From NCBI RefSeq assembly GCF_965363235.1, contig NC_134843.1:51579535-51643534 (forward strand): a stretch of 64,000 bases of DNA, in the 5' to 3' direction. The position numbers and the translations under genes are program-made. Numbering within the stretch: position 1 is the first letter of the stretch; every line of letters starts with the position of its first letter. The notes beneath the pieces were generated by a model, which searched no databases, was not told the DNA's origin, and was given only the letters and a program-made list of their open reading frames with translations. This DNA is from Mytilus galloprovincialis. Lineage: Eukaryota; Mollusca; Bivalvia; Mytilida; Mytilidae. Below are positions 1 through 64,000 of the stretch, one piece after another.

Positions 1-330
1 GTCGATGCCACTGCTGGTGGAGTTTTAATTCCCCGAGGGTATCACCAGCACTGTGCTGACATGAATTATCATTGATATAGTCATATTTCTAAATGAACTG
101 TTTATAAAACTTTAATTTTTTTGAAATACTAAGGCTTTTTTGTCTCAGGAATAGATTACCTTAGCTGTATTTGGCAAAACTTTTAGGAATGTTAATCCTC
201 AATGCTCTTAAACTTCGTACTTTATTTGACCTTTTCTTTTTGCATTCGAGCGTCACTGATGAGGCTTTTGTAGGCGAGACGCGCGTCTGGCGTAAATATA
301 AAATTTAATCCGGGTATCTATGATGAGTTT
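1..330 (-). repeat. Interspersed repeat family R2, reverse copy
   Basis: This is the reverse complement of a repeat that recurs at 15275-15620, 21800-22150, 55375-55860 and 63411-63860. Shared landmarks, read on the minus strand, are a start with an 'agacgcgcgtctcg'-type block, then 'aagactcatcagtgacg', 'gaagagcattgagg', 'gctaaggtaat' and a terminal 'accagcagtggcatcgac' block. The element is cut by the window edge. No coding capacity is visible. It is probably a non-autonomous mobile element or a tandem-repeat carrier. Confidence 0.8.
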
Positions 331-339
331 ATTATATAG

Positions 340-770
340 AAATTCCGGACAATATACGACTAGTAGTTGGACCGTACGTGTAAACATGTATACTCATTTG
401 GTTATCAACAGGTCGGACGATATGATTATTTAAACAATATAGGCATTTTTATATAGATTAAACACACAGAACGAAATCCGTACAATTTTTTAAATGAAAT
501 CCTTTATCTTTGATACACATTGTATGAATCTTGGTATATTTGTTAGGTTGTCTGCGCTATCTAGAGTAAATTTTAAGCACTTTATCCTGTCGACAGTTTC
601 GATCGTACATGAAGCACAGTTGTTAATTGCATAGACACCTTGGATTGTCATGTCTTAAAACTATGCAATACCTGTTTAACGATTATATTATACAATAACC
701 CGGACCATATGATAGACCACATAAATAGACCAAATACTCAAGTGGTCCGGAACATGTATATTGATAGAAG
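340..770. repeat. Possible degenerate copy of the palindromic GGACCGTACG element
   Basis: The left edge ('ttccggac ... ttggaccgtacg') and the right edge ('caaatactcaagtggtccgg', then 'aacatgtatat') resemble, in inverted orientation, the two ends of the better-preserved element at 39245-40024. The interior shows no convincing similarity by eye, so this may be an old diverged copy or coincidence. Confidence 0.3.
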
Positions 771-3700
771 GAGTTGGTCGATATACATTGGTGAGAAAGC
801 AACCCGAATAACTGGATCAAATCGTACCGGTTAGAGTGGTAGAATATATATCGGTCAATTGGACAAGGTTTATTTCGCCTCGAGTCCTTAAAAGTGTGCA
901 TTTCTGTAATATAGATAATAAAAGGGGTGCTTTCGATAACACATAGCTGAGTTTCTGGATGGGGTTTACAGAATATATAGAATAATTGACAAAGGTTTTA
1001 GAAAAAGGCAAAGATCATAAAGAAAAGAGAGAAAAAAATAGGTTTAAAAAATGAAAAAATAAAAATGAGATAATGAGCGCTGAAATATAAAGAATAGGGT
1101 ATAATGAACAAACAAACACAGAACAATATAGCTTAAAACTTTAAAGAATATAGAAGCGAATAACACAGCCCCTTTCTCTCATCTAGACCTTTGTATCCTG
1201 TTCAACAGTAACATGACAGTAACATAAATATATGTCAAAAACTCAAGACCAGTTGGATAAATAAAGGTACATTCCAGCGCGTCTATACAGCAATCTAGAG
1301 AAAACACTTCATAACTATGATACTCATACAGCAGGTAACAAAATACAAGTTCAAGCAAAACATGAAAAAAAAAAACAAACCTTATAAAAGAATGCTTGTA
1401 GTGACAGCAAGCTCCCAATACTTTATCTGTTAATGTGAAAACAATATGCATGCAAGACCGGAAAGGACATGCTGTCGTAATTTGTTTTAAATTTAATCTT
1501 GACACTTCTGATTTCCTATTTGATGTTTCCCAATTCCAAGTTGACATTTCTCATTTCTAGCCAGATATTTCTGACATCCAATGCTATTACTTTATACTAC
1601 TTTATACTACTCCAAGTTTATTTTTTTCTCTCATTCCAAGTTAAATATTAGAGACATGTCAAATTGAAATCGAGAAAACTTAACCAGGAATACATGTATT
1701 TCTTCTTGTTCTTCTGAACTGCCTGTCCTTGTTGACGCCATGTACAAAAAATGTATGTACTGATCACGGCTTCGGAACATATGAGTTATTCCTCAGTAAA
1801 GAAAAAACACAATTTCTTAATTTATAATGCAAGTGTCAGATGTAATGTTCGATGGAGGAACATGATTCTAATAGGATTATCTCCCGTTTACCAAAATAAT
1901 TCTCAAATAAACGAAACCGGTCATTAAATTATATACAGTATCCGTAAAATGTAAAAAGTTTATTGTCTCCTAATATCCTTTCTCTGTTGCGTTTAAACTG
2001 AATGATAAAATGCAGGATAAACACAATATTCGTACAGTGAAGAAAAATATAAAATGTCTTTGAACTCCCCTTTTTCTTCTTTCTTTTACCTTATTCGTAC
2101 TTAACTTACCTTACAAGTATCATGTATCAAAATGGAATAACACATAGATATATTTAGTTCATACAAAATTCTCTCAATCGTAAGAAACCCCATGCCAAAG
2201 AGAGATGTCCTTTCGAGTATGCGGGATGTATAAATACGGAATCAAGTTTAATTGGAAAAGAGACGTCAAGTGCCTCCTCGTGTAGGGAGAGCTTCACACT
2301 CTCTTCGTGCGAAAGAAATTTTGTAATAAATCTTTAAATGGACTGTAGCAAGGAAATAATTCTTTTCCTATATTAATATTTTTTTCTAGAGTGGTGTGAC
2401 TGTCCACTATCATTGTATCAACTCGCCACTGTCAACCCTGTTATGATACAGAACGTACAAAGTGTATTGAGTGTCCTTTTTATGCGTGAAATTTTTGTCA
2501 CTGGAATTTAAGCAACAACATATCGTTGAATGAAATGTTCACTTTACTTGAAGTTTGAAGTATTGCGATTTTTAAGGGGTGGGGGAGTGGTAGGTAAGGT
2601 TTTTGGATTTGGACTAGTCTTGTATCGTTAATATTTCATGTCACATGAACTGTGTATTCCTATAAATTTTATCATTTTCTAATATGCATACTTACCATTG
2701 TAACTTATCAATAACAAACAATCGCTTCGCTCAATTAGTTTGTTAAAAAGTGTTCAAATTTAACAAACTTTTAAGTATTTCATTTTAAATGTTTCATGTC
2801 ATATAAACTGCTAGTTGCATTGAATTGGTTTTATTTGATTAAATCAGGATTATGTACAGTATTTAAATAAGTAAATAACAGGTTTATCTTAAAACCGATA
2901 AATTTTCTTTTCAACTGAAAATAAAGACTTTCACCTCTTATCATTAACTCCCCTGCGTTTTAAAAACAAAACAACTGTCTCGAGTTGAAATTTTCCGGTT
3001 CACTAAGCGCATAGCGTAAAGGGGTACTTTTGTTTTCATTTAGCAGTAAGAAATTAATTGGAAACAAGTGAAAGGGGTAGCAGAAGACATCCAATTTGAT
3101 TCTGAAACTAGTGTGATAATGATATTTTGTTTTATTGTGTGACATTGTGGCAAATATTATAAAGAAATACCAATTTTGGTGACAAGAGCATAATCGGTCA
3201 ACACAATCAGTGCAGACAAGGATTTTTTTTTCTAATTAAAGAGATATTATTTATTGTAATCTGAAATAAATAAAACAAAGGTAAGCTTAACATTTTGACA
3301 TTGCCCTTTTTTCAGTAAATTGAAAAATAAAATAAAAAAATGTATATTTTTATTGTTTATAATGTTTTTGTGTGTGTATTGCAACCATAAGACGTTTCAT
3401 TGTTTTAACAATAGATTTAAAAGAAATTTAATGAATACACGAATGATTTTGAAAGAACTGTGTCATGTAGTTAGCAACTGAGATATTTAACGCATATCTT
3501 AAGGTATAGAAAATAAATAAGAAAAACATTTAATACACCAAATTGAATGTAAGGTCGAATGGTTCGGAATTCTTTTACAAATATGTCGTTTATTTCAAAA
3601 TAAGAAATATGGTATATCTTTAAATGCTACCTAGATTTCTTTTCTGTTAACTTGAATGGCATTGAACAATTAATGTTCAATATAAACAAAAAGACAGATT

Positions 3701-4956
3701 GTGTCTATGGCGAAAAACAAAACACAAATAAAATGCTAATATCAAAAAATTATAGTGCATCTATATTAGAGTACAATCAGGCCATAATAATAAAACTAGC
3801 AGTTTAATAAGATAAATATGGAATTTTGTCTATCATTTTCTGCTGAAATGTGGGATTGTTAATAACTTCTAGTCATGAATATGTATGAACTATTTGCCAC
3901 TGCACGTAAAGCAACGAAACAAAACCGACATTGTCTACATCCATAGAACCAAACTCAGTTTGCTTTAAAAAGATATATATGGGTCAACTTCGCATTATAA
4001 CAATACATGTGTTTCATGTGGTCAATTTTTCTATTGAAAACCTATCAAAATATCAACATACATTTTTCTATTTAAATTTTCAAAATAACATGTCATCCGT
4101 GTTTAAATTAAATCGAAGACGGCGTTGTATACCTTTGCTAGTTAATTAGAGCTCAAAGTCAAAATTTAAATCAAGAAATATGCGGTTAATTACACCTATT
4201 TATAAGTAACCTATAATCCATGTGGAATTCAGATTAACATACATAAATATATATTGACATATATATTATATCTTACAATTTAAACTTTAAAAAAGAAATT
4301 TTCATACACGAGTAAGGCGAAACAAATATAATTTCCTTTGTGCTACCTTACTTTCCCGTTATGTTCATGCCTACCCCAACACAGCCTACGGTCATCTGAA
4401 TCGATTAAGCGCCTTTATAATGCAGCCATGTTAGTCTAAGCACCTTTCTTATGTCCGGAAAATTTATCTTTTTTTTATCAATTAAAATGTTGTTTTGTAT
4501 ATCTACCTACCAGAAAACAAGTATATATCATTTATTACATATTTTAGCTTAATAAACAATTTGGAAACATACGTTCATTGAGACACAGACACAAATGAGA
4601 TTTGACTATACAGATACCATAGTTTACGTTTTCAAGTGTAATTATGAGGGTTTAAAGCTTTGCTATGGATACTTCAATTTGAAACTATATTACATTTTAA
4701 AGTATTATATTGTCAAAAGAGGCATTATATATAATAGCATGTACACATGTAATACGATTCTTGAAGACGGATGGACAAAAAAACCTTAATGGTTCAGAAA
4801 CAACTATAACTTTATTAAAATGAAATGATAAAAAAACGAATTCGAATTTGAAATAAATGAGACGAAAAGCGTGGTTAAAATTCACTCCAAATTTGACCCA
4901 TGGGATTCTTTTACTCTCTTGTGTCTTTGGGTTACTGCTCAATGAAGTCTAAGTAA
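771..4956. other. Non-coding AT-rich stretch
   Basis: I see no exon chain, RNA gene or recognisable repeat here. Short open frames at 1179-1547 and 3931-4149 lack splice context, codon bias or recognisable protein features and look like chance frames. Confidence 0.6.
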
Positions 4957-5450
4957 TATAAAGATAGGGAGATGTGGTATGATTGCCAATGAGACAGCTA
5001 TCCACCAAAGTTCAAATGAAAAAGATGTAAGCAATAGTAGGCAACCAATGAGAAAAACCCATACCGTATAGTCGGCTATACAATCCCCGACATGCAATTC
5101 AATTAAAAAAGCTAACGGCCTAAATTATAACAAATAATTTACTGAAAACAAATATGACAGACTTAAACCAACAACAACCACTGTACAAACCTTCCTCTGA
5201 CAATGGACAGTGGTCTAACAGCACAACATACGAACGAACTATAAAAATTATCTGAAAAAGTCTTATCTCATCAGATCGATACAAAGCAGAAAAATCACAG
5301 ACTAGACGTGATATGGTATTTATCCATCCCTCATCCCTATTTACAATTAAAGTACCGAGTACAGATCTGAGAGTACCCACAGTTACTGATAGCGTAAACC
5401 TTTGTTTCCTGTTACTAGTATACATTTTGTTAGCCTCATGATACATTGTA
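4957..5450 (+). repeat. Interspersed repeat family R1
   Basis: It begins with 'gatgtggtatgattgccaat', followed by 'gagacagctatccacca', 'cccataccgtatagtcggct' and 'aagctaacggcc'. It continues into the block around 'acagtggtctaacagcacaac' and 'gagagtacccacagtta'. The same order of blocks recurs at 49587-49880, 51487-52075 and 53807-54160, and in reverse fragments at 35030-35150 and 41385-42175. No open frame is shared between copies. I recognise it as a repeat very common in mussel DNA. Confidence 0.85.
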
Positions 5451-7448
5451 ATTATGACCTATAGATTGAATCTTTTCAAGATCATACGCAATGATCTATG
5501 ATCATGACAGTTGCTTAATGCAAACCAAGATACCTTGTTGAAATCAAATCAACACAGAATCAAACCTTGTGGCTCGTTTTTCAATCTATCCCTTAACTGT
5601 TGTGTGTTTAAAAGGGAAAACAAGAAATATGAGGTATACCTTCATGAACAGAAGCCTAAAAACAAGAATTATCAGAAAAAGTACTATTCGGAGGTAAATC
5701 TTTCTATGCTTATATATATGTAAATTGGTGGGTATCAATATACTACGGAGCCCTGCTGGTAATTTTCAATTAAAGAGTTTCGTTTTTTTAAAGTCAAGTG
5801 CGTTTTGATATATATCTCCAACTGTTGACTTTAAATTTCTAGCACTTTATATTCATAATACTTCTCCAGCTCTTTAAACACCACAAGTCTATATCTGTGT
5901 GAAACCAATAGGACTCTGCAGTATATCGACAGTATTGCTACCTATTATGCACCATACTACAAATGATTACATGGTTAAACCTTCTCGTTCATAGATAGCT
6001 GTTTGCTTATGACATTACTGATGGTACATCTATTGATAGAACTAATTAATATATTAAATTAATGAAGAATTATACAGGTCTTCCAATATACGTTTGCAAT
6101 ACATGTGCATGGAGTATAGTTTCAAAACAATTCGAAGCTTTAACAGATGTACAGTTTACATGGATGCTCAATAGGAATAAGGAGTATCAGATAATGTCAG
6201 ATCTGATCTTACGATAAATATATTTAAATACACTCGGCAAGCTTCGGAAGAAACACATTTTAAATTTGACAAATATTATAATTATAATTTAATCATAGTT
6301 AATATATAATAGCTTGTGGTGACACAATCTTTATATCTTACAACCTTGTCTTTCGAGGACAATTGATGTCTATATATTAACCTTTTATTTGATATTTTAA
6401 AAGAATTTTTCTGTACTTAAAAGTTTTTGTCTGACTTATCTGTATAAACTCTTTCTAAATCATCACGAAATTACAATATTTTTTTTTCCTTCAAATTTAC
6501 AAGTACGTACATTTATTTATATTTGAAAATTTAAACTTTGTTACAGTTAATAAGTAATAATTTGTTTTTAAGTCAAACGTTCTTGACGACTGACACTCTA
6601 TGATTGTTAACAAGTATATTAATTTGTTAAAAAAAGTATAATTCGTGACCCATGCAGTGTGAAAATTACAGTGTCAATGTCAAAGCATTGTATTTTAAAA
6701 ATATCTTTCTTTAGCTTGATATCAGATTTGTATACGGTAACGTTTCAAACGAAAGGTTTGTATACGTAGCTGAATATGGGTTGGCCTTCTTATAAAGGCC
6801 TCTCAAATAGCTAAATAATACAATCAAATTTACATCACGTCAGAGTAACAGGTACCATTTCAACTTGTTTGAAATATATACTCCATATTATAGAATCAAA
6901 TATCAGATAATATTTTACATGTATCTCATTTCTGAACTAAGTTTGTCATATTGAATTTGTATTTACTTAATCAAAATATATTGCTATTAAAATCTAACAG
7001 TCAATCCTATTCTCGATTCGGTTTGCAAGTCCTTGCATCAATTTAATTAAAATCAAGAACTTGTAGCTGTCGACAACTTGTATGATATTGATTATTTTTG
7101 TCCTTTTCTTTTGTTATTATCCTTATTTACAGAAAAGTATGGACGGACGAACATGTACTCTAAATAATTATATTTCATTCAAAATGTACAGAAATTTAGC
7201 GTCTGCATAGTATTACGTCTAAATATATCATGGAACTTTTTAATGAACCAATTTTAGTTACAATATTTAATGGTTCTGAATTACAAAGTCTAAAGTAAAG
7301 ATGGACACGGTCTTTAATAAAGAAGTTTAAATGAGAAGTTGGGTATGAACATATTATTTTTGTGTTTTCAAATTTCCGTGCAATTGAAATCCTTGAAATT
7401 GATTTGAAAGGAATATTTATGAAATAACATTAAAATTTCTATCTTCAG
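5451..7448. other. Region upstream of gene 1 start exon
   Basis: AT-rich DNA with no clear gene. The start exon of gene 1 is preceded by an acceptor-like 'atcttcag', so an untranslated first exon and the promoter should lie somewhere in or before this stretch. I could not place them. Confidence 0.5.
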
Positions 7449-7501
7449 ATTTACTGGCATTACAAAAAAAGAGGAACAATCTTTGAACCATGTCTTCCTA
7501 C
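7449..7501 (+). CDS. Gene 1 start exon (codes M-S-S-Y)
   Basis: The exon is bounded by 'atcttcag' before 7449 and a strong donor (TAC|gtaagt) at 7502. The only start codon in the frame used by all downstream micro-exons is at 7490. A TGA lies two codons upstream in the same frame, which supports this start. Only four residues are coded here and the 41 nt before the ATG are 5' untranslated. The exon lies in a ~150-bp segment that is tandemly duplicated just downstream. Confidence 0.6.
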
Positions 7502-7781
7502 GTAAGTATTAACTGGCTAGTTCTCATTTCATACAAAAATCAGATTGGAAATCAATGTGGATATTGTGAAGGGTTTCTATTGTTTCGAATATACATATTT
7601 TAAACGAGCATCACGACCAGTCTTTAAACCATGTCTTTCTATATAATGTACATATGTATTTACTGGCTATAGTTGTCATTTCATTCAGAATTGAGATTTG
7701 ATTTCAATTTGGACATTGATATGAGTTGCTACTGTTTCAAATATACATATCTTACATATGTTTTTAATGAATATCACGAGG
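7470..7781 (+). repeat. Tandem duplication carrying the start exon
   Basis: Two head-to-tail copies of roughly 150 bp (about 7470-7615 and 7616-7781) share 'tttgaaccatgtctt'/'tttaaaccatgtctt', 'actggctagtt'/'actggctatagtt', 'catttcat', 'gatttgatttcaa'-like text and 'gtttcgaatatacatat'/'gtttcaaatatacatat'. In the second copy the ATG is kept but the splice donor is changed from acgtaag to atataat. The second copy therefore appears unable to act as the same exon. Confidence 0.7.
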
Positions 7782-10700
7782 GATGAAAAGAATATTGAAA
7801 GAACTGATTACGCCCCCAAACAGACAAGTTAAGACAAGGTGGGGTTCAATCTTAAGTTGTGTGCGTATGACTTTGTGGAATACTGTGTATTTGACTATTT
7901 GTTTTTTTAAAATTTCGGTTTTGATATTGTCATATGATATATGTCAAATAATAAATGTAATCAAATTATATAAAACTTATTCGAATAAACGAAATGGCCG
8001 ACGGTTCATCTTTATTTTTCAATTTCTCCCACCTTTTATAAACAGATGAGTGTATTTGGCTGTGTGGGATGTATAAGTATGTAGCCACACCCAATCTGAA
8101 TGGGAACATTAAATCCAATGACCAATGTGAGAAAAGTGACACGTTTGCATCCTTTAAAAACCCGTTGATGGCTTGTTGTATCGTATCCAAAGTATCTTAT
8201 TTTTTTTAAAATTCTGTAGTACATGTGCTTTTATTTGCCAGCCCTTCTTCCCGGTTGACCATTCACTAACCTACCATTTGGATGACTTGTCAAATTGATC
8301 TGAATATGCATGAAATATTTTCAATTGAACATAAATGAATATAAGAAACCCATAAACATTAATAGTAATGTTTCAGATACTGGGAGATGATTGGCCAATT
8401 AAACCGTCATGGAAAACGATGGTATATGTGTACATGTATACTCCTATATCAATTATATACTGGGTTTCTGCTAGATGTCCTACTTTGAATAGCTCTTTTT
8501 TCCTTTTAAAAGCTAGATCTTTACATGCAAGAATGGTATATCTGCTTTTTATGAATATATAGTAACTTTAGATAGAATGTCGTTTGTAATCTTTACACGT
8601 ACTATTTCGAATATACATGTAAGAACATGATTTACGTACTTTTTAAAGGGGCACTAGCTGTCAAATTCATCGTCACTGATTTGACTCAAATTCTCATATT
8701 TGATTTATAACAATGTAAAACATTTATCCAAACTATCAAAAGTCTAAAATAAACAATTTACAGAGCATGGGGTAGATAATATATAGGTTCGTTTCGTGTG
8801 TACTTTAGTCCAGACGCCATCTAATTAACTATCGATTTGACCTCAGATGACCATATAAGCGATGTAAACATAAATAAAGATATGAATAGATTAAACCAAC
8901 ACGTGCAATTGGATTTTTATAGGTCTGTTTGATTTTATTTTATAGATTAAAAATAGATGTTTCTCATTGCTTTTAACCGTATAAGAATGATTTTATGTGC
9001 ATCGAATTAGTAATCAAATGATTTACCGTAGTTTCACTTTCATTGTTTACATTCTTTTTCTTTAAATAACCAGTACACGTACAATGCATGCGTTGTCAAT
9101 CTCTAGCTAGGGGTTAAATTGAAGTTCACATGAATACGGCTTTAAAGAGGTCGACTCATTCACTTGCAAGTGAATAACTAATTATCAATGTTTAGCGTAA
9201 TTTGACAAAATTGACCCTTTTTGGCTGCAAAAAGCGAATTGTTATTTCACTATTTCACTTTCATTATTGATTGAACAAAAAAAAACAAACTTTAGATTTT
9301 TTATATATCTCGTAGCTAGTGCCCCTTTAAGATAATATCTTTTCTTTTTAAATAGAAGTTTGAAAATCTATTTTTATTTCTAATACAAACGTTGCATGTA
9401 TTTTCAATTGGTTTAGTAGCTTTTTGAGGCGGAAGTTAACAACATTTTCAACATTGAAATATTTGGACTATTTATAAGTAGAAACAAAAACTTTCATACA
9501 TAAATCTAGATTCGATGTCTAAAAGGTGTCACTTTACTAAAGGACATTTAATTAGTACAAAAGGAAGTTTACGAATAGATAAATGTAAAAACCAAAAACA
9601 AAGGAATATGATTTTTTTTCTTTTTATTTGATCAAGTCTTTTGTTTGATTCTTTTGAAAACAACTTTACTTTTATTTCATTTGGTATATATTTACTTTTA
9701 GTATAAACAAACTTAAGTATATAGCATAACTCTAGCAATAGAAATTGGAAATATGATAGGTGGGCTACAATCGGTTATATCTGTTATGGTTGTCAAACAT
9801 GCGAAAAAAAATTAAAAATATAAACTTATCTTATATACGGTAACATAAAAACAAGACATGGATTGAATTTTAAACAATGGCAAACATTAAAACCATATAA
9901 GATACAGTTTGCTTCAAGCATCTAAGACGTTTCTATAAACAAAAGTCCTGGAAGTCGTCTGCTACACATGTCTCGTTTTTGTGCTATTTTGATCCGATCA
10001 AAACTTTTTATCTTTTGGGAAACCTGCTGTTTTCTTGTGCCATTGTTCAATGAGAAGTCATGCTGAGATTTTTTAATGACTTTATATTCTGAAGCCGCTA
10101 GTATTCCTTTAACCCATTCTAAATAAAATATAATGCCCCCCCCCCCTTTTTTTTAATTTACGAAACTTGCATATATAGATAGTAAAGAGGTACAATATAA
10201 ACTAATTAAATTCTAAAAGTAGTTGTTTTGATTTACAAATAACAGTTTTCAAATTCTTATTTTATGGCATACAGAGCTACTTCAAATGTACATAGCTATC
10301 AATTTACTTAGTAAAATGAAGATATTGGACTAGTTACGTTTCCTTTTAGCTTTCCAATATGGGTATTATTTACAACCTTTGAGTTTCAAATATTATCTTC
10401 TACTTTAATTATCTTCTATTTGAACATCCCACTTTTATTTCTTGTTTAACCCAAGTGAATCAATTCAGTTTCAAAACAACATGCTATTTTTGTTTTATTA
10501 TCCAGTCTAGACTAAGTATCCGAAGACGTACAAAAAGTAAATCATGGAAATTCAATGTCGCTAAGACAAAGTAAAACTATAAGAAATGGAGTATTAAATT
10601 TGTTACCAAAATTCTATCATGCCAACGGATGTGTATTAATGCTAAAATCAGATTAGTTTATGTATAAGGGATTTATCTGGGCCTAGGATTGATTGATTGT

Positions 10701-13700
10701 TGGTTGCTTTACGGCGACTGGGCCTAGGAAAAACAACTGGTCTGTGCATTTGTGATCTGATTATAAAAGATCGTTCAATAAGAAATGAGGAAATGTAGGA
10801 TATATGATATATACTGCAGTAGTTTAAAAATTGGCAAATACGTGTTTTATTGATTGTACAGACATTCAATTAAGTGACTATTTTTCATAATTACACCTTA
10901 TGTAAGAATCATGGGTTTTGATTGGTTGATAGCCAGTGTATTTTTCACAATTTACTGTTATCAAATGAATATCGTTCATTTTTTAATGCCGCCGGGGTAT
11001 ATACAATAAACAGCTGCGCCATGAGCGCATGATACGCCAGTCGTTTTATGCAATAATAATAAATAGTTTCTGAGATACAGCGCAACATGTGAAAACACCC
11101 TTTTTTTTTAACAAAAAACTCAATAACTCTAAAATAAAATTTTGAATCATCACCAAAACGTATACAGATCTTAAGATTAATATAACTAAGAAGTGTGTAA
11201 AGTTTTAAGCAATAATCATAAATTGTTTTTGGTATACAGTGCGACATGTGAAAACACACCTTTTTTTTAACAAAAAACTCAATTAATGCATGCTAAATAA
11301 AATTTTAAATCATCACCAAAAAGTGAACAGATCTTGAGGTTAATATAAAAAAGAGGTGTGTAAAGTTTTAAGGTGGTATGGTGGTATAGGTGTCTTCCGC
11401 CATCTTGGATTGTAAAAAACAGAGAACCTAAGGTCCACATTTTCTATCTATCAAGTTAGCAAAATTTGATACAAGAATGCAGATATTTAATGTGCATTTT
11501 CATTTAAAAGAACCAATTTATAAGAAAATAACTTATAAGTATTAATATTTTTACAAGTGTTGATTATTTTTGGTTGTTTTCAAATGTTTTTGAATTGTCA
11601 TTTTATGTGGAGGTAACTCTAAAACAGTGCATTTTCTGAAGGATTCTACATGGAATTTTCCTATTTTGTATTTTAGCCGGAAAAAAAGTGAGGTGACCCT
11701 ATCTTTTCTTTTGATAAACCCAAAGCATTGTCTGAAAGCAATTTTTTCCCTATTTATTTTACAATTCTATCATTTTGTTTTGTGTCTTATCACCAAATGG
11801 TGTTTTTTTCCTGCATAATCTATACAAAATGTGTCATTTTGTCACAACCTGTAGCTTGAGAAAATGCGCGGTGACCTATCATTTTTATTATATTTTTGAA
11901 CATATATCAATAGATACTACGTTTTCGCAAAGTATGAACAAATTCTATCATTTTTATTTTAGACTCCCATATCACCTTAAGTAATAATCATAAATGGTTT
12001 TTGAGATACGCACGACATGTAAAAAAAACCTCCCCCCTTTTTTTTACAAAATACTCAATAACTCAAATATAAAATTTTGAATCATCACCAAAAAGTATAC
12101 AGATCTTTAGATTAATATAACTGAGAAGTGTGTAAAGTTTTAATCAATTATCATTAATCGTTTTTGAGATACGGCGCGACATGGGGAAAACACCCCCCTG
12201 TTTTAGTTACAAACCCGTAACTCAAAAAGTTTAAATCTATTTTCACCAAAAAGTATACAGATCATTTTGACCATCATAAGAAACAACAATATTAAGTTTC
12301 ATGAAATTTGGATAAGCCGTTCTCAAGTTACAGTGCGACATGTTTACGCCGGACAGACACCGCACTGAGGGACAGACGAACGGATGGACGGACGCCGGAC
12401 ATTTGTATACCATAATACGTCCGTTAAAATTTTGACGAGCGTATAAAAAGGATATGCCCTTTTTACCCTCTCTGCCGTGGTATTTGCCAAAAAATACTGG
12501 ACTGGACGCTTGTAACTTCACGGTCATCAATGCGATTTGAAAGTTAACATTCGGTGTAATTAAACAGATATGGCATGTTCTTGAGGGGTATCTGCGAAAA
12601 ATACCAGTCTTGAGAATGAATTTCCTTTGCCTTACGGCTCGCGAAATTTAACATTCTCTCGACTGGTATTTTTCGCAAATACCCCTCCTTAACATGATAT
12701 ATCTGTTCAATATACCATGCCATTTTAATTGACGCTGCTGCTTATTTTCACATGTTCAAAACAACTTTGTATGTCATTATTGCTATTAAATGATATCATG
12801 GTACCAACTTAAAGTAAATAATTTGATACAGTTTGTTCTAGATCTTAAACATGCTTGCTTTTATATTGGCTAGTTTTAGTTAGAATAACAACATGTAGTT
12901 ATATTTGTAGACTTATCTTATAGTTTTTACAATTTTACGCAAATCCATTTTTTACAAAGCTACTCATGCGACTGTCATACAAGTGAGAGGTTTATCGCTA
13001 TACAACCAGGTTCAATCCACCAGTTTCTACTTTTGAAAATGCCTGTACCAAGTCAGGAATATGACATTTGACGTCCATTCGTTTGATGTGTTTTATAATT
13101 TGATGTTGTCATTTGATTAGCATGATTAGGGACTTTCCGTTTTGAATTTGCCTCGGAATTCAGTATTTTTTTTAATTTTTCTTTTCACCATGAGAAACAT
13201 TTTTTAATACATGATTCATCGTTTTCATCATTTGTATAATGAATGAGTACAAAATTCCATAGGAAGATATTTTAGGAAAAAATAAATGTATTAATTCATA
13301 GGGTATTGGTTCATTGGTACATGATTTATAACCACCTTTCTAAAATTGTTCCATTTATAAATTTAAAAATTACATTTTGTATAAGATACCGTTAAATATA
13401 TCACATTTGACAAATATTTATAAAGTTCGAATTTCTGACAAGTCTTTCATAGTTATCCTTTAATACATACATTTTGTTTTTTGCGCAGTATATGAGAAAG
13501 TCAACATACCAAAAAGATTTCAACAAGAGGGTAAGTTTCGAATATATATGGTGTCGGTTCCGAATAGTAATACATACTTTTATTTTAACAGTACAGGAAA
13601 GAATCAACATATAGACATGATTACAACAAAGGAAAGGTTAGTTCTGTGCAGTGTCTTTGAGTGTTTCTACCTCTTGGGAATCTTACTTCAATGTTTAGAT

Positions 13701-16700
13701 ATTCTAGAAAGTAGAGTTACCTGTTTGTACTAACGTTTCCAATCGTTTCGCCTATGTATACACACCGTCTGCATTTGCTTCAGTGGCAAACCAATGTGGT
13801 AGTAAATATGGGTTGTTACTAGAAACCTCACCAACAATCCAGAATCAAACTCAATAATATTCGTTTAAAAAGTCTTCCATCTAATCTTTGTAACCACTTC
13901 GCTTCAACCATTTTATTCTGAGTGATACTGCCACTCAGATTTTCTACTCCTATTTTATATGTTTTGTCTGTTTTGTACAATATTCGTACACATTAGGACG
14001 ACAAACAAGATTCGCTGCAATTTATCATAATTTGACCTTTAACCTTGATTCTTATTCTCCTCTCCAATTGTTGCCTCCCCCTTTTTATATAGAAATCCAC
14101 ATTACCAAAAAGTTGAGTGAAACATCCTAAACGAACTGTGAAAATCAAAGCAGTATTCAGATGATTTAATTTTTGTACACAAAGCATAATTGAAACAATA
14201 AAATAAAATAATTATATTTCTATAGCTGAAAATTGTGATATAGTATATATGAACGTATTACTTTTTTTTTATAATTATCACCTGCGTGTTGCTTTCTGGT
14301 TTTGTGGTAAATAACATTTTAATGGTATTCTACTAATATATTTTTTCGATATATTTATGTTAGCATTCTAATACTTTAACAACTAATTGAAAAGGTTTGA
14401 TATTCAATGTAAATTATGGTTTCAAGCTAATTGGAGATAAGATGATACAATCTGCATTAATTTAGACTCTTAAATAAAACAATAGGGCCTCAGGTTAATA
14501 TATACAACAAACATTTCTTTATACATCTATATTTATATAAATATTTTCAACAACACATACATACTATAATCATCCTAAAAAAAGTAAAACAACAACTTTG
14601 TGTTTTTGTATTAATTAAAATATTCAATAAAAAGTTGACATGTTGTAATTGAAACAAAAAGTAGCAATTATACATCTCAAATAATAATGGTTTATCCGTG
14701 GAAGTATTATGTTCAATAAAGGACTTCTATGGTTTTTGTAAATCCTGTATAAATTGCAGAAACATGTGTCATTTAGTTAATTTCTGTGTTGATTATATAT
14801 TTGAGAAAATGAATATCCTTCTTTTAGGCACCAGAATATGACCGACATGGTATGATAAGAAATATGGACTACAACAAGGTAAGCCACGTGAAAAAGGACC
14901 GTCTGTAGAATAAAAAAAAACGAAAACTTCATATTAATTCGTCCGAAGCGATTTTCTGATTTAATAATCACCCGGAACCTTCATAGCCAGTTATTTAACT
15001 GCCAAGCATGTACAGCATCCGCATTTTCGCAAAATAAATAAAAACATTAATAAAATATTATCAACAAAATAGGGAAAATCGTTTACAGACAACTACAAAC
15101 ACAACTCTGAAAATTATATGGACGCCATCACGAGTTTGTTGCTTGTTATAAGTTATCTATTTCACATATTACGACGGCTATGTTTAATCGCAATTCCTTC
15201 TACTTTTTATTTATTTGAAAACTTCGAATAAGACATATGACTGAGTATGTGTCTCCATGATAGTCATCAAATGTACCAGAATTATAATTTAGTACGCCAG
15301 ATGCGCGTTTCGTCAACATAAGACTCACCAGTGACGCACAGATAAACATAGTTAACTTATAAAGCAAAACAAGTACAAAGTTGAAAAGCATTTAGGACTC
15401 ACAATTCCAAAAAGTTGTGCCAAATACGGCTAAGGTAATCTGTTCCTGGGATAAAAAAAGTCCTTATTTTTTTCTCGAAAAATTCAAAGTTTTGTTAACA
15501 GGAAATTTTAAAAAATGACCATACAATTGATATTCATGTCAACACCGAAGTGCTGACTACTGGCCTGGTGAAACACTCAGGGACGAAACGTCCACCAGCA
15601 GGGGTATCGACCAAGTGGTGAGCAACTTGACGGGTGCCACAGATCATGCAGGATCTGCTTTCCCTCCAAGAACATTTAAAACCAACCCTTGTTTTTGTTT
15701 GGTTCGTGTTGCTCAATATTTAATTTTCTATGGTGTGTTTGTGGACTATTGTTTGAATTTGGTAGTTTTTTCGTGTTTTTGCAATGGCATCGCTAGTTGG
15801 TCTTCGAATTGTGAGTTATAATATCCCTCTGGTATCGGTCTTTTGTATCTTTTTTAGAAATCAGAATAGCGTGTGAAAAGTTGCATTTCATTTATCTCAA
15901 TTGCAATTATAAAGATATATCAAGTATAAGCAAAAAGGTAAAACTGACCGAAAGTAAAATTAATGGACAAAAAGAAGAACGGACCGAAAGCAACGGACAA
16001 AGAGAAAATTATCGAACAAAAGCAAATCCGGACAAAAAAGCGAATTTCGGATAAAAAACACCGTATCAATTGAGCTTACAATAAAGATAAGTAGAATGTT
16101 GCGATTTAATGTTTGTCTACAAACAAAACTAAATATCGTATACATTTTTCATTCTTGCATTGTATAATAAATGCAAATTAAGCAAACTGAATTAACAGAC
16201 TCCATCGCAAGGCGATAATAAACGACTTACACATGTAATTGAAGTATTCACTTCGTATTAACTAATAAAACTTATTTCGTTATATTTCAGGCAAAATTTG
16301 ATGATCCGATGTGGCAGAGAGGTAGAAATGAATCGTCTGAGGTATGTGTAGAATTGAGAAAAACTGTAACCCCAGCCTTACTTTTGCAGCAAAGACGCTA
16401 AAAATAAAAAAACAAAAACAAACATAAAAAACGTGAACATAAAAAATAACAACAACAACAACAAAAACTCTTACAAAACTGTATAAATGTATGTATGTTA
16501 ATAAATAAAAACTATCGGAAAACATTTCAAATGTGTTATTACAATTCATATATGAGCACGGAAAAGGTTATCAAATATTTGTTTTAACATTTTATGGAGT
16601 TCAAATGTTTGTAAACTCTTTGTAACACATGTAACTTGGGTGCATTATAAATCACCAGTAAAAGAACGACAGAAAATAATGCCCTTTCCCACCTCAAAGT

Positions 16701-19700
16701 CAAAACGAAAATAAGAGCCATCAGTAGTTTATGTTCACCGCGTTAGTATCTCCTGCTATACATACATGTACACATTTTCCAATGTTAATCCTCATTTATT
16801 CAAATTGCCAAAATTTGGATTAGGACACAACCGAAAATGTTAGATTACTCTGCTATCTAAAAACCACGCAACAACCACTACACAGAATACTAAGGAAATA
16901 GATTCATTATAGTGCTGGAAAGTTTTAGTGAAATGGAAATAAGCATTATGTCATAAAAAAAGTCAAAAGCTAATTGTTTATTTTAATAAAATAATACACT
17001 TTGGTATATTAGATTTTGAAAATGATTTCAGCAATATGAAGATCGACTCAGAGAAATGTCCAAACATCAGGTGAGTAACTAATACAAATAACTTACAAAT
17101 AACAAATTAGGGTGTTTGCAAACTTAACAAAGTTTAAACGCTATTGGAAATGGGTTTGCAAATATGTTCCCAATATATCCATGGAAATTTGTGATGAATG
17201 CTAAAATATTCGTTTGTTTGGAGAATATACACTTCAAAAGTGCAATAAAATTGATTTAAACTGAAAGTGGCAAACATAAATTATGATAATAATGCAACGT
17301 CGATAAAAAAGATTACTATTCAAAAGAAAATATGCTTTTACAATCTTGTTTAACAAACAAATATTCCTGACAGACAAACATTATGTTAACAGCAACTTTA
17401 AATATGTTAATAAGCTATAACTAGAGGCTCTAAAGAGCCTGTGTCGCTCACCTTGGTCTATGTGAATATTAAAGGAATCAGATGGATTCATGACAAAATT
17501 GTGTTTTGGTGATGGTGATGTGTTTGTACATCTTACTTTACTGAACATTCTTGCTGCTTAAAATTATCTCTATCTATAATGAACTTGGCCCATTGGTTTC
17601 AGTGGAAAATGTTAGTAAAAATTTACAAATTTTATGAAAATTGTTAAAAATTGACTATAAAGAACAATAACTCCTAAGGGGGTCAATTGACCATTTCGGT
17701 CATGTTGACTTATTTTTAAATCTTACTTTGCTGAACATTATTGTTGTTTACAGTTTATCTCTATCAATAATAATATTCAAGATAATGACCAAAAACAGCA
17801 AAATTTCCTTAAAACTAACAATTCAGGGTCAGCAACCCAACAACGAGATGTCCGATTCATCTAAAAATTTCAGAGCAGATAAATGTTGACCTGATAAACA
17901 ATTTTACCCCATGTCAGATTTGCTCTAAATGCTTTGGGTTTTGAGTTATAAGCCAAAAACTGCATTTTACCCCATGTTCTATTTTTAGCCATGGGGGCCA
18001 TCTTAGTTTGATGGCCGGGTCACCGGACACATTTTTCAAACTACTAACCCAAAAGATGATTGTGGCCAAGTTTGGATTAATTTGGCCCAGTAGTTTCAGA
18101 GGAGAAGATTTTTGTAAAATATTACTAAGATTTACGAAAAATGGTTAAAAATTGACTATAAAGGGCAATAACTCCTAAAGGGGTCAACTGACCATTTCAG
18201 TCATGTTGACTTATTTGGAAATCTTACTTTGCTGAACATTATTGCTGTTTATAGTTTATCTCTATCTATAATAATATTCAAGATAATAACCAAAAAGAGC
18301 AAAATTTCCTTAAAACAAGTGAAACTGTGAGCTACTGCTCACTGATGATACCCCCGCCGCAAGTGGATAATATTAATAGTGTAAAAATATGCAAGTGTTT
18401 GGTAAACAGGAAGTTGTCAAGTGATGAATCTGAAAACGCATCACACGGTATAGCTGACTTAGATAAACCCTGAAACCAAATTTCAGAAATCCTTGTATTG
18501 TAGTTCCTGAGAAAAATGTGACGAAAGTTTCATGGGACGGACTGACTGACAGACGGACTGATGGACGGACTGACGGACGGACTGACAGACAGAGGTAAAA
18601 CAGTATACCCCCCTTTTTTTAAAGCGGGGGTATAATTACTAATTCAGGGCCAGCAACCCAACAACGGGTTATCCGATTCATCTGAAAATTTCAGGGCAGA
18701 TAGATCTTGAACTGATAAACAATTTTACCCCATGTCAGATTTGCTCTAAATGCTTTGGATTTTGAGTTATAAGCCAAAAACTGCATTTTACCCCATGTTC
18801 TATTTTTAGCCATGGCGGCCATCTTGGTTTGATGGCCAGGTCACCGGACACATTTTTCAAACTACTAACCCAAAAGATGATTGTGGCCAAGTTTGGATTA
18901 ATTTGGCCCTGTAGTTTCAGAGGAGAAGATTTTTGTAAAATATTACTAAGATTTACGAAAAATGGTTAAAAATTGACTATAAAGGGCAATAACTCCTAAA
19001 GGGGTCAACTGACCATTTCAGTCATGTTGACTTATTTGTAAATCTTACTTTGCTGAACATTATTGCTGTTTACTGTTTATCTCTATCTATAATAATATTC
19101 AAGATAATAACCAAAAACAGCAAAATTTCCTTAAAATTACTAATTCAGGGGCAGCAACCCAAAAACGGGTTATCCGATTCATCTGAAAATTTCAGGGCAG
19201 ATAGATCTTCACCTGTTTAACAATTCTACCCCATGTCAGATTTGCTCTAAATGCTTTGGTTTTTGAGTTATAAGCCAAAAACTGCATTTTACCCCTATGT
19301 TCTATTTTTAGCCATGGCAGCCATCTTGGATGGTTGGCCAGGTCACCGGACACTTTTTTTAAACTAGATACCCCAATGATGATTGTGGCCAAGTTTGGTT
19401 TAATTTGGCCCAGTAGTTTCAGAGGAGAAGATTTTTGTAAAAGTTAACGACGACGACGGACGACGGACGCCGGACGCCGGACGCCGGACGCCAAGTGATG
19501 AGAAAAGCTCACTTGGCCTTTTAGGCCAGGTGAGCTAAAAAGGGTTGGGACAGCCTCTACAATAAATGAACTAATACATAAAGCTAAATCCCCTGTTTCA
19601 TTAATTAAATAAACAAATAGAGTACCATTTGAATCAGGAATATGGCAGTTGTATTTCACTTTTTCCGTTGATTGGTGGTATATAATTTTGTCAGTTTGTA

Positions 19701-22700
19701 AAGCCTGCTCCCTTTTCTTATTTATCTTGGAGTTCGGTATTCAAAAAAAAATAAATTTTGCACTGCGTCAGGTGCGCATTTCAACACTGAGACCCCCAGT
19801 TTATGGTGGGGTTCGTGTTGCTTAGTCTTTAGTGTTCTATGTTGTGTCTTGTATACTATAATGTATCTGTTTGTCTTATTACTTTTAGCCATGGCGTTGT
19901 CAGTTTATTTTCGATCTGCAAGTATGAGTTTGACTGTCCCTCTGTTATTTTTTGCCCCTCTTTTTTGAATCATCAATGAAGATGTATGTATATATGTCGA
20001 CATACTATAGAAATTCATAACAAGAGGCAATTTTTACATTTTATCTATCTTTTTAGGCACCTGACTACTATCCTACATATGAAGCAAGGGTAAGTCTGTT
20101 GAATATGTTTGTTTTGGCATGATATTGAGAGGCCAAAAAAAAAAAAAAAGAAAGCAAGAAAATTGTAACATTTAAAGCAGTAAACGTTAAAACTTTCATT
20201 AAAATCTTTAGCTACAAATGGTCAGAATTTTACTATCGAAAAATGTTTATTTTATGTAGTCGATAAAATTAGTAAAGATGGGAAAAAGTGAAAGATCTTA
20301 TGTTTTCTACACCTTGATATAAAAAAAACGAAAAAAAAAAACCCAAGCCAATCAATATTGGCAACACAGTATTAGTGTTATAAAGAATTTCATACATACT
20401 GAATGGTTACACTCAAATAAATAAATATGCTCGTTGCATAAGTTTATTGCGCGTTCTTACATTTTTTTAACATAATTTTATATAAGTCTGTTGTATTATT
20501 CGTGTTTGTATTTACTCATTAAGTTATGCAAATGAAATGCTATACTAATATTTTTTATAGAAAGATAGACGCGTATACTTACATGCATTGATAGAGGTGA
20601 TTTTTCGATGAAAGAAATGCTGATAAAATGACCCATGCACTCATACTAAATAAAAAAACACCAATAAAACGATACGAAAAGTTACTAAATCGCTCTCATG
20701 TACCCACACTTACATCTGTGACACGACCATTCATCAATGACGTCAACTAATTTCTTCTGTAACTCTCACTTAAAAACGTAAATAAAATCATCTTCCTACA
20801 GGCGACACATGTAAATGTTCAAGTATTCCATTAAACGTAACTACAAACAAAAATAAACATTATAAAATTCCAATCGTATATTTAACCTTCCTTGATTTGT
20901 TATTGTAGAAAGCACACGAAATGCATGAGTACGGTAGAGATAGGCGACCAGTAAGTATATTCTAGTGTAAGGTAAAGGAGGGCATTCTGAAAGTAAGTTT
21001 TCCTGTTACAAATAAAGGCAACAGTAGTATACCGCTGTTCAAAACTCATAAATCCATGAACAAAAAACAAAATCGTTGTAACAAACTAAAACCGAGGGAA
21101 ACGCATTAAATATAAGAGGAGAACAACGACATAACACTAAAATGTAACACAAATAGACAAAATCCCACGAGAATAACAAATATAACATATATATATAACA
21201 TCAAAACCAAAAACTTTGATTTTTTCAAAAGGAAAACTGTCAAATATAACGTTTTAGTATTGCAATATGATCATGCTATTTATTTACAGAAATTTGATAT
21301 CTTCGTGTCACCAAAAGGATAAAAATACACAAAACGATGCCTACTTAACCAAAAATCTTTAACATGTTTGTTTTACTTGCAAAATTATGGTTGATTGATT
21401 AAGATCGTCTTAACACAAAATGCCATATAGTTTAAGTTTAAAAACGAATGTGACCTACCGAATTAGACAATTTATCGGGTTTGTGATACAATGATCAAAA
21501 CGACGGGTGCCCCATGTGGAGCAGGATCTACCGACCCTTCCGCAGCACATCAGACCACACCAGGTTTTGTTGGTGTTCGTCTTGCTTAGTCTTTAGTTTT
21601 CTATATTGTGTCTTGTGTCTTGTGTTTGTCTTTTTCGTTTTTAACCATGGCGTTGTCAGTTTATTTTCGATCTTTGAGTTTGACGGTCCGTCGGGTATCT
21701 TTCGCCCCTCATAATAAATTAACTAGTATATATATCACAAAATAAAGATCATGATTTCTGAAACCATTTTGGAATTTTGAATATTAATTAGTTATCCAAG
21801 GTACCAGGATCATAATTTAGTACGCTAGATGCCCGTTTCGTCTACATAAGACTCATAAGTGACGCTCATATCAAAATAGTTATCAAGCCATACAAGTACA
21901 AAGTTGAAGAGCATTGAGGATCAAAATTTCAAAAAGTTTTGCCAAACACGGCTAAGGTACATGTACATGTATATTTCTGGGACATGAAAAACCTCAGTTT
22001 TTCGAAAACTTAAAAGTTTTGTAAACAGGAAATTTATAAAAATGACCATATAATTGATATTCGTGTCAATACCGAAGTGCTGACTACTGGGCTGGTGATG
22101 CCCTCGGGGACGAAACGTCCACCAGCAGTGACATCGACCCAGTGTCGTATTTAATTATCAAATATACCAGGATTATAATTTAGTACGCAATTTATCAAAT
22201 CAAATATAAAAATTAAATTATGTTCTGCCAATATCTACATAATTCAATGTAACTACTTACACGAATCAGACAGGAATACAATTGCATATAACACATTTAA
22301 GTTAATGATGTCGCATTGATGTTATCTAGATATTAAAAATTGTATTTATTACATTCGGAACTCGCGATGTTACTCCCGAACCAACACTTATCGTCAACTT
22401 TATTTCAACTTTCTTGCGGAATTCTCGTCTAAGTTGTTATTAAAATGTGATTCCTAACGTGTCAAATTTGCTAAAAACTAGGTTTAATCCGCCTTTTTCT
22501 TCATAAGGAATGCCTTAACCAAGTCAGGAATATGAAAGTTGTTATCCATTCGTTCGATGTGTTTTAGCATTTGAATTTGTCATTTGATTAGGGGACTTTT
22601 ATTTTTGAATTTTCTTTGGAGTATTTTTGTTATTTTACTTTTTAGTCTACAATAGACTCATAATTAAAGCTCAAAATTATTAAAAATGTTCAAGAGCAAT

Positions 22701-25700
22701 AAGAACTTTTGGTTTTTCAAAATACAGCTTAGCAAATGAACTGGTTACTCCAGTTTTCCCCATGAAATAAACCGTTGGACCATGATACAGCCAAGGACAA
22801 TAACAGTGACGTTAAACACAAACAAATAAATAAACTTGCAATCAAACACCGTATTTTCAGAAAGTACCGCACAATGTTCTATTCTGTAAAAAATACAAAT
22901 CAGGTTAATTGTATGCAGAAACAATTTAATGACTTGTTTTGTATTTGTTTTAGCAACATGACGCATACCAGGATGGACCAATGACAGACAGGGTAAGTTA
23001 CATATATATAATATGTGATATACAAAAGCAGTTCAGGATGTTTTTAAAACAAGTTATTTTTTAGATCGACAAAAACATATCTACCTTTATAGAATTCTTG
23101 TATTATTTGCATGAGAACAAAGCCAGGAATGAAGCCATATGATAAGTTCTATTTTTTTCATGTTTCATGGTGTGTTTTATTCTTCTTAATATTTTTGTTC
23201 ATAAACTGAATACTGACTTTTAACCATAATTTATTTCAGAGAGGATATGGTGATATGGATAGAGGAAGGGTAAGCATAATAATTATTTACTTATATTTAC
23301 ACACATCAATTCATTGTTTCGTTTAATTGAAAATCTGACGAAAAAAATAAATGAAAAATAAAAGATATCGTCATATAACTTCTAAATACTATTGAAAAAT
23401 ATGGATACGAGTGTTCAATATCAATATATTTGAAGAAATATTAGTCGTCATAACCATATTCTTTTATTTTTAATAATATAAAAATTGTATTTTTTGAATC
23501 CCTAGGGTTATGAGGATGGATCTCAAACAGACAGAGTAAGTAGTCGCTTTGTAATTTATAAAATCAAAGTCTATGAAAATAACAAAGAGCTATTTGAGAA
23601 AACATATAACAAACAAAATGTGCATTTTATATTAGAATAAAAGATGTGTAATGGAAATTTTATATTTGTTAAAATATTAGGGTATATGACAATAGTCATA
23701 ATTAAAATTGACGACAAACAAAGGGTCTGGAAAAAGAAACTTATTGAAATGTTCTGTTATCATATAACACGAAAACGAAAAAAAAAAAACAATAACAAAA
23801 CTTAAAACCAATAATGACTTGTGTATTACAGGGCTATAATCGCAGCTATTTAGACCACGGTAACCTTACATATCGGGTATGATACTACACATATACCATC
23901 ATCCTAAAACTCTTCTACATCATTTTGGCTATGGTAGAGGGTTGTCTCCTTGACAATCATACCACATCTGCTTATTTGTATACTCATTAAAAATCTTTCT
24001 GTTTCATTTTAAGTCTACTATCATGCTTACATATGCCAGAATGACAGTTGATATCTATTTTGCTTTTGCTTTTGCATGATTATGACTATAACAAACTCAA
24101 TATTACTCAAATCAATAAAAAATAAAATTAAAAATTAAAGCAAATATAAATTCGTACATTTTATTTTTTTTGCATATGCTTACATAGACATATTACCGCA
24201 AAATGACATTTTGTCTTCTAGAAAGATATATCTCTAGGTTATGACCTTTATATAGTCAATATTTATGTAAAGTTGAAAATTAAAATTAAGCCGAATCTGG
24301 ATTTGTAAATGTGTAACATTTATCAGTAGACGCTATACATTTAAGTATAGTTTCATATATGCAGATAATATCCCATAATAATCAATAACTTTGTTTCAGA
24401 GATAATTTCATTTTATTAAACAATATTCTGTATTCTTCTCATTTTTACATGTATTCTGGCTTTTATAAATTGCACCAACTTCAGATATTTAAATAAAATC
24501 GTTTACTTATCATCATAGTCATAATGAAATTATAAATAACATATACAAAACTTAATTACATAAAGCAAATACTCCAAATTGATGTTTTTTTTAATTTTGA
24601 TTTTTTTGTAATATTTCGATTTATAAAATTTACTATTTTGTATTGCTTTAGTAAAGTGTTATAAAAGACTGAATGCCACCTAAAACACCATATGTATGTA
24701 CAGCTAAAAAAATATTGCCTTTATAACTGAAAATTTAGTGTTAAGTTTTAATAATGTGCAGTAGTTAGATACTTTTCAATTAGATTAATTGTTTTTTGTA
24801 AATGACAATTTGTGTACAAGTCATAAAAAACATTATTTACGTTGCAGAGACATGACAGAAGAGATGATCCGAAGGTAGGGACACGTAGATCTTTAGTAAA
24901 ACAAATGTTTATATCGTACTGTCCGGACCAAAGTCTCAAATAACACGTGACTGATTTTTTTCTTTCAAAAAAGGGAACTGTTGTAGGTGGCACTATTGTA
25001 GTTCAAAGTATGCACATTATCATATGTTATCAAAGGATCAATATGATAATGTAAAGTGTCCTGGGGATTCGGTGATTGGGTAGTCTAAGTAGTTAGCCTG
25101 TAAACAGTGAGGTTGTGCGATGCAAGGTGTGTTCGACTATGGTTCTAATTAACAGTAATTAACTGGTTGATATTTTATAAAAACAAGTGCTGAAACTGGC
25201 GCAAAAAAACCCAAACATCAATCAGTTACAAATTATTTTTCGTATACGTACGGTGTTAGAATATTTGTTTCGGGAATTAAATCAAGTCAATTTGCTTACA
25301 AATTAATGTATCGAATGAAAAAATATTAACCACTGCTATCTTCGAAACATAAGGATGCAAATATAAAAAAAACTTGATAGGCATCAGGCAGACAATTACA
25401 GTACTTCATGTATGCCATATACATATATAAACAAGTTTATTTTTCAAAGATTTAGGATTCTGGTTTTCATTTCGTATAAAAGTTGAATAGACCTAATTGA
25501 AAGATAGAATACAAGAATTAGTATGTTTGTACATAATGTATACAAAAAGTAAAGTATCTTATGTGATCATTTAACAGTCAAAAAAGAAGATTGTATTCAA
25601 ATTACCACATATACAGGATGGAAAATATGGCTTTAACTTAATCGGTGGACCCTTCATAAGTCGGGTATTACTTATTTGTCGCTATGGCTAGGATAATACA

Positions 25701-28700
25701 TTCTTATAATGTAATAACAATTGCTAGTATGAATTGAGGCAACAACTACAGTAAAAACTGGGCGACAAATACAGAACAGTTAAATTTTATCATGATTTCT
25801 GCCTGTATTATTTTACAAAATGGTTTAGTAATGTTTACCAGCAAGTCTAGTTTAATTATTGTTAGTAGCTACGTTTTAATATTTTGAGTGATTCGTAATT
25901 TGACTAGACGATTTATGGTTACTAATTAACGTATGGGATAATTTATAGTTAAAGGTTGTAAGATTACCATCTTTTTCTATCTTTAACAGACGAAATTTAC
26001 AAAAAAAAGGATTCATCAGCAAAATACTCTCCTCGTTTACTGATGTTTTTCAGCATAGTGCCTTATATTATATTGTTTAGAAATACTAGAATTATTTATT
26101 GTGTTCATACCTTTTCCATTCCTTTTCAAAGTGGAAAATTGGGTTTTTGTTTGATATTTTTTGAATGTCAGAAATAAGCAGCCAATGTTAATTACAACTT
26201 TTATAATATTATCATTATTTATAGGTGACGATGTAATTTTCTTTGATGTGTTATGTTGTTCTAATCCTGATTTGTTTAATCGTTTTCTAAATTGCAAAAG
26301 AACTTCTTTATATTGAAAGATGTATTAAACTCAAACAGTGCAAATTTGGATCATAATCAAATTAAAATAAAAAATTTCGATTTTATATAGAACGTCATGA
26401 TGTCAGTGAACATATTGAACCAGCAAAAGAAATGAATTTATCTTTATATAAAATTAAATCTGTGAGGACTGAACAAAAATGTTAAATTTTTACTGGTGAC
26501 ACTTTCTTACCTTTCATGTAATTTGAGGGAAATGTGTGACCTGTAAATGTACAGGCAATTAGGGAGTTTTTTCATAGTTGGACCTTGACCATTCATAAAC
26601 AGTCGTTGCTTTAAATCCCATATCTGCAAGATTGAAATAAAAGAGACAAGTAATAAAAAATGCTAGCAACACGAAACTGCACTGATAACCAACGATTATG
26701 TCATACATAATCCACTGAAAAGTTCCAACGTAAATATAGTATTACCAAAATTTGATATGTTACATTATTAAACCCTACAAATTGATCAGTTTAAATAAAC
26801 ACATGATTTATTTGCATTCCAGAAAAGAAATGATATGTATAAATCCAAAGATTATGTCAACAATCGTGCCATGGCAGATCATGTGATAGTTGATGAAGAG
26901 GTTATCGTTCTTTCTAAAATCTATTCTATTATATAATACATTAACACATTCACGTTATACTCAGCTTGTATTGGACAAAAGTTTACCTTTATTAGCCTGT
27001 TGGTTTGATACCAGGAAAATAACTAACAAGTTTAATAATGAACCGTCTCCGTATTTATATTAACATTTTAATATTAATTATAGGTATTCAATTCATAAAA
27101 ATGCTGCTCTTAAATTCAATAAAAGACACATTTTTTTGTTTCCGTTACATGGTTTAATTTTGTACGAAACTAACCTACGTCATTTAAAAGCATTTCAAGA
27201 TCATAGAATTTTGAACTTCCCTTACCAAAGAAGCAACCCTATATTTTAGCATTGTAAGTTTATTTTGTGCAAACAACTTTGCTTTTTAAAAATCGTGAAT
27301 GTATTTTTTTTAACTGCTTGTGTGAAGCTTAGTAACAAGGGTAGGGCAACATGTGATGGTCACTTGCTTAAGTTTGGTGTAAAATTTCTAAAACAGCATT
27401 TATGTCGGTAATCAAATGTCAAACGTTGCATTTCATATGAATCTGTCTTTCTGATTGGTTGTTTATTCTATGTCTATGATTTGAAACTTTATGCTGCTAT
27501 TTATTGAACCGATTTTTGCTTCTCCCACTTTTTAATTTGAAAACTTAATCGAAATGCCTAGATTCTATAAACAATGTTTGCTGTGTACAATACATATCTA
27601 ACTTTCCTGGAATGCATAATTTTAACAAATACTAGTATTATTAACATGCTATAACCGAATTAACATCAATGACATGTCAACTTATGTAAGTACAACCATA
27701 CCAATTGACATTCAAAAGTACCACTACCAATACATGATGGCAGATAGCTATCGACCAACATATATATTTCAGTGCATGGTCGTTTTACTGATTATCTTGT
27801 ATTTGAAATCATGACGATAACATTTTTCGAGTTCAGATCTATACGACTACTAGCAAGACTTGTCACAATAACAATAGAACGACTGTAAATCACATGCAAA
27901 ACCGGAAATTTATGTACAATACAGACAATTGGGAAATCTCTATCGACAAGGAAGTAGTGCTTGTCCACAATATGATCTAGCTACTGTTTTGATATTATAA
28001 AAATTTGAATGTTATATTTCTGAATTATGTTTATATCAATTAGGGCTACGCTGAGATTGGTTTTTTATTGATTTCAAACGGAAATCAGTATTAGTCTTAT
28101 AAGTAGAATAGTTAGCTAGTTCATACTTTTGGTTATATTTCAATTTTTATCGAACTAACAGAAATGATGATGACAAATTTTTAGACTAGTGAAAAAAAAA
28201 ATAGAGGATCAACCTGTTGTATAATATGATGAGTTGTCTTTTACCATGTAAATACATGTAACTAGAAAGTAAAATATAGCGTAATACGAAACTTAAGTTC
28301 ATACTTTTTATTTATTATAACAAATATGTAAAACGTTAGTAATTTTGTAGTCAGTTCCTTTACCTTTTTATCTTTTTTTATAAGAAAAACTGTATTAAGG
28401 GGATAATTTCCAGTTTAAATTACTATATAACCAGACTACTCAGAAATGAAATATTTTTATTTTTATTTTCTTACATAGTATGACCGATACAGACCTACGC
28501 AGAAAGATTACGGAGATGTAAGTCTGGTTTTGTATGTTTTGTCTGATTTATTGTAGAGAGAAGTTGTATGTTTACATGTGTATTAACTTATCTAGACGGG
28601 TTAATATAACAAATTCATTTTATACATTTTTATACTTACAAATGCATCGTCTTTGAATCAAGAAGACGACTAGTACATAGATTTACAAGTAAACGAATGA

Positions 28701-31700
28701 GGATCTGAAACGGTCCTAAATGACTGAACAAAAAATCGTTTTAACATTTAAAAAATTAGTAACTGTGATAAATTTAGTACTGTTAATACTGTTTGCTTGC
28801 AGTCAATTTTAGCCTATATTTAGACTTTTCAGTATATGTAATTTACTTGTAGACATCAACATCAAACTGAATGATCCGAAAAGCTACTAAACTGAGGTCT
28901 AAACATTGAATAAAAGACAGAACATAACTGAATAACTAATTTTCAAGACACTCAAATGGTGTTAAGATCAAAATGAGTATTTAACAATGTTTAAGGCTAA
29001 AATATTTTTTCTTTATTGTATAACCAAAAGTACAATATTACGCAAAAACTGCATATCCACTGCCAATTCGGCATGTTGTTAATAAAAAATGTTCTTAGTG
29101 TAGAAATTTAAAGATGTAAATAGAACGCTTTCATGCATTATTGCACAGATTCTTTTAGTCATTAAGTATTTTGATATAAATAAGTATCTTCCTTCACATT
29201 GATGTGTCCCCTTAATATGAAGTGCATTTTTCAATAGAAAATTTGTCTCCGAATTATGATTATTTAGATTGTTTCATCGGCATTCATTTGTTAAGTTTTG
29301 TCTCATTTCAGTTTGAAACTACTCCTAAACTAGATAACATGGTGAGTTATATTTTAATTCTCTCGTTATACGTTGCACAAGTTATAGCTGTTAAAATGCT
29401 AAAATACGTGTAAAAAGATGTTTTAAAAATTAATCAATTGTCGAGGTCATAGAATTATTCCCCATTTCAATAAGTCTATAATTGTTTATATAGATAGACG
29501 CAAAATGTACCGATATACAATATTGAGTTACCGTTCTTTTCAGAGGAGAATCGTATCAAATCAATTCAATAAATATTGAAGTATTTTGAAAGATAAAAAA
29601 ATAAAATATTTTTTTCTATTTTGATTTTTATTAATTAATTACTTTTGTGTTTTCAGCCGAAACCCTACAGAGGACAGTTTGATCGACAGGTGAGTTTGTT
29701 TACAATGTTGCTTTTATCAATTTTGACACAACACATTGTGTTTGTTCGAAAATTGACCAATATGTCAAAACCTCTTCAATATCATAATTATGAGCAATCA
29801 GAATGAAATGATCTATTTATTTGAGAACGTTCACTTTTTTTTAAAAGATGTCTATAGGGAATATCATAATTTACAGGAAATTGTACATACGGTGTTCAAC
29901 CTTTTGTTTTGACGTTTTTTGGGGTAGTCATTAATTTTTATAAATCCTTTTTTTTAACAAAAAATGCCAATAATAGAGAGATAATCTGTCCACAACCTTA
30001 CGAAAAGAATACATACAGTCTTGAATATTTCTAAAAAATAAGACTAAATTATGTTAAGTTTCTCTTTGGTTAACGGTTTAGGGTATTCATTGAGTTTCAT
30101 ACTACAAAACCAATGATACAAAGATTAGCTGTAACCCACCACGTAGAATAGTTTAAATTATCATCGTGTGTATTTTTCGTATACTAGCATAGAATTCAAC
30201 ATTTATTGATAATTGAATTGAAATAATACTTGTAATTTGTATTGATGTTATTACTTAGTACTTCCAAAGGTATTTTCATTTCGTATTAATAAACCAATAC
30301 AGGTTGACGCATTCCAAAACAGGGTAACCTGCTATACTCATTATTTGGTCTAATTAAAACACAGTTTTGAGGCATAGTTAAGCGTGCAAACACTATTAAC
30401 GGTGACGGCCACATAATCAAGTGTGCAATCATTATGAAGGGAGACGCGAACAAACTGTAAACCAACATTTTTTCGCTGAGACTTCATTTCGCGATTGGCT
30501 CTTTCTACATGTATCCCACTTCGCGGCGATTTAATTTCGCGATTTTTCAAATTTACTTCATGCAGGCAGATAAGGAGATATCCATATATACAGTTTTCGT
30601 GCTATTCTTACTCCTGAAAATAGTTTGCTTTTGAAAAAAAGTTGGTTTATAGTAATCATGGGTGCAATACAATGAAAGGAAGCGGGTTCATACGAATACA
30701 TATGTTTAAAAAGAAAAGTTACATATTATTTATGGAAAAACATGAGTAGATGTAGGATTTATGTAAAGTTTCTGATGAGTGTAGCATTGCTGAGCAAGAG
30801 AAAATGTAAATTGTTAATCTGATTGGCTAATATCAATCAGAACACGTATTAATGACAAATCCCAAATAAGTTTTGAGAAGTTGACATTGATGAATTTAAA
30901 ATTTACGAGATATCATGTTTATTCAATATTATTGAAAAATAGGTTAGTCGTAATAATTAGTATATTTAAGGAGTAGGTTCAAGAACGGTGTATTTGACTC
31001 ACGAATTCCGGGAACTTTAACTTTAGTAATAATAATAATCGTTTATCGACCACTACTTTGTAAGAGCAAACAATTTATAAACCATTTACTGGATAACTTA
31101 TATTTTGAATTGAGAAAACAAAATAGGAAACCGAAGTCTTATGAAGATTCTAATCATTGAAGTTTCAGAAGAAAGAAGTGAATTAGCTTTAATACCTTTA
31201 GACAACATTTGTAGGCATGGTTTTGTAACCAATCAAATGGAAACAGTTGGTGAACAGACATTTTTGATGAAGTTGACAGTCAATAAAATTATACCATGCT
31301 GACATGTCGTTTTGTAACTTCTCTTTTGTATTACTCCGATTAAATCCTATATGCAGAAATAAGTTTCAAAACAGTGAAATTATCCCTAATTTTATGTAAT
31401 ATCATAATGATGTCATATATTCCGGAAGTCATATACTTTAATTGACACATAGATAATTAATAAGCATTCAAAGTCCGGTTGGGATGTCTGAGGGACAAAC
31501 AAAATATCTGATTCCCATGAACAATCTTTAAAGTTTGTTTTTAAAAAAACTGCATTGCTTTGCGTAATGTAATTAGCTAAACGTAAACTTATATGTTATA
31601 TGTAATGTTTGAAAATAATCCTCAATAGCATAGGTTTAAGGCGTTGTTAATGAGGGTAAATGAAGTAAAAGCTTCGTTCGAACACAAGTTAAAGAATTAT

Positions 31701-34700
31701 TTATCTTATACAATAAGTTTACTTCTTAATCTGTTCTATTTACGTATGACTTTTGTCAAGTAGTATTACAAAAATTGCATCCGCTTTGAAAAAGTTTAAT
31801 CTCTTTTTAACTTGAAATATATAGTGGCAAAGCACAATTGAGTATTTAACCATACATAAAATAGTATCTTTTTGTAATAATTAGAAAATGATTAGAATAA
31901 AGTTGCAATTAAATGCGTGCCAACTGACACTATGTACATGTAAAGATACAGAAACAAACAGTCCTACACAAAGACAGACAGGAACAGACATTTATTTGCA
32001 TACTTTGTATTAAAATCATGTTGTTTGTATATAATTTTGTACTATACAAATTGGTACATACAATTACCTTTTAAGTGACACTGATCGAAATATAAAAGTA
32101 TTGTTACAATATTTAAACAGTTGATATAACCTCGAATTACAGAATATTAAAGTAATACTTTTAAATGGTTAAACGATTCGATATTCCATGAGTTTGAATA
32201 ACATCTTTTAGTGTGTAATCTGACTAAAAACCAAGTTATGCATACTTAATTATCAAGCAGAAAGGACTAGATCAATAGTAGATATTCTTTTTATACCGTT
32301 TCATTAACGACAAAATCGATTTCAATGTACTTTGTGCAGTGTACAATCTACGAGATGTAAATATTCTATTCACCTTTCATAGCGGGAAGATTTTATTTTA
32401 ATATCAATTTAATACTTGAATCAATATTGATGAAAGACTTCTCTAATACAAAAATGTCCTATATTATATTTTCCAAATAACCCCATTAGGGTAAACAAGA
32501 AAAGCGAGGTATACAATACTGATCTGTTACTCTCTAATAAATCTGGTTTGCGGAACACCTTTGGTGATAAAGAAAAAGTTAAAGTGTCTTCCGTTTACCT
32601 TGACGACAAGGATATAAGTTGGTATTAATTACACCTGGTGGCATTTGTGACTCTCATTTTTTAAATCTTTCGGACTAAACAAAATGGATCCACAATGGAA
32701 AACTTATCATTCTCGTATGCAGCATTTGGAAAGGAATTTAGCGGACCATGATTCCCGTTTTAATAAATTTGATCACCGTAATGAAACTCATTCAGCTAAG
32801 TTAAGAACGCTAGAAACACAATTAGAGGATTTAAAATTGGATAATTCAAGACTTTATAATGAAGTTGTTTCCTTACGTTCACATGAGAATCCGGGGCAGA
32901 AAAATTTGGATCAAAGGTTGAATCAGCAGCCACCCGATTCATACAGATCTGGTCAACATACGGACAGATATCATGATGAGAGGGGTCGGCCTGAATACCG
33001 ACAAGAAGACCATGACCGACGAGGAGAACCACAAAAGAGGAGAGATTTAGACCGAATTGAAATGCATGAAGGCAATTTTAAGCCTTACGCTTCCAATTAC
33101 TACCAAGACAAGCTAAACACACGGAATCCGGTAAGCAGGTTTCTGGTTAACGCGCTAAAGTGCTAGTGTAAATGTACTTGTAGTTGCTAGCAATATTTTT
33201 TTGAAAATTATAATCTTATTAATAATAACTTATTTTAGTAGTGTTTCAATGAAAATAGTTTTCTTAGTTAAAAAAGTTTTAGTATGCAAACTTTTAAAAG
33301 GCTAGATCTTATATCAATACTTAGCATTTAGCAACCAGGGCATGGTGTTCTTTGAAAAGGAAGCGCTTGATGGCATTGCACTTAATTGTCTTACTGCATT
33401 ATGTTGCTGCTTTGATATACAAATGTACAATAGTTTTCACTGAAATACCAACCAATATTATCGGCAGTAAATAATATTCCCTGTGTATGTCGATAAATAA
33501 TGGTAGGTATTATTTTAATTGTTGCTATGGAATAAAATGTAAGAATACATTTTCGATAACGATTGACATCGTGCGATTTAGATGTGGTTGGCTAAGGAGT
33601 TGCTAGTGACAATTGATTTTTGATGCGACAGACATATAAAGTATCTTGTAACAACATACCTACATGAGGTTTTTATTGTCTTAACCAGAATGTGAAGCCT
33701 TTTATGAATTCGTTCGCTGCGCTCATTCGGCACAACTGGAATTTAATTGATGTTGACAAATATTTAGAATTAAATCAGAATTTTGATAATAGAACATTCT
33801 TTACCATAATCAGTATTCATACAGTTTGAAGTAAGGGAGTGAATTACGTTTGAATTTCAAACTATATGTAATTCGTATAAGTCATGGGTATCCCTCGATA
33901 CAACATTAATACAAATCATGTAACATTTCAAACAATGTATGAAATCATCTTCCACTGCAATTAATAGCAGGGGAAAAAACAGACAAATTTTTATTTGAAA
34001 TGTGTAAAGTTATTAAAAAAAATCCTTAAAGTATGCAATTTTAACTCTTCTATAATGAAGTTCATCAACTTTTTTCTATTTTGACCCGCTGAGTGAATCA
34101 ATTAACAAACAATTGGGCATACCACTTAACCAATATCGTCTTATAAAAATTGTACATCAAGGTCGGAACGTTAATGGAAGTGAAAGAAATGTCATTCAAA
34201 CATATGAATGCTATTTAAAAGTAAAACTTATCTGAATGTAAATCACTTTGTATGAAATACGATTTTTAAAGATAAGTTGTAATTCAAAGGATAATGTTGA
34301 TGGCGGTGAATTGATAATCACAAACTATGAAGAAATCAAACCCAGTAACATGATATAAGTTATTTCTATAATAAAACCTTACTTCACTCTATACATTTTC
34401 TTAACAAAACATTTCTTATATATATTATATACAAATATTTAATAGCTTTGACAATGTTCATTTTTTTCATAGACGTCATCTAGCAGATTATACTTAATTA
34501 TACTTTCTATAATATAGCCATAGTTCCCATCACCCAAGTTAATCATCATCATAGAAAGTAATATTATATTGAAGTGAGAATATTAATTCATATTTAAAGG
34601 CAAACTTTAATATATATGATTATAGAACTATTATATTAAACTAGACTATGTTTGCATTATGTCTAAAATATACGGTATATATAGACATCAAGTGGTGCTG

Positions 34701-37700
34701 AGGACTAACCATTCTGAAAGGCTGTGATGGATGATTAAGTATGTAACCACGTCCTTTTTCATGAACATTCAGCTTGTTACGAATTCTTCTTACCAAACAT
34801 ATTTTCATTTGCAGAATAAAGTCCACATTTACCAATCAACTGTTTGATCAACAAACAACACATCCCATTTAATTGGTTTAATTAACATATATGTCAAGTA
34901 TTTGCCACTGGAAATTAAACAAATAACAATCATTAGTAATGCGAAGAAAAACACGTGTAGCGATAAATTTTATTATAGAATATTATTTGATAATTATTCA
35001 GTTCTTGTTTTTGGTCTCATCATCATGTTTGTTTAAGGATTTTGTTTTCTACATTAGTTAGGCCGCTGGTTTTCCTCGTTTCAATTGTTTTACATCTTGT
35101 CATGTCGGAGCATTTTATCGTGTTCTATACGGTAAGGGATTTTTCCTAGTATAGTTGCGTACATCTGATCATTTCATTATTTGATCACTTTAAAATTGTT
35201 TTTTTTTTTTTTTTTTTTTTAAAGATTTCCTTTTCCTATTTTTAAGGGAAAGGGTGCAATCACAACGTTTTAAATCATATATATTTATATACTAAACCGC
35301 TAACGGGATGGACCGTACTTGATTGTCAATGATGAAATATAATCTTTCAATCAGTTTCATTGAGGTCTGGAACTAGTATGTCAGTAACTGCTAGTAGTCC
35401 TTTGTTCATTTATGTATCATTGTTATTTGTGTTATGTTCTTTTGTAACCAGACATCGGACTTGCACTTCTTTAAAACTGAGTTTTTGCGTACTGCTATGT
35501 GTTTTTTTACACTACATTGGTCAGAGGTATAGGGAAGGGTTGAGACCTCACAAACATGTTTATCTCTCCCGCTTTTTTGCGCCTGTACCAAGTCGGGAGT
35601 CGCTGGCATTTGTTAAGCTTGTTTTGTTTTTTTTTTTCATTTTAGTTCCATTAAATATGTTTTGGAGTTTAGTGTGAAGTCTATTTTCACTGAAATAGTA
35701 CACATTTTTTTTAAGGTGCAAGCTGAGGACCACTTCCGGGTGCGGGATTTTTTTTCGCTGCGTCGAAGACCCATAGGAGAGCTTCGGCTGTTGTCTGCTC
35801 TTTGGTCGGGCTTTTGTCTCTTTGACATATTTCCCATTTTCAGTCTCAATTTTATAATTTAATGTAAAATTCTTTTAATATTTTAAGACTTCAGGAAATA
35901 TTTCATTCGAATGACTTCTTCGTTTGTCAAATACATGATATTCGATGTTCAACTTTATATTTATTGACCTTGGAAATTAACGTACAAATATATAACCAAA
36001 AATCATAACATTAGATATTGAGTGCCCTTTACATGTGACTGAAACGTTTAAACTCACAAGAATATAAATTATGTTTACTTTAGTCGTACAAATGTCATAC
36101 TATTCAAATAAAATGCTTCTATGTAAACCTAATATGTTTTGAGATTACCTATAAAATATACCATATACAAATAAACGATAGGTGAACAATTTTAAATGAA
36201 ATACCAAAGTATGTATATTCTGTACGATGTGTCTATAAGAAGAAACTGAAATGTATTTGCATATACTTATATCTTTTATTCCAGAAAGGAATTACTCTTA
36301 TAAGGTTCAAGTGGTTTACGGAATAGGAATATTTATTTTGTTATTATTTTATTATGGTGACGGGGATATATTGTGAAATCGGTGGTGGGGTTTTGTACTT
36401 TTGATATGAATATTTTCAATTCTCATAGGCTTTAATTTCAATATGAATTTAAATATGCTTTAAATGAGAGATTTTACGCTTTTTGTCAGTAAAATAGTTT
36501 CTTTTGACAAGTTATTTAGAATTTTTCAAAAGGGATATTATATTTTCATTTGAGATAAAAATTTAACAACTTTATAAGATTACTATAAAGTTATAGAAAG
36601 TTTGCCTTTTAAATATGAATTTAGTTTGAATAAAGAAAATGTTAAACTATATTAATGTTATTTAAAAAAAATACGTAAGGGAGATAATCACAAGGTATTC
36701 TTTATTAAGCATAAACTTTTGTAGGTTAGAGAACAAAATCTGTCACATGAGATATCGACTCATGCAGTACCACCTCCTCATGTAAGTTATCACCAGTTAT
36801 CACCATGTGAATAATGGACCTAATTTAGTAAACAAACTACATGTATAGTATTAAACAATCGATGTTGCCTGACTGTGTTTCATTTTTAAATGGAAGGAAC
36901 AATTATAACACAATATTCGTCGTCCAGTCTCGTCAAATGTCCGTTTTTCTGCCCGAATCTCTTCCACAGAAAACAAAATATTTTTCAATTTTTTTTTTCG
37001 GTAAGGAGCGACCATTAGATTTTATGGAAGGTTCCATGATTTGGGAAATAGATATGCTGGGTCTGTTTAAAAATAAGAACATTACATTTCAATAGGATAA
37101 CAAACCCAAATTATTGAAAAATTTGAAAAGATAATTATCCTGAGGAACATATGGTCTATTTTTTTTATATATTGCTGCGCCTCTGTTGACAATGTTTTCT
37201 CAAGGTAAAAACTTGCTTTAACACCCTCTTGGCTATGTGTTATTCATATACTATAATACTAGAACGTTCTTGTCTACTTACGTACAAATGTATACACCAA
37301 GCTCAAAATACGTGACCTGCTGATGTAGAAATCACGTCTTTTCAATCTTGCATTTAGTGGGTAAAAATAATGAAGACAAGTTCTCAACAACAGCATTTTT
37401 TATGAATTATAAAGCGTCCCCTCCATTAAAACGATAGAGTGAATGCAATTACTAGGAATTGCCAAAGTACTTCTTTAACCATGCTAATGATAAAAGCAAA
37501 ATTATATTATTGTTGAGCATAAAAAATTATTGCTGATTCAATACCGCGATCAAAAGTAACAGCTTTTTGTACAAAGATTGTTTAAAGTTAGGGTACTGTA
37601 CTAATAAAGTAGAAAATATGTTGCATGCGTCAGTAGAAGCTAGAGAATCTAACAATATCATGCTAGAGAGACCATTTTGCAGAACTTCTTTTAGCAGTTT

Positions 37701-40700
37701 AAGTGTCAAGTGTTTATTTTTATTAGGTCCGCCTTTTTGTCATTTGTATTGTTTCAGACCATTGTTTTAAATGCCATTGAAAGGGCAGACAATTGTAACA
37801 GTTACTAACTTGAAAAGTAGGTAGAATGGCCTTTATTTTGGTTAAATGACGATTACCAAACAATGCAATCTGACAGTTTTGTTGGATGCAGTGAATCCCT
37901 GAAACCATACATGGGTTTGAACGCTCATTTTTAATTATTGATTATCGAAATACTAATACTTCGAGGTTCTTGTGAAATTGACTGTAGTTTTCAGTATGTT
38001 TTTCTGTTTTATTTAGCAATGTTTGGGTTGTTTCTAATCTGTGTATGACCTGGATGCATTTAAAACCTTAAAATTCGTCGAAGTATTTTGAGTTTTATTC
38101 TTACATATATGAGGTGACTTCTTAGTGTTAGACAACCAAGAGACATTAATCCACTTTTGTCTAAATCCTCATTACTTTTTATTACTAATCAGTGTATAAA
38201 AGTTAAAGGACGGGTGTCAACATTGGAGAAGAAAATGAAAAATTTTGTCCTGCATTTTTTTTAGCTGTAATCTCTGTCCTGCCTTTTTATTTTTCACTCT
38301 GTTTGGTCCTACTTTTTTTTTTTTTAGTTTATCCTGACTTTTTTTACATAAATTGTCGTCCTGACTTTTTTTTTTTTTGGCAATTGTCTCATCCTGCCTT
38401 TTTTTTTACTCAAAACTCCTGTCCTGCCTATTTTTTTCAAATTTCATCCTAGCCCCCCCCCCCCCCCCCCCATAAAAATCAAATGGTAGCTCCCTTATCA
38501 TTGTTGTTTGTCTTTTTGTTGTTTTCAACATTGTGTTTTATTTTTGTATTGGATTTTATTTAATCTATGTATCTGCTCTCTCAGTCATGTACATGTAATG
38601 TAAGTTAAACGATCCTTTTGTCATCAAGATTATTCATTGACTTACGTTAAACTTGGTTATTTGTAGATTGATTACAAGTCGACAGGAAACATTGAACCAG
38701 TGAGTAAAAGTTTTGTTTTTATAAACATAAAGCAGTTGTTAACATGCGATAAAATAACGTGCATCTTTGAAAACCAATAAAAGAAGAAAATACAAAACAA
38801 AATGTGGCTTATAATAGTGACTACGCATTGGTCAAGAGGAAACAGCGGACGTAATGAAAGCGACCACACTAAATAACTCATTTTGTTAGCATGGTTTAAT
38901 TTTCTTTACCTTGTTCAGTAGATTGGTTAAAAAAGGAAAGATAAAAACAAAAATAACACACACAAACAATGTTTGAATGAAGATGCATAGAATTATGGTG
39001 CAAAATGATTATAGTTAACAGAGCCTCCAATTTTACTAATTTTAAAGAATAATTTTATTGCCAAAGGAATCAACTAATTTTCATATTTCTGATCCCATAT
39101 TTATTTTATGTTCGTGCTTTATACACAATCTGCAAAGAAATTAAAATATTTTTAATTTTTTTTTTTATCATATATGTTAAATTTCTATCAGTGATACAGT
39201 ATAAAAAAGTATGAATGCATAACCACAACACATTTCACCAAAAGCATGTATATGTTCCAGACCGTATGAGTATTTGGACCGTACGCGTACGGTCTGGACC
39301 GTATGCGTATATTTTCAAAATACGCATACGGTCGGACCGTACGCGTACGGTCTAACTAATATTAAGAAGTTGGTCACGTTTATCAGATACAAATGTATAT
39401 AACAGATCAACATAGCTTACATCTCAAATTAATGTAAAAAGTTCAATAGTAATTGAAATAAAACAAAATAATGTTATAACTATTTTAAAAAATCACGTTT
39501 ATTTAATCTGTTAATCTCCTGTATTTAGCATGTCAGTAATTCATATATTGAAGCCAAGTATGCTAATTAAAATTGAAGTTATCGGAAGTAAACTTAGAGT
39601 GGGAGGACAATCGTTTTAGAATATTAAGGAACTTTACAAAAAAAATGCAAAGCAACGTGCATGAACAAATTATGTTAAGTAGTCGTAAAAAAAATATGAC
39701 GTTCTTTGTGGAAGTCAGTGTCACCTTGAGTACCAAAATAGGAATCACGGATATAAAAATAAACACATATTTAATTTCAATTGTTCGCTTAATCATTTCA
39801 TCCATATACATGTAATAAAATCAATTTGTATAACTAAAAATAATGATTTTGGTAAATATTTGTTTAAATTTAACCAATATGATCCCAAAAACATCAGCTG
39901 GACCGTACGCGTACACTCATACGGTCCGACCGTACGCGTATGGTCGGACCGTACGAGTATACGTATACGGTCCGGACCGTACGCGTACGGTCCAAATACT
40001 CATATGGTCTGGAACATATACATGATTTTCTTTATTTTACGTTTATTCTTTATTGTTATATTCTGATATATATGTCATAATGATATTTAACCACATTTCC
40101 TACACATTTAGGTTTCTAAACCGGAGAGTGGAGTTTACCTTTTCATCAGAACTCACAAGGATGCTCTATCAGATATAAAGACAAGCTTTCAGAAACACAA
40201 AACAATGTTGAACCAGAGTGGGATGTTGACTGGAATATCAACAAGGGTACGCACTATGTTTGTTTAATTTAGAACCATGAGAAGGTGGAGAGGAGTAAGG
40301 GAAAATTGGAATGCATCGAAGTAGGAAACAGGAGCCAGGGGAGGAAAGTGGAAGAAGGGGCGGGTATCGGAGGATGAAGTGATTGCATAGAAATATTCTA
40401 GTTAAAAAAAAAAAGCTTTATAACACGTCTCTTTATTCCTGCTTGATTTGTAAACAAAACCAAGGTCTCACAATGTTTCGTGCATTCAACCAGCACAATA
40501 ACACAAATTAATTTCGCACACACTTCAGCTAATTAGATACTATGTATACGTTTAATAGAAATTATAACAACGATGATGGCCGAGTGGTCTCAATAGTTTT
40601 TAGTAATGCATCACTTGCAAGTCAAAACTCGGGTTGTGAGGCGAATCCCACAGTGTCAGGTACGCTCGACTCCATTCTCAATTGACTAGGACGGTTTTAC

Positions 40701-43290
40701 TACCAAAAGGTCGGTATTTTGTCCCGGGCACTCATGCTTCTACAACAATAAAAAATTACCACTACAAAAGAGGACAATAGTGCAGAAAATTGCATATATT
40801 TAAAGCTCAATCAATTAATTAATTTAATCAATTAACCAATATAACAACGAAAGATCATCTATTTCGTTTAGAAGTTATAAATTGGTAAAACCTGACTTAA
40901 ATAATAGAATCCATTTTAATGATAAATATTGTCTAGGTAAGAATTACTGGTGACTACAGCAATTGGCAACTGAAACGAGGACCTGCTTTTGAAGACCACG
41001 GAGTTACTGAGTATGACACCGATTATATTGTTATAGTTCTGTGGTTCCCAAATGCAAAGGCGGCTAAATATTGGATTGACTACGATAAAGACTTTAAGGG
41101 GGCGTCATTCCCAGCTCCATATGGGCGTGACATGGTTATTGTACCAATCAATTACATCCCGCCAGAAGGTAGGTCTAACATGTCAATCACTTTGAGTAAA
41201 TTTAATATTTTTTTTCAGCATAAATTTTGTAGTTGCATACCTTTTATTCAACTTGGGTTGAGTATTTTTTTTTTCATTTTCTCTTCTAAAATCAAGATCC
41301 CGCGGAAATCAAGTGGTTGTTATTGAGTGCTGTCTGTTACTTTTTATTTTCTTAATTATTTCTTGCAAGAAATCTTCATAAATCAGAACGTTGGACTTCT
41401 TCTTTTAATTCATTCTCAATTTGTTATGAACGAACCTTTTTATAGCTTTACGATAAGGTGTTTCTCATTGTTGAGGGCTGGTACATTGTCCTTTACTTGT
41501 TAACATATTCGTCCTTTGGTAATTAAATAGTTGAGTATAATTGGTTTTCATACATGCATGTACCGCATCGCTTTATTTTAAGTAAATTTTAAGATTAAGG
41601 GCAACAAGAATTAAGATTGGAAATTGAATTTGCCCATCGGAAAATTGTATTTCGGTTATGGCAGAAGTTTAGTCTTTCAGCAGTCTAGTTACGGGCCCAC
41701 CATACAGTTTTAACAGACGTGTTTTATCGTACAGAATGCATAGCATCTGCCCTACACTATAATAGACAACAGATGTTAAATTCCCAATTCGATTGAACGT
41801 GGTTGCGTACTTATACATCCAAAGAAGACGGACGTGATTTGCAAATTGGAAGTATTCATTTATTAGTTGGAGAAAATGGGATCTGTATTTTCTGGTGGTT
41901 TGCTTTGTTAAATTGTAAAGGATTTGCTATTCCACTATATTGTCCATCGAATATAATTCAACTCCATCTGTGGTGATCTTGCGATATATGTTTCAGAAAT
42001 CAATAATTTGATTCAAACAATAAGAGTTGAAGAACAACTTCATAAATATTCGTAAGCTGACATATACATGTATGTAATCTATAAAAACTGCATTGCTTGC
42101 ATCCATGTCAATGGGTCTCTAGTTATTAGTCGTCTCATTTGCCATCTTACCATTTCTTCTTCTTATTTTTTATATCTACACCAAATAAAAGTAAAGAAGC
42201 ATCTAAATCTTTATAATTTTAGACGGATCATGTAGAACATTTTTACTTACTGAATATCCAGCAGTTAAACATCCAGATTACTTCCGAACAGACATAATTG
42301 AACCAATGAGAGACATTCTACGTGATTATAATTGTGAACCCTTTGTTGTACGTACTAACAACGCTAGTGTTGATCGTAGCAGCTGGATTGGAACCGGAAG
42401 TACCCTAGCTGTACATCGTTTCCCTAGCGACACAGAGGCTCAAAGATTTCTTACAGATCGTAAGTAAAATCAAATTTATGTTTTTTTTTTTTGTACCTTA
42501 AAATGGGGGTAGAAAAAGAAGTCTGTGGATTGAACTAAAAATTACCATTGGTTTTGTTTAAACCAATATTTTCAATTTCAGTAGTTCATGTACTAGAGGT
42601 ACCGTAACACAGGCACTCGTCTCAGATTTCCCCCCTATATACGAGTGCCTGTGTACCGTAATATTGTTTCTTAGTGGCATAATTTTATGTTTGTTTTTAT
42701 TAGACACTTGTTAAATTTCATTTCTTCTTTTATTGAATCGCTAGCATTAATATGCGTAAAACTATTCCAACATAACTGTTTTCTATATCAGTACTCTTAA
42801 ACGCTAAGAAATCATACGATATTCACAAAACAGAGGCGTAACAGATATTTATAGGTCAAAAATAAAACGACAATGCCTTGGCGACAAACGAAAAAGACAA
42901 TGCTTTGGCATCATATGAAAAACGACATAAAAAGACATATCAACGGTACGAAACACAGCATAGAACACTAAAGACTTAGCATCATGGATCAAACCAAAAA
43001 CTGGAGATGATCTTCAGTGTTCCGGGAGGGTAAACATATCCTGCTCCACATGTGATTTGTTCTGAATATATGGCATTTTAGTGTCTTTCCTTATCAATGA
43101 ATATTTGCGTGATAAATAGTTCACCATATATTGTAAGTATTGCGTTCATAATGTTAATTCTTTTTCTTTCAATTAATCTTATTTATATTATTTTGCAGCA
43201 CGTGCAAGAAATCTAAGAGGAAAATTGAATGGTGTCACAAAAGGAGGCCGACATACTACCGTCAAGTTTACAATAACAGATTTGGTATAA
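7490..43290 (+). CDS. Gene 1 as a whole: micro-exon gene ending in two DUF1330-like modules
   Basis: This is an assembled gene model (exons are listed separately). The long route joins 19 small exons, all phase 0 and all multiples of three, from the start codon at 7490 to 30323. It then uses 36725-36781 and 38667-38699 and a shared four-exon 3' end to the stop at 43288-43290, giving about 506 aa. The first ~247 residues are rich in Arg, Asp, Tyr, Met and Gly and have no hydrophobic core, so they are probably disordered. No signal peptide or membrane segment is visible. Residues ~276-506 form two alpha/beta modules resembling the DUF1330 (dimeric alpha-beta barrel) family. A second start exon at 32684 gives a ~410-aa form. 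Which exons combine in real transcripts is unknown. Function is unknown and I do not recognise a named orthologue. Polyadenylation may use the AATAAA at 43558. Confidence 0.75.
8647..9326. mobile_element. TTAA-flanked MITE-like element, 680 bp
   Basis: The ends are AGGGGCACTAGCT at the left and its exact inverse AGCTAGTGCCCCT at the right, each followed directly by a TTAA (8643-8646 and 9327-9330). A TTAA target duplication is the signature of piggyBac-type transposition. The interior has no transposase frame, so it would be non-autonomous. Confidence 0.75.
10985..12430 (+). repeat. Array of ~160-bp monomers
   Basis: A block reading 'gagatacagcgcaacatgtg' or close variants occurs near 11070, 11228, 11999, 12163 and 12322. 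Each is followed by a T-rich stretch, 'aataactc', 'tcaccaaaaagtatacagatc' and 'gtgtaaagttttaa'. After removing the 609-bp insertion, the spacing is 158-164 bp throughout. The array ends in a 'ggacagacgaacggatgg' run. This organisation (short tandem core units inside a dispersed element) is known for several bivalve non-autonomous elements, but class assignment here is inference. Confidence 0.75.
11372..11976. mobile_element. TTAA-flanked MITE-like insertion in the ~160-bp array, 605 bp
   Basis: The ends are GGTGGTATGG at the left and CCCATATCACC at the right, which are imperfect inverses. They are flanked on both sides by TTAA (11368-11371 and 11977-11980). The flanks rejoin to restore an uninterrupted array monomer ('gttttaagtaataatcat'), which proves this is an insertion younger than the array. 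No transposase frame is present. Confidence 0.8.
12559..12712. repeat. Inverted repeat, MITE or foldback type
   Basis: The left arm 'gaggggtatctgcgaaaaat', continuing 'accagtc', pairs with the right arm 'gactggtatttttcgcaaat', continuing 'acccctcc'. The arms extend outward through 'acagatatggcatgtt' and 'aacatgatatatctgt'. The loop contains a GC-rich patch ('gccttacggctcgcg'). No open frame. Confidence 0.7.
13000..13165 (+). repeat. Interspersed repeat family R4
   Basis: Shares 'aaccaggttcaatccacca', 'tgcctgtaccaagtcaggaa', 'tccattcgtttgatgtgttt' and 'gggactttccgttttgaatt' with 22480-22635, and more loosely with 19625-19750. This is a dispersed repeat fragment without coding content. Confidence 0.75.
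13489..13530 (+). CDS. Gene 1 micro-exon 2, YMRKSTYQKDFNKR
   Basis: 42 nt, phase 0 at both ends. The acceptor is 'tttttgcgcag' and the donor is AGG|gtaagt. It codes a basic Tyr/Lys/Arg-rich peptide. The next exon, only 61 bp away, is a diverged duplicate of this one. Confidence 0.7.
13592..13636 (+). CDS. Gene 1 micro-exon 3, YRKESTYRHDYNKGK
   Basis: 45 nt, phase 0. The acceptor is 'tttattttaacag' and the donor is AAG|gttagt. The peptide aligns with micro-exon 2 (Y-x-K-x-S-T-Y-x-x-D-[FY]-N-K), so the pair arose by exon duplication. The separating intron of 61 bp is very short, so the two may be used alternatively rather than together. Confidence 0.65.
13637..14827 (+). other. Gene 1 intron 3
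   Basis: AT-rich intron. I found no further in-frame micro-exon with both splice signals and no recognisable repeat. Confidence 0.5.
14828..14878 (+). CDS. Gene 1 micro-exon 4, APEYDRHGMIRNMDYNK
   Basis: 51 nt, phase 0. The acceptor is 'ccttcttttag' and the donor is AAG|gtaagc. The exon begins with Ala (GCA), as do the next exon and the one at 20057, suggesting descent from a common duplicated exon. Confidence 0.75.
15275..15620 (+). repeat. Interspersed repeat family R2
   Basis: Shows the full block order: 'tttagtacgccagatgcgcg', 'aagactcaccagtgacg', 'acaagtacaaagttgaaaag', 'gccaaatacggctaagg', 'tattcatgtcaacaccgaag', 'ctgactactggcctggtg' and a terminal 'cagcaggggtatcgacc'. The next family (R3) begins immediately after it. 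Confidence 0.85.
15617..15840 (+). repeat. Interspersed repeat family R3
   Basis: Begins with 'gacgggtgccacagatcatg', and includes 'ttggttcgtgttgctcaata' and 'gcaatggcatcgctagttgg'-like text, ending near 'atccctctggtatc'. Related copies lie at 19780-19965 and 21500-21712, and in reverse at 42835-43065. The open frames inside it are not conserved between copies. Confidence 0.75.
16291..16341 (+). CDS. Gene 1 micro-exon 5, AKFDDPMWQRGRNESSE
   Basis: 51 nt, phase 0. The acceptor is 'gttatatttcag' and the donor is GAG|gtatgt. It has the same length as micro-exon 4 and the same leading Ala. It carries the only Trp among the upstream small exons. Confidence 0.75.
16342..17031 (+). other. Gene 1 intron 5
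   Basis: No repeat or further exon recognised in these 690 bases. Confidence 0.5.
17032..17070 (+). CDS. Gene 1 micro-exon 6, QYEDRLREMSKHQ
   Basis: 39 nt, phase 0. The acceptor is 'gaaaatgatttcag' and the donor is CAG|gtgagt, a textbook match. It codes a charged, helix-prone peptide. Confidence 0.75.
17430..19540 (+). repeat. Composite element of ~499-bp monomers
   Basis: The block 'aattcagggtcagcaaccca' recurs at about 17821, 18642 and 19141. The last interval is 499 bp, and the first equals 499 plus a ~320-bp nested insertion. Each monomer has 'gggtcaactgaccatttcag', 'cttactttgctgaacattat' and 'gccatggcggccatctt' landmarks. The element ends in a run of ACGCCGG units and a terminal hairpin (stem AGCTCAC-TTGGCC, loop about 19507-19525). 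A 3' hairpin followed by CTAA recalls Helitron-type ends, but the class is uncertain. Confidence 0.75.
18318..18635. mobile_element. Nested insertion with ATACCCCCGC / GCGGGGGTAT ends
   Basis: Inside one ~499-bp monomer, the sequence between 'ttccttaaaa' and 'ttactaattcaggg' is interrupted by ~320 bp found in no other monomer. It contains 'gatacccccgccgcaagtgg' near its left end and 'aagcgggggtataa' at its right end, with a GACGGACTGAC simple run before the right end. No open frame is present. It is younger than the host element. Confidence 0.7.
19625..19965 (+). repeat. Fragments of repeat families R4 and R3
   Basis: 'tttgaatcaggaatatggca' and 'cttggagttcggtatt' match family R4. 'gtggggttcgtgttgcttag', 'agccatggcgttgtcagttt' and 'gtttgactgtccctctg' match family R3. 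The two lie in the same order as elsewhere in mussel-type repeat clusters. Confidence 0.7.
20057..20089 (+). CDS. Gene 1 micro-exon 7, APDYYPTYEAR
   Basis: 33 nt, phase 0. The acceptor is 'atctatctttttag' and the donor is AGG|gtaagt. Tyr- and Pro-rich peptide starting with Ala-Pro, like micro-exon 4. Confidence 0.75.
20090..20908 (+). other. Gene 1 intron 7
   Basis: AT-rich with several A runs. No repeat family or exon recognised. Confidence 0.5.
20909..20950 (+). CDS. Gene 1 micro-exon 8, KAHEMHEYGRDRRP
   Basis: 42 nt, phase 0. The acceptor is 'gatttgttattgtag' and the donor is CCA|gtaagt. His-, Glu- and Arg-rich. Confidence 0.75.
21500..21712 (+). repeat. Interspersed repeat family R3
   Basis: Runs from 'cgacgggtgccccatgtgga' through 'accatggcgttgtcagttta' to 'gggtatctttcgcccctc'. 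The 66-aa open frame starting at 21514 lies wholly inside the repeat and is not conserved in the other copies. Confidence 0.8.
21800..22150 (+). repeat. Interspersed repeat family R2
   Basis: Same block order as at 15275, with 'tttagtacgctagatgcccg', 'gaagagcattgaggatc', 'gaagtgctgactactgggct' and 'gggacgaaacgtccaccagc'. A truncated second unit starts right after it. Confidence 0.85.
22480..22635 (+). repeat. Interspersed repeat family R4
   Basis: Matches 13000-13165 over 'aaccaagtcaggaatatgaa', 'atccattcgttcgatgtgtt' and 'catttgattaggggac'. Fragment without coding content. Confidence 0.7.
22954..22992 (+). CDS. Gene 1 micro-exon 9, QHDAYQDGPMTDR
   Basis: 39 nt, phase 0. The acceptor is 'gtatttgttttag' and the donor is AGG|gtaagt. 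The ending D-G-x-x-T-D-R is shared with micro-exon 11, evidence of exon duplication. Confidence 0.8.
23240..23269 (+). CDS. Gene 1 micro-exon 10, RGYGDMDRGR
   Basis: 30 nt, phase 0. The acceptor is 'cataatttatttcag' and the donor is AGG|gtaagc. Gly/Arg/Asp repeat-like peptide. Confidence 0.8.
23506..23535 (+). CDS. Gene 1 micro-exon 11, GYEDGSQTDR
   Basis: 30 nt, phase 0. The acceptor is 'ttttttgaatccctag' and the donor is AGA|gtaagt. Its end resembles micro-exon 9. Confidence 0.8.
23832..23876 (+). CDS. Gene 1 micro-exon 12, GYNRSYLDHGNLTYR
   Basis: 45 nt, phase 0. The acceptor is 'gacttgtgtattacag' and the donor is CGG|gtatga, weaker than its neighbours. Starts Gly-Tyr like the previous exon. 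Confidence 0.7.
23925..23990 (-). repeat. Short fragment of repeat family R1
   Basis: 'gagggttgtctccttgacaa' followed by 'tcataccacatctgc' is the reverse complement of the start of family R1. Only the terminal block is present. Confidence 0.55.
24848..24874 (+). CDS. Gene 1 micro-exon 13, RHDRRDDPK
   Basis: 27 nt, phase 0. The acceptor is 'attatttacgttgcag' and the donor is AAG|gtaggg. It has the most strongly charged peptide of the series: Arg, His, Asp and Lys make up all but one residue. Confidence 0.7.
25065..25210 (+). repeat. Probable degenerate tRNA-derived SINE
   Basis: 'gattgggtagtctaagtagt', then 'cagtgaggttgtg' and 'ggtgtgttcgacta', parallel the A-box, B-box and downstream segments of the better SINE at 40572, but with deletions and changes. 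Polarity is plus. Confidence 0.4.
25617..25664 (+). CDS. Gene 1 candidate micro-exon 14, DGKYGFNLIGGPFISR
   Basis: 48 nt, open in phase 0 and divisible by three. The acceptor 'ttaccacatatacag' has a weak pyrimidine tract and the donor CGG|gtatta resembles that of micro-exon 12. The peptide is less charged and more hydrophobic than its neighbours, so this exon is less certain. Confidence 0.4.
25665..26822 (+). other. Gene 1 intron 14
   Basis: AT-rich. The minus-strand open frame 26037-26297 lacks any coding signal. No repeats recognised. Confidence 0.5.
26823..26900 (+). CDS. Gene 1 micro-exon 15, KRNDMYKSKDY... (26 codons)
   Basis: 78 nt, phase 0. The acceptor is 'tttatttgcattccag'. The most likely donor is GAG|gttatc at 26901, which is weak. 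An in-phase alternative, CAT|gtgata at 26883, would shorten the peptide by six residues (V-I-V-D-E-E). It is the longest of the upstream small exons. Confidence 0.6.
26901..28478 (+). other. Gene 1 intron 15
   Basis: No exon with paired splice signals and no known repeat family recognised. A 'tttag|CATT|gtaagt' at about 27250 would leave a 4-nt exon that breaks phase and was not used. Confidence 0.5.
28479..28517 (+). CDS. Gene 1 micro-exon 16, YDRYRPTQKDYGD
   Basis: 39 nt, phase 0. The acceptor is 'attttcttacatag' and the donor is GAT|gtaagt. Tyr/Asp/Arg-rich like the rest of the series. Confidence 0.75.
28518..29311 (+). other. Gene 1 intron 16
   Basis: No exon or repeat family recognised. 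Confidence 0.5.
29312..29341 (+). CDS. Gene 1 micro-exon 17, FETTPKLDNM
   Basis: 30 nt, phase 0. The acceptor is 'ttttgtctcatttcag' and the donor is ATG|gtgagt, both strong. Read unspliced, the exon lies in a 63-codon open frame from 29222, but the splice signals favour the small exon. Confidence 0.75.
29657..29689 (+). CDS. Gene 1 micro-exon 18, PKPYRGQFDRQ
   Basis: 33 nt, phase 0. The acceptor is 'cttttgtgttttcag' and the donor is CAG|gtgagt, both strong. Confidence 0.8.
30303..30323 (+). CDS. Gene 1 candidate micro-exon 19, VDAFQNR
   Basis: Only 21 nt, phase 0. The acceptor 'ataaaccaatacag' lacks a pyrimidine tract and the donor AGG|gtaacc is intermediate. It fits the series in phase and length but needs transcript support. 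Confidence 0.4.
30324..32612 (+). other. Gene 1 intron between micro-exon 19 and the internal first exon
   Basis: Holds a repeat-like patch at 30345-30560 with several TTCGCGATT-type motifs and no recognisable exon. The rest is AT-rich non-coding DNA. Confidence 0.5.
32613..32618 (+). promoter_or_regulatory. TATA-like element of a putative internal promoter
   Basis: A TATAAG sits about 70 bp upstream of the start codon at 32684. Between the two there is no AG that would make a reasonable splice acceptor, so the exon at 32684 is best read as a first exon with its own promoter. This is inference from sequence only. Confidence 0.4.
32684..33130 (+). CDS. Gene 1 alternative first exon, coiled coil plus Arg/Asp-rich tail (149 codons)
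   Basis: The start codon has a favourable context (A at -3, G at +4). The exon ends at CCG|gtaagc in phase 0, compatible with the downstream exons. Residues ~10-66 are Leu- and Glu-rich with heptad-like spacing (LRTLETQLEDLKLDNSRLYN), a likely coiled coil for self-association. Residues ~70-149 are Arg/Asp/His/Gln-rich and low in complexity, like the peptides of the upstream micro-exons. Spliced to the shared 3' exons it gives a protein of about 410 aa. The same frame read through the donor stops after 160 codons, so an unspliced form would be truncated. Confidence 0.75.
33131..35029 (+). other. Intron downstream of the alternative first exon, first part
   Basis: AT-rich. A possible 6-nt exon (cag|TTTGAA|gtaagg) near 33825 is too short to support. 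A short imperfect inverted repeat of 'actttctataatat' text lies near 34490-34575. Nothing else was recognised. Confidence 0.45.
35030..35150 (-). repeat. Fragment of repeat family R1, reverse orientation
   Basis: 'taggccgctggttttcctcg', 'caattgttttacatcttgtc' and 'atacggtaaggg' are the reverse complement of the central blocks of family R1. Confidence 0.65.
35350..35860 (+). repeat. Interspersed repeat family R6
   Basis: Includes 'ggtctggaactagtatgtca', 'tgcgcctgtaccaagtcggg', 'agctgaggaccacttccggg', 'gagagcttcggctgttgtct' and 'tctttgacatatttcccatt'. Reverse copies of its last ~100 bp occur at 51268-51480 and 58365-58520. The open frames of 66-105 codons inside it, on both strands, are not conserved in those copies. 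Confidence 0.75.
35861..36724 (+). other. Intron stretch before exon 36725
   Basis: AT-rich. A small putative exon near 36285 has a 20-nt length that breaks phase and was not used. Confidence 0.5.
36725..36781 (+). CDS. Gene 1 shared exon, VREQNLSHEISTHAVPPPH
   Basis: 57 nt, phase 0. The acceptor is 'aagcataaacttttgtag' and the donor is CAT|gtaagt. The Pro-rich end suggests a flexible linker before the folded C-terminal part. It can follow either the micro-exon series or the internal first exon. Confidence 0.7.
36782..38244 (+). other. Gene 1 intron, no recognised elements
   Basis: Open frames at 36841-37095 and 37567-37770 have no splice context or coding character. No repeat family was recognised. 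Confidence 0.5.
38245..38472 (+). repeat. Degenerate GTCCTG-(T)n minisatellite ending in a C19 tract
   Basis: About eight units of 25-32 bp, each starting with (G/A)TCCTG or a close variant and continuing into a T run, end in 19 consecutive C (38453-38471). The whole region is pyrimidine-rich on the gene's sense strand. Confidence 0.75.
38667..38699 (+). CDS. Gene 1 shared exon, IDYKSTGNIEP
   Basis: 33 nt, phase 0. The acceptor is 'cttggttatttgtag' and the donor is CCA|gtgagt. Last short exon before the folded domain. Confidence 0.75.
39245..40024. mobile_element. Element with inverted ends built from ACCGTACGCGTACGGT palindromes, 780 bp
   Basis: The left end reads 'catgtatatgttccagaccg', then 'tatgagtatttgg' and a string of palindromes. 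The right end is the same in reverse ('ccaaatactcatatggtctg', then 'gaacatatacatg'). The 16-bp perfect palindrome ACCGTACGCGTACGGT occurs twice in the left arm and once intact in the right arm, with single-change variants around it. These clusters are CpG-rich in an otherwise AT-rich region. The ~540-bp interior has frames on both strands that look like chance. The target duplication is unclear. Confidence 0.75.
40112..40246 (+). CDS. Gene 1 exon, start of first DUF1330-like module (45 codons)
   Basis: 135 nt, phase 0 at both ends. The acceptor is 'tttcctacacatttag' and the donor is AGG|gtacgc. Codes a beta strand (GVYLFIRT) followed by an amphipathic helix (ALSDIKTSFQKHKTML). This is the usual opening of the dimeric alpha-beta barrel fold. 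Confidence 0.8.
40572..40765 (+). repeat. tRNA-derived SINE
   Basis: A tRNA-like head has an intact A box (tggccgagtgg at about 40577) and a B-box-like 'gggttgtgaggcgaatccc'. It is followed by a body ('ggtattttgtcccgggcact') and an 'aacaataaaaaattacc' tail. This matches the style of V-SINE type bivalve SINEs such as RUDI; that identity is from memory and not checked. It sits in an intron of gene 1. Confidence 0.7.
40937..41168 (+). CDS. Gene 1 exon, rest of first DUF1330-like module
   Basis: 232 nt, entering in phase 0 and leaving in phase 1. The acceptor is 'aaatattgtctag' and the donor is GAAG|gtaggt. Key features are ITGDYSNWQ, the strand YIVIVLWFP, the helix NAKAAKYWIDYDKDF, and a closing strand DMVIVPI. 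The pattern [FW]-P-x(3)-A-A-x-x-W-x(6)-F followed by a final beta strand is typical of DUF1330-like domains. It is the first non-symmetric exon in the gene. Confidence 0.8.
41385..42175 (-). repeat. Split copy of repeat family R1, reverse orientation
   Basis: 'tttatagctttacgataagg' and 'tcattgttgagggctgg' (41440-41480), and later 'ggtctctagttattagtcgt' with 'ctcatttgcca' (42110-42150), are reverse-strand R1 blocks in the right order. About 600 bp of unrelated DNA separates them. Confidence 0.6.
42223..42459 (+). CDS. Gene 1 exon, second DUF1330-like module
   Basis: 237 nt, phase 1 in and phase 1 out. The acceptor is 'ctttataattttag' and the donor is GATC|gtaagt. It codes CRTFLLTEY (strand), DYFRTDIIEPMRDILRDY (helix), a short strand, then STLAVHRFPSDTEAQRFLTD (strand plus helix). 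The layout repeats the first module, including F-P-x(3)-A-x-x-F. The N-terminal T-E-Y-P-x(5)-D-Y-F resembles the 'dp-eYf' opening seen in DUF1330 proteins. Confidence 0.8.
42593..42661. repeat. Short perfect hairpin in an intron
   Basis: ACACAGGCACTCGT pairs with ACGAGTGCCTGTGT around a ~20-nt loop containing a C run. 'accgta' lies outside both arms. No target duplication was seen. Confidence 0.7.
42835..43065 (-). repeat. Family R3 repeat, reverse orientation
   Basis: 'aacgacaatgccttggcgac', 'atagaacactaaagacttag' and 'aaacatatcctgctccacat' are the reverse complement of R3 landmarks. It lies in the last intron of gene 1. Confidence 0.7.
43199..43290 (+). CDS. Gene 1 terminal exon
   Basis: Enters in phase 1 after 'tatattattttgcag' and ends at TAA (43288-43290). 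Codes PRARNLRGKLNGVTKG and a final beta strand (TTVKFTI) that completes the second module. The helix-end R-x-R and the last strand fit the alpha-beta barrel pattern. Confidence 0.8.
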
Positions 43291-43557
43291 ATATAGAAAT
43301 GTCAATATCATAAACACTTCCAATTTCTGCCATATAGATAATACATTGACATGTATGTATGTATGATATCAATACATGTATTTTTATTCACAGAAGAAAT
43401 GTTACATTTTTCTCTATAAAGCATGATGTTAAAACAAATTATTGTCCATATTTAGCAATTCTTCTAAGGGTCATTTCCTTTCCATAAATTCGAAATACTC
43501 AAAATTCAAATTTTTTAGAATTATATTTGGGAATTCCTGCGGATCTAACGCACAACA

Positions 43558-43563
43558 AATAAA
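43558..43563 (+). terminator. Candidate polyadenylation signal for gene 1
   Basis: AATAAA located ~270 bp after the stop. Other AATAAA-like sites occur downstream (for example near 44435), so the true 3' end is not fixed by sequence alone. Confidence 0.35.
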
Positions 43564-46218
43564 CAATTAACATACAATAAGAAGAAAAACAAAACCCTTA
43601 CATACATGGGTGATAACTCACGCTTGCAGAAAAATAAAAAAAAATAAAACAGTTTTTTCATCAAAACCAGGATACGATATACACGTTTTGAATAAAAAAA
43701 TATTAAACCGTCAAAAGACTATGTTAAAATACAGTTTCTCAAATTACATTTCAAAGTTTTTCGATATATCGGTTGTAATATATTGTTGTTCCTAAAACTT
43801 TGATTATATCGCTGAATGGATTCTAAATTTAACAGAGAATACATTTGTCCCGTAACTCATTGCAATATTTTTGTGTGCATTATTTGATTTGGTCATTCTT
43901 TAAACAGTTTAACAGTTACGAGTATTGCCTATTGTCTAAGCATTACCCATGTCAGCTTTAATACCAATTAATTATAATTTTCTGTGGTAGTGAAATCCAT
44001 AGCAGAAAAATGAAGCATAAATACTTCCTTGGGACAATTTTCTCTATGTTTACGCAACAAAGGGAGGTATTTGCAAAACTTTGTTAAACAGTCATATATC
44101 CAATACTAGTTAGACATCAAATGCGTACTGTGCAAGATATACAATAAGTATAATATGTATGTGTGGTACATGTTTTGTGTATCATTTAACAATATTTATT
44201 CATAGTTGTATTTTTTAATCTTTTATTCCAAATATTGTTGTGATAGATATGTGTTATGGATGAGGGTTTCTGTTTGACTATGTGATAATGTATATAATAT
44301 TTTGAATGTTGTTTAATTATCTGCAATTATAATAATATAAGAGATCTCTTCTTTTAAAGAAATCTATGTATACTGTTTTATATGTAATATATTCAAAAGA
44401 AAACTTTGTATTTAGGCATGGAATTGTGTTTTATAAATAAATCATCTAAACAAAAAAGAGGCTTTGAATAGAGAAAACATAGATATAGACGATAATTATA
44501 CAAATAAAACACACCTGCAATAATTTGCTTTAGATTTCTTTTACCTAAAAATATTATCAACCGAGACGAAGTCGAGATAACAATGTTTTGGTTTAACGGT
44601 AGTTACCTCTTTCAGGGAAAAAAAAATGTAACGTTACCCTCTTGTGCATGCTATCAATAATTTATAAATCAAGCAGACGATAATTTGATATCAACTCTAT
44701 AATTTAAAAGAGTTATCAGAGCCAGGTGTTAGACTAGAAGGTGACGGACTCGTCTTAACCAACAATAAAAGGCATTTTAATACAAAGTAAAGCATTTTTT
44801 TCTAATATCGATTGAAGAGAACTGCAATATACACAAAAAGACAACAACCCAATGTTTTACATTTAAATATCATCGTACATTTTTCTACAATGTACATGTG
44901 TCAATATCAAGCTCCTTTGAATATTTGACAGACTTTTAAAGACCTGTCATAAACACAACATTCTCCGAACACTTCAGTTAAAATAATCAAACACAAACAC
45001 AATAAAATGTGACAACTGGCGATGTTCTTGACCTGGAACAAGCATATATATAAGAAGACTGTGGCTTGATTAAACTAGTTTGATCAGATCAAAACCGTTT
45101 CCTAGTTTCAATCCCGATCAGTAATTTAACAAAAGGTACACAAAAGAGTGTACAATAGAAGATCACTTGATCATAATGATAGTTATAGACGTATATAAAA
45201 ATGAAAGTAATAATGAGTATATCAATTTAACACTAAATGTTATACAGTAGTTGGTTCAATTATTAATCAATTGTAAATCATAAAGTTGGTTTTCACATAA
45301 GAATTATTGTTCATTTGTCATAGAACCGGGAGCTTTCATATCTAATTATTCGATGTACATTTTGTACATTTTTAGAGACAGTACAGCGCCCTTATGGTAT
45401 AGTCACATCCCCACGTTCTCTCGTCTCGTATGGATAGTTGTCTCATCGGTAGTCATGCCAGGCCTTGCGGTCATAAAACTTTTAGTCAGTTTTTTGTACT
45501 TATACTCAAAAATCAACCAATCAAATGTTGGATTTCATGTTTCGAGCATGATTTTTGTGCTGCAAACACTGAGCAAAGTTTCATGACTTCAAGCCCTGGC
45601 TTTTGTTTTATAGATAACGCGTTTAATAAAAAGACAGTAGACGATACAAAATTGACAATAAAAAATAAATACAAGGTCGATGAGAATAGAATTCTAAAAT
45701 ACATTACTGACCTTTCATCAAGATGTACATAAGCCTACTCGGTCAGGTAGCTCTTGATACGTCATCTTAAAAAACTATTATACAAACAAATATGCAATGT
45801 TAATTTTAAACTAAATATTATTAGTGACAAAACTATCATAAATAATGAAACAGAAAAACAATGGTGAACATACATTTGTAGTCCGCAGCCCTATTCTGGT
45901 TTAAGGTGTTTAAACCGATGCCGTTAGTAGGGATCTAGACTACTACACTAAACAAAATCAAAATGTCGTATGTGACCTGCTGCAAGGTTAAATTTTTGCG
46001 TTTTTCTAACGTGGTCTTATCGTACAGAAGTTAAAAGTTCCCACCCTGCAGCGAGCTTACCTATCATTGATTAGTATATTAAGTTGTAATTTTGATCTCG
46101 TCTTGTTTATTCATGAACTATTTGCCACTGACAAACATATATCAATCAATCTATCCGATTGTTCTCTAATTCGTAGTACTGATTTTTCAAACACTCACAG
46201 CTGAAAACAACGTATATT
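43564..46218. other. Intergenic DNA
   Basis: AT-rich. A segment at 45350-45620 carries overlapping frames of 77 and 100 codons but has the feel of a dispersed repeat ('atgccaggccttgcggtcat' and similar text) and no splice context. No gene is supported. Confidence 0.45.
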
Positions 46219-46386
46219 CAGTGGCGGATCGATCCAGCCATTTACAAAAGGTGGGTTCCCAACCCAGGACAATGGGGTGGGGGGGGGGGGAGGTTGAGGT
46301 TCCAACTATATGCTCCCATTCAAATGCATTGATTGGCCAAAAAAAAGGGGGGGTCCAACCCCCGGACCCCCCTGGATCCGCCAATG
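46219..46386. mobile_element. hAT-like MITE, 168 bp
   Basis: The ends are CAGTGGCGGATC at the left and GGATCCGCCAATG at the right, near-perfect inverses of a terminus widespread among invertebrate hAT-type MITEs. ATATT directly abuts both ends and is probably part of a target duplication. The interior has G-rich and C-rich runs. Confidence 0.8.
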
Positions 46387-46748
46387 ATATTGCTATTAGA
46401 TAATTATGATAGTCTTCAATCAAGTCATGGAATTTAATCTTCTAGAAGGCTTGAATATAATTGTTTGGACTGAAGTCTAAATATAGAGTATTTAGATAAT
46501 AAAGCAATGTTTAAAGTTAAATAAAAAGAACGTAAAAGGCCATAATGCCACAAATGAAAATTGTATTATCTGTTGGACAAATTTTTATTTGTGTAGATGC
46601 ATTGCTTTAAATAGATTAGAAGTTTCCGATCCGTTTTGTATCCAATGAAATATTCTAAACATAATATTCTATAAATAGGGATTCAGAAGTAAACATTATA
46701 GATATGAAAATTTACACCTGACAATCGTCTTTGTAAACATCATGCTAA

Positions 46749-46927
46749 ATATAGATATGGTTTACAAGTACATGTAGAATATAGATTAGACGGGCACAAC
46801 TTACACCTTCAAATAAAATACTATTTTATTTGAAGGTAAATACTATTTTATTTGAAGGTGTAAGTTGTGCGGGTCTAATTTATATTCTTATATACATATA
46901 CATGTACTTGTATATCATATCTATATT
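46749..46927. repeat. Long inverted repeat around 'acaacttacaccttcaaata'
   Basis: Two arms of ~80 bp are near-perfect inverses. The inner part 'caacttacaccttcaaataa' is exact and the outer part includes 'tacaagtacatgta' and 'gattagac'. An extra inverted copy of 'tattttatttgaaggt' sits at the centre, giving nested hairpins. Confidence 0.8.
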
Positions 46928-48686
46928 CTGTCATTATTCATACAAAAATCAAATAAAACTGAATTAGACGTACTAATGTTTAAATAATTACTAGACTAAC
47001 ACACTGTTACAGTATTTAAAAGTGTAGTATGCAAAATCATTCAAGTTCTAAACTGTATAAAATATAACAAAAAGAAAAAAAATACAACATAAGAATTGAA
47101 TAATTAACACGCCTGGTAAACCATCTAATCTCAACCAAATGTTGAGACGGTAAAAAGTATTCTGGCACTTCCTATTGAGCTTTTCTGGTTCAAAATATCC
47201 CAAATAAACATAGGGTAGGTCAACTTTTCGTCAATTTACTGAAAATCAATGATTGTTTTGTAAAATAGGAGAATGTCATGCCATAGATAAATGATAATTG
47301 TAACTAATATGTCTCTTCTTTGTTCAAAATATCTGAAATTGAAGTCACAATCACTTTTCTCCTACGGATTATCATGTTTACTTTCTTTGAATCCGATTGA
47401 ACTGCTATGATATTAATGATTTAGCAAGAAAATATGTCGATTATTTGTGTTTTTTAATGCTTTACGATAACCACTTCTGTAAATTGCAAGACTATTTGAT
47501 TGTCAAGCCTAGTCTTAGCACAGAAATGAAAAATTCTAAATGGTTGAGATATAAAGGTATTGGTTGAGTCTTTCTGTCACAATGTTGAGACTTTCTGGTT
47601 ACTTTGTGTCATGAAATATATTACTGTTAAAATTGGCACTTAGGTTTCAAAGTTTAAATTAACTATGACTGGCAACCCAACACGCGTTCATTTTTATTAT
47701 ATAAAGATAAAAACTGTTAAAATAGCTGCTAGAGTTTATTTCAACTAATCAAAATGTAATTTCTATTGTAAAAATATAGTTATTTCCCAAAATGAACAAA
47801 GAAACTTTATCAGTGCGCGGTACTATTCGAGATAACCTTTTTAACGATTAACTTGATTTATGTTTTCTGTCTGTGGTAAGTTAAAATCTGAATACAGATA
47901 CAATTTTAAGAATTGCCGATAGAAAAATGCATGCCTTTCAAGTATAAATAAGATAAGTTTATAATATATAAACATTAATATGATTTGGAAGAATTCGATT
48001 TCTCACAGACATTGTTCAATGCCGAAAATGCGTACCTTTATAAAGAAATAAAATTATGAAAAACTAAACAATCGAACAGGACCCTCTTCTCTAGGTTTGT
48101 TTTTTCGTGCACATTATTTCAGGATGAATTCTCACTCTAAAAGGTGGTGATCATTTATTTGTGAGCAAAAGATGTTATTTTTGTCATTATAATACTGATC
48201 ACAAAAACAAGCTTTAGATATGATTCGATTTTAAAACTGCTATATGCAAGTACTATAAGTGTGACGTCCAACTTAGTGTAATCACACTTGTATTGAAATA
48301 ATTGTAACTTAGATTGATTGTTCACAACTGCATTCAGGGCACATCCTTAATATTTGGTAATATTCAGCAACATTAATATTATACCCCGGACCCTGTCACA
48401 CTAGGCCAAGATCGCACCACGATCTCTAAAAAAAAAATGCTTTTGACGATCGTAGTGCAATCGTGTAGATCGCAGTATCAGGCGGAAACCCGGTTGAAAT
48501 AGAACAAAAGCATTGAAGCTCTTTGTTAGAGAAGGCGATAAATGCTTACTGAATTGTTTACTATAGTAACAAAAATTTGTTAATAGAAACAAATAAAATG
48601 ACAATTTTCTTCTCTATGACGAAGTGTTTTATTTTAAAAACACCATTTGTATAAGTTTTCAATTTACATAGTTAAGCAGAACAACA

Positions 48687-48719
48687 GGGTGGGGGGGGGG
48701 GGGGGGGGGGGGGGGAGGG
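48687..48719 (+). repeat. G25 homopolymer tract
   Basis: 25 consecutive G (48691-48715) flanked by GGGT and AGGG. It could form a G-quadruplex; length may be inexact because of assembly error. Confidence 0.8.
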
Positions 48720-48809
48720 TAAAAATTGCTGCAAGTTATGTTTATTAAATGACATCGATTCTATATATATCCTTATTGGTAATTCAAAATCCTATATACC
48801 TTAGTATAA

Positions 48810-49500
48810 GACAAATAACGGATACAAAACGGACACATAACGGACGAGTATTGTAAAAAACGGACGCTTACCGGACCTTTCATCCGTTGAACGTCCGTTC
48901 AAAGTTTTGAACATGCTCATTTTTTTCCATCCGACAGAACGGACGTCGACTGATAAAGCGGACAGTCCGACACTGAGCGAAATGAAACAGATATCGACCG
49001 ACGTCTAACGGATAACAACATGCGGCTTACGGACATGAAAGAATTCAAAAAAAAAAAAGTTATCGGTTCGGCGTCCGTTCGCGCTATCTGGTGAGGTGTG
49101 ACCGGAGTTTTAAGCACCAGTCACACCTTATTGGATAGCGCAAACGGACGACAAACGGATAACTTTTTTCAATCCGTTCATGTCCGTTAGACATCCCTTA
49201 GTTTTCGTTTTATGTCCGTTCAGCATACGTTTTACCCATCAATGTCCCTTCTGTCCGGTGTAAAATTTTGAGCATGTTCAAAACTTTGAATTAAGGGACG
49301 TTCAACGGATGAAGTGTCCGTTGTACATCCGATCGGCGTCCATTTTTTACAGTATGTGTCCGTCCCGTTTCCGTTTTTAATCCGTATCTTCATCAACGGA
49401 CTCCCAACGGATATCAATTTTGTCAACGGAAACCCTTTTCTTTTATCCGTTAGGCGTCCGTTCGTGCTATCCGGTACGGTGTGATCACAGCTGAAGTGAG
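48810..49500. mobile_element. Foldback element with ACGGAC/GTCCGT-rich arms
   Basis: The arms meet near 49115 and are inverse over ~300 bp. Shared blocks are 'catccgttgaacgtcc', 'aaagttttgaacatgctca', 'gttatccgtt' with 'gtccgtt' and 'gcgctatc', and 'aggtgtgac'. Short ACGGA/TCCGT motifs repeat throughout the arms. It lies inside the 4.15-kb element. Confidence 0.8.
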
Positions 49501-49586
49501 AAGTAAACACATCTAGACTTAGATTTAGAATAATGTGTTAAAAAGGGACAAATATTAACTGCGGGACAATACCTTGTGTATACTAT

Positions 49587-49880
49587 AAATATAGATATAA
49601 AAGAAGATGTGGTATGATTGCCAATGAGACAACTCTCCACAAGCGAGCAAAATGACACAGAAATTAACAACTAGAGATCACCGTACGGCAAATCCCATAC
49701 TGCATAGTCAGCTATAAAAAGCCCTAAAATGACAATGTAAAACAATTGTAGCGAGAAAACTTACGGCCTTACTTTTTTTAAAAAAAAAGGAAATAAAACA
49801 AATATGTAACACATAAACAAACGACAACCACTGAAATACATGGTCTTAACTTAGGACAGGCACATACAAAACAGTTGAAA
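49587..49880 (+). repeat. Interspersed repeat family R1
   Basis: Runs from 'gatgtggtatgattgccaat' and 'gagacaactctccacaa' to 'caaacgacaaccactgaaat' and 'ttaggacaggcacatac'. Located inside the 4.15-kb element, so inserted after it or carried by it. Confidence 0.85.
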
Positions 49881-51267
49881 AAGGCAACTCACCAGAAGTA
49901 CACAAATACAAGTGGACGTGTATATCAATTTCATTTCAAAAGCACACACGGCGTGTCAATCTAGTACATAGGAGGGTTTATATTCGTGCAACATTTTCAT
50001 GTACTCGTCTTGAATATGCATGTAGTTAGACAATGGGCGTTAATGACTCATTCAAACACCAATACTACAATCTTTGCAGTTTTACTCCTGTTCATATTGA
50101 TTATAAACATAGAAAAGACGTTATAGAAAATAACTGACCCACTGACATTTACTTTGGTGAAATTGCTACCCGTTGATATATAATTTGACAATGAAAAAGA
50201 GACCCATTCCTGTGGCACGTCTATGTATTCTTTATAAAGAAGGAACCACATACCACGTTATGAGGCTGTCAGAATAAAGGTCGAGTGTTGACGATTCACA
50301 GTTAAGCACTGATTATGTAAATATAGCGCAGGGGATGCAAATTGTCCCGTGCTAACGATTTTTAAAACCAAGTTCTGTAGATAAAGTGATACAGTTGTAT
50401 GTTGATGTTAACACCAGCACTGCAAATGTAAGTGTAGCGATGTAGATATCTAAAAGCTAGCTATTGAGATGTCAAGATAAGCGATGTAGGAATAAATTCT
50501 AGCTTTTGGAGATGTCAATTACACCATTATTGGCTTTATAGCTTCTGTGCAAAACTGCATCTCAAACGCTAGACTATTGATCTCCAGCGCTAGAACTTTA
50601 ATACTTTAAAAAAAAACCCACACAGTTGTTTACTATTTAGACTCTATTACAACCAAAGGTCTCTTCAGAAGCTGCTGTCATAACTACAGACAAGATTTAA
50701 ATGACAGTTGGAACGTTTTGACGGTTGTATATGTAATTGATACTAAGCTATAGTTGAAAGTTTCATTCACCAGAAGATCTCAACATTGTTCCAGAAAATC
50801 TCAACCGATACCAGAAAATCTCAACATTACATACTTTACAGCATATTTCGCTTAATGCAATTATATAAGTAAAGAAAAAGAACAAACTGTAATTTGATGT
50901 TTATAAGGTTTTAGAAAAATACTAATTCACTGATATATACGTGAGTTTATCAATGATATCGCTGTCATTTTGTCAATAGCTGACTGCACTGGCCACATTT
51001 ACCTGCTGGAGAAAAGTCATTCCGATGTCATTTTAAATCAGATTGGTCCATGTTATACACGAGAGAAACCCTAATTCAATTATCTATGGCATGACATTCT
51101 CCTATTTTACAAAAAACGCACTGATTTTCAGTAAATTGACGAAAAGTCGACCTACCCTATGTTTATTTTGGATAATTTGAACCAGAAAAGCTCAACAGGA
51201 AGTGACAATACTTTTTTCCGTCTCAACCATTTGGTTGAGATTAGATGGTTTACCAGGCGTGAATTAA

Positions 51268-51480
51268 TAGAATTGAGAATGGAAATGTGCCAAAGAGACA
51301 ACAACCCGACCAAAGACGAGCAAAGTGATCAAGGACACCAATTGGTCTTCAACGCAACAAGAAAATCGAGCACCCGGAGGCGGACTTCTGCTGTCCCTTA
51401 ATGAATACTTTATACTAGTTCAACGAAATGGACGCGCACTGTAAAATCCGAAAAATGTAAATGAACCCACACAAGATTAA
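51268..51480 (-). repeat. Family R6 repeat, reverse orientation
   Basis: 'gagacaacaacccgaccaaa', 'caattggtcttcaacgcaac' and 'gcacccggaggcggacttct' correspond to the reverse of the last part of R6 at 35350-35860. It abuts the right end of the 4.15-kb element. Confidence 0.7.
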
Positions 51481-51486
51481 CTGATT

Positions 51487-52075
51487 TATAAAAAAGAAGG
51501 TGTGGTCTGATTGCCAAATGAGACAACTCTCCACAAGAGACCAAATGACACAGAAACTAAAGGTCACTGTACGGCTTTCAACAACAAACAAAGCCCATAA
51601 CGCATGGTCAACTATAAAAGGCCCCGAACTGACAAATGTAAAACAATTTAAACGAGACAACTAACGGCTCATCTATGTTAAACAAAAAGAGCGAATAACA
51701 AATTTGTAACACATCAACAAACGACAACCACTGAATTACAGGCTCATGATTTGGGACAGACACATACATAAAGAATGTGGCGAGATTTAACATGTTAGTG
51801 GAATCCCAACCCTCCCCTTACCTGGGACAGTGGTGTAACAGTACAACATAAGAACGAACTATAAAAATGAAGCTGAAAAATGATTTACCCATCAGATGGA
51901 TAAAAATAGAAATACATCTAACAAAAACACAGAGAGGACGTGGCCGGGTACTTATTTATCCCAACAACAAAAAGACACCACAGTAATGATTTGAGAGTAC
52001 TCGCAGTAACTGACAGCTAAATGTAATTCAAAGCCACTAACAAGTAACAACTAAAATAAAATCATACATCGTAGA
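51487..52075 (+). repeat. Interspersed repeat family R1, longest copy
   Basis: Contains the whole series of blocks, from 'gtgtggtctgattgccaaat' through 'cccataacgcatggtcaact', 'tgacacatacataaagaatg'-like text and 'ctgggacagtggtgtaacag' to 'gagagtactcgcagtaactg'. It shows that the shorter copies at 49587 and 53807 are truncated at the right. Confidence 0.85.
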
Positions 52076-53806
52076 CTAAATCATCGATAAGTACATATCC
52101 AACATCCAATGGATTTAGTGTAAAGACGTGATAAACAGTCAGAGCTCGAGACAAACATGACCTTCTGCAATACCAAGATATTCATGTATATTCAGATTGT
52201 GTTCTGTGAATAAAACACATTTATATGGCACTGAACCTTCGTCCAGATCTTTATAAGGCTAACTATCAAACTAACTCTTGATAGATGACAAGAAACAGTT
52301 TTCCAGGTTTCTGAGCTTTCTGAATAAAGAGAGACAACTCGATTTTAAAAGTACGTTTCGTGATTATTAACTGGCCCGAGAACACAGTTCTGTCGTAGTA
52401 CATTTCATTTAGACAATAAATTAAATTTAAAAAAAAATGACGCTGGCTCCATCTACTGTGTAGTGTACAATATCAAAAGTATAGAAAAGTCACCAGCTCT
52501 AACTCAAAATATGGACACTTCTGTGTTTATAATTCAGTTTTGACAGCTTCAAACATACTTACTTTTGAATTTTTTCGAACTGGACCAAATCATTACTTTA
52601 CAATGAGATTCATTAACAAAGTTTTTGAATATGTAGTTTTAACCCTACTTAATATTTAATGCATAAAATATAAATAAATAAATTTGGAAATGTATGAAAT
52701 CAATTTTCAGGTTACACACTGTCCACACTAGGGATTATATTTGTAACTGTGTCCTCGTGGCCATTGGTAAAACTGTCCTTGGTGAAATATTACGTATATA
52801 GGAAAATCTTGAGAGTGCATTTATTTTTCCATTTTTAACGTTTGCATGAATATCGAAGCGCTTCTTGATAATAAGTGCTACCGCTAAAAGTATCTAAAAC
52901 ATTCGATCGGATTAGAACCGCAACCCGTTCAAAATATATATACTTGTTTTTAATCTCATACTAAACAGTCGTTTTAATAGGAACAGGTCATCAATAAGTT
53001 CATATGTAGTGTGAACCGTCAACTTTACATTATCAAAGTTACGGATGACTTCGATGATTCTTCGATATGAACTGGTTCACACCATTTCCAATTACAAATA
53101 ATCGAAATTTTATTCTAACATGTTTATATTTAAAATTCTCTTTATATTTGTTCCATCTTATATTCGATGAACATGTAACAGAAGTATGATAAAGAAGTTG
53201 ACAAAGAGGAATAACTTAACGAGATTATATCAAGGAGATGCACACTGAAATTAGCAATACACATACATTTGGCTGGTCTAAAGCGCTTTTCTTGAATTTT
53301 CTTTATTATGCTGAAAGCCAAAAAAAAAAAAAAAAAAGGAACAAATTATAATAGCTGAATCCAACAAATGTCAACTTCACATGCATGCATAAATCAGCAG
53401 ATAAACCCGGAATCCAAATATTCACTTTGACCAACGATTTCCTACTAAAAATTGAAAATTAATAATACCTCACAATTGTATCTTTACATATAAAGATAAA
53501 TAATACACAGATAGTAATTAGCAGACTACAAAAAAAGATTGGGAGCCTAGGAAAAGTCGAACTAAGAAGCGATGAAAATACTGTCCGACCCTCGTCCCGT
53601 TCGGACGACAGACAGGACAATTACATGTAACTCTTATCGTCGAACCTATGATTTTATAAGATTTATTGTTGATTTGATATCGTCTTGAACCTGTATGAAA
53701 CATCTGCCACTTGATGATAAACAAAGTTCAAATTATCTAGTTCTATGTTATATCTTTTCCGTCTCTATTTTTTCAATTAAAATTATTCTGAATTGCTTAG
53801 GTAGAA
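52076..53806. other. Intergenic DNA
   Basis: AT-rich, with an A17 tract near 53320. No gene or repeat family recognised. Confidence 0.5.
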
Positions 53807-54160
53807 GAAATTATAAAAAAGAAGATGTGGTATGATTTCCAATGAGACAACTATCCATAAAAGACCAAAATGACACAGACATTAACAACTATAGGTCACC
53901 GTACGGCCTTCAACAATGAGCAAAGCCCATACCGCATAGTCAGCTATAAAAGGCCCCGATAAGACAATGTAAAACAGTTAAAACGAGAAAACTAACGGCC
54001 TTTATTTATGAAAAAAAAAAAAAAAAAAAAAAAAAATTGAACGAAAAACAAATACGTAACACATAAACAAACGACAACCACTGAACTACAGGCTCCTGAC
54101 TTGGGACAGGCACATACATAAATAATGTGGCGGGGTTAAACATGTTAGACTATAGATATA
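53807..54160 (+). repeat. Interspersed repeat family R1
   Basis: Runs from 'agatgtggtatgatttccaa' to 'aataatgtggcggggttaaa', with an A-rich tract near 54010-54035. Truncated relative to 51487-52075. Confidence 0.85.
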
Positions 54161-54715
54161 CACGTTTAAATCACCATGAAACAGACAAAGAAAAGGAAGA
54201 CAACAAAAGAATGGCGAATGCTTTATGCCCACATATCTTCTACAAAAAATTGAAAGCTAAGGATAAATATTTTTTTTGAAAACCTATTACCGAACTGGGA
54301 AATAAAAAGAAACCCAAATTTACCTACATTGTAAGTATAAATTCGCTTGAATGGGCGAATTATTAGGTAAAACCTAGAATTTTAAATAGACAGACGATAT
54401 TACATACTGAAAATAAAAAATAATCAGACTAATTATTGTGTACCTCATATCAGTTTATCAGTGCTGATGCAGTGCTATAAATAGATTATAAATTTCCGGA
54501 TGTGTTTTAGGATCTACATTATGTGCAATCTTACATTCTGAATATTCAGTAAATATAACTTAATTGCATGTCTATTAAATAACGTTTGGAATCCCCAAAT
54601 TTCTTACGTGGCTTGGTTTTTCAAATAATCGAAATTGAAACTATCTCTAGATAAAGAAAGTGATAATATATTATCCCATTTATTTGACAAAACGTGAAAC
54701 TTGTGTAATAATATA

Positions 54716-54834
54716 GGGTTATTGCATGAATATTGGGGAATATTGTCCCGAGTAGAATTTTATATTGCACGAGCTTGCGAGTGCAATATATGTTCTACGA
54801 GGGACAATATTCCCCAATATTCATGCAATTACCC
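54716..54834. repeat. 119-bp palindrome
   Basis: 'ttgcatgaatattggggaat' then 'attgtccc' is mirrored by 'gggacaatattccccaatat' then 'tcatgcaa'. An inner stem 'tattgcac' / 'gtgcaata' surrounds the loop. Long, nearly perfect cruciform-capable DNA. Confidence 0.85.
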
Positions 54835-54836
54835 TT

Positions 54837-55007
54837 TTATTGTATAGCAATATAATATTTGAAAGTAAAAATTGGTTTAAACTAAGATTTAAACGTTGAT
54901 GACGTCATGAATTTTGAAGATTTATTGCACTAGTGCAATATTAGAATTTATTGCACGCTAACTTTTGGTTACGTTCTGTGGGAAATATTATATTGCTATA
55001 CAATAAA
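54837..55007. mobile_element. Small element with TTATTGTATAGCAATATAAT inverted ends
   Basis: Immediately after the palindrome, 'ttattgtatagcaatataat' (54837) is mirrored by 'attatattgctatacaataa' (54987). The interior includes several 'attgcac' / 'gtgcaat' motifs also found in the palindrome, so the two are probably parts of one composite element. Confidence 0.7.
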
Positions 55008-55374
55008 TCTTCTAACTTCAGACTGAGGTTTTAAATTGTTATGTTATATTCTTTTACGTAACAAAGAAATATTTTCTATGATAATCAATGAAATAGTTTT
55101 ATTATCGAATAGTAAGGGAGCAACAATTTAATTTGGGGTGGGGGTTGTGCTCTGGTTTCTGAGTTAGAATTTTTTCTCGAGCAAAGCGTGAAATTTTGAA
55201 GCAATCGACATATTTTTTTGCACTACAATTTAGCATTTTATTGTTGAAATTAGTTTACCGTCTCTCAATAAAGTTTTTCCCATCTCTCAATAATTATTAA
55301 TAAAGTAAATAGAAAAAATTATATAACATAAATAGCGGGCTGCATGGAAAATTCAAAACGAAAAGTCCCTAAAA

Positions 55375-55860
55375 AGATGGGAGATAAACTCATTATAGAA
55401 ACCAGGATTAACTTTTGTATTAACGCAAGACGCGCATATCGTCTACAAAAGACTCATCAGTGACGCCCGAATTCAAAAAAGTAAAAAAGGCCTAATAAAG
55501 TACGAAGTTGAAGAGCATTGAGAACCAACATTCCCAAAAGATTTGCTAAATACAGCTAAGGTAATATATTCCTGAGGTAGAAAAGCCTTAGCATTTCAAA
55601 AACTAACAAAAGTTTTGTAAACAGTTAATTTATAAATATGACAATATCAATGATAATTCATGTCAGCACAGCATTTCAGACTACTGGGCTTGTGATACCC
55701 TCGGAGAATTAAAACTCCACTAGGAGTGGAATCGACCCAGTGGTTGTAAATAAACTCATCATAGACACCAGGAAAACATTTTGTATTTACGCCGGACGCG
55801 CATTTCGTCTACAAAAGACTCATCAGTGACTCCGGAATTCAAAAAGGCTACATGCAGAGG
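55375..55860 (+). repeat. Family R2 repeat, one full and one partial unit in tandem
   Basis: The first unit begins with 'ataaactcattatagaaacc' and ends at 'agtggaatcgacccagtggt'. A second unit starts at once ('ataaactcatcatagacacc' ... 'cgcatttcgtctacaaaaga') and is cut short near 55860. The unit length is ~365 bp. Confidence 0.85.
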
Positions 55861-56034
55861 CTATATAAAGTACTTTAGTATAACTAGAATGTTATGTCAG
55901 GTGTTCAATTAAAATACTAATTTAATACTTAAATTAACAATGAAAAAAAAAACCATACTAATATTTTCAAAACTTTATTTCAAATTCACATTTGTAACCT
56001 GAGGGTTTGATGGCAAACATATACAATATACAAT

Positions 56035-56270
56035 GATGAACGAACGATAATAACGATAATCATATCTATAATAACAATACAGTACAAATGATAAATAACA
56101 AAAAGTAATGATAATATGAATAATAATAACATTAACTATAATATTAATAATAATAACATTAACTATAATATTAATAATAATAACAACAATTATAAATATA
56201 ATACTAATATAGTACAAATGATAAATAATAAATAATAATGATGATCTTGATAATAATAACAATACTATTA
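56035..56270. repeat. AAT-rich microsatellite with a ~29-bp internal tandem repeat
   Basis: 'ataataacattaactataat' followed by 'attaataat' occurs at least twice in a row among AATAAT runs. The minus-strand 95-codon frame here (Ile/Val/Asn repeats) is a product of the repeat. Confidence 0.75.
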
Positions 56271-56490
56271 ATGATTCTATTAATCAGTAATAGAAAAATT
56301 CTTTACCTTTATACTAAAAATATCATTTCATATACAAAACATGTTTATAACAAAGGTAGTAAACCCTTGACTGGTCTTTCCTAAAAAAATTAATCATCTA
56401 TATGTATAAAGTTTATGGGATTTATACAATAATATTGTTCGACAACAGCTCAGTTCTATTAGTTTGCTTCAGGTAAACAATGTAGACTAC

Positions 56491-57280
56491 TTAATCCGAA
56501 GTGCACTGGCGACCGGGGACAACGCCTTTTCCGAAAGTTCTGTCCAAATTTCTCATCAGTCGTCTCGCTTTTGATTTCATTTCTTCTGGCACATTCCCTG
56601 AGCAGCAAAATTTTAACCATTTATAAAAGTTTTCTGGAATAGTGTAATCCGAATCCTTTTCGCGAAAAACATGAATTGTTGAATCGAGATTTTCTTCTTT
56701 CATTTGCCAATAAAATTTCAGCAAGAGGGGGTTTATTTGTCTGTCTCTAACCCCTCTTGGTCTCAGTGCATTGAGAGCCTCCTTTTCGTTCAATGCAAGC
56801 ATATCCGGACTTGTTTTCGGATCATATTTTTGAAGCATTATCTCCAAAATGTTTTTGTTTATCTTATCTAAAATTCGCTTTGCCTCTGTCTGTATGTCTT
56901 CATCGGTATGATTTTGATATGTACGTAAAAAGGCATACGATCTGGATTTTGGTGTAAATGAATTTTCTTCGTCTGCTAACTGTAAGTCAAGGTGTTGTAG
57001 CTGATTTTTAATGGCCTCCGTATTCAGTCTTTTGAGCATAGGATGAAGATTCTTGGTGTTGAATTTAGTTTTTCGGATGGCTGTTATATCATCTTCGTCC
57101 GTTATATCTTCGAATTTTACATCCGATGGGTACTTATTTGGAATTTCTTTCATGATACCTTTAACAACTTTGTGTTGTCGTTTGTACCGTTTTGTCGATT
57201 GTTTCTTGTCATGCGCACATGTGATCTCTTCGTAAACTCTGTCTTGAAATGTATCAAGTAGATCATTTTCTTCCAAATAC
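56491..57280 (-). CDS. Gene 2 terminal exon (charged helical C-terminal region)
   Basis: 790 nt, entered with two bases of a split Lys codon. The acceptor (minus strand) is 'ttctatag' just before 57280 and the stop TAA is at 56493-56491. The ~262 residues are rich in Lys, Glu, Asp and Asn with predicted helices (for example EIMLQKYD, LLLKFYWQMKEENL). No known domain is recognised. EXD1 proteins also have a C-terminal extension after the nuclease domain. Confidence 0.8.
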
Positions 57281-60200
57281 CTATAGAATGTAGAAAAGAC
57301 GAGCTATTATTGAGAATCTGGTAAATATTGTGTCAGTAAAAAAATTTCAATAGACAACAATTACACTTTATTTAAAGGTTACATTTTAAAAAATGTGTAT
57401 TCATTAATGGTCATCCGACATTTATAAAGGGTGTATTTCTTTCATTTCCGTGCTCTTTAATTTTTTTGCCTTTATTCTTTATCCTCAATATTTTAGCACC
57501 TCATTATTCTCTATTTTGTATTTTTTGTTGGTCTATTTTTTGGTCTATTTTTTTGCCCAATATTCTCTATTTTGTAATCTCCATTCACACCCTCATTTAT
57601 GTATCTCACGAGTCTTGGGTAATATGTTTGTTTACGTAACAATCTGTCGATTTTCTTTTTACATTGACCTCTTATTAAACATTTTTTTTTACCTAGAGTT
57701 TAGAAGTAAACAATTGTGCAATACACGTCGTTTGGTAACTGACAAACCATGATAGAACACCTAAATTTGTATAAATGTATCTCTAGTCTGTATTTGCAGA
57801 TCTTGACTGATTTGTCGGTTTATCTTTAAATATAATATTAACACTTACTTTTTTTGTGTCTCATATACTTCTGGTATCAAAGCAGTGACATCGCCAGAGG
57901 CATAATCTATCATTTCTTGCGTCAACGGCCTATTTGCCCAAAAGCAGCCGTCTTCTTTTGCAAAAACTTTCTAAAATAAAGTATGCAGTAATGTAAAATG
58001 CTTTGTTTTATCTCAAGTGATTTCAAATTCAATAATTAGGAAATCGAAAAAACTGAAAAATCGAAAGAATTTATCATGATACAGATATATTGATTCTTTA
58101 ATGAATATTTTATTATATCTTTGTCCATGTCTAAAAACTGATATTGTATAATAGTGAAATAACCACGTGGTCACCCAATATTAATGTTTTGGAAAAAACA
58201 ATTTCGAAACATGTTTTATTACGTTTATTAACTGGTTTTCTCAATGATATGTATAGTATATTCTTACTATACAAATCGTTCGTTTTCTGGATAAAATTCA
58301 ATCAGGCATACGATTAGTATTTTTAAGATCTCGTAACTTAAAACATGTATATATGTAGACTTGAGAATCGAAATGGGGAATGTGTCGAGAGACAACAACC
58401 CGACCAAAGAGCAGACAACAGCCGAAGGCCCCTAATGGGTCTTCAATGCAGCGAGAAACTCCCGCACCAGAAGGAGTCCTTACAGCTGGCCCCGAAACAA
58501 ATTGTAACTAGTTCAGGACATGTTTCATTTTTTGAATTAGTAACAATTTGTCTAAAATTGTCCTCATACTATATACATTAATTACCTTGATATCATCTTT
58601 TTCCTCCGAGACTTCGGCATTTTCCGAATATTGTTTGCAGGCATCGGATAACTTTATACACCTGGGTAGCTTTCGACCTTTGTGTTCTTCCATCACCAAG
58701 TGAGCTACCTGCATGAAAAAGAATTTCAACTCATTCAAACTAATTATACCATGGTATAAGTTAAAGACACATACTAAAATAGGACGCGGAAAAGTGGGCG
58801 GGCACACTCCACACTTATGTCCTTTTGTTAAACAGATATATACAAAGCTAGAAAGAGAGGCATCATAATAATCGAATATGAATTGGCATGTATCAAGTAG
58901 AGCAGGACAGAAATTTTGCATTCAAACGAATTATTTATACCCTAGGCCTGTAACTATCACTGCACCCTATAAAATGGCATATTTAGAAAAAAATGAGAAA
59001 TGTTTTTAATATCTTAAAAATTACAGTTTACATGAGTTTATCTTACTTAAATAAAACAAAACGGCTTGATATATTTTAAGAATAAATTGTGTCGTTACAT
59101 TGTACACCTGTAGACAATTAACTCAAAAAGTACGAAAATTTATTATTTGAAAATAAGCAATAAGTTATTGCTATTTACGAAAAGATATATTAAAAATATA
59201 GATGATAAAAAAAACACTGTTCTATGACAGTTAAGATCTCTAGAGTGTGGTGTGTGGTCGTCTTGTGCAGTTTCTATGCTGTCTTTTAACGAATACCCTT
59301 AAATTTATATCACAAAAAACATATACACATTCCTACCTGTGTATCAAAAACATTTTCAAGCAAAACTTCAAACTGGAAGTAGAGGGCAGCACTATCACCT
59401 CGGCATGAATGCATGACCTGCAATTGTGAGTATTTACAAATTAGAAATGGCAGCTTACATTTCGCGATTGTTCGATAAGTATACGGAAATGAAGATGAAG
59501 TTAGGTATGAATTTAAATGATACCATATAACATAACATGTGTTTTTTGGGTTTGAGTTCGATTATTTGTAGATTTTCAATAGTCAGTGAAAATAAAATAT
59601 ATGAAAGTAAAAATAGTTTAACGCCTTCGCATTTGCATGTCCCTAATAACTAACTCGGAAAAGAATTGTCTTTTTATTATATTTTTTATTGAATTGATTG
59701 CACATCTTTGATTGGCTCTCTTATATTTATTGAACTATATATACTATTCACGATGAAGTGCTTAACATATTGTGTAGACACTTGACTATGGTCGTAAACT
59801 GTATATTGCATTTTGAGGTCTTTTTGGTGATTATTAAAGTTGAATTGCTCGTCTCATAGACGTTAAAATCACATCTCTTATTATTCCGTTGCATAATTTG
59901 ATACGAACTTTGGCACATAATGTCTCTTATGTGATATCCACTACTCGCAACTTTTGCAAATTGGCAGATATAATGATAATGCTCGACATACCGAATGTTA
60001 TCATTTAAAGTCTTTTGAGTTTGAAATTGCGTATGTGTTTTTGTCTCATTTATCAATTTTCTATATCATCTTTAAATCATATTGATTGAATAAGTTTGCC
60101 CTTACATCTGTACATTGCATGCTCCTGTTTATAATTAAGGACTGTAAAGTATTTCAAGTTATGGTCTATTCACCTTTATAATTTTTTCGGACTCTAAAAT

Positions 60201-60413
60201 ATCTTTCAGTTTGCCTTTTTGAAATAGATTTTTGTTGGTCCAAACATCAAACAAAAACACATGTTTATCAATGGTCCCAATCTGTAGTAACGTCAATGGT
60301 CCGTCCTTTCCCAGATTGATACCTTCGGCGTCAACAGAAATTGTTGTATTGTATTTTTCCAATTGACGAACAATTTCCCTGCATCTTCTTATTCCAGTAA
60401 CAACTTCCACCAT
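56491..60413 (-). CDS. Gene 2 as a whole: EXD1-like 3'-5' exonuclease-domain protein
   Basis: Five coding exons on the minus strand join in frame to give about 451 aa. Residues ~1-190 form a DEDD-type 3'-5' exonuclease domain (family DnaQ/RNase D, PF01612-like). Asp28 and Glu30 lie in motif I (VDAEGINLG), Asp88 in motif II (HSCRGDSAAL), and Tyr171 and Asp175 in motif III (YASGDVTAL). The rest is a charged, mostly helical C-terminal region without a domain I recognise. The closest family I know is EXD1, a piRNA-biogenesis factor that acts as an RNA-binding adaptor in animals studied. Molluscan genomes often carry several EXD1-like genes, so orthology is uncertain. Introns are 568-756 bp. Convergent with gene 1. 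Confidence 0.85.
57849..57970 (-). CDS. Gene 2 exon 4 (exonuclease motif III)
   Basis: 122 nt. The acceptor (minus strand) is 'tttattttag' and the donor is AAAAAA|gtaagt. Codes KVFAKEDGCFWANRPLT and then YASGDVTALIPEVYETQKK. This carries the W-x(2)-R-P-L and Y-x(3)-D signatures typical of EXD1-like proteins. Confidence 0.85.
58365..58520 (-). repeat. Family R6 repeat in gene 2 intron 3
   Basis: 'gagacaacaacccgaccaaa', then 'gagcagacaacagccgaagg' and 'gggtcttcaatgcagcgaga', reads as the reverse complement of the end of R6 (35755-35840). Confidence 0.75.
58586..58708 (-). CDS. Gene 2 exon 3
   Basis: 123 nt, phase 0 at both ends. The acceptor (minus strand) is 'ctttttcatgcag' and the donor is AAG|gtaatt. 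Begins V-A-H-L-V, continuing the motif 'FDTQ|VAH' from the previous exon, and is Lys/Glu-rich at the end (SEEKDDIK). Confidence 0.85.
59337..59417 (-). CDS. Gene 2 exon 2 (exonuclease motif II)
   Basis: 81 nt, phase 0. The acceptor (minus strand) is 'cacaattgcag' and the donor is CAG|gtagga. Codes VMHSCRGDSAALYFQF and ends NVFDTQ, matching the 'VMHDCRxDSAAL...NVFDTQ' block of EXD1-like proteins. The first Asp of that block is Ser here, but the catalytic-position Asp (GDSAAL) is kept. Confidence 0.9.
60174..60413 (-). CDS. Gene 2 exon 1 (start, exonuclease motif I)
   Basis: 240 nt, 80 codons, from the ATG at 60413 to donor AAG|gtgaat. Codes CREIVRQLEKYNTTISVDAE and then GINLGKDGPLTLLQIGT, with a hallmark DAEG and 'LGKDGPLTLLQ' core. 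A minus-strand acceptor-like 'gttattag' ends at 60427, suggesting an upstream non-coding exon. Confidence 0.85.
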
Positions 60414-60426
60414 GGTTTACTATCAC

Positions 60427-63410
60427 CTAATAACAAATAATATTAGTATTAACATTATGCATATATTTGGTGTAAATACTCGAGAATGAAAATCATCTAC
60501 ACCGAAATATAGACCATTAAAGGTAGCAATAGTTTACCGATATTCAAATTTTATAAAACCGTCGATACATAAAAAAGAGGATACAAAACACAGCGTTAGT
60601 GCGAGGTAACCAGTGATTAAAATATGTAAACACACGTGCATTGAAAGGTATACTTATAGATTTTCTTTGATCATCTCAACGAGATTGATTTTTACGTTTG
60701 AGCCGGTACGTCGAAAGCGAGAAACGCAATCGAGTTAAGATGGCCAATGATAATCTGTTTATCGCTATTTTACCTATGACGACGTTGTCAATTTCATGTA
60801 AATTTCATTAGCAACATCACGTGCCTCCTCATTTTTTAGCGATAATTTTCATCATGGACAAGCGATTAGCATGATATGAAAAATTATCACAAAAAAAAAG
60901 ATCGAAGGAAAAATGCGCAAAATAGCGATAATTATTTGTTATAACCAATTCTTAAATTAAAATACACCAAACCATTTAAAAACTGTTTATGAACATTTTA
61001 ATTAACAAATGGGAATGCATGGAAACTATGAAAAAAAAACCATCATGGCTTAATCATTTCAATTATTTTAACATACTGCACGTGCTCTGTGTTGAATGTT
61101 TATAAATGAAATGATCTGGTAAACTTCGGCAACAAATGGGGAAGTCAATAAGCTTGCGATGAACAATCGCTGAATGAAATATCATTGAACGGTTTTATTT
61201 TGTATGAATGTGAAACACATGCAAACAGGATTTATCATATTCAGTAAAATTATATTCAACATATCGATATTAGAATCTCGTTTCATATGACTTTAAGGAA
61301 TGCGTAAAGTTGATAAAAGATATCTCAAAGTAATCATAAGTAAACAAGTTTCTGAAAATAAAAGCACACTATTTGCACTCTTGTGTCAATCAATCGTAAC
61401 GTCGTAACACAAAATCGAGGTAAGTCCAATTTTACCCGGTATCTGTTTCCCTGTATACGGTCTGAACATTTGAAAAATGTTTAAAGATATTGAAAAGTTA
61501 ATTATCTTCATTTCAAACATAAGCATATTTCCTTCAAATCAAAATGTTTAGTATTGCTATATTGGATGATGCTGAAGATCATTATACTATTGTTTCAAAT
61601 TTTACAGATTTTAAAATTTGTGACATTTTGCATCCCAATGAAGCTCGAAGACTACTTAAACATGTGTTAAAATAAAATAAATAATTTTTAAAACTAGAAA
61701 ACAATAAATAGAGCTTCCATTTTGAAATAATTTGATAAGATCTTTTAACATATATATTGTGTTTATAAATACTAGAAATAAAGGACATTATACAGAAATG
61801 CTAATTACTAAAGACAATTTGTAAACAAAATAACAAACATGAAAGGTAATATCTGCTGTACTGTTTTTCTCAATATTGTTTTTTTTTTACAACATTGAAT
61901 TCGATTGCAAAGTAAGAAAGGATAGGTAAATACAATCGCGTATCTTTGTTAATACTGAGTATATACAACAGGATATATTAATAGTATCATGACGTTTTTT
62001 TTTATAGAGCATATCAGTTTGCATTGTGTGGTTTTATTATCAGCTGTCAACAAAGTTAACAATTGTCAAGTATCCAAATATAATTTTCAGAAAACTAAAA
62101 TATATTTTTTTTTATATTGATTACTAACACGGAAGTTCACTCCTGAATAAATATAGTGTGGTTATGTGTATTGTATTTTGCCTATGAAACAAAATATTTA
62201 AGGTGTAAATAATCAGTATGTTTATAGTCAATTAAAAAATGGAATATCTTAAGGTTTTATTTTCAGAGACAATTTTACCTTTAAATATCAACTCTTAATA
62301 CCTATGATTTTAATGCCGTTTTCTCTCACTTTTTCACTTTATGATTGCGTTACCATAAATATATTCACGATTGCCGAAATTAATCACTATTGTCTATCAT
62401 TGATATTTACTTCCCGAGTGATACCATGTATATAGTTTATAATGATACTTATGTATATTCTGATTTTTACAGATTTGAAACTGAAAATACGATTATATTA
62501 AATTTAGATAAATAAATTTGCAAACCTTCATCCATTCTATAATATGACTTTATTATTCTAAAGAAATATGATCAAATGGACCAAATAACAATTCAATGAA
62601 ACACATAAAGAGAATACACCCAAGATATGATTCTAAAAATACATTTTTAAAATGTTACTAGTTTAATAGATTACAAAAATTCTCTATGTTATTACTTACG
62701 TTTTATCTTTATATGAGTACAAATGTGAATTGAAATTATAAGTACTATGATACATTTTATATGAGAGAACATACTATACGTATGAAAAATTTCCTGAGTG
62801 ATATTTTTAGAAAATTATGTTATTTTTCTATTTTTATATCAGTTTTTCCTGAAATTAAACTTTTTGAATACTACAACAAAGACATACGTTGATTCCAGGG
62901 TAGAAAATCAAAAATAGATCTTGCCAAGTTATATTGAGGCTTGAATTTTCTAAATGATAGATTTGAAAGACTTTCCTTTAAGTAAACTCTTTCAGGACGT
63001 TGCATTCATTGGTTAAAGATACCTGATAGCAGATAACCTTCAAAGTTTCACATATCGGTTTATCAACGCCCATTCCCCTTTGAACTTTGATGAAAGGATC
63101 TAAGATATAAGATAGTGTTTTCTTTGCAGTAATTGTTGTTATTAACCTACGCGGGTCGGTAAGGAATTGTCTTATATAACATAAACGAGAATTAATATAG
63201 AAATAAGGAGATTTTACACATTGTGTAAACTAATAGATATACCACAAACCAAAGGACAGTGGTAAAAAAGATTCAACGTATTACAAGCTATGACATTTCC
63301 TACAGGGTCGAGATAATCTTGGAGAAAGTGTACAATCCGAATTAGGCTTGTATTTGTAACCGTAAAGCAGTTTTGACAGAAGGCAATCACTTGATAATTA
63401 GACCCTTACT
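60427..63410. other. Region upstream of gene 2
   Basis: Likely contains the gene 2 promoter and 5' untranslated exon on the minus strand, but I could not place them. AT-rich, with no other gene or repeat recognised. Confidence 0.5.
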
Positions 63411-63860
63411 AGTAAATAAATAAACTCATCACAGATACCAGGATTAAAATTTAGTGTGTGTGCCAGACGCGCGTTTCGTCTACAAAAGACTCATAAGTGA
63501 CGTTCGAATCAAAATAGGTTGAAAAGACAAAAAAATTACGAAGTTGAAGAGCATTGAGTACCAAAAATTCCTATTTTTTTTTGCCAAAAAGCAGCTAAGG
63601 TAATCTCTTCCTGAGGAAGAAAGCCTTAGTATTAATTTTTAAAAAATCAAAATTTTGTAAACGGTTAATTTAAAGTTATGACCATATCAATAATAATTCA
63701 TGTCAACACATAAGTGCTGACTACTTGGCTGGTGATATCGGGGAATAAAAAAACACACCAGCAGTGAAATCGACCGAGTGGTTGTAAATAAACTCATCAC
63801 AGATACCAGGATTAAAATTTAGTATTTACGGCAGACGCGCGTTTCGTCTACAAAGAACGG
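63411..63860 (+). repeat. Family R2 repeat, one full and one partial unit in tandem
   Basis: The unit start 'ataaactcatcacagatacc' appears at about 63420 and again at 63789, so the monomer is ~369 bp. The first unit carries all landmarks ('gaagttgaagagcattgagt', 'cacaccagcagtgaaatcga'). The second stops after 'cgcgtttcgtctacaaa'. Confidence 0.85.
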
Positions 63861-64000
63861 CACAAATTATGAAACGAGGTTAATTTTTCCTGCCTACATA
63901 AACCTCGAAAATAATGAAAATGCACACTATGGCAATTTACATGGCGATATCAGTACTACACCATTTACACTTAGACATGGATAGCTGTAAAATAATGAAT
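63861..64000. other. Window end, nothing recognised
   Basis: Sequence leaves family R2 abruptly at about 63860 and shows no further feature before the end of the window. Confidence 0.5.

Follow-up and report, generated by a model that had tools for sequence, protein, structure and literature searches.

A 64,000-nt stretch of Mytilus galloprovincialis DNA (the window) probably contains one protein-coding gene on the + strand, whose coding sequence extends from 7490 to 43290 and which has two putative promoters, a constant 3′ end, and a spliced arm. The long form of its product begins with an arm of ~220-320 residues that is predicted to be intrinsically disordered, and ends in two ferredoxin-like domains. 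The arm is encoded by a run of symmetric, phase-0 exons, mostly shorter than 70 nt.

Exon structure and splicing alternatives

A first-pass annotation had proposed about 19-21 tiny exons in this region, bounded by AG and GT, divisible by three, and open in one frame. We found 20 such coding exons (E1-E18, E20, and E21; 7490-30323, 36725-36781, and 38667-38699), all of which are 12-78 nt in length, divisible by three, and in phase 0, and every internal exon is preceded by AG and followed by GT. Three further exons had been overlooked: Ea (8377-8421), Eb (25578-25664), and E19 (32684-33130).

Use of these exons was assessed by cutting six database proteins into peptides of window exons. The four proteins with a normal start (P0001 from M. 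coruscus; P0002 and P0004, isoforms X14 and X23 from M. edulis; and P0005, isoform X4 from M. trossulus) tile completely, with 2-12 substitutions and zero residues left over, and all 20 exons are present in at least one of these isoforms. P0003, from M. edulis, tiles from E3 onward only. Here E1 and E2 are translated in a different frame and E2 is lengthened to 13550, which leaves 41 nt before E3; E2 DNA and E3 are united in a single model. We take this odd start for an annotation error. P0006, a short form that is 73% identical, has diverged too far for tiling. The coding features are listed below, with occurrence given for the four tiled isoforms.

E1, 7490..7501, +: first coding exon of the long form, MSSY; 4/4 isoforms
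Ea, 8377..8421, +: 45-nt cassette ILGDDWPIKPSWKTM; in P0002 and P0005, skipped in P0001 and P0004
E2, 13489..13530, +: 42 nt, YMRKSTYQKDFNKR, Mn-like motif; alternative to E3; P0002 only
E3, 13592..13636, +: 45 nt, YRKESTYRHDYNKGK, Mn-like motif; alternative to E2; P0001, P0004, and P0005
E4, 14828..14878, +: 51 nt; 4/4 isoforms
E5, 16291..16341, +: 51 nt; 4/4 isoforms
E6, 17032..17070, +: 39 nt; 4/4 isoforms
E7, 20057..20089, +: 33 nt; 4/4 isoforms
E8, 20909..20950, +: 42 nt; 4/4 isoforms
E9, 22954..22992, +: 39 nt; 4/4 isoforms
E10, 23240..23269, +: 30 nt; 4/4 isoforms
E11, 23506..23535, +: 30 nt; 4/4 isoforms
E12, 23832..23876, +: 45-nt cassette; in P0001 and P0002, skipped in P0004 and P0005
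E13, 24848..24874, +: 27 nt; 4/4 isoforms
Eb, 25578..25664, +: 87 nt, SKKKIVFKLPHIQDGKYGFNLIGGPFISR; takes the place of E14 in P0005
E14, 26823..26900, +: 78 nt, weak donor gttatc; P0001, P0002, and P0004
E15, 28479..28517, +: 39 nt, carries TQKDYGD of the YG-type motif; 4/4 isoforms
E16, 29312..29341, +: 30 nt, gives the F of the YG-type motif; 4/4 isoforms
E17, 29657..29689, +: 33 nt; 4/4 isoforms
E18, 30303..30323, +: 21-nt cassette VDAFQNR; P0001, and additionally P0003
E19, 32684..33130, +: alternative first exon of the short form, MDPQWK..., coiled coil, then IEMHEGNFKPY
E19 internal form, 32888..33130, +: 243 nt, in-frame acceptor inside E19; P0005, between E17 and E20
E20, 36725..36781, +: 57 nt; not in the short form P0006
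E21, 38667..38699, +: 33 nt; 4/4 isoforms
E22, 40112..40246, +: 135 nt, phase 0-0; first ferredoxin-like domain (predicted) begins
E23, 40937..41168, +: 232 nt, phase 0-1; first ferredoxin-like domain (predicted)
E24, 42223..42459, +: 237 nt, phase 1-1; second ferredoxin-like domain (predicted)
E25, 43199..43290, +: last coding exon; TAA stop codon at 43288-43290

Chance occurrence of AG/GT-bounded open frames, with no gene present, has nothing in its favor beyond the small size of the exons and a few weak splice sites. This explanation is refuted by the exact tiling of proteins from three species, leaving it a negligible probability, and the number of candidate exons on the + strand also exceeds that in shuffled sequence and on the opposite strand. 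The latter comparison scanned positions 7401-38800 for non-overlapping open exons of 12-90 nt divisible by three, at four pairs of donor/acceptor minima and against 40 dinucleotide shuffles, using generic splice-site weights. At minima of 4/4, the scan returned 24 candidates on the + strand and 10 on the - strand (shuffles: mean 7, maximum 11), recovering 12 confirmed exons; at 6/4, 16 and 5 (mean 3.0, maximum 7), again recovering 12; at 6/6, 10 and 2 (mean 0.9, maximum 3), recovering 9; and at 8/5, 8 and 0 (mean 0.3, maximum 3), recovering 7. Because several real exons (Ea, Eb, E14, and E18) have weak splice sites, a splice-site scan alone would miss some exons.

In the long-form exon list, all 23 junctions from E1/Ea to E22/E23 are in phase 0, and both junctions inside the folded domain are in phase 1. 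Skipping or swapping of arm exons thus leaves the frame intact. The earlier statement that any subset of the exons can be joined therefore holds with regard to frame and overstates usage, as only 5 of the 20 (E2, E3, E12, E14, and E18) vary among the four tiled isoforms, the other 15 being common to all; given this proportion, splice diversity in the mussel gene may be modest. The alternatives observed among isoform proteins are inclusion or skipping of Ea, a choice between E2 and E3, inclusion or skipping of E12, a choice between E14 and Eb, and a further slot occupied by E18, by the internal form of E19, or by neither. Those isoforms that come from RefSeq are model transcripts, many of which may be combinations rather than molecules observed whole. 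E2 and E3 are presumably mutually exclusive, as they are separated by an intron of 61 nt, too little for splicing; the P0003 model, which has E2 DNA in another frame together with E3, counts against this.

Short-form proteins with a coiled coil (P0006, P0015, P0016, and P0042, among which an organism name is attached to P0015 only) begin differently, and the frame at the start of E19 is closed upstream, with no AG ahead of the ATG. The existence of two kinds of N-terminus among the proteins suggests two promoters, the upstream one giving rise to the long form with its disordered arm, and the downstream one to a short form in which the coiled coil would replace most of the arm. The sequence GATATAAG at 32611, upstream of E19, is a mere look-alike for a short-form promoter.

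The C-terminal domains and a bivalve gene family

The constant 3′ end (40112-43290) is predicted to encode two ferredoxin-like domains, giving form to the folded C-terminal domain that had been proposed from the sequence. The tandem ferredoxin-like fold of the predicted structure is that of the dimeric alpha/beta-barrel (ferredoxin-like) superfamily, as in DUF1330 and related proteins (PDB 2pgc, 3mcs, and chlorite-dismutase-like enzymes), whereas sequence identity is only 5-13% among the fold matches listed. Likeness of a predicted fold to chlorite-dismutase-like enzymes would imply no enzyme activity for the mussel protein. In Pfam scans, where the gathering score for DUF1330 (PF07045) is 23 bits, the products of the mussel gene itself (P0001 and P0005) gave no PF07045 match, and four relatives scored below the cut-off (P0006, 16.5; P0007, 18.0; P0011, 17.2; and P0013, 18.5 bits). 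One Saccostrea cucullata isoform, P0012, passed it (33.6 bits), and PF07045 is annotated in the database for several oyster homologues. The oyster relatives differ in that their genes carry two alternative versions of the C-terminal domain; no second version was found within the 64-kb mussel window.

The first-pass annotation had suggested a search of other bivalves, and the same plan indeed recurs in mussels, oysters, and scallops. Three protein searches returned bivalve proteins only, wherever these were named (14/14, 120/135, and 87/87 of the matches listed), including the products of the following genes.

Oysters: Crassostrea gigas LOC105326232; C. angulata LOC128187089; C. virginica LOC111133666 and LOC144617525
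Oysters: Ostrea edulis LOC125664304; Saccostrea cucullata LOC134244914
Scallops: Pecten maximus LOC117337344; Mizuhopecten yessoensis LOC110450814
Mussel: Mytilus trossulus LOC134721431 (same gene) and LOC134701723 (paralogue)

With these uncharacterized genes the mussel gene shares a start motif, a spliced arm, a YG-type motif, and tandem C-terminal domains, and the motif IExHxGNFKP is common to it and to many forms of its bivalve relatives. The top isoform numbers listed lie between X17 and X40 for 11 named genes and are lower for three others (X3, X4, and X10), with none for Ylistrum. A switch to the coiled-coil N-terminus is present in mussel, oyster-type, and scallop-like sequences. Among the papers listed by our searches of CC-licensed PMC articles for micro-exons, for the gene and domain names, and for SAXO and Mn motifs, none concerned this bivalve family; for two broad micro-exon searches, the listings covered 15 of 381 and 20 of 5,279 papers.

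It is possible, though rather unlikely, that the exons are real but that most of the isoform diversity represents splicing noise or gene-prediction inflation around essentially one working form. The constancy of 15 of the 20 exons and the status of RefSeq isoforms as models would both fit such an explanation. However, an E18-like heptapeptide is present in some long forms and absent from others in both Mytilus paralogues (the equivalent, MDSFHNK, occurs in 2 of 5 long forms of the second gene), long and coiled-coil forms coexist in mussel and oyster-type sequences, and, among oyster-type sequences, short contigs provide support both for skipping of a cassette and for two C-termini.

Relation to flatworm micro-exon genes

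A working definition of micro-exon genes, used in a tapeworm study, calls for at least seven exons, at least half of them micro-exons (<70 nt and divisible by 3), in a run of at least four (PMC7653826). By this definition the mussel gene qualifies, with 20 micro-exons among its 26 long-form coding exons and a run of 14, counting coding parts only; the P0001 and P0002 models each have 23 exons, 18 of them micro-exons, in runs of 12 and 13. Schistosome micro-exon genes are described as having symmetric exons mainly of 36 bp or less (PMC8293314), whereas in the mussel gene only 9 of 26 coding exons fall within a 36-nt limit. Skipping of the schistosome type occurs among the isoform proteins, which are database models. 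The products of flatworm micro-exon genes are reported to be secreted and to carry a constant signal peptide (PMC10526429). Judged by hydropathy only, none of 14 family proteins shows a signal peptide, the first 35 residues being hydrophilic; the best 11-residue mean hydropathy is at most 0.18 in the six mussel-type proteins and at most 0.61 across all 14.

The schistosome precedent invoked by the first-pass annotation thus applies to the layout of symmetric micro-exons with skipping, and the accompanying idea of varied secreted proteins finds no signal peptide to rest on. The mussel gene resembles flatworm micro-exon genes in that short exons divisible by three stand in runs, introns are long, and skipping keeps the frame; it departs from them in the greater length of its exons, in its folded domain, and in having two kinds of N-terminus, with no signal peptide seen. 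Schistosome-style variation of a secreted protein, for example in defence or where there is a host-like interface, is accordingly disfavored, and we regard it as very improbable. Besides the shared exon logic (many short, symmetric exons separated by long introns), it could call on the faster divergence of the arm: relative to the window, the arm differs at 5 of 245 residues in P0001 (M. coruscus) and 10 of 322 in P0005 (M. trossulus), and the domain at 2 of 231 in each, a two- to threefold faster change within a genus where divergence is low. In absolute terms, however, the small exons diverge little between Mytilus species, the folded domains are of an intracellular type, 15 of 20 exons are present in each of the tiled isoforms, and the matches listed by the protein searches include two related Mytilus genes rather than a large family.

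Titin PEVK, troponin T, and elastin each have a disordered or elastic segment that is tuned by skipping short symmetric exons, a feature that the mussel arm shares. These proteins are not known to be related in sequence to the mussel gene, and their roles in the cell are different.

Candidate functions of the disordered arm

On the basis of its architecture, we propose that the protein might serve inside the cell as a tether or adaptor. Constant contacts would be made by the C-terminal domains and by two short motifs that almost every long form retains, a Mn-like motif near the start and the YG-type motif, whereas splicing would set the length of the arm and its accessory motifs, and promoter choice would exchange the arm for an oligomerising coiled coil.

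The composition of the arm (R, D, and Y account for 10.9, 11.2, and 8.9% of the 22 small exons) might alternatively point to a nuclear RD/RS-like protein in RNA processing. SPxR and RDxSP stretches occur in oyster arms, and one oyster model (P0051) bears the name zinc finger CCCH domain-containing protein 13. This name, however, is given to a single isoform, the gene being elsewhere labelled uncharacterized; no RNA-binding or zinc-finger domain was revealed by Pfam in 13 members of the family; and the Arg/Lys-rich style is partly forced by the splice borders, as 15 of the 22 small exons finish in R, K, Q, or E before GT. We consider such a role unlikely.

A microtubule protein of cilia or centrioles is a tentative possibility to which we give somewhat more credence. 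Its N-terminal motif would bind the tubulin lattice as Mn repeats do, the YG-type motif would make a second, SNYG-like contact, and the arm would set the reach. The minimal Mn signature is given as [TS]-[TS]-X(4)-[YF] (PMC10973386), and a related rule places T/S at position 6 and F/Y at position 12 (PMC8144581). The family variants STYRHDY, STYRHDF, TTYKHDY, and STYQKDF fit both. Of 145 family proteins, 138 have the minimal unit within their first 60 residues, and whole arms of 10 representatives contain 1-3 matches, versus 0.18-0.69 after shuffling. In Mytilus, the motif resides in the alternative exons E2 and E3, one of which is kept in each of the four tiled isoforms; by comparison, every RNA isoform of SAXO6 is reported to retain one Mn motif or more (PMC13087473). 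TxxDYG also resembles [ST]-N-X-X-[ILVY]-G, minus the N.

Several observations weigh against a microtubule role. A seven-residue signature is weak, and its copies are all homologous, amounting to about one observation. The short unit within a disordered chain recalls Mn-motif proteins (SAXO1/2, MAP6, FAP363, SPM1, and SAXO6/MDM1), whereas arrays of the SAXO type contain many copies: both Mytilus arms examined have a single match rather than an array at ~40-residue spacing, and are joined to a folded tandem domain. Four scallop genes have two or three matches, unevenly spaced. In the structure model, the arm has a pLDDT below 50 and lacks a predicted helix at the motif (residues 9-15), although such a model is uninformative as to the bound state. 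Pfam, applied to 13 members of the family, gave no SAXO match, sequence comparison gave no relevant PDB match, and no ciliary protein appeared in two fold searches (the best 50 of 1114 matches in one, and the 50 matches listed in the other). We therefore treat the Mn-like motif as a putative microtubule-binding site, a lead rather than a result. The fuller proposal, that this is a microtubule-binding and probably ciliary or centriolar protein in which more than 20 small symmetric exons and the coiled-coil switch tune a tubulin-to-scaffold tether, is correspondingly speculative.

In the literature covered, micro-exon genes are described mainly from parasitic flatworms and as a means of varying secreted proteins, although a rice survey also uses the term (PMC6600660). 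A conserved example in free-living bivalves, in which no signal peptide is seen, would show the same exon logic tuning an intracellular disordered arm. The gene offers a compact test case for a rule that places symmetric exons in the disordered part and phase-1 junctions in the folded part, and it gives an identity to an uncharacterized bivalve family that fills many database entries. Should the microtubule reading prove true, the micro-exon gene of a free-living animal would be serving intracellular mechanics rather than immune evasion.

Exon boundaries and frame

Exons were listed by eye from nucleotides 6500–46000 of the window, and their positions were then set by script. This placement yields 20 coding exons in the region (7490–30323, 36725–36781 and 38667–38699) for which the first-pass annotation had proposed about 19–21 tiny, phase-0 exons with lengths divisible by three. 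Each is 12–78 nt long, divisible by three and in phase 0, with GT following every one and AG preceding every internal one. Phase 0 is maintained at all 23 junctions from E1/Ea through E22/E23, making E22 symmetric as well, though the predicted fold starts there; junctions E23/E24 and E24/E25 are in phase 1, and the stop codon of the gene is TAA (43288–43290). The expectation by chance was obtained by scanning 7401–38800 and 40 shuffles with generic splice weights at four settings. At setting 6/6, there were 10 candidates on the plus strand and two on the minus strand, versus a mean of 0.9 and a maximum of 3 in the shuffles; at the loosest (4/4), the corresponding values were 24 and 10, versus a mean of 7 and a maximum of 11.

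Searching proteins with the window exons provisionally joined gave 14 matches, the top ones coming from Mytilus coruscus (P0001), M. edulis (isoforms X14 and X23; P0002 and P0004) and M. trossulus (LOC134721431, X4; P0005). The exon peptides of the window cover all four from the first through the last residue, and thus the exon borders are codon-exact and skipping preserves the frame, as had been proposed. Relative to the full set, Ea, E2, Eb and E19 are missing from P0001. P0002 carries Ea and E2 but none of E3, Eb, E18 and E19. Six exons (Ea, E2, E12, Eb, E18 and E19) are left out of P0004. P0005 carries Ea, E3, Eb and the internal portion of E19, and omits E2, E12, E14 and E18. Fifteen of the 20 exons are constant in these forms and five are variable, the RefSeq isoforms being model transcripts. 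The window differs by two residues from each of P0002 and P0004, by seven from P0001 and by 12 from P0005. Another M. edulis model, P0003, tiles from E3 onward; it reads E1 and E2 in a different frame and lengthens E2 to 13550, 41 nt short of E3, an odd start that we take to be an annotation error. The short form P0006 is too divergent for tiling.

Exons absent from the first-pass list, and a probable alternative start

Ea, 8377–8421, plus strand: small exon found from isoform peptides
Eb, 25578–25664, plus strand: small exon found from isoform peptides
E19, 32684–33130, plus strand: exon starting with ATG
E19 inner form, 32888–33130, plus strand: inner acceptor; included in the long form P0005

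Eb takes the place of E14 in the M. trossulus isoform. Its peptide contains GFNLIGGPF, unlike the remaining small exons, and possibly represents a separate binding motif. The frame of E19 is closed upstream just before 32651 with no AG between, so this exon, beginning with ATG, could serve as a first exon. Related coiled-coil starts occur in P0006 and P0016 (mussel-type), P0015 (an M. edulis paralogue), P0042 (C. gigas-type) and P0145 (scallop-like). When E19 is aligned to the N-terminal regions of P0015, P0042 and P0145, 22 positions are invariant, including HSAxL and IExHxGNFKP.

The exon 1 region is tandemly duplicated (7467–7598 and 7602–7750; alignment score 69, whereas the best of 200 shuffles scored 26). 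The second copy keeps its ATG and has AT instead of GT at the donor, and E1 therefore seems to be the surviving copy. The long Ea–E2 intron carries about two copies of a 159-bp unit (11043–11372; 85% matches). The intron before E22 contains a 72-nt inverted repeat (39240–40029; 94% complementary, 646 nt between the arms) with palindromic ACCGTACGCGTACGGT units, a MITE-like element. Farther downstream, a 270-residue open frame (56491–57303, minus strand) gave no Pfam hit with E below 0.1, and the following exon is present:

60159–60416, minus strand: exon of a neighbouring gene of the 3′-5′ exonuclease type (match to DNA_pol_A_exo1 at E 1.9e-4; its 21.7 bits fall slightly short of the Pfam cut-off, 23.6)

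The predicted disordered arm and its short motifs

In the AlphaFold2 model of P0001, pLDDT is below 50 throughout residues 1–249, and the protein is folded from residue 250 to its C-terminal end. The arm encoded by E1–E21 in this protein is 245 residues long, and thus the small symmetric exons coincide with the predicted disordered arm. Divergence within Mytilus is low overall, with the arm changing faster than the domain (5/245 versus 2/231 substitutions against P0001, and 10/322 versus 2/231 against P0005); arms of different genera are difficult to align.

Short elements recur in these arms. One, at the N terminus, fits the minimal Mn signature as described in two publications (PMC10973386, PMC8144581); 138 of 145 family proteins carry it within their first 60 residues. 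The exceptions are five coiled-coil forms together with P0003 and P0116, the latter of which starts differently from its relatives. A second, [PST]T[YQ]x[DE]YGxF, occurs in 140/145 and resembles the SNYG consensus but lacks its N. These two elements offer leads toward a possible microtubule link. However, each Mytilus arm tried carries a single Mn-like copy, the motif has low information, no helix is predicted there, and no domain match was obtained. A third element, IE[ML]H[DE]GNFKP[YW], is found in 94/145 proteins and is optional, being missing from 50 of 138 long forms.

Splicing across bivalves and the schistosome comparison

A profile search with the C-terminal part, whose domain the first-pass annotation suggested seeking in other bivalves, matched 135 proteins, 120 of them listed, and a second protein search matched 87, all listed; the named organisms among the matches listed are mussels, oysters and scallops. 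These searches depend on shared five-residue words and limit length, and the spread is stated for what they retrieved. Among the matches listed, the top isoform numbers are X40 in C. gigas, X37 in C. angulata, X32 and X26 for two C. virginica genes, X24 in S. cucullata and X23 in O. edulis; X25 in Mizuhopecten, X21 in Pecten and X17 in Argopecten; and, in M. edulis, X23 for this gene and X19 for its paralogue. Numbers are lower for M. trossulus (X4, X10) and S. echinata (X3), and Ylistrum has none.

Blocks of presence and absence were compared inside nine gene groups. In oysters, many arm blocks of 5–76 residues are missing with their flanks unchanged, which is what phase-0 exons predict. Mixed events that are inseparable affect the Argopecten linker, the C-terminal versions and Mytilus E2/E3. 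There are 25 patterns among 34 C. gigas-type sequences, a few due to shortened starts, and one cassette is missing from two of eight long-form lgn contigs (1.5–1.8 kb). Oyster orthologues (P0012/P0013; C. gigas-type P0074/P0098) encode the C-terminal tandem domain in alternative forms, of which one matches DUF1330 and the other has no match over the cut-off; the eight contigs contain both, four and four. In oysters, alternative splicing thus extends into the folded domain.

No paper on the gene was found among openly (CC) licensed literature. The mussel gene fits the working definition of micro-exon genes given in one publication (PMC7653826). Of the schistosome precedent invoked by the first-pass annotation, the exon logic holds, whereas two features of the schistosome genes are not shared: by hydropathy no signal peptide for secretion was seen, and the exons are not mainly of 36 nt or less. 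The mussel gene is probably not a member of the schistosome micro-exon gene family, but it works like one at the level of exon logic.
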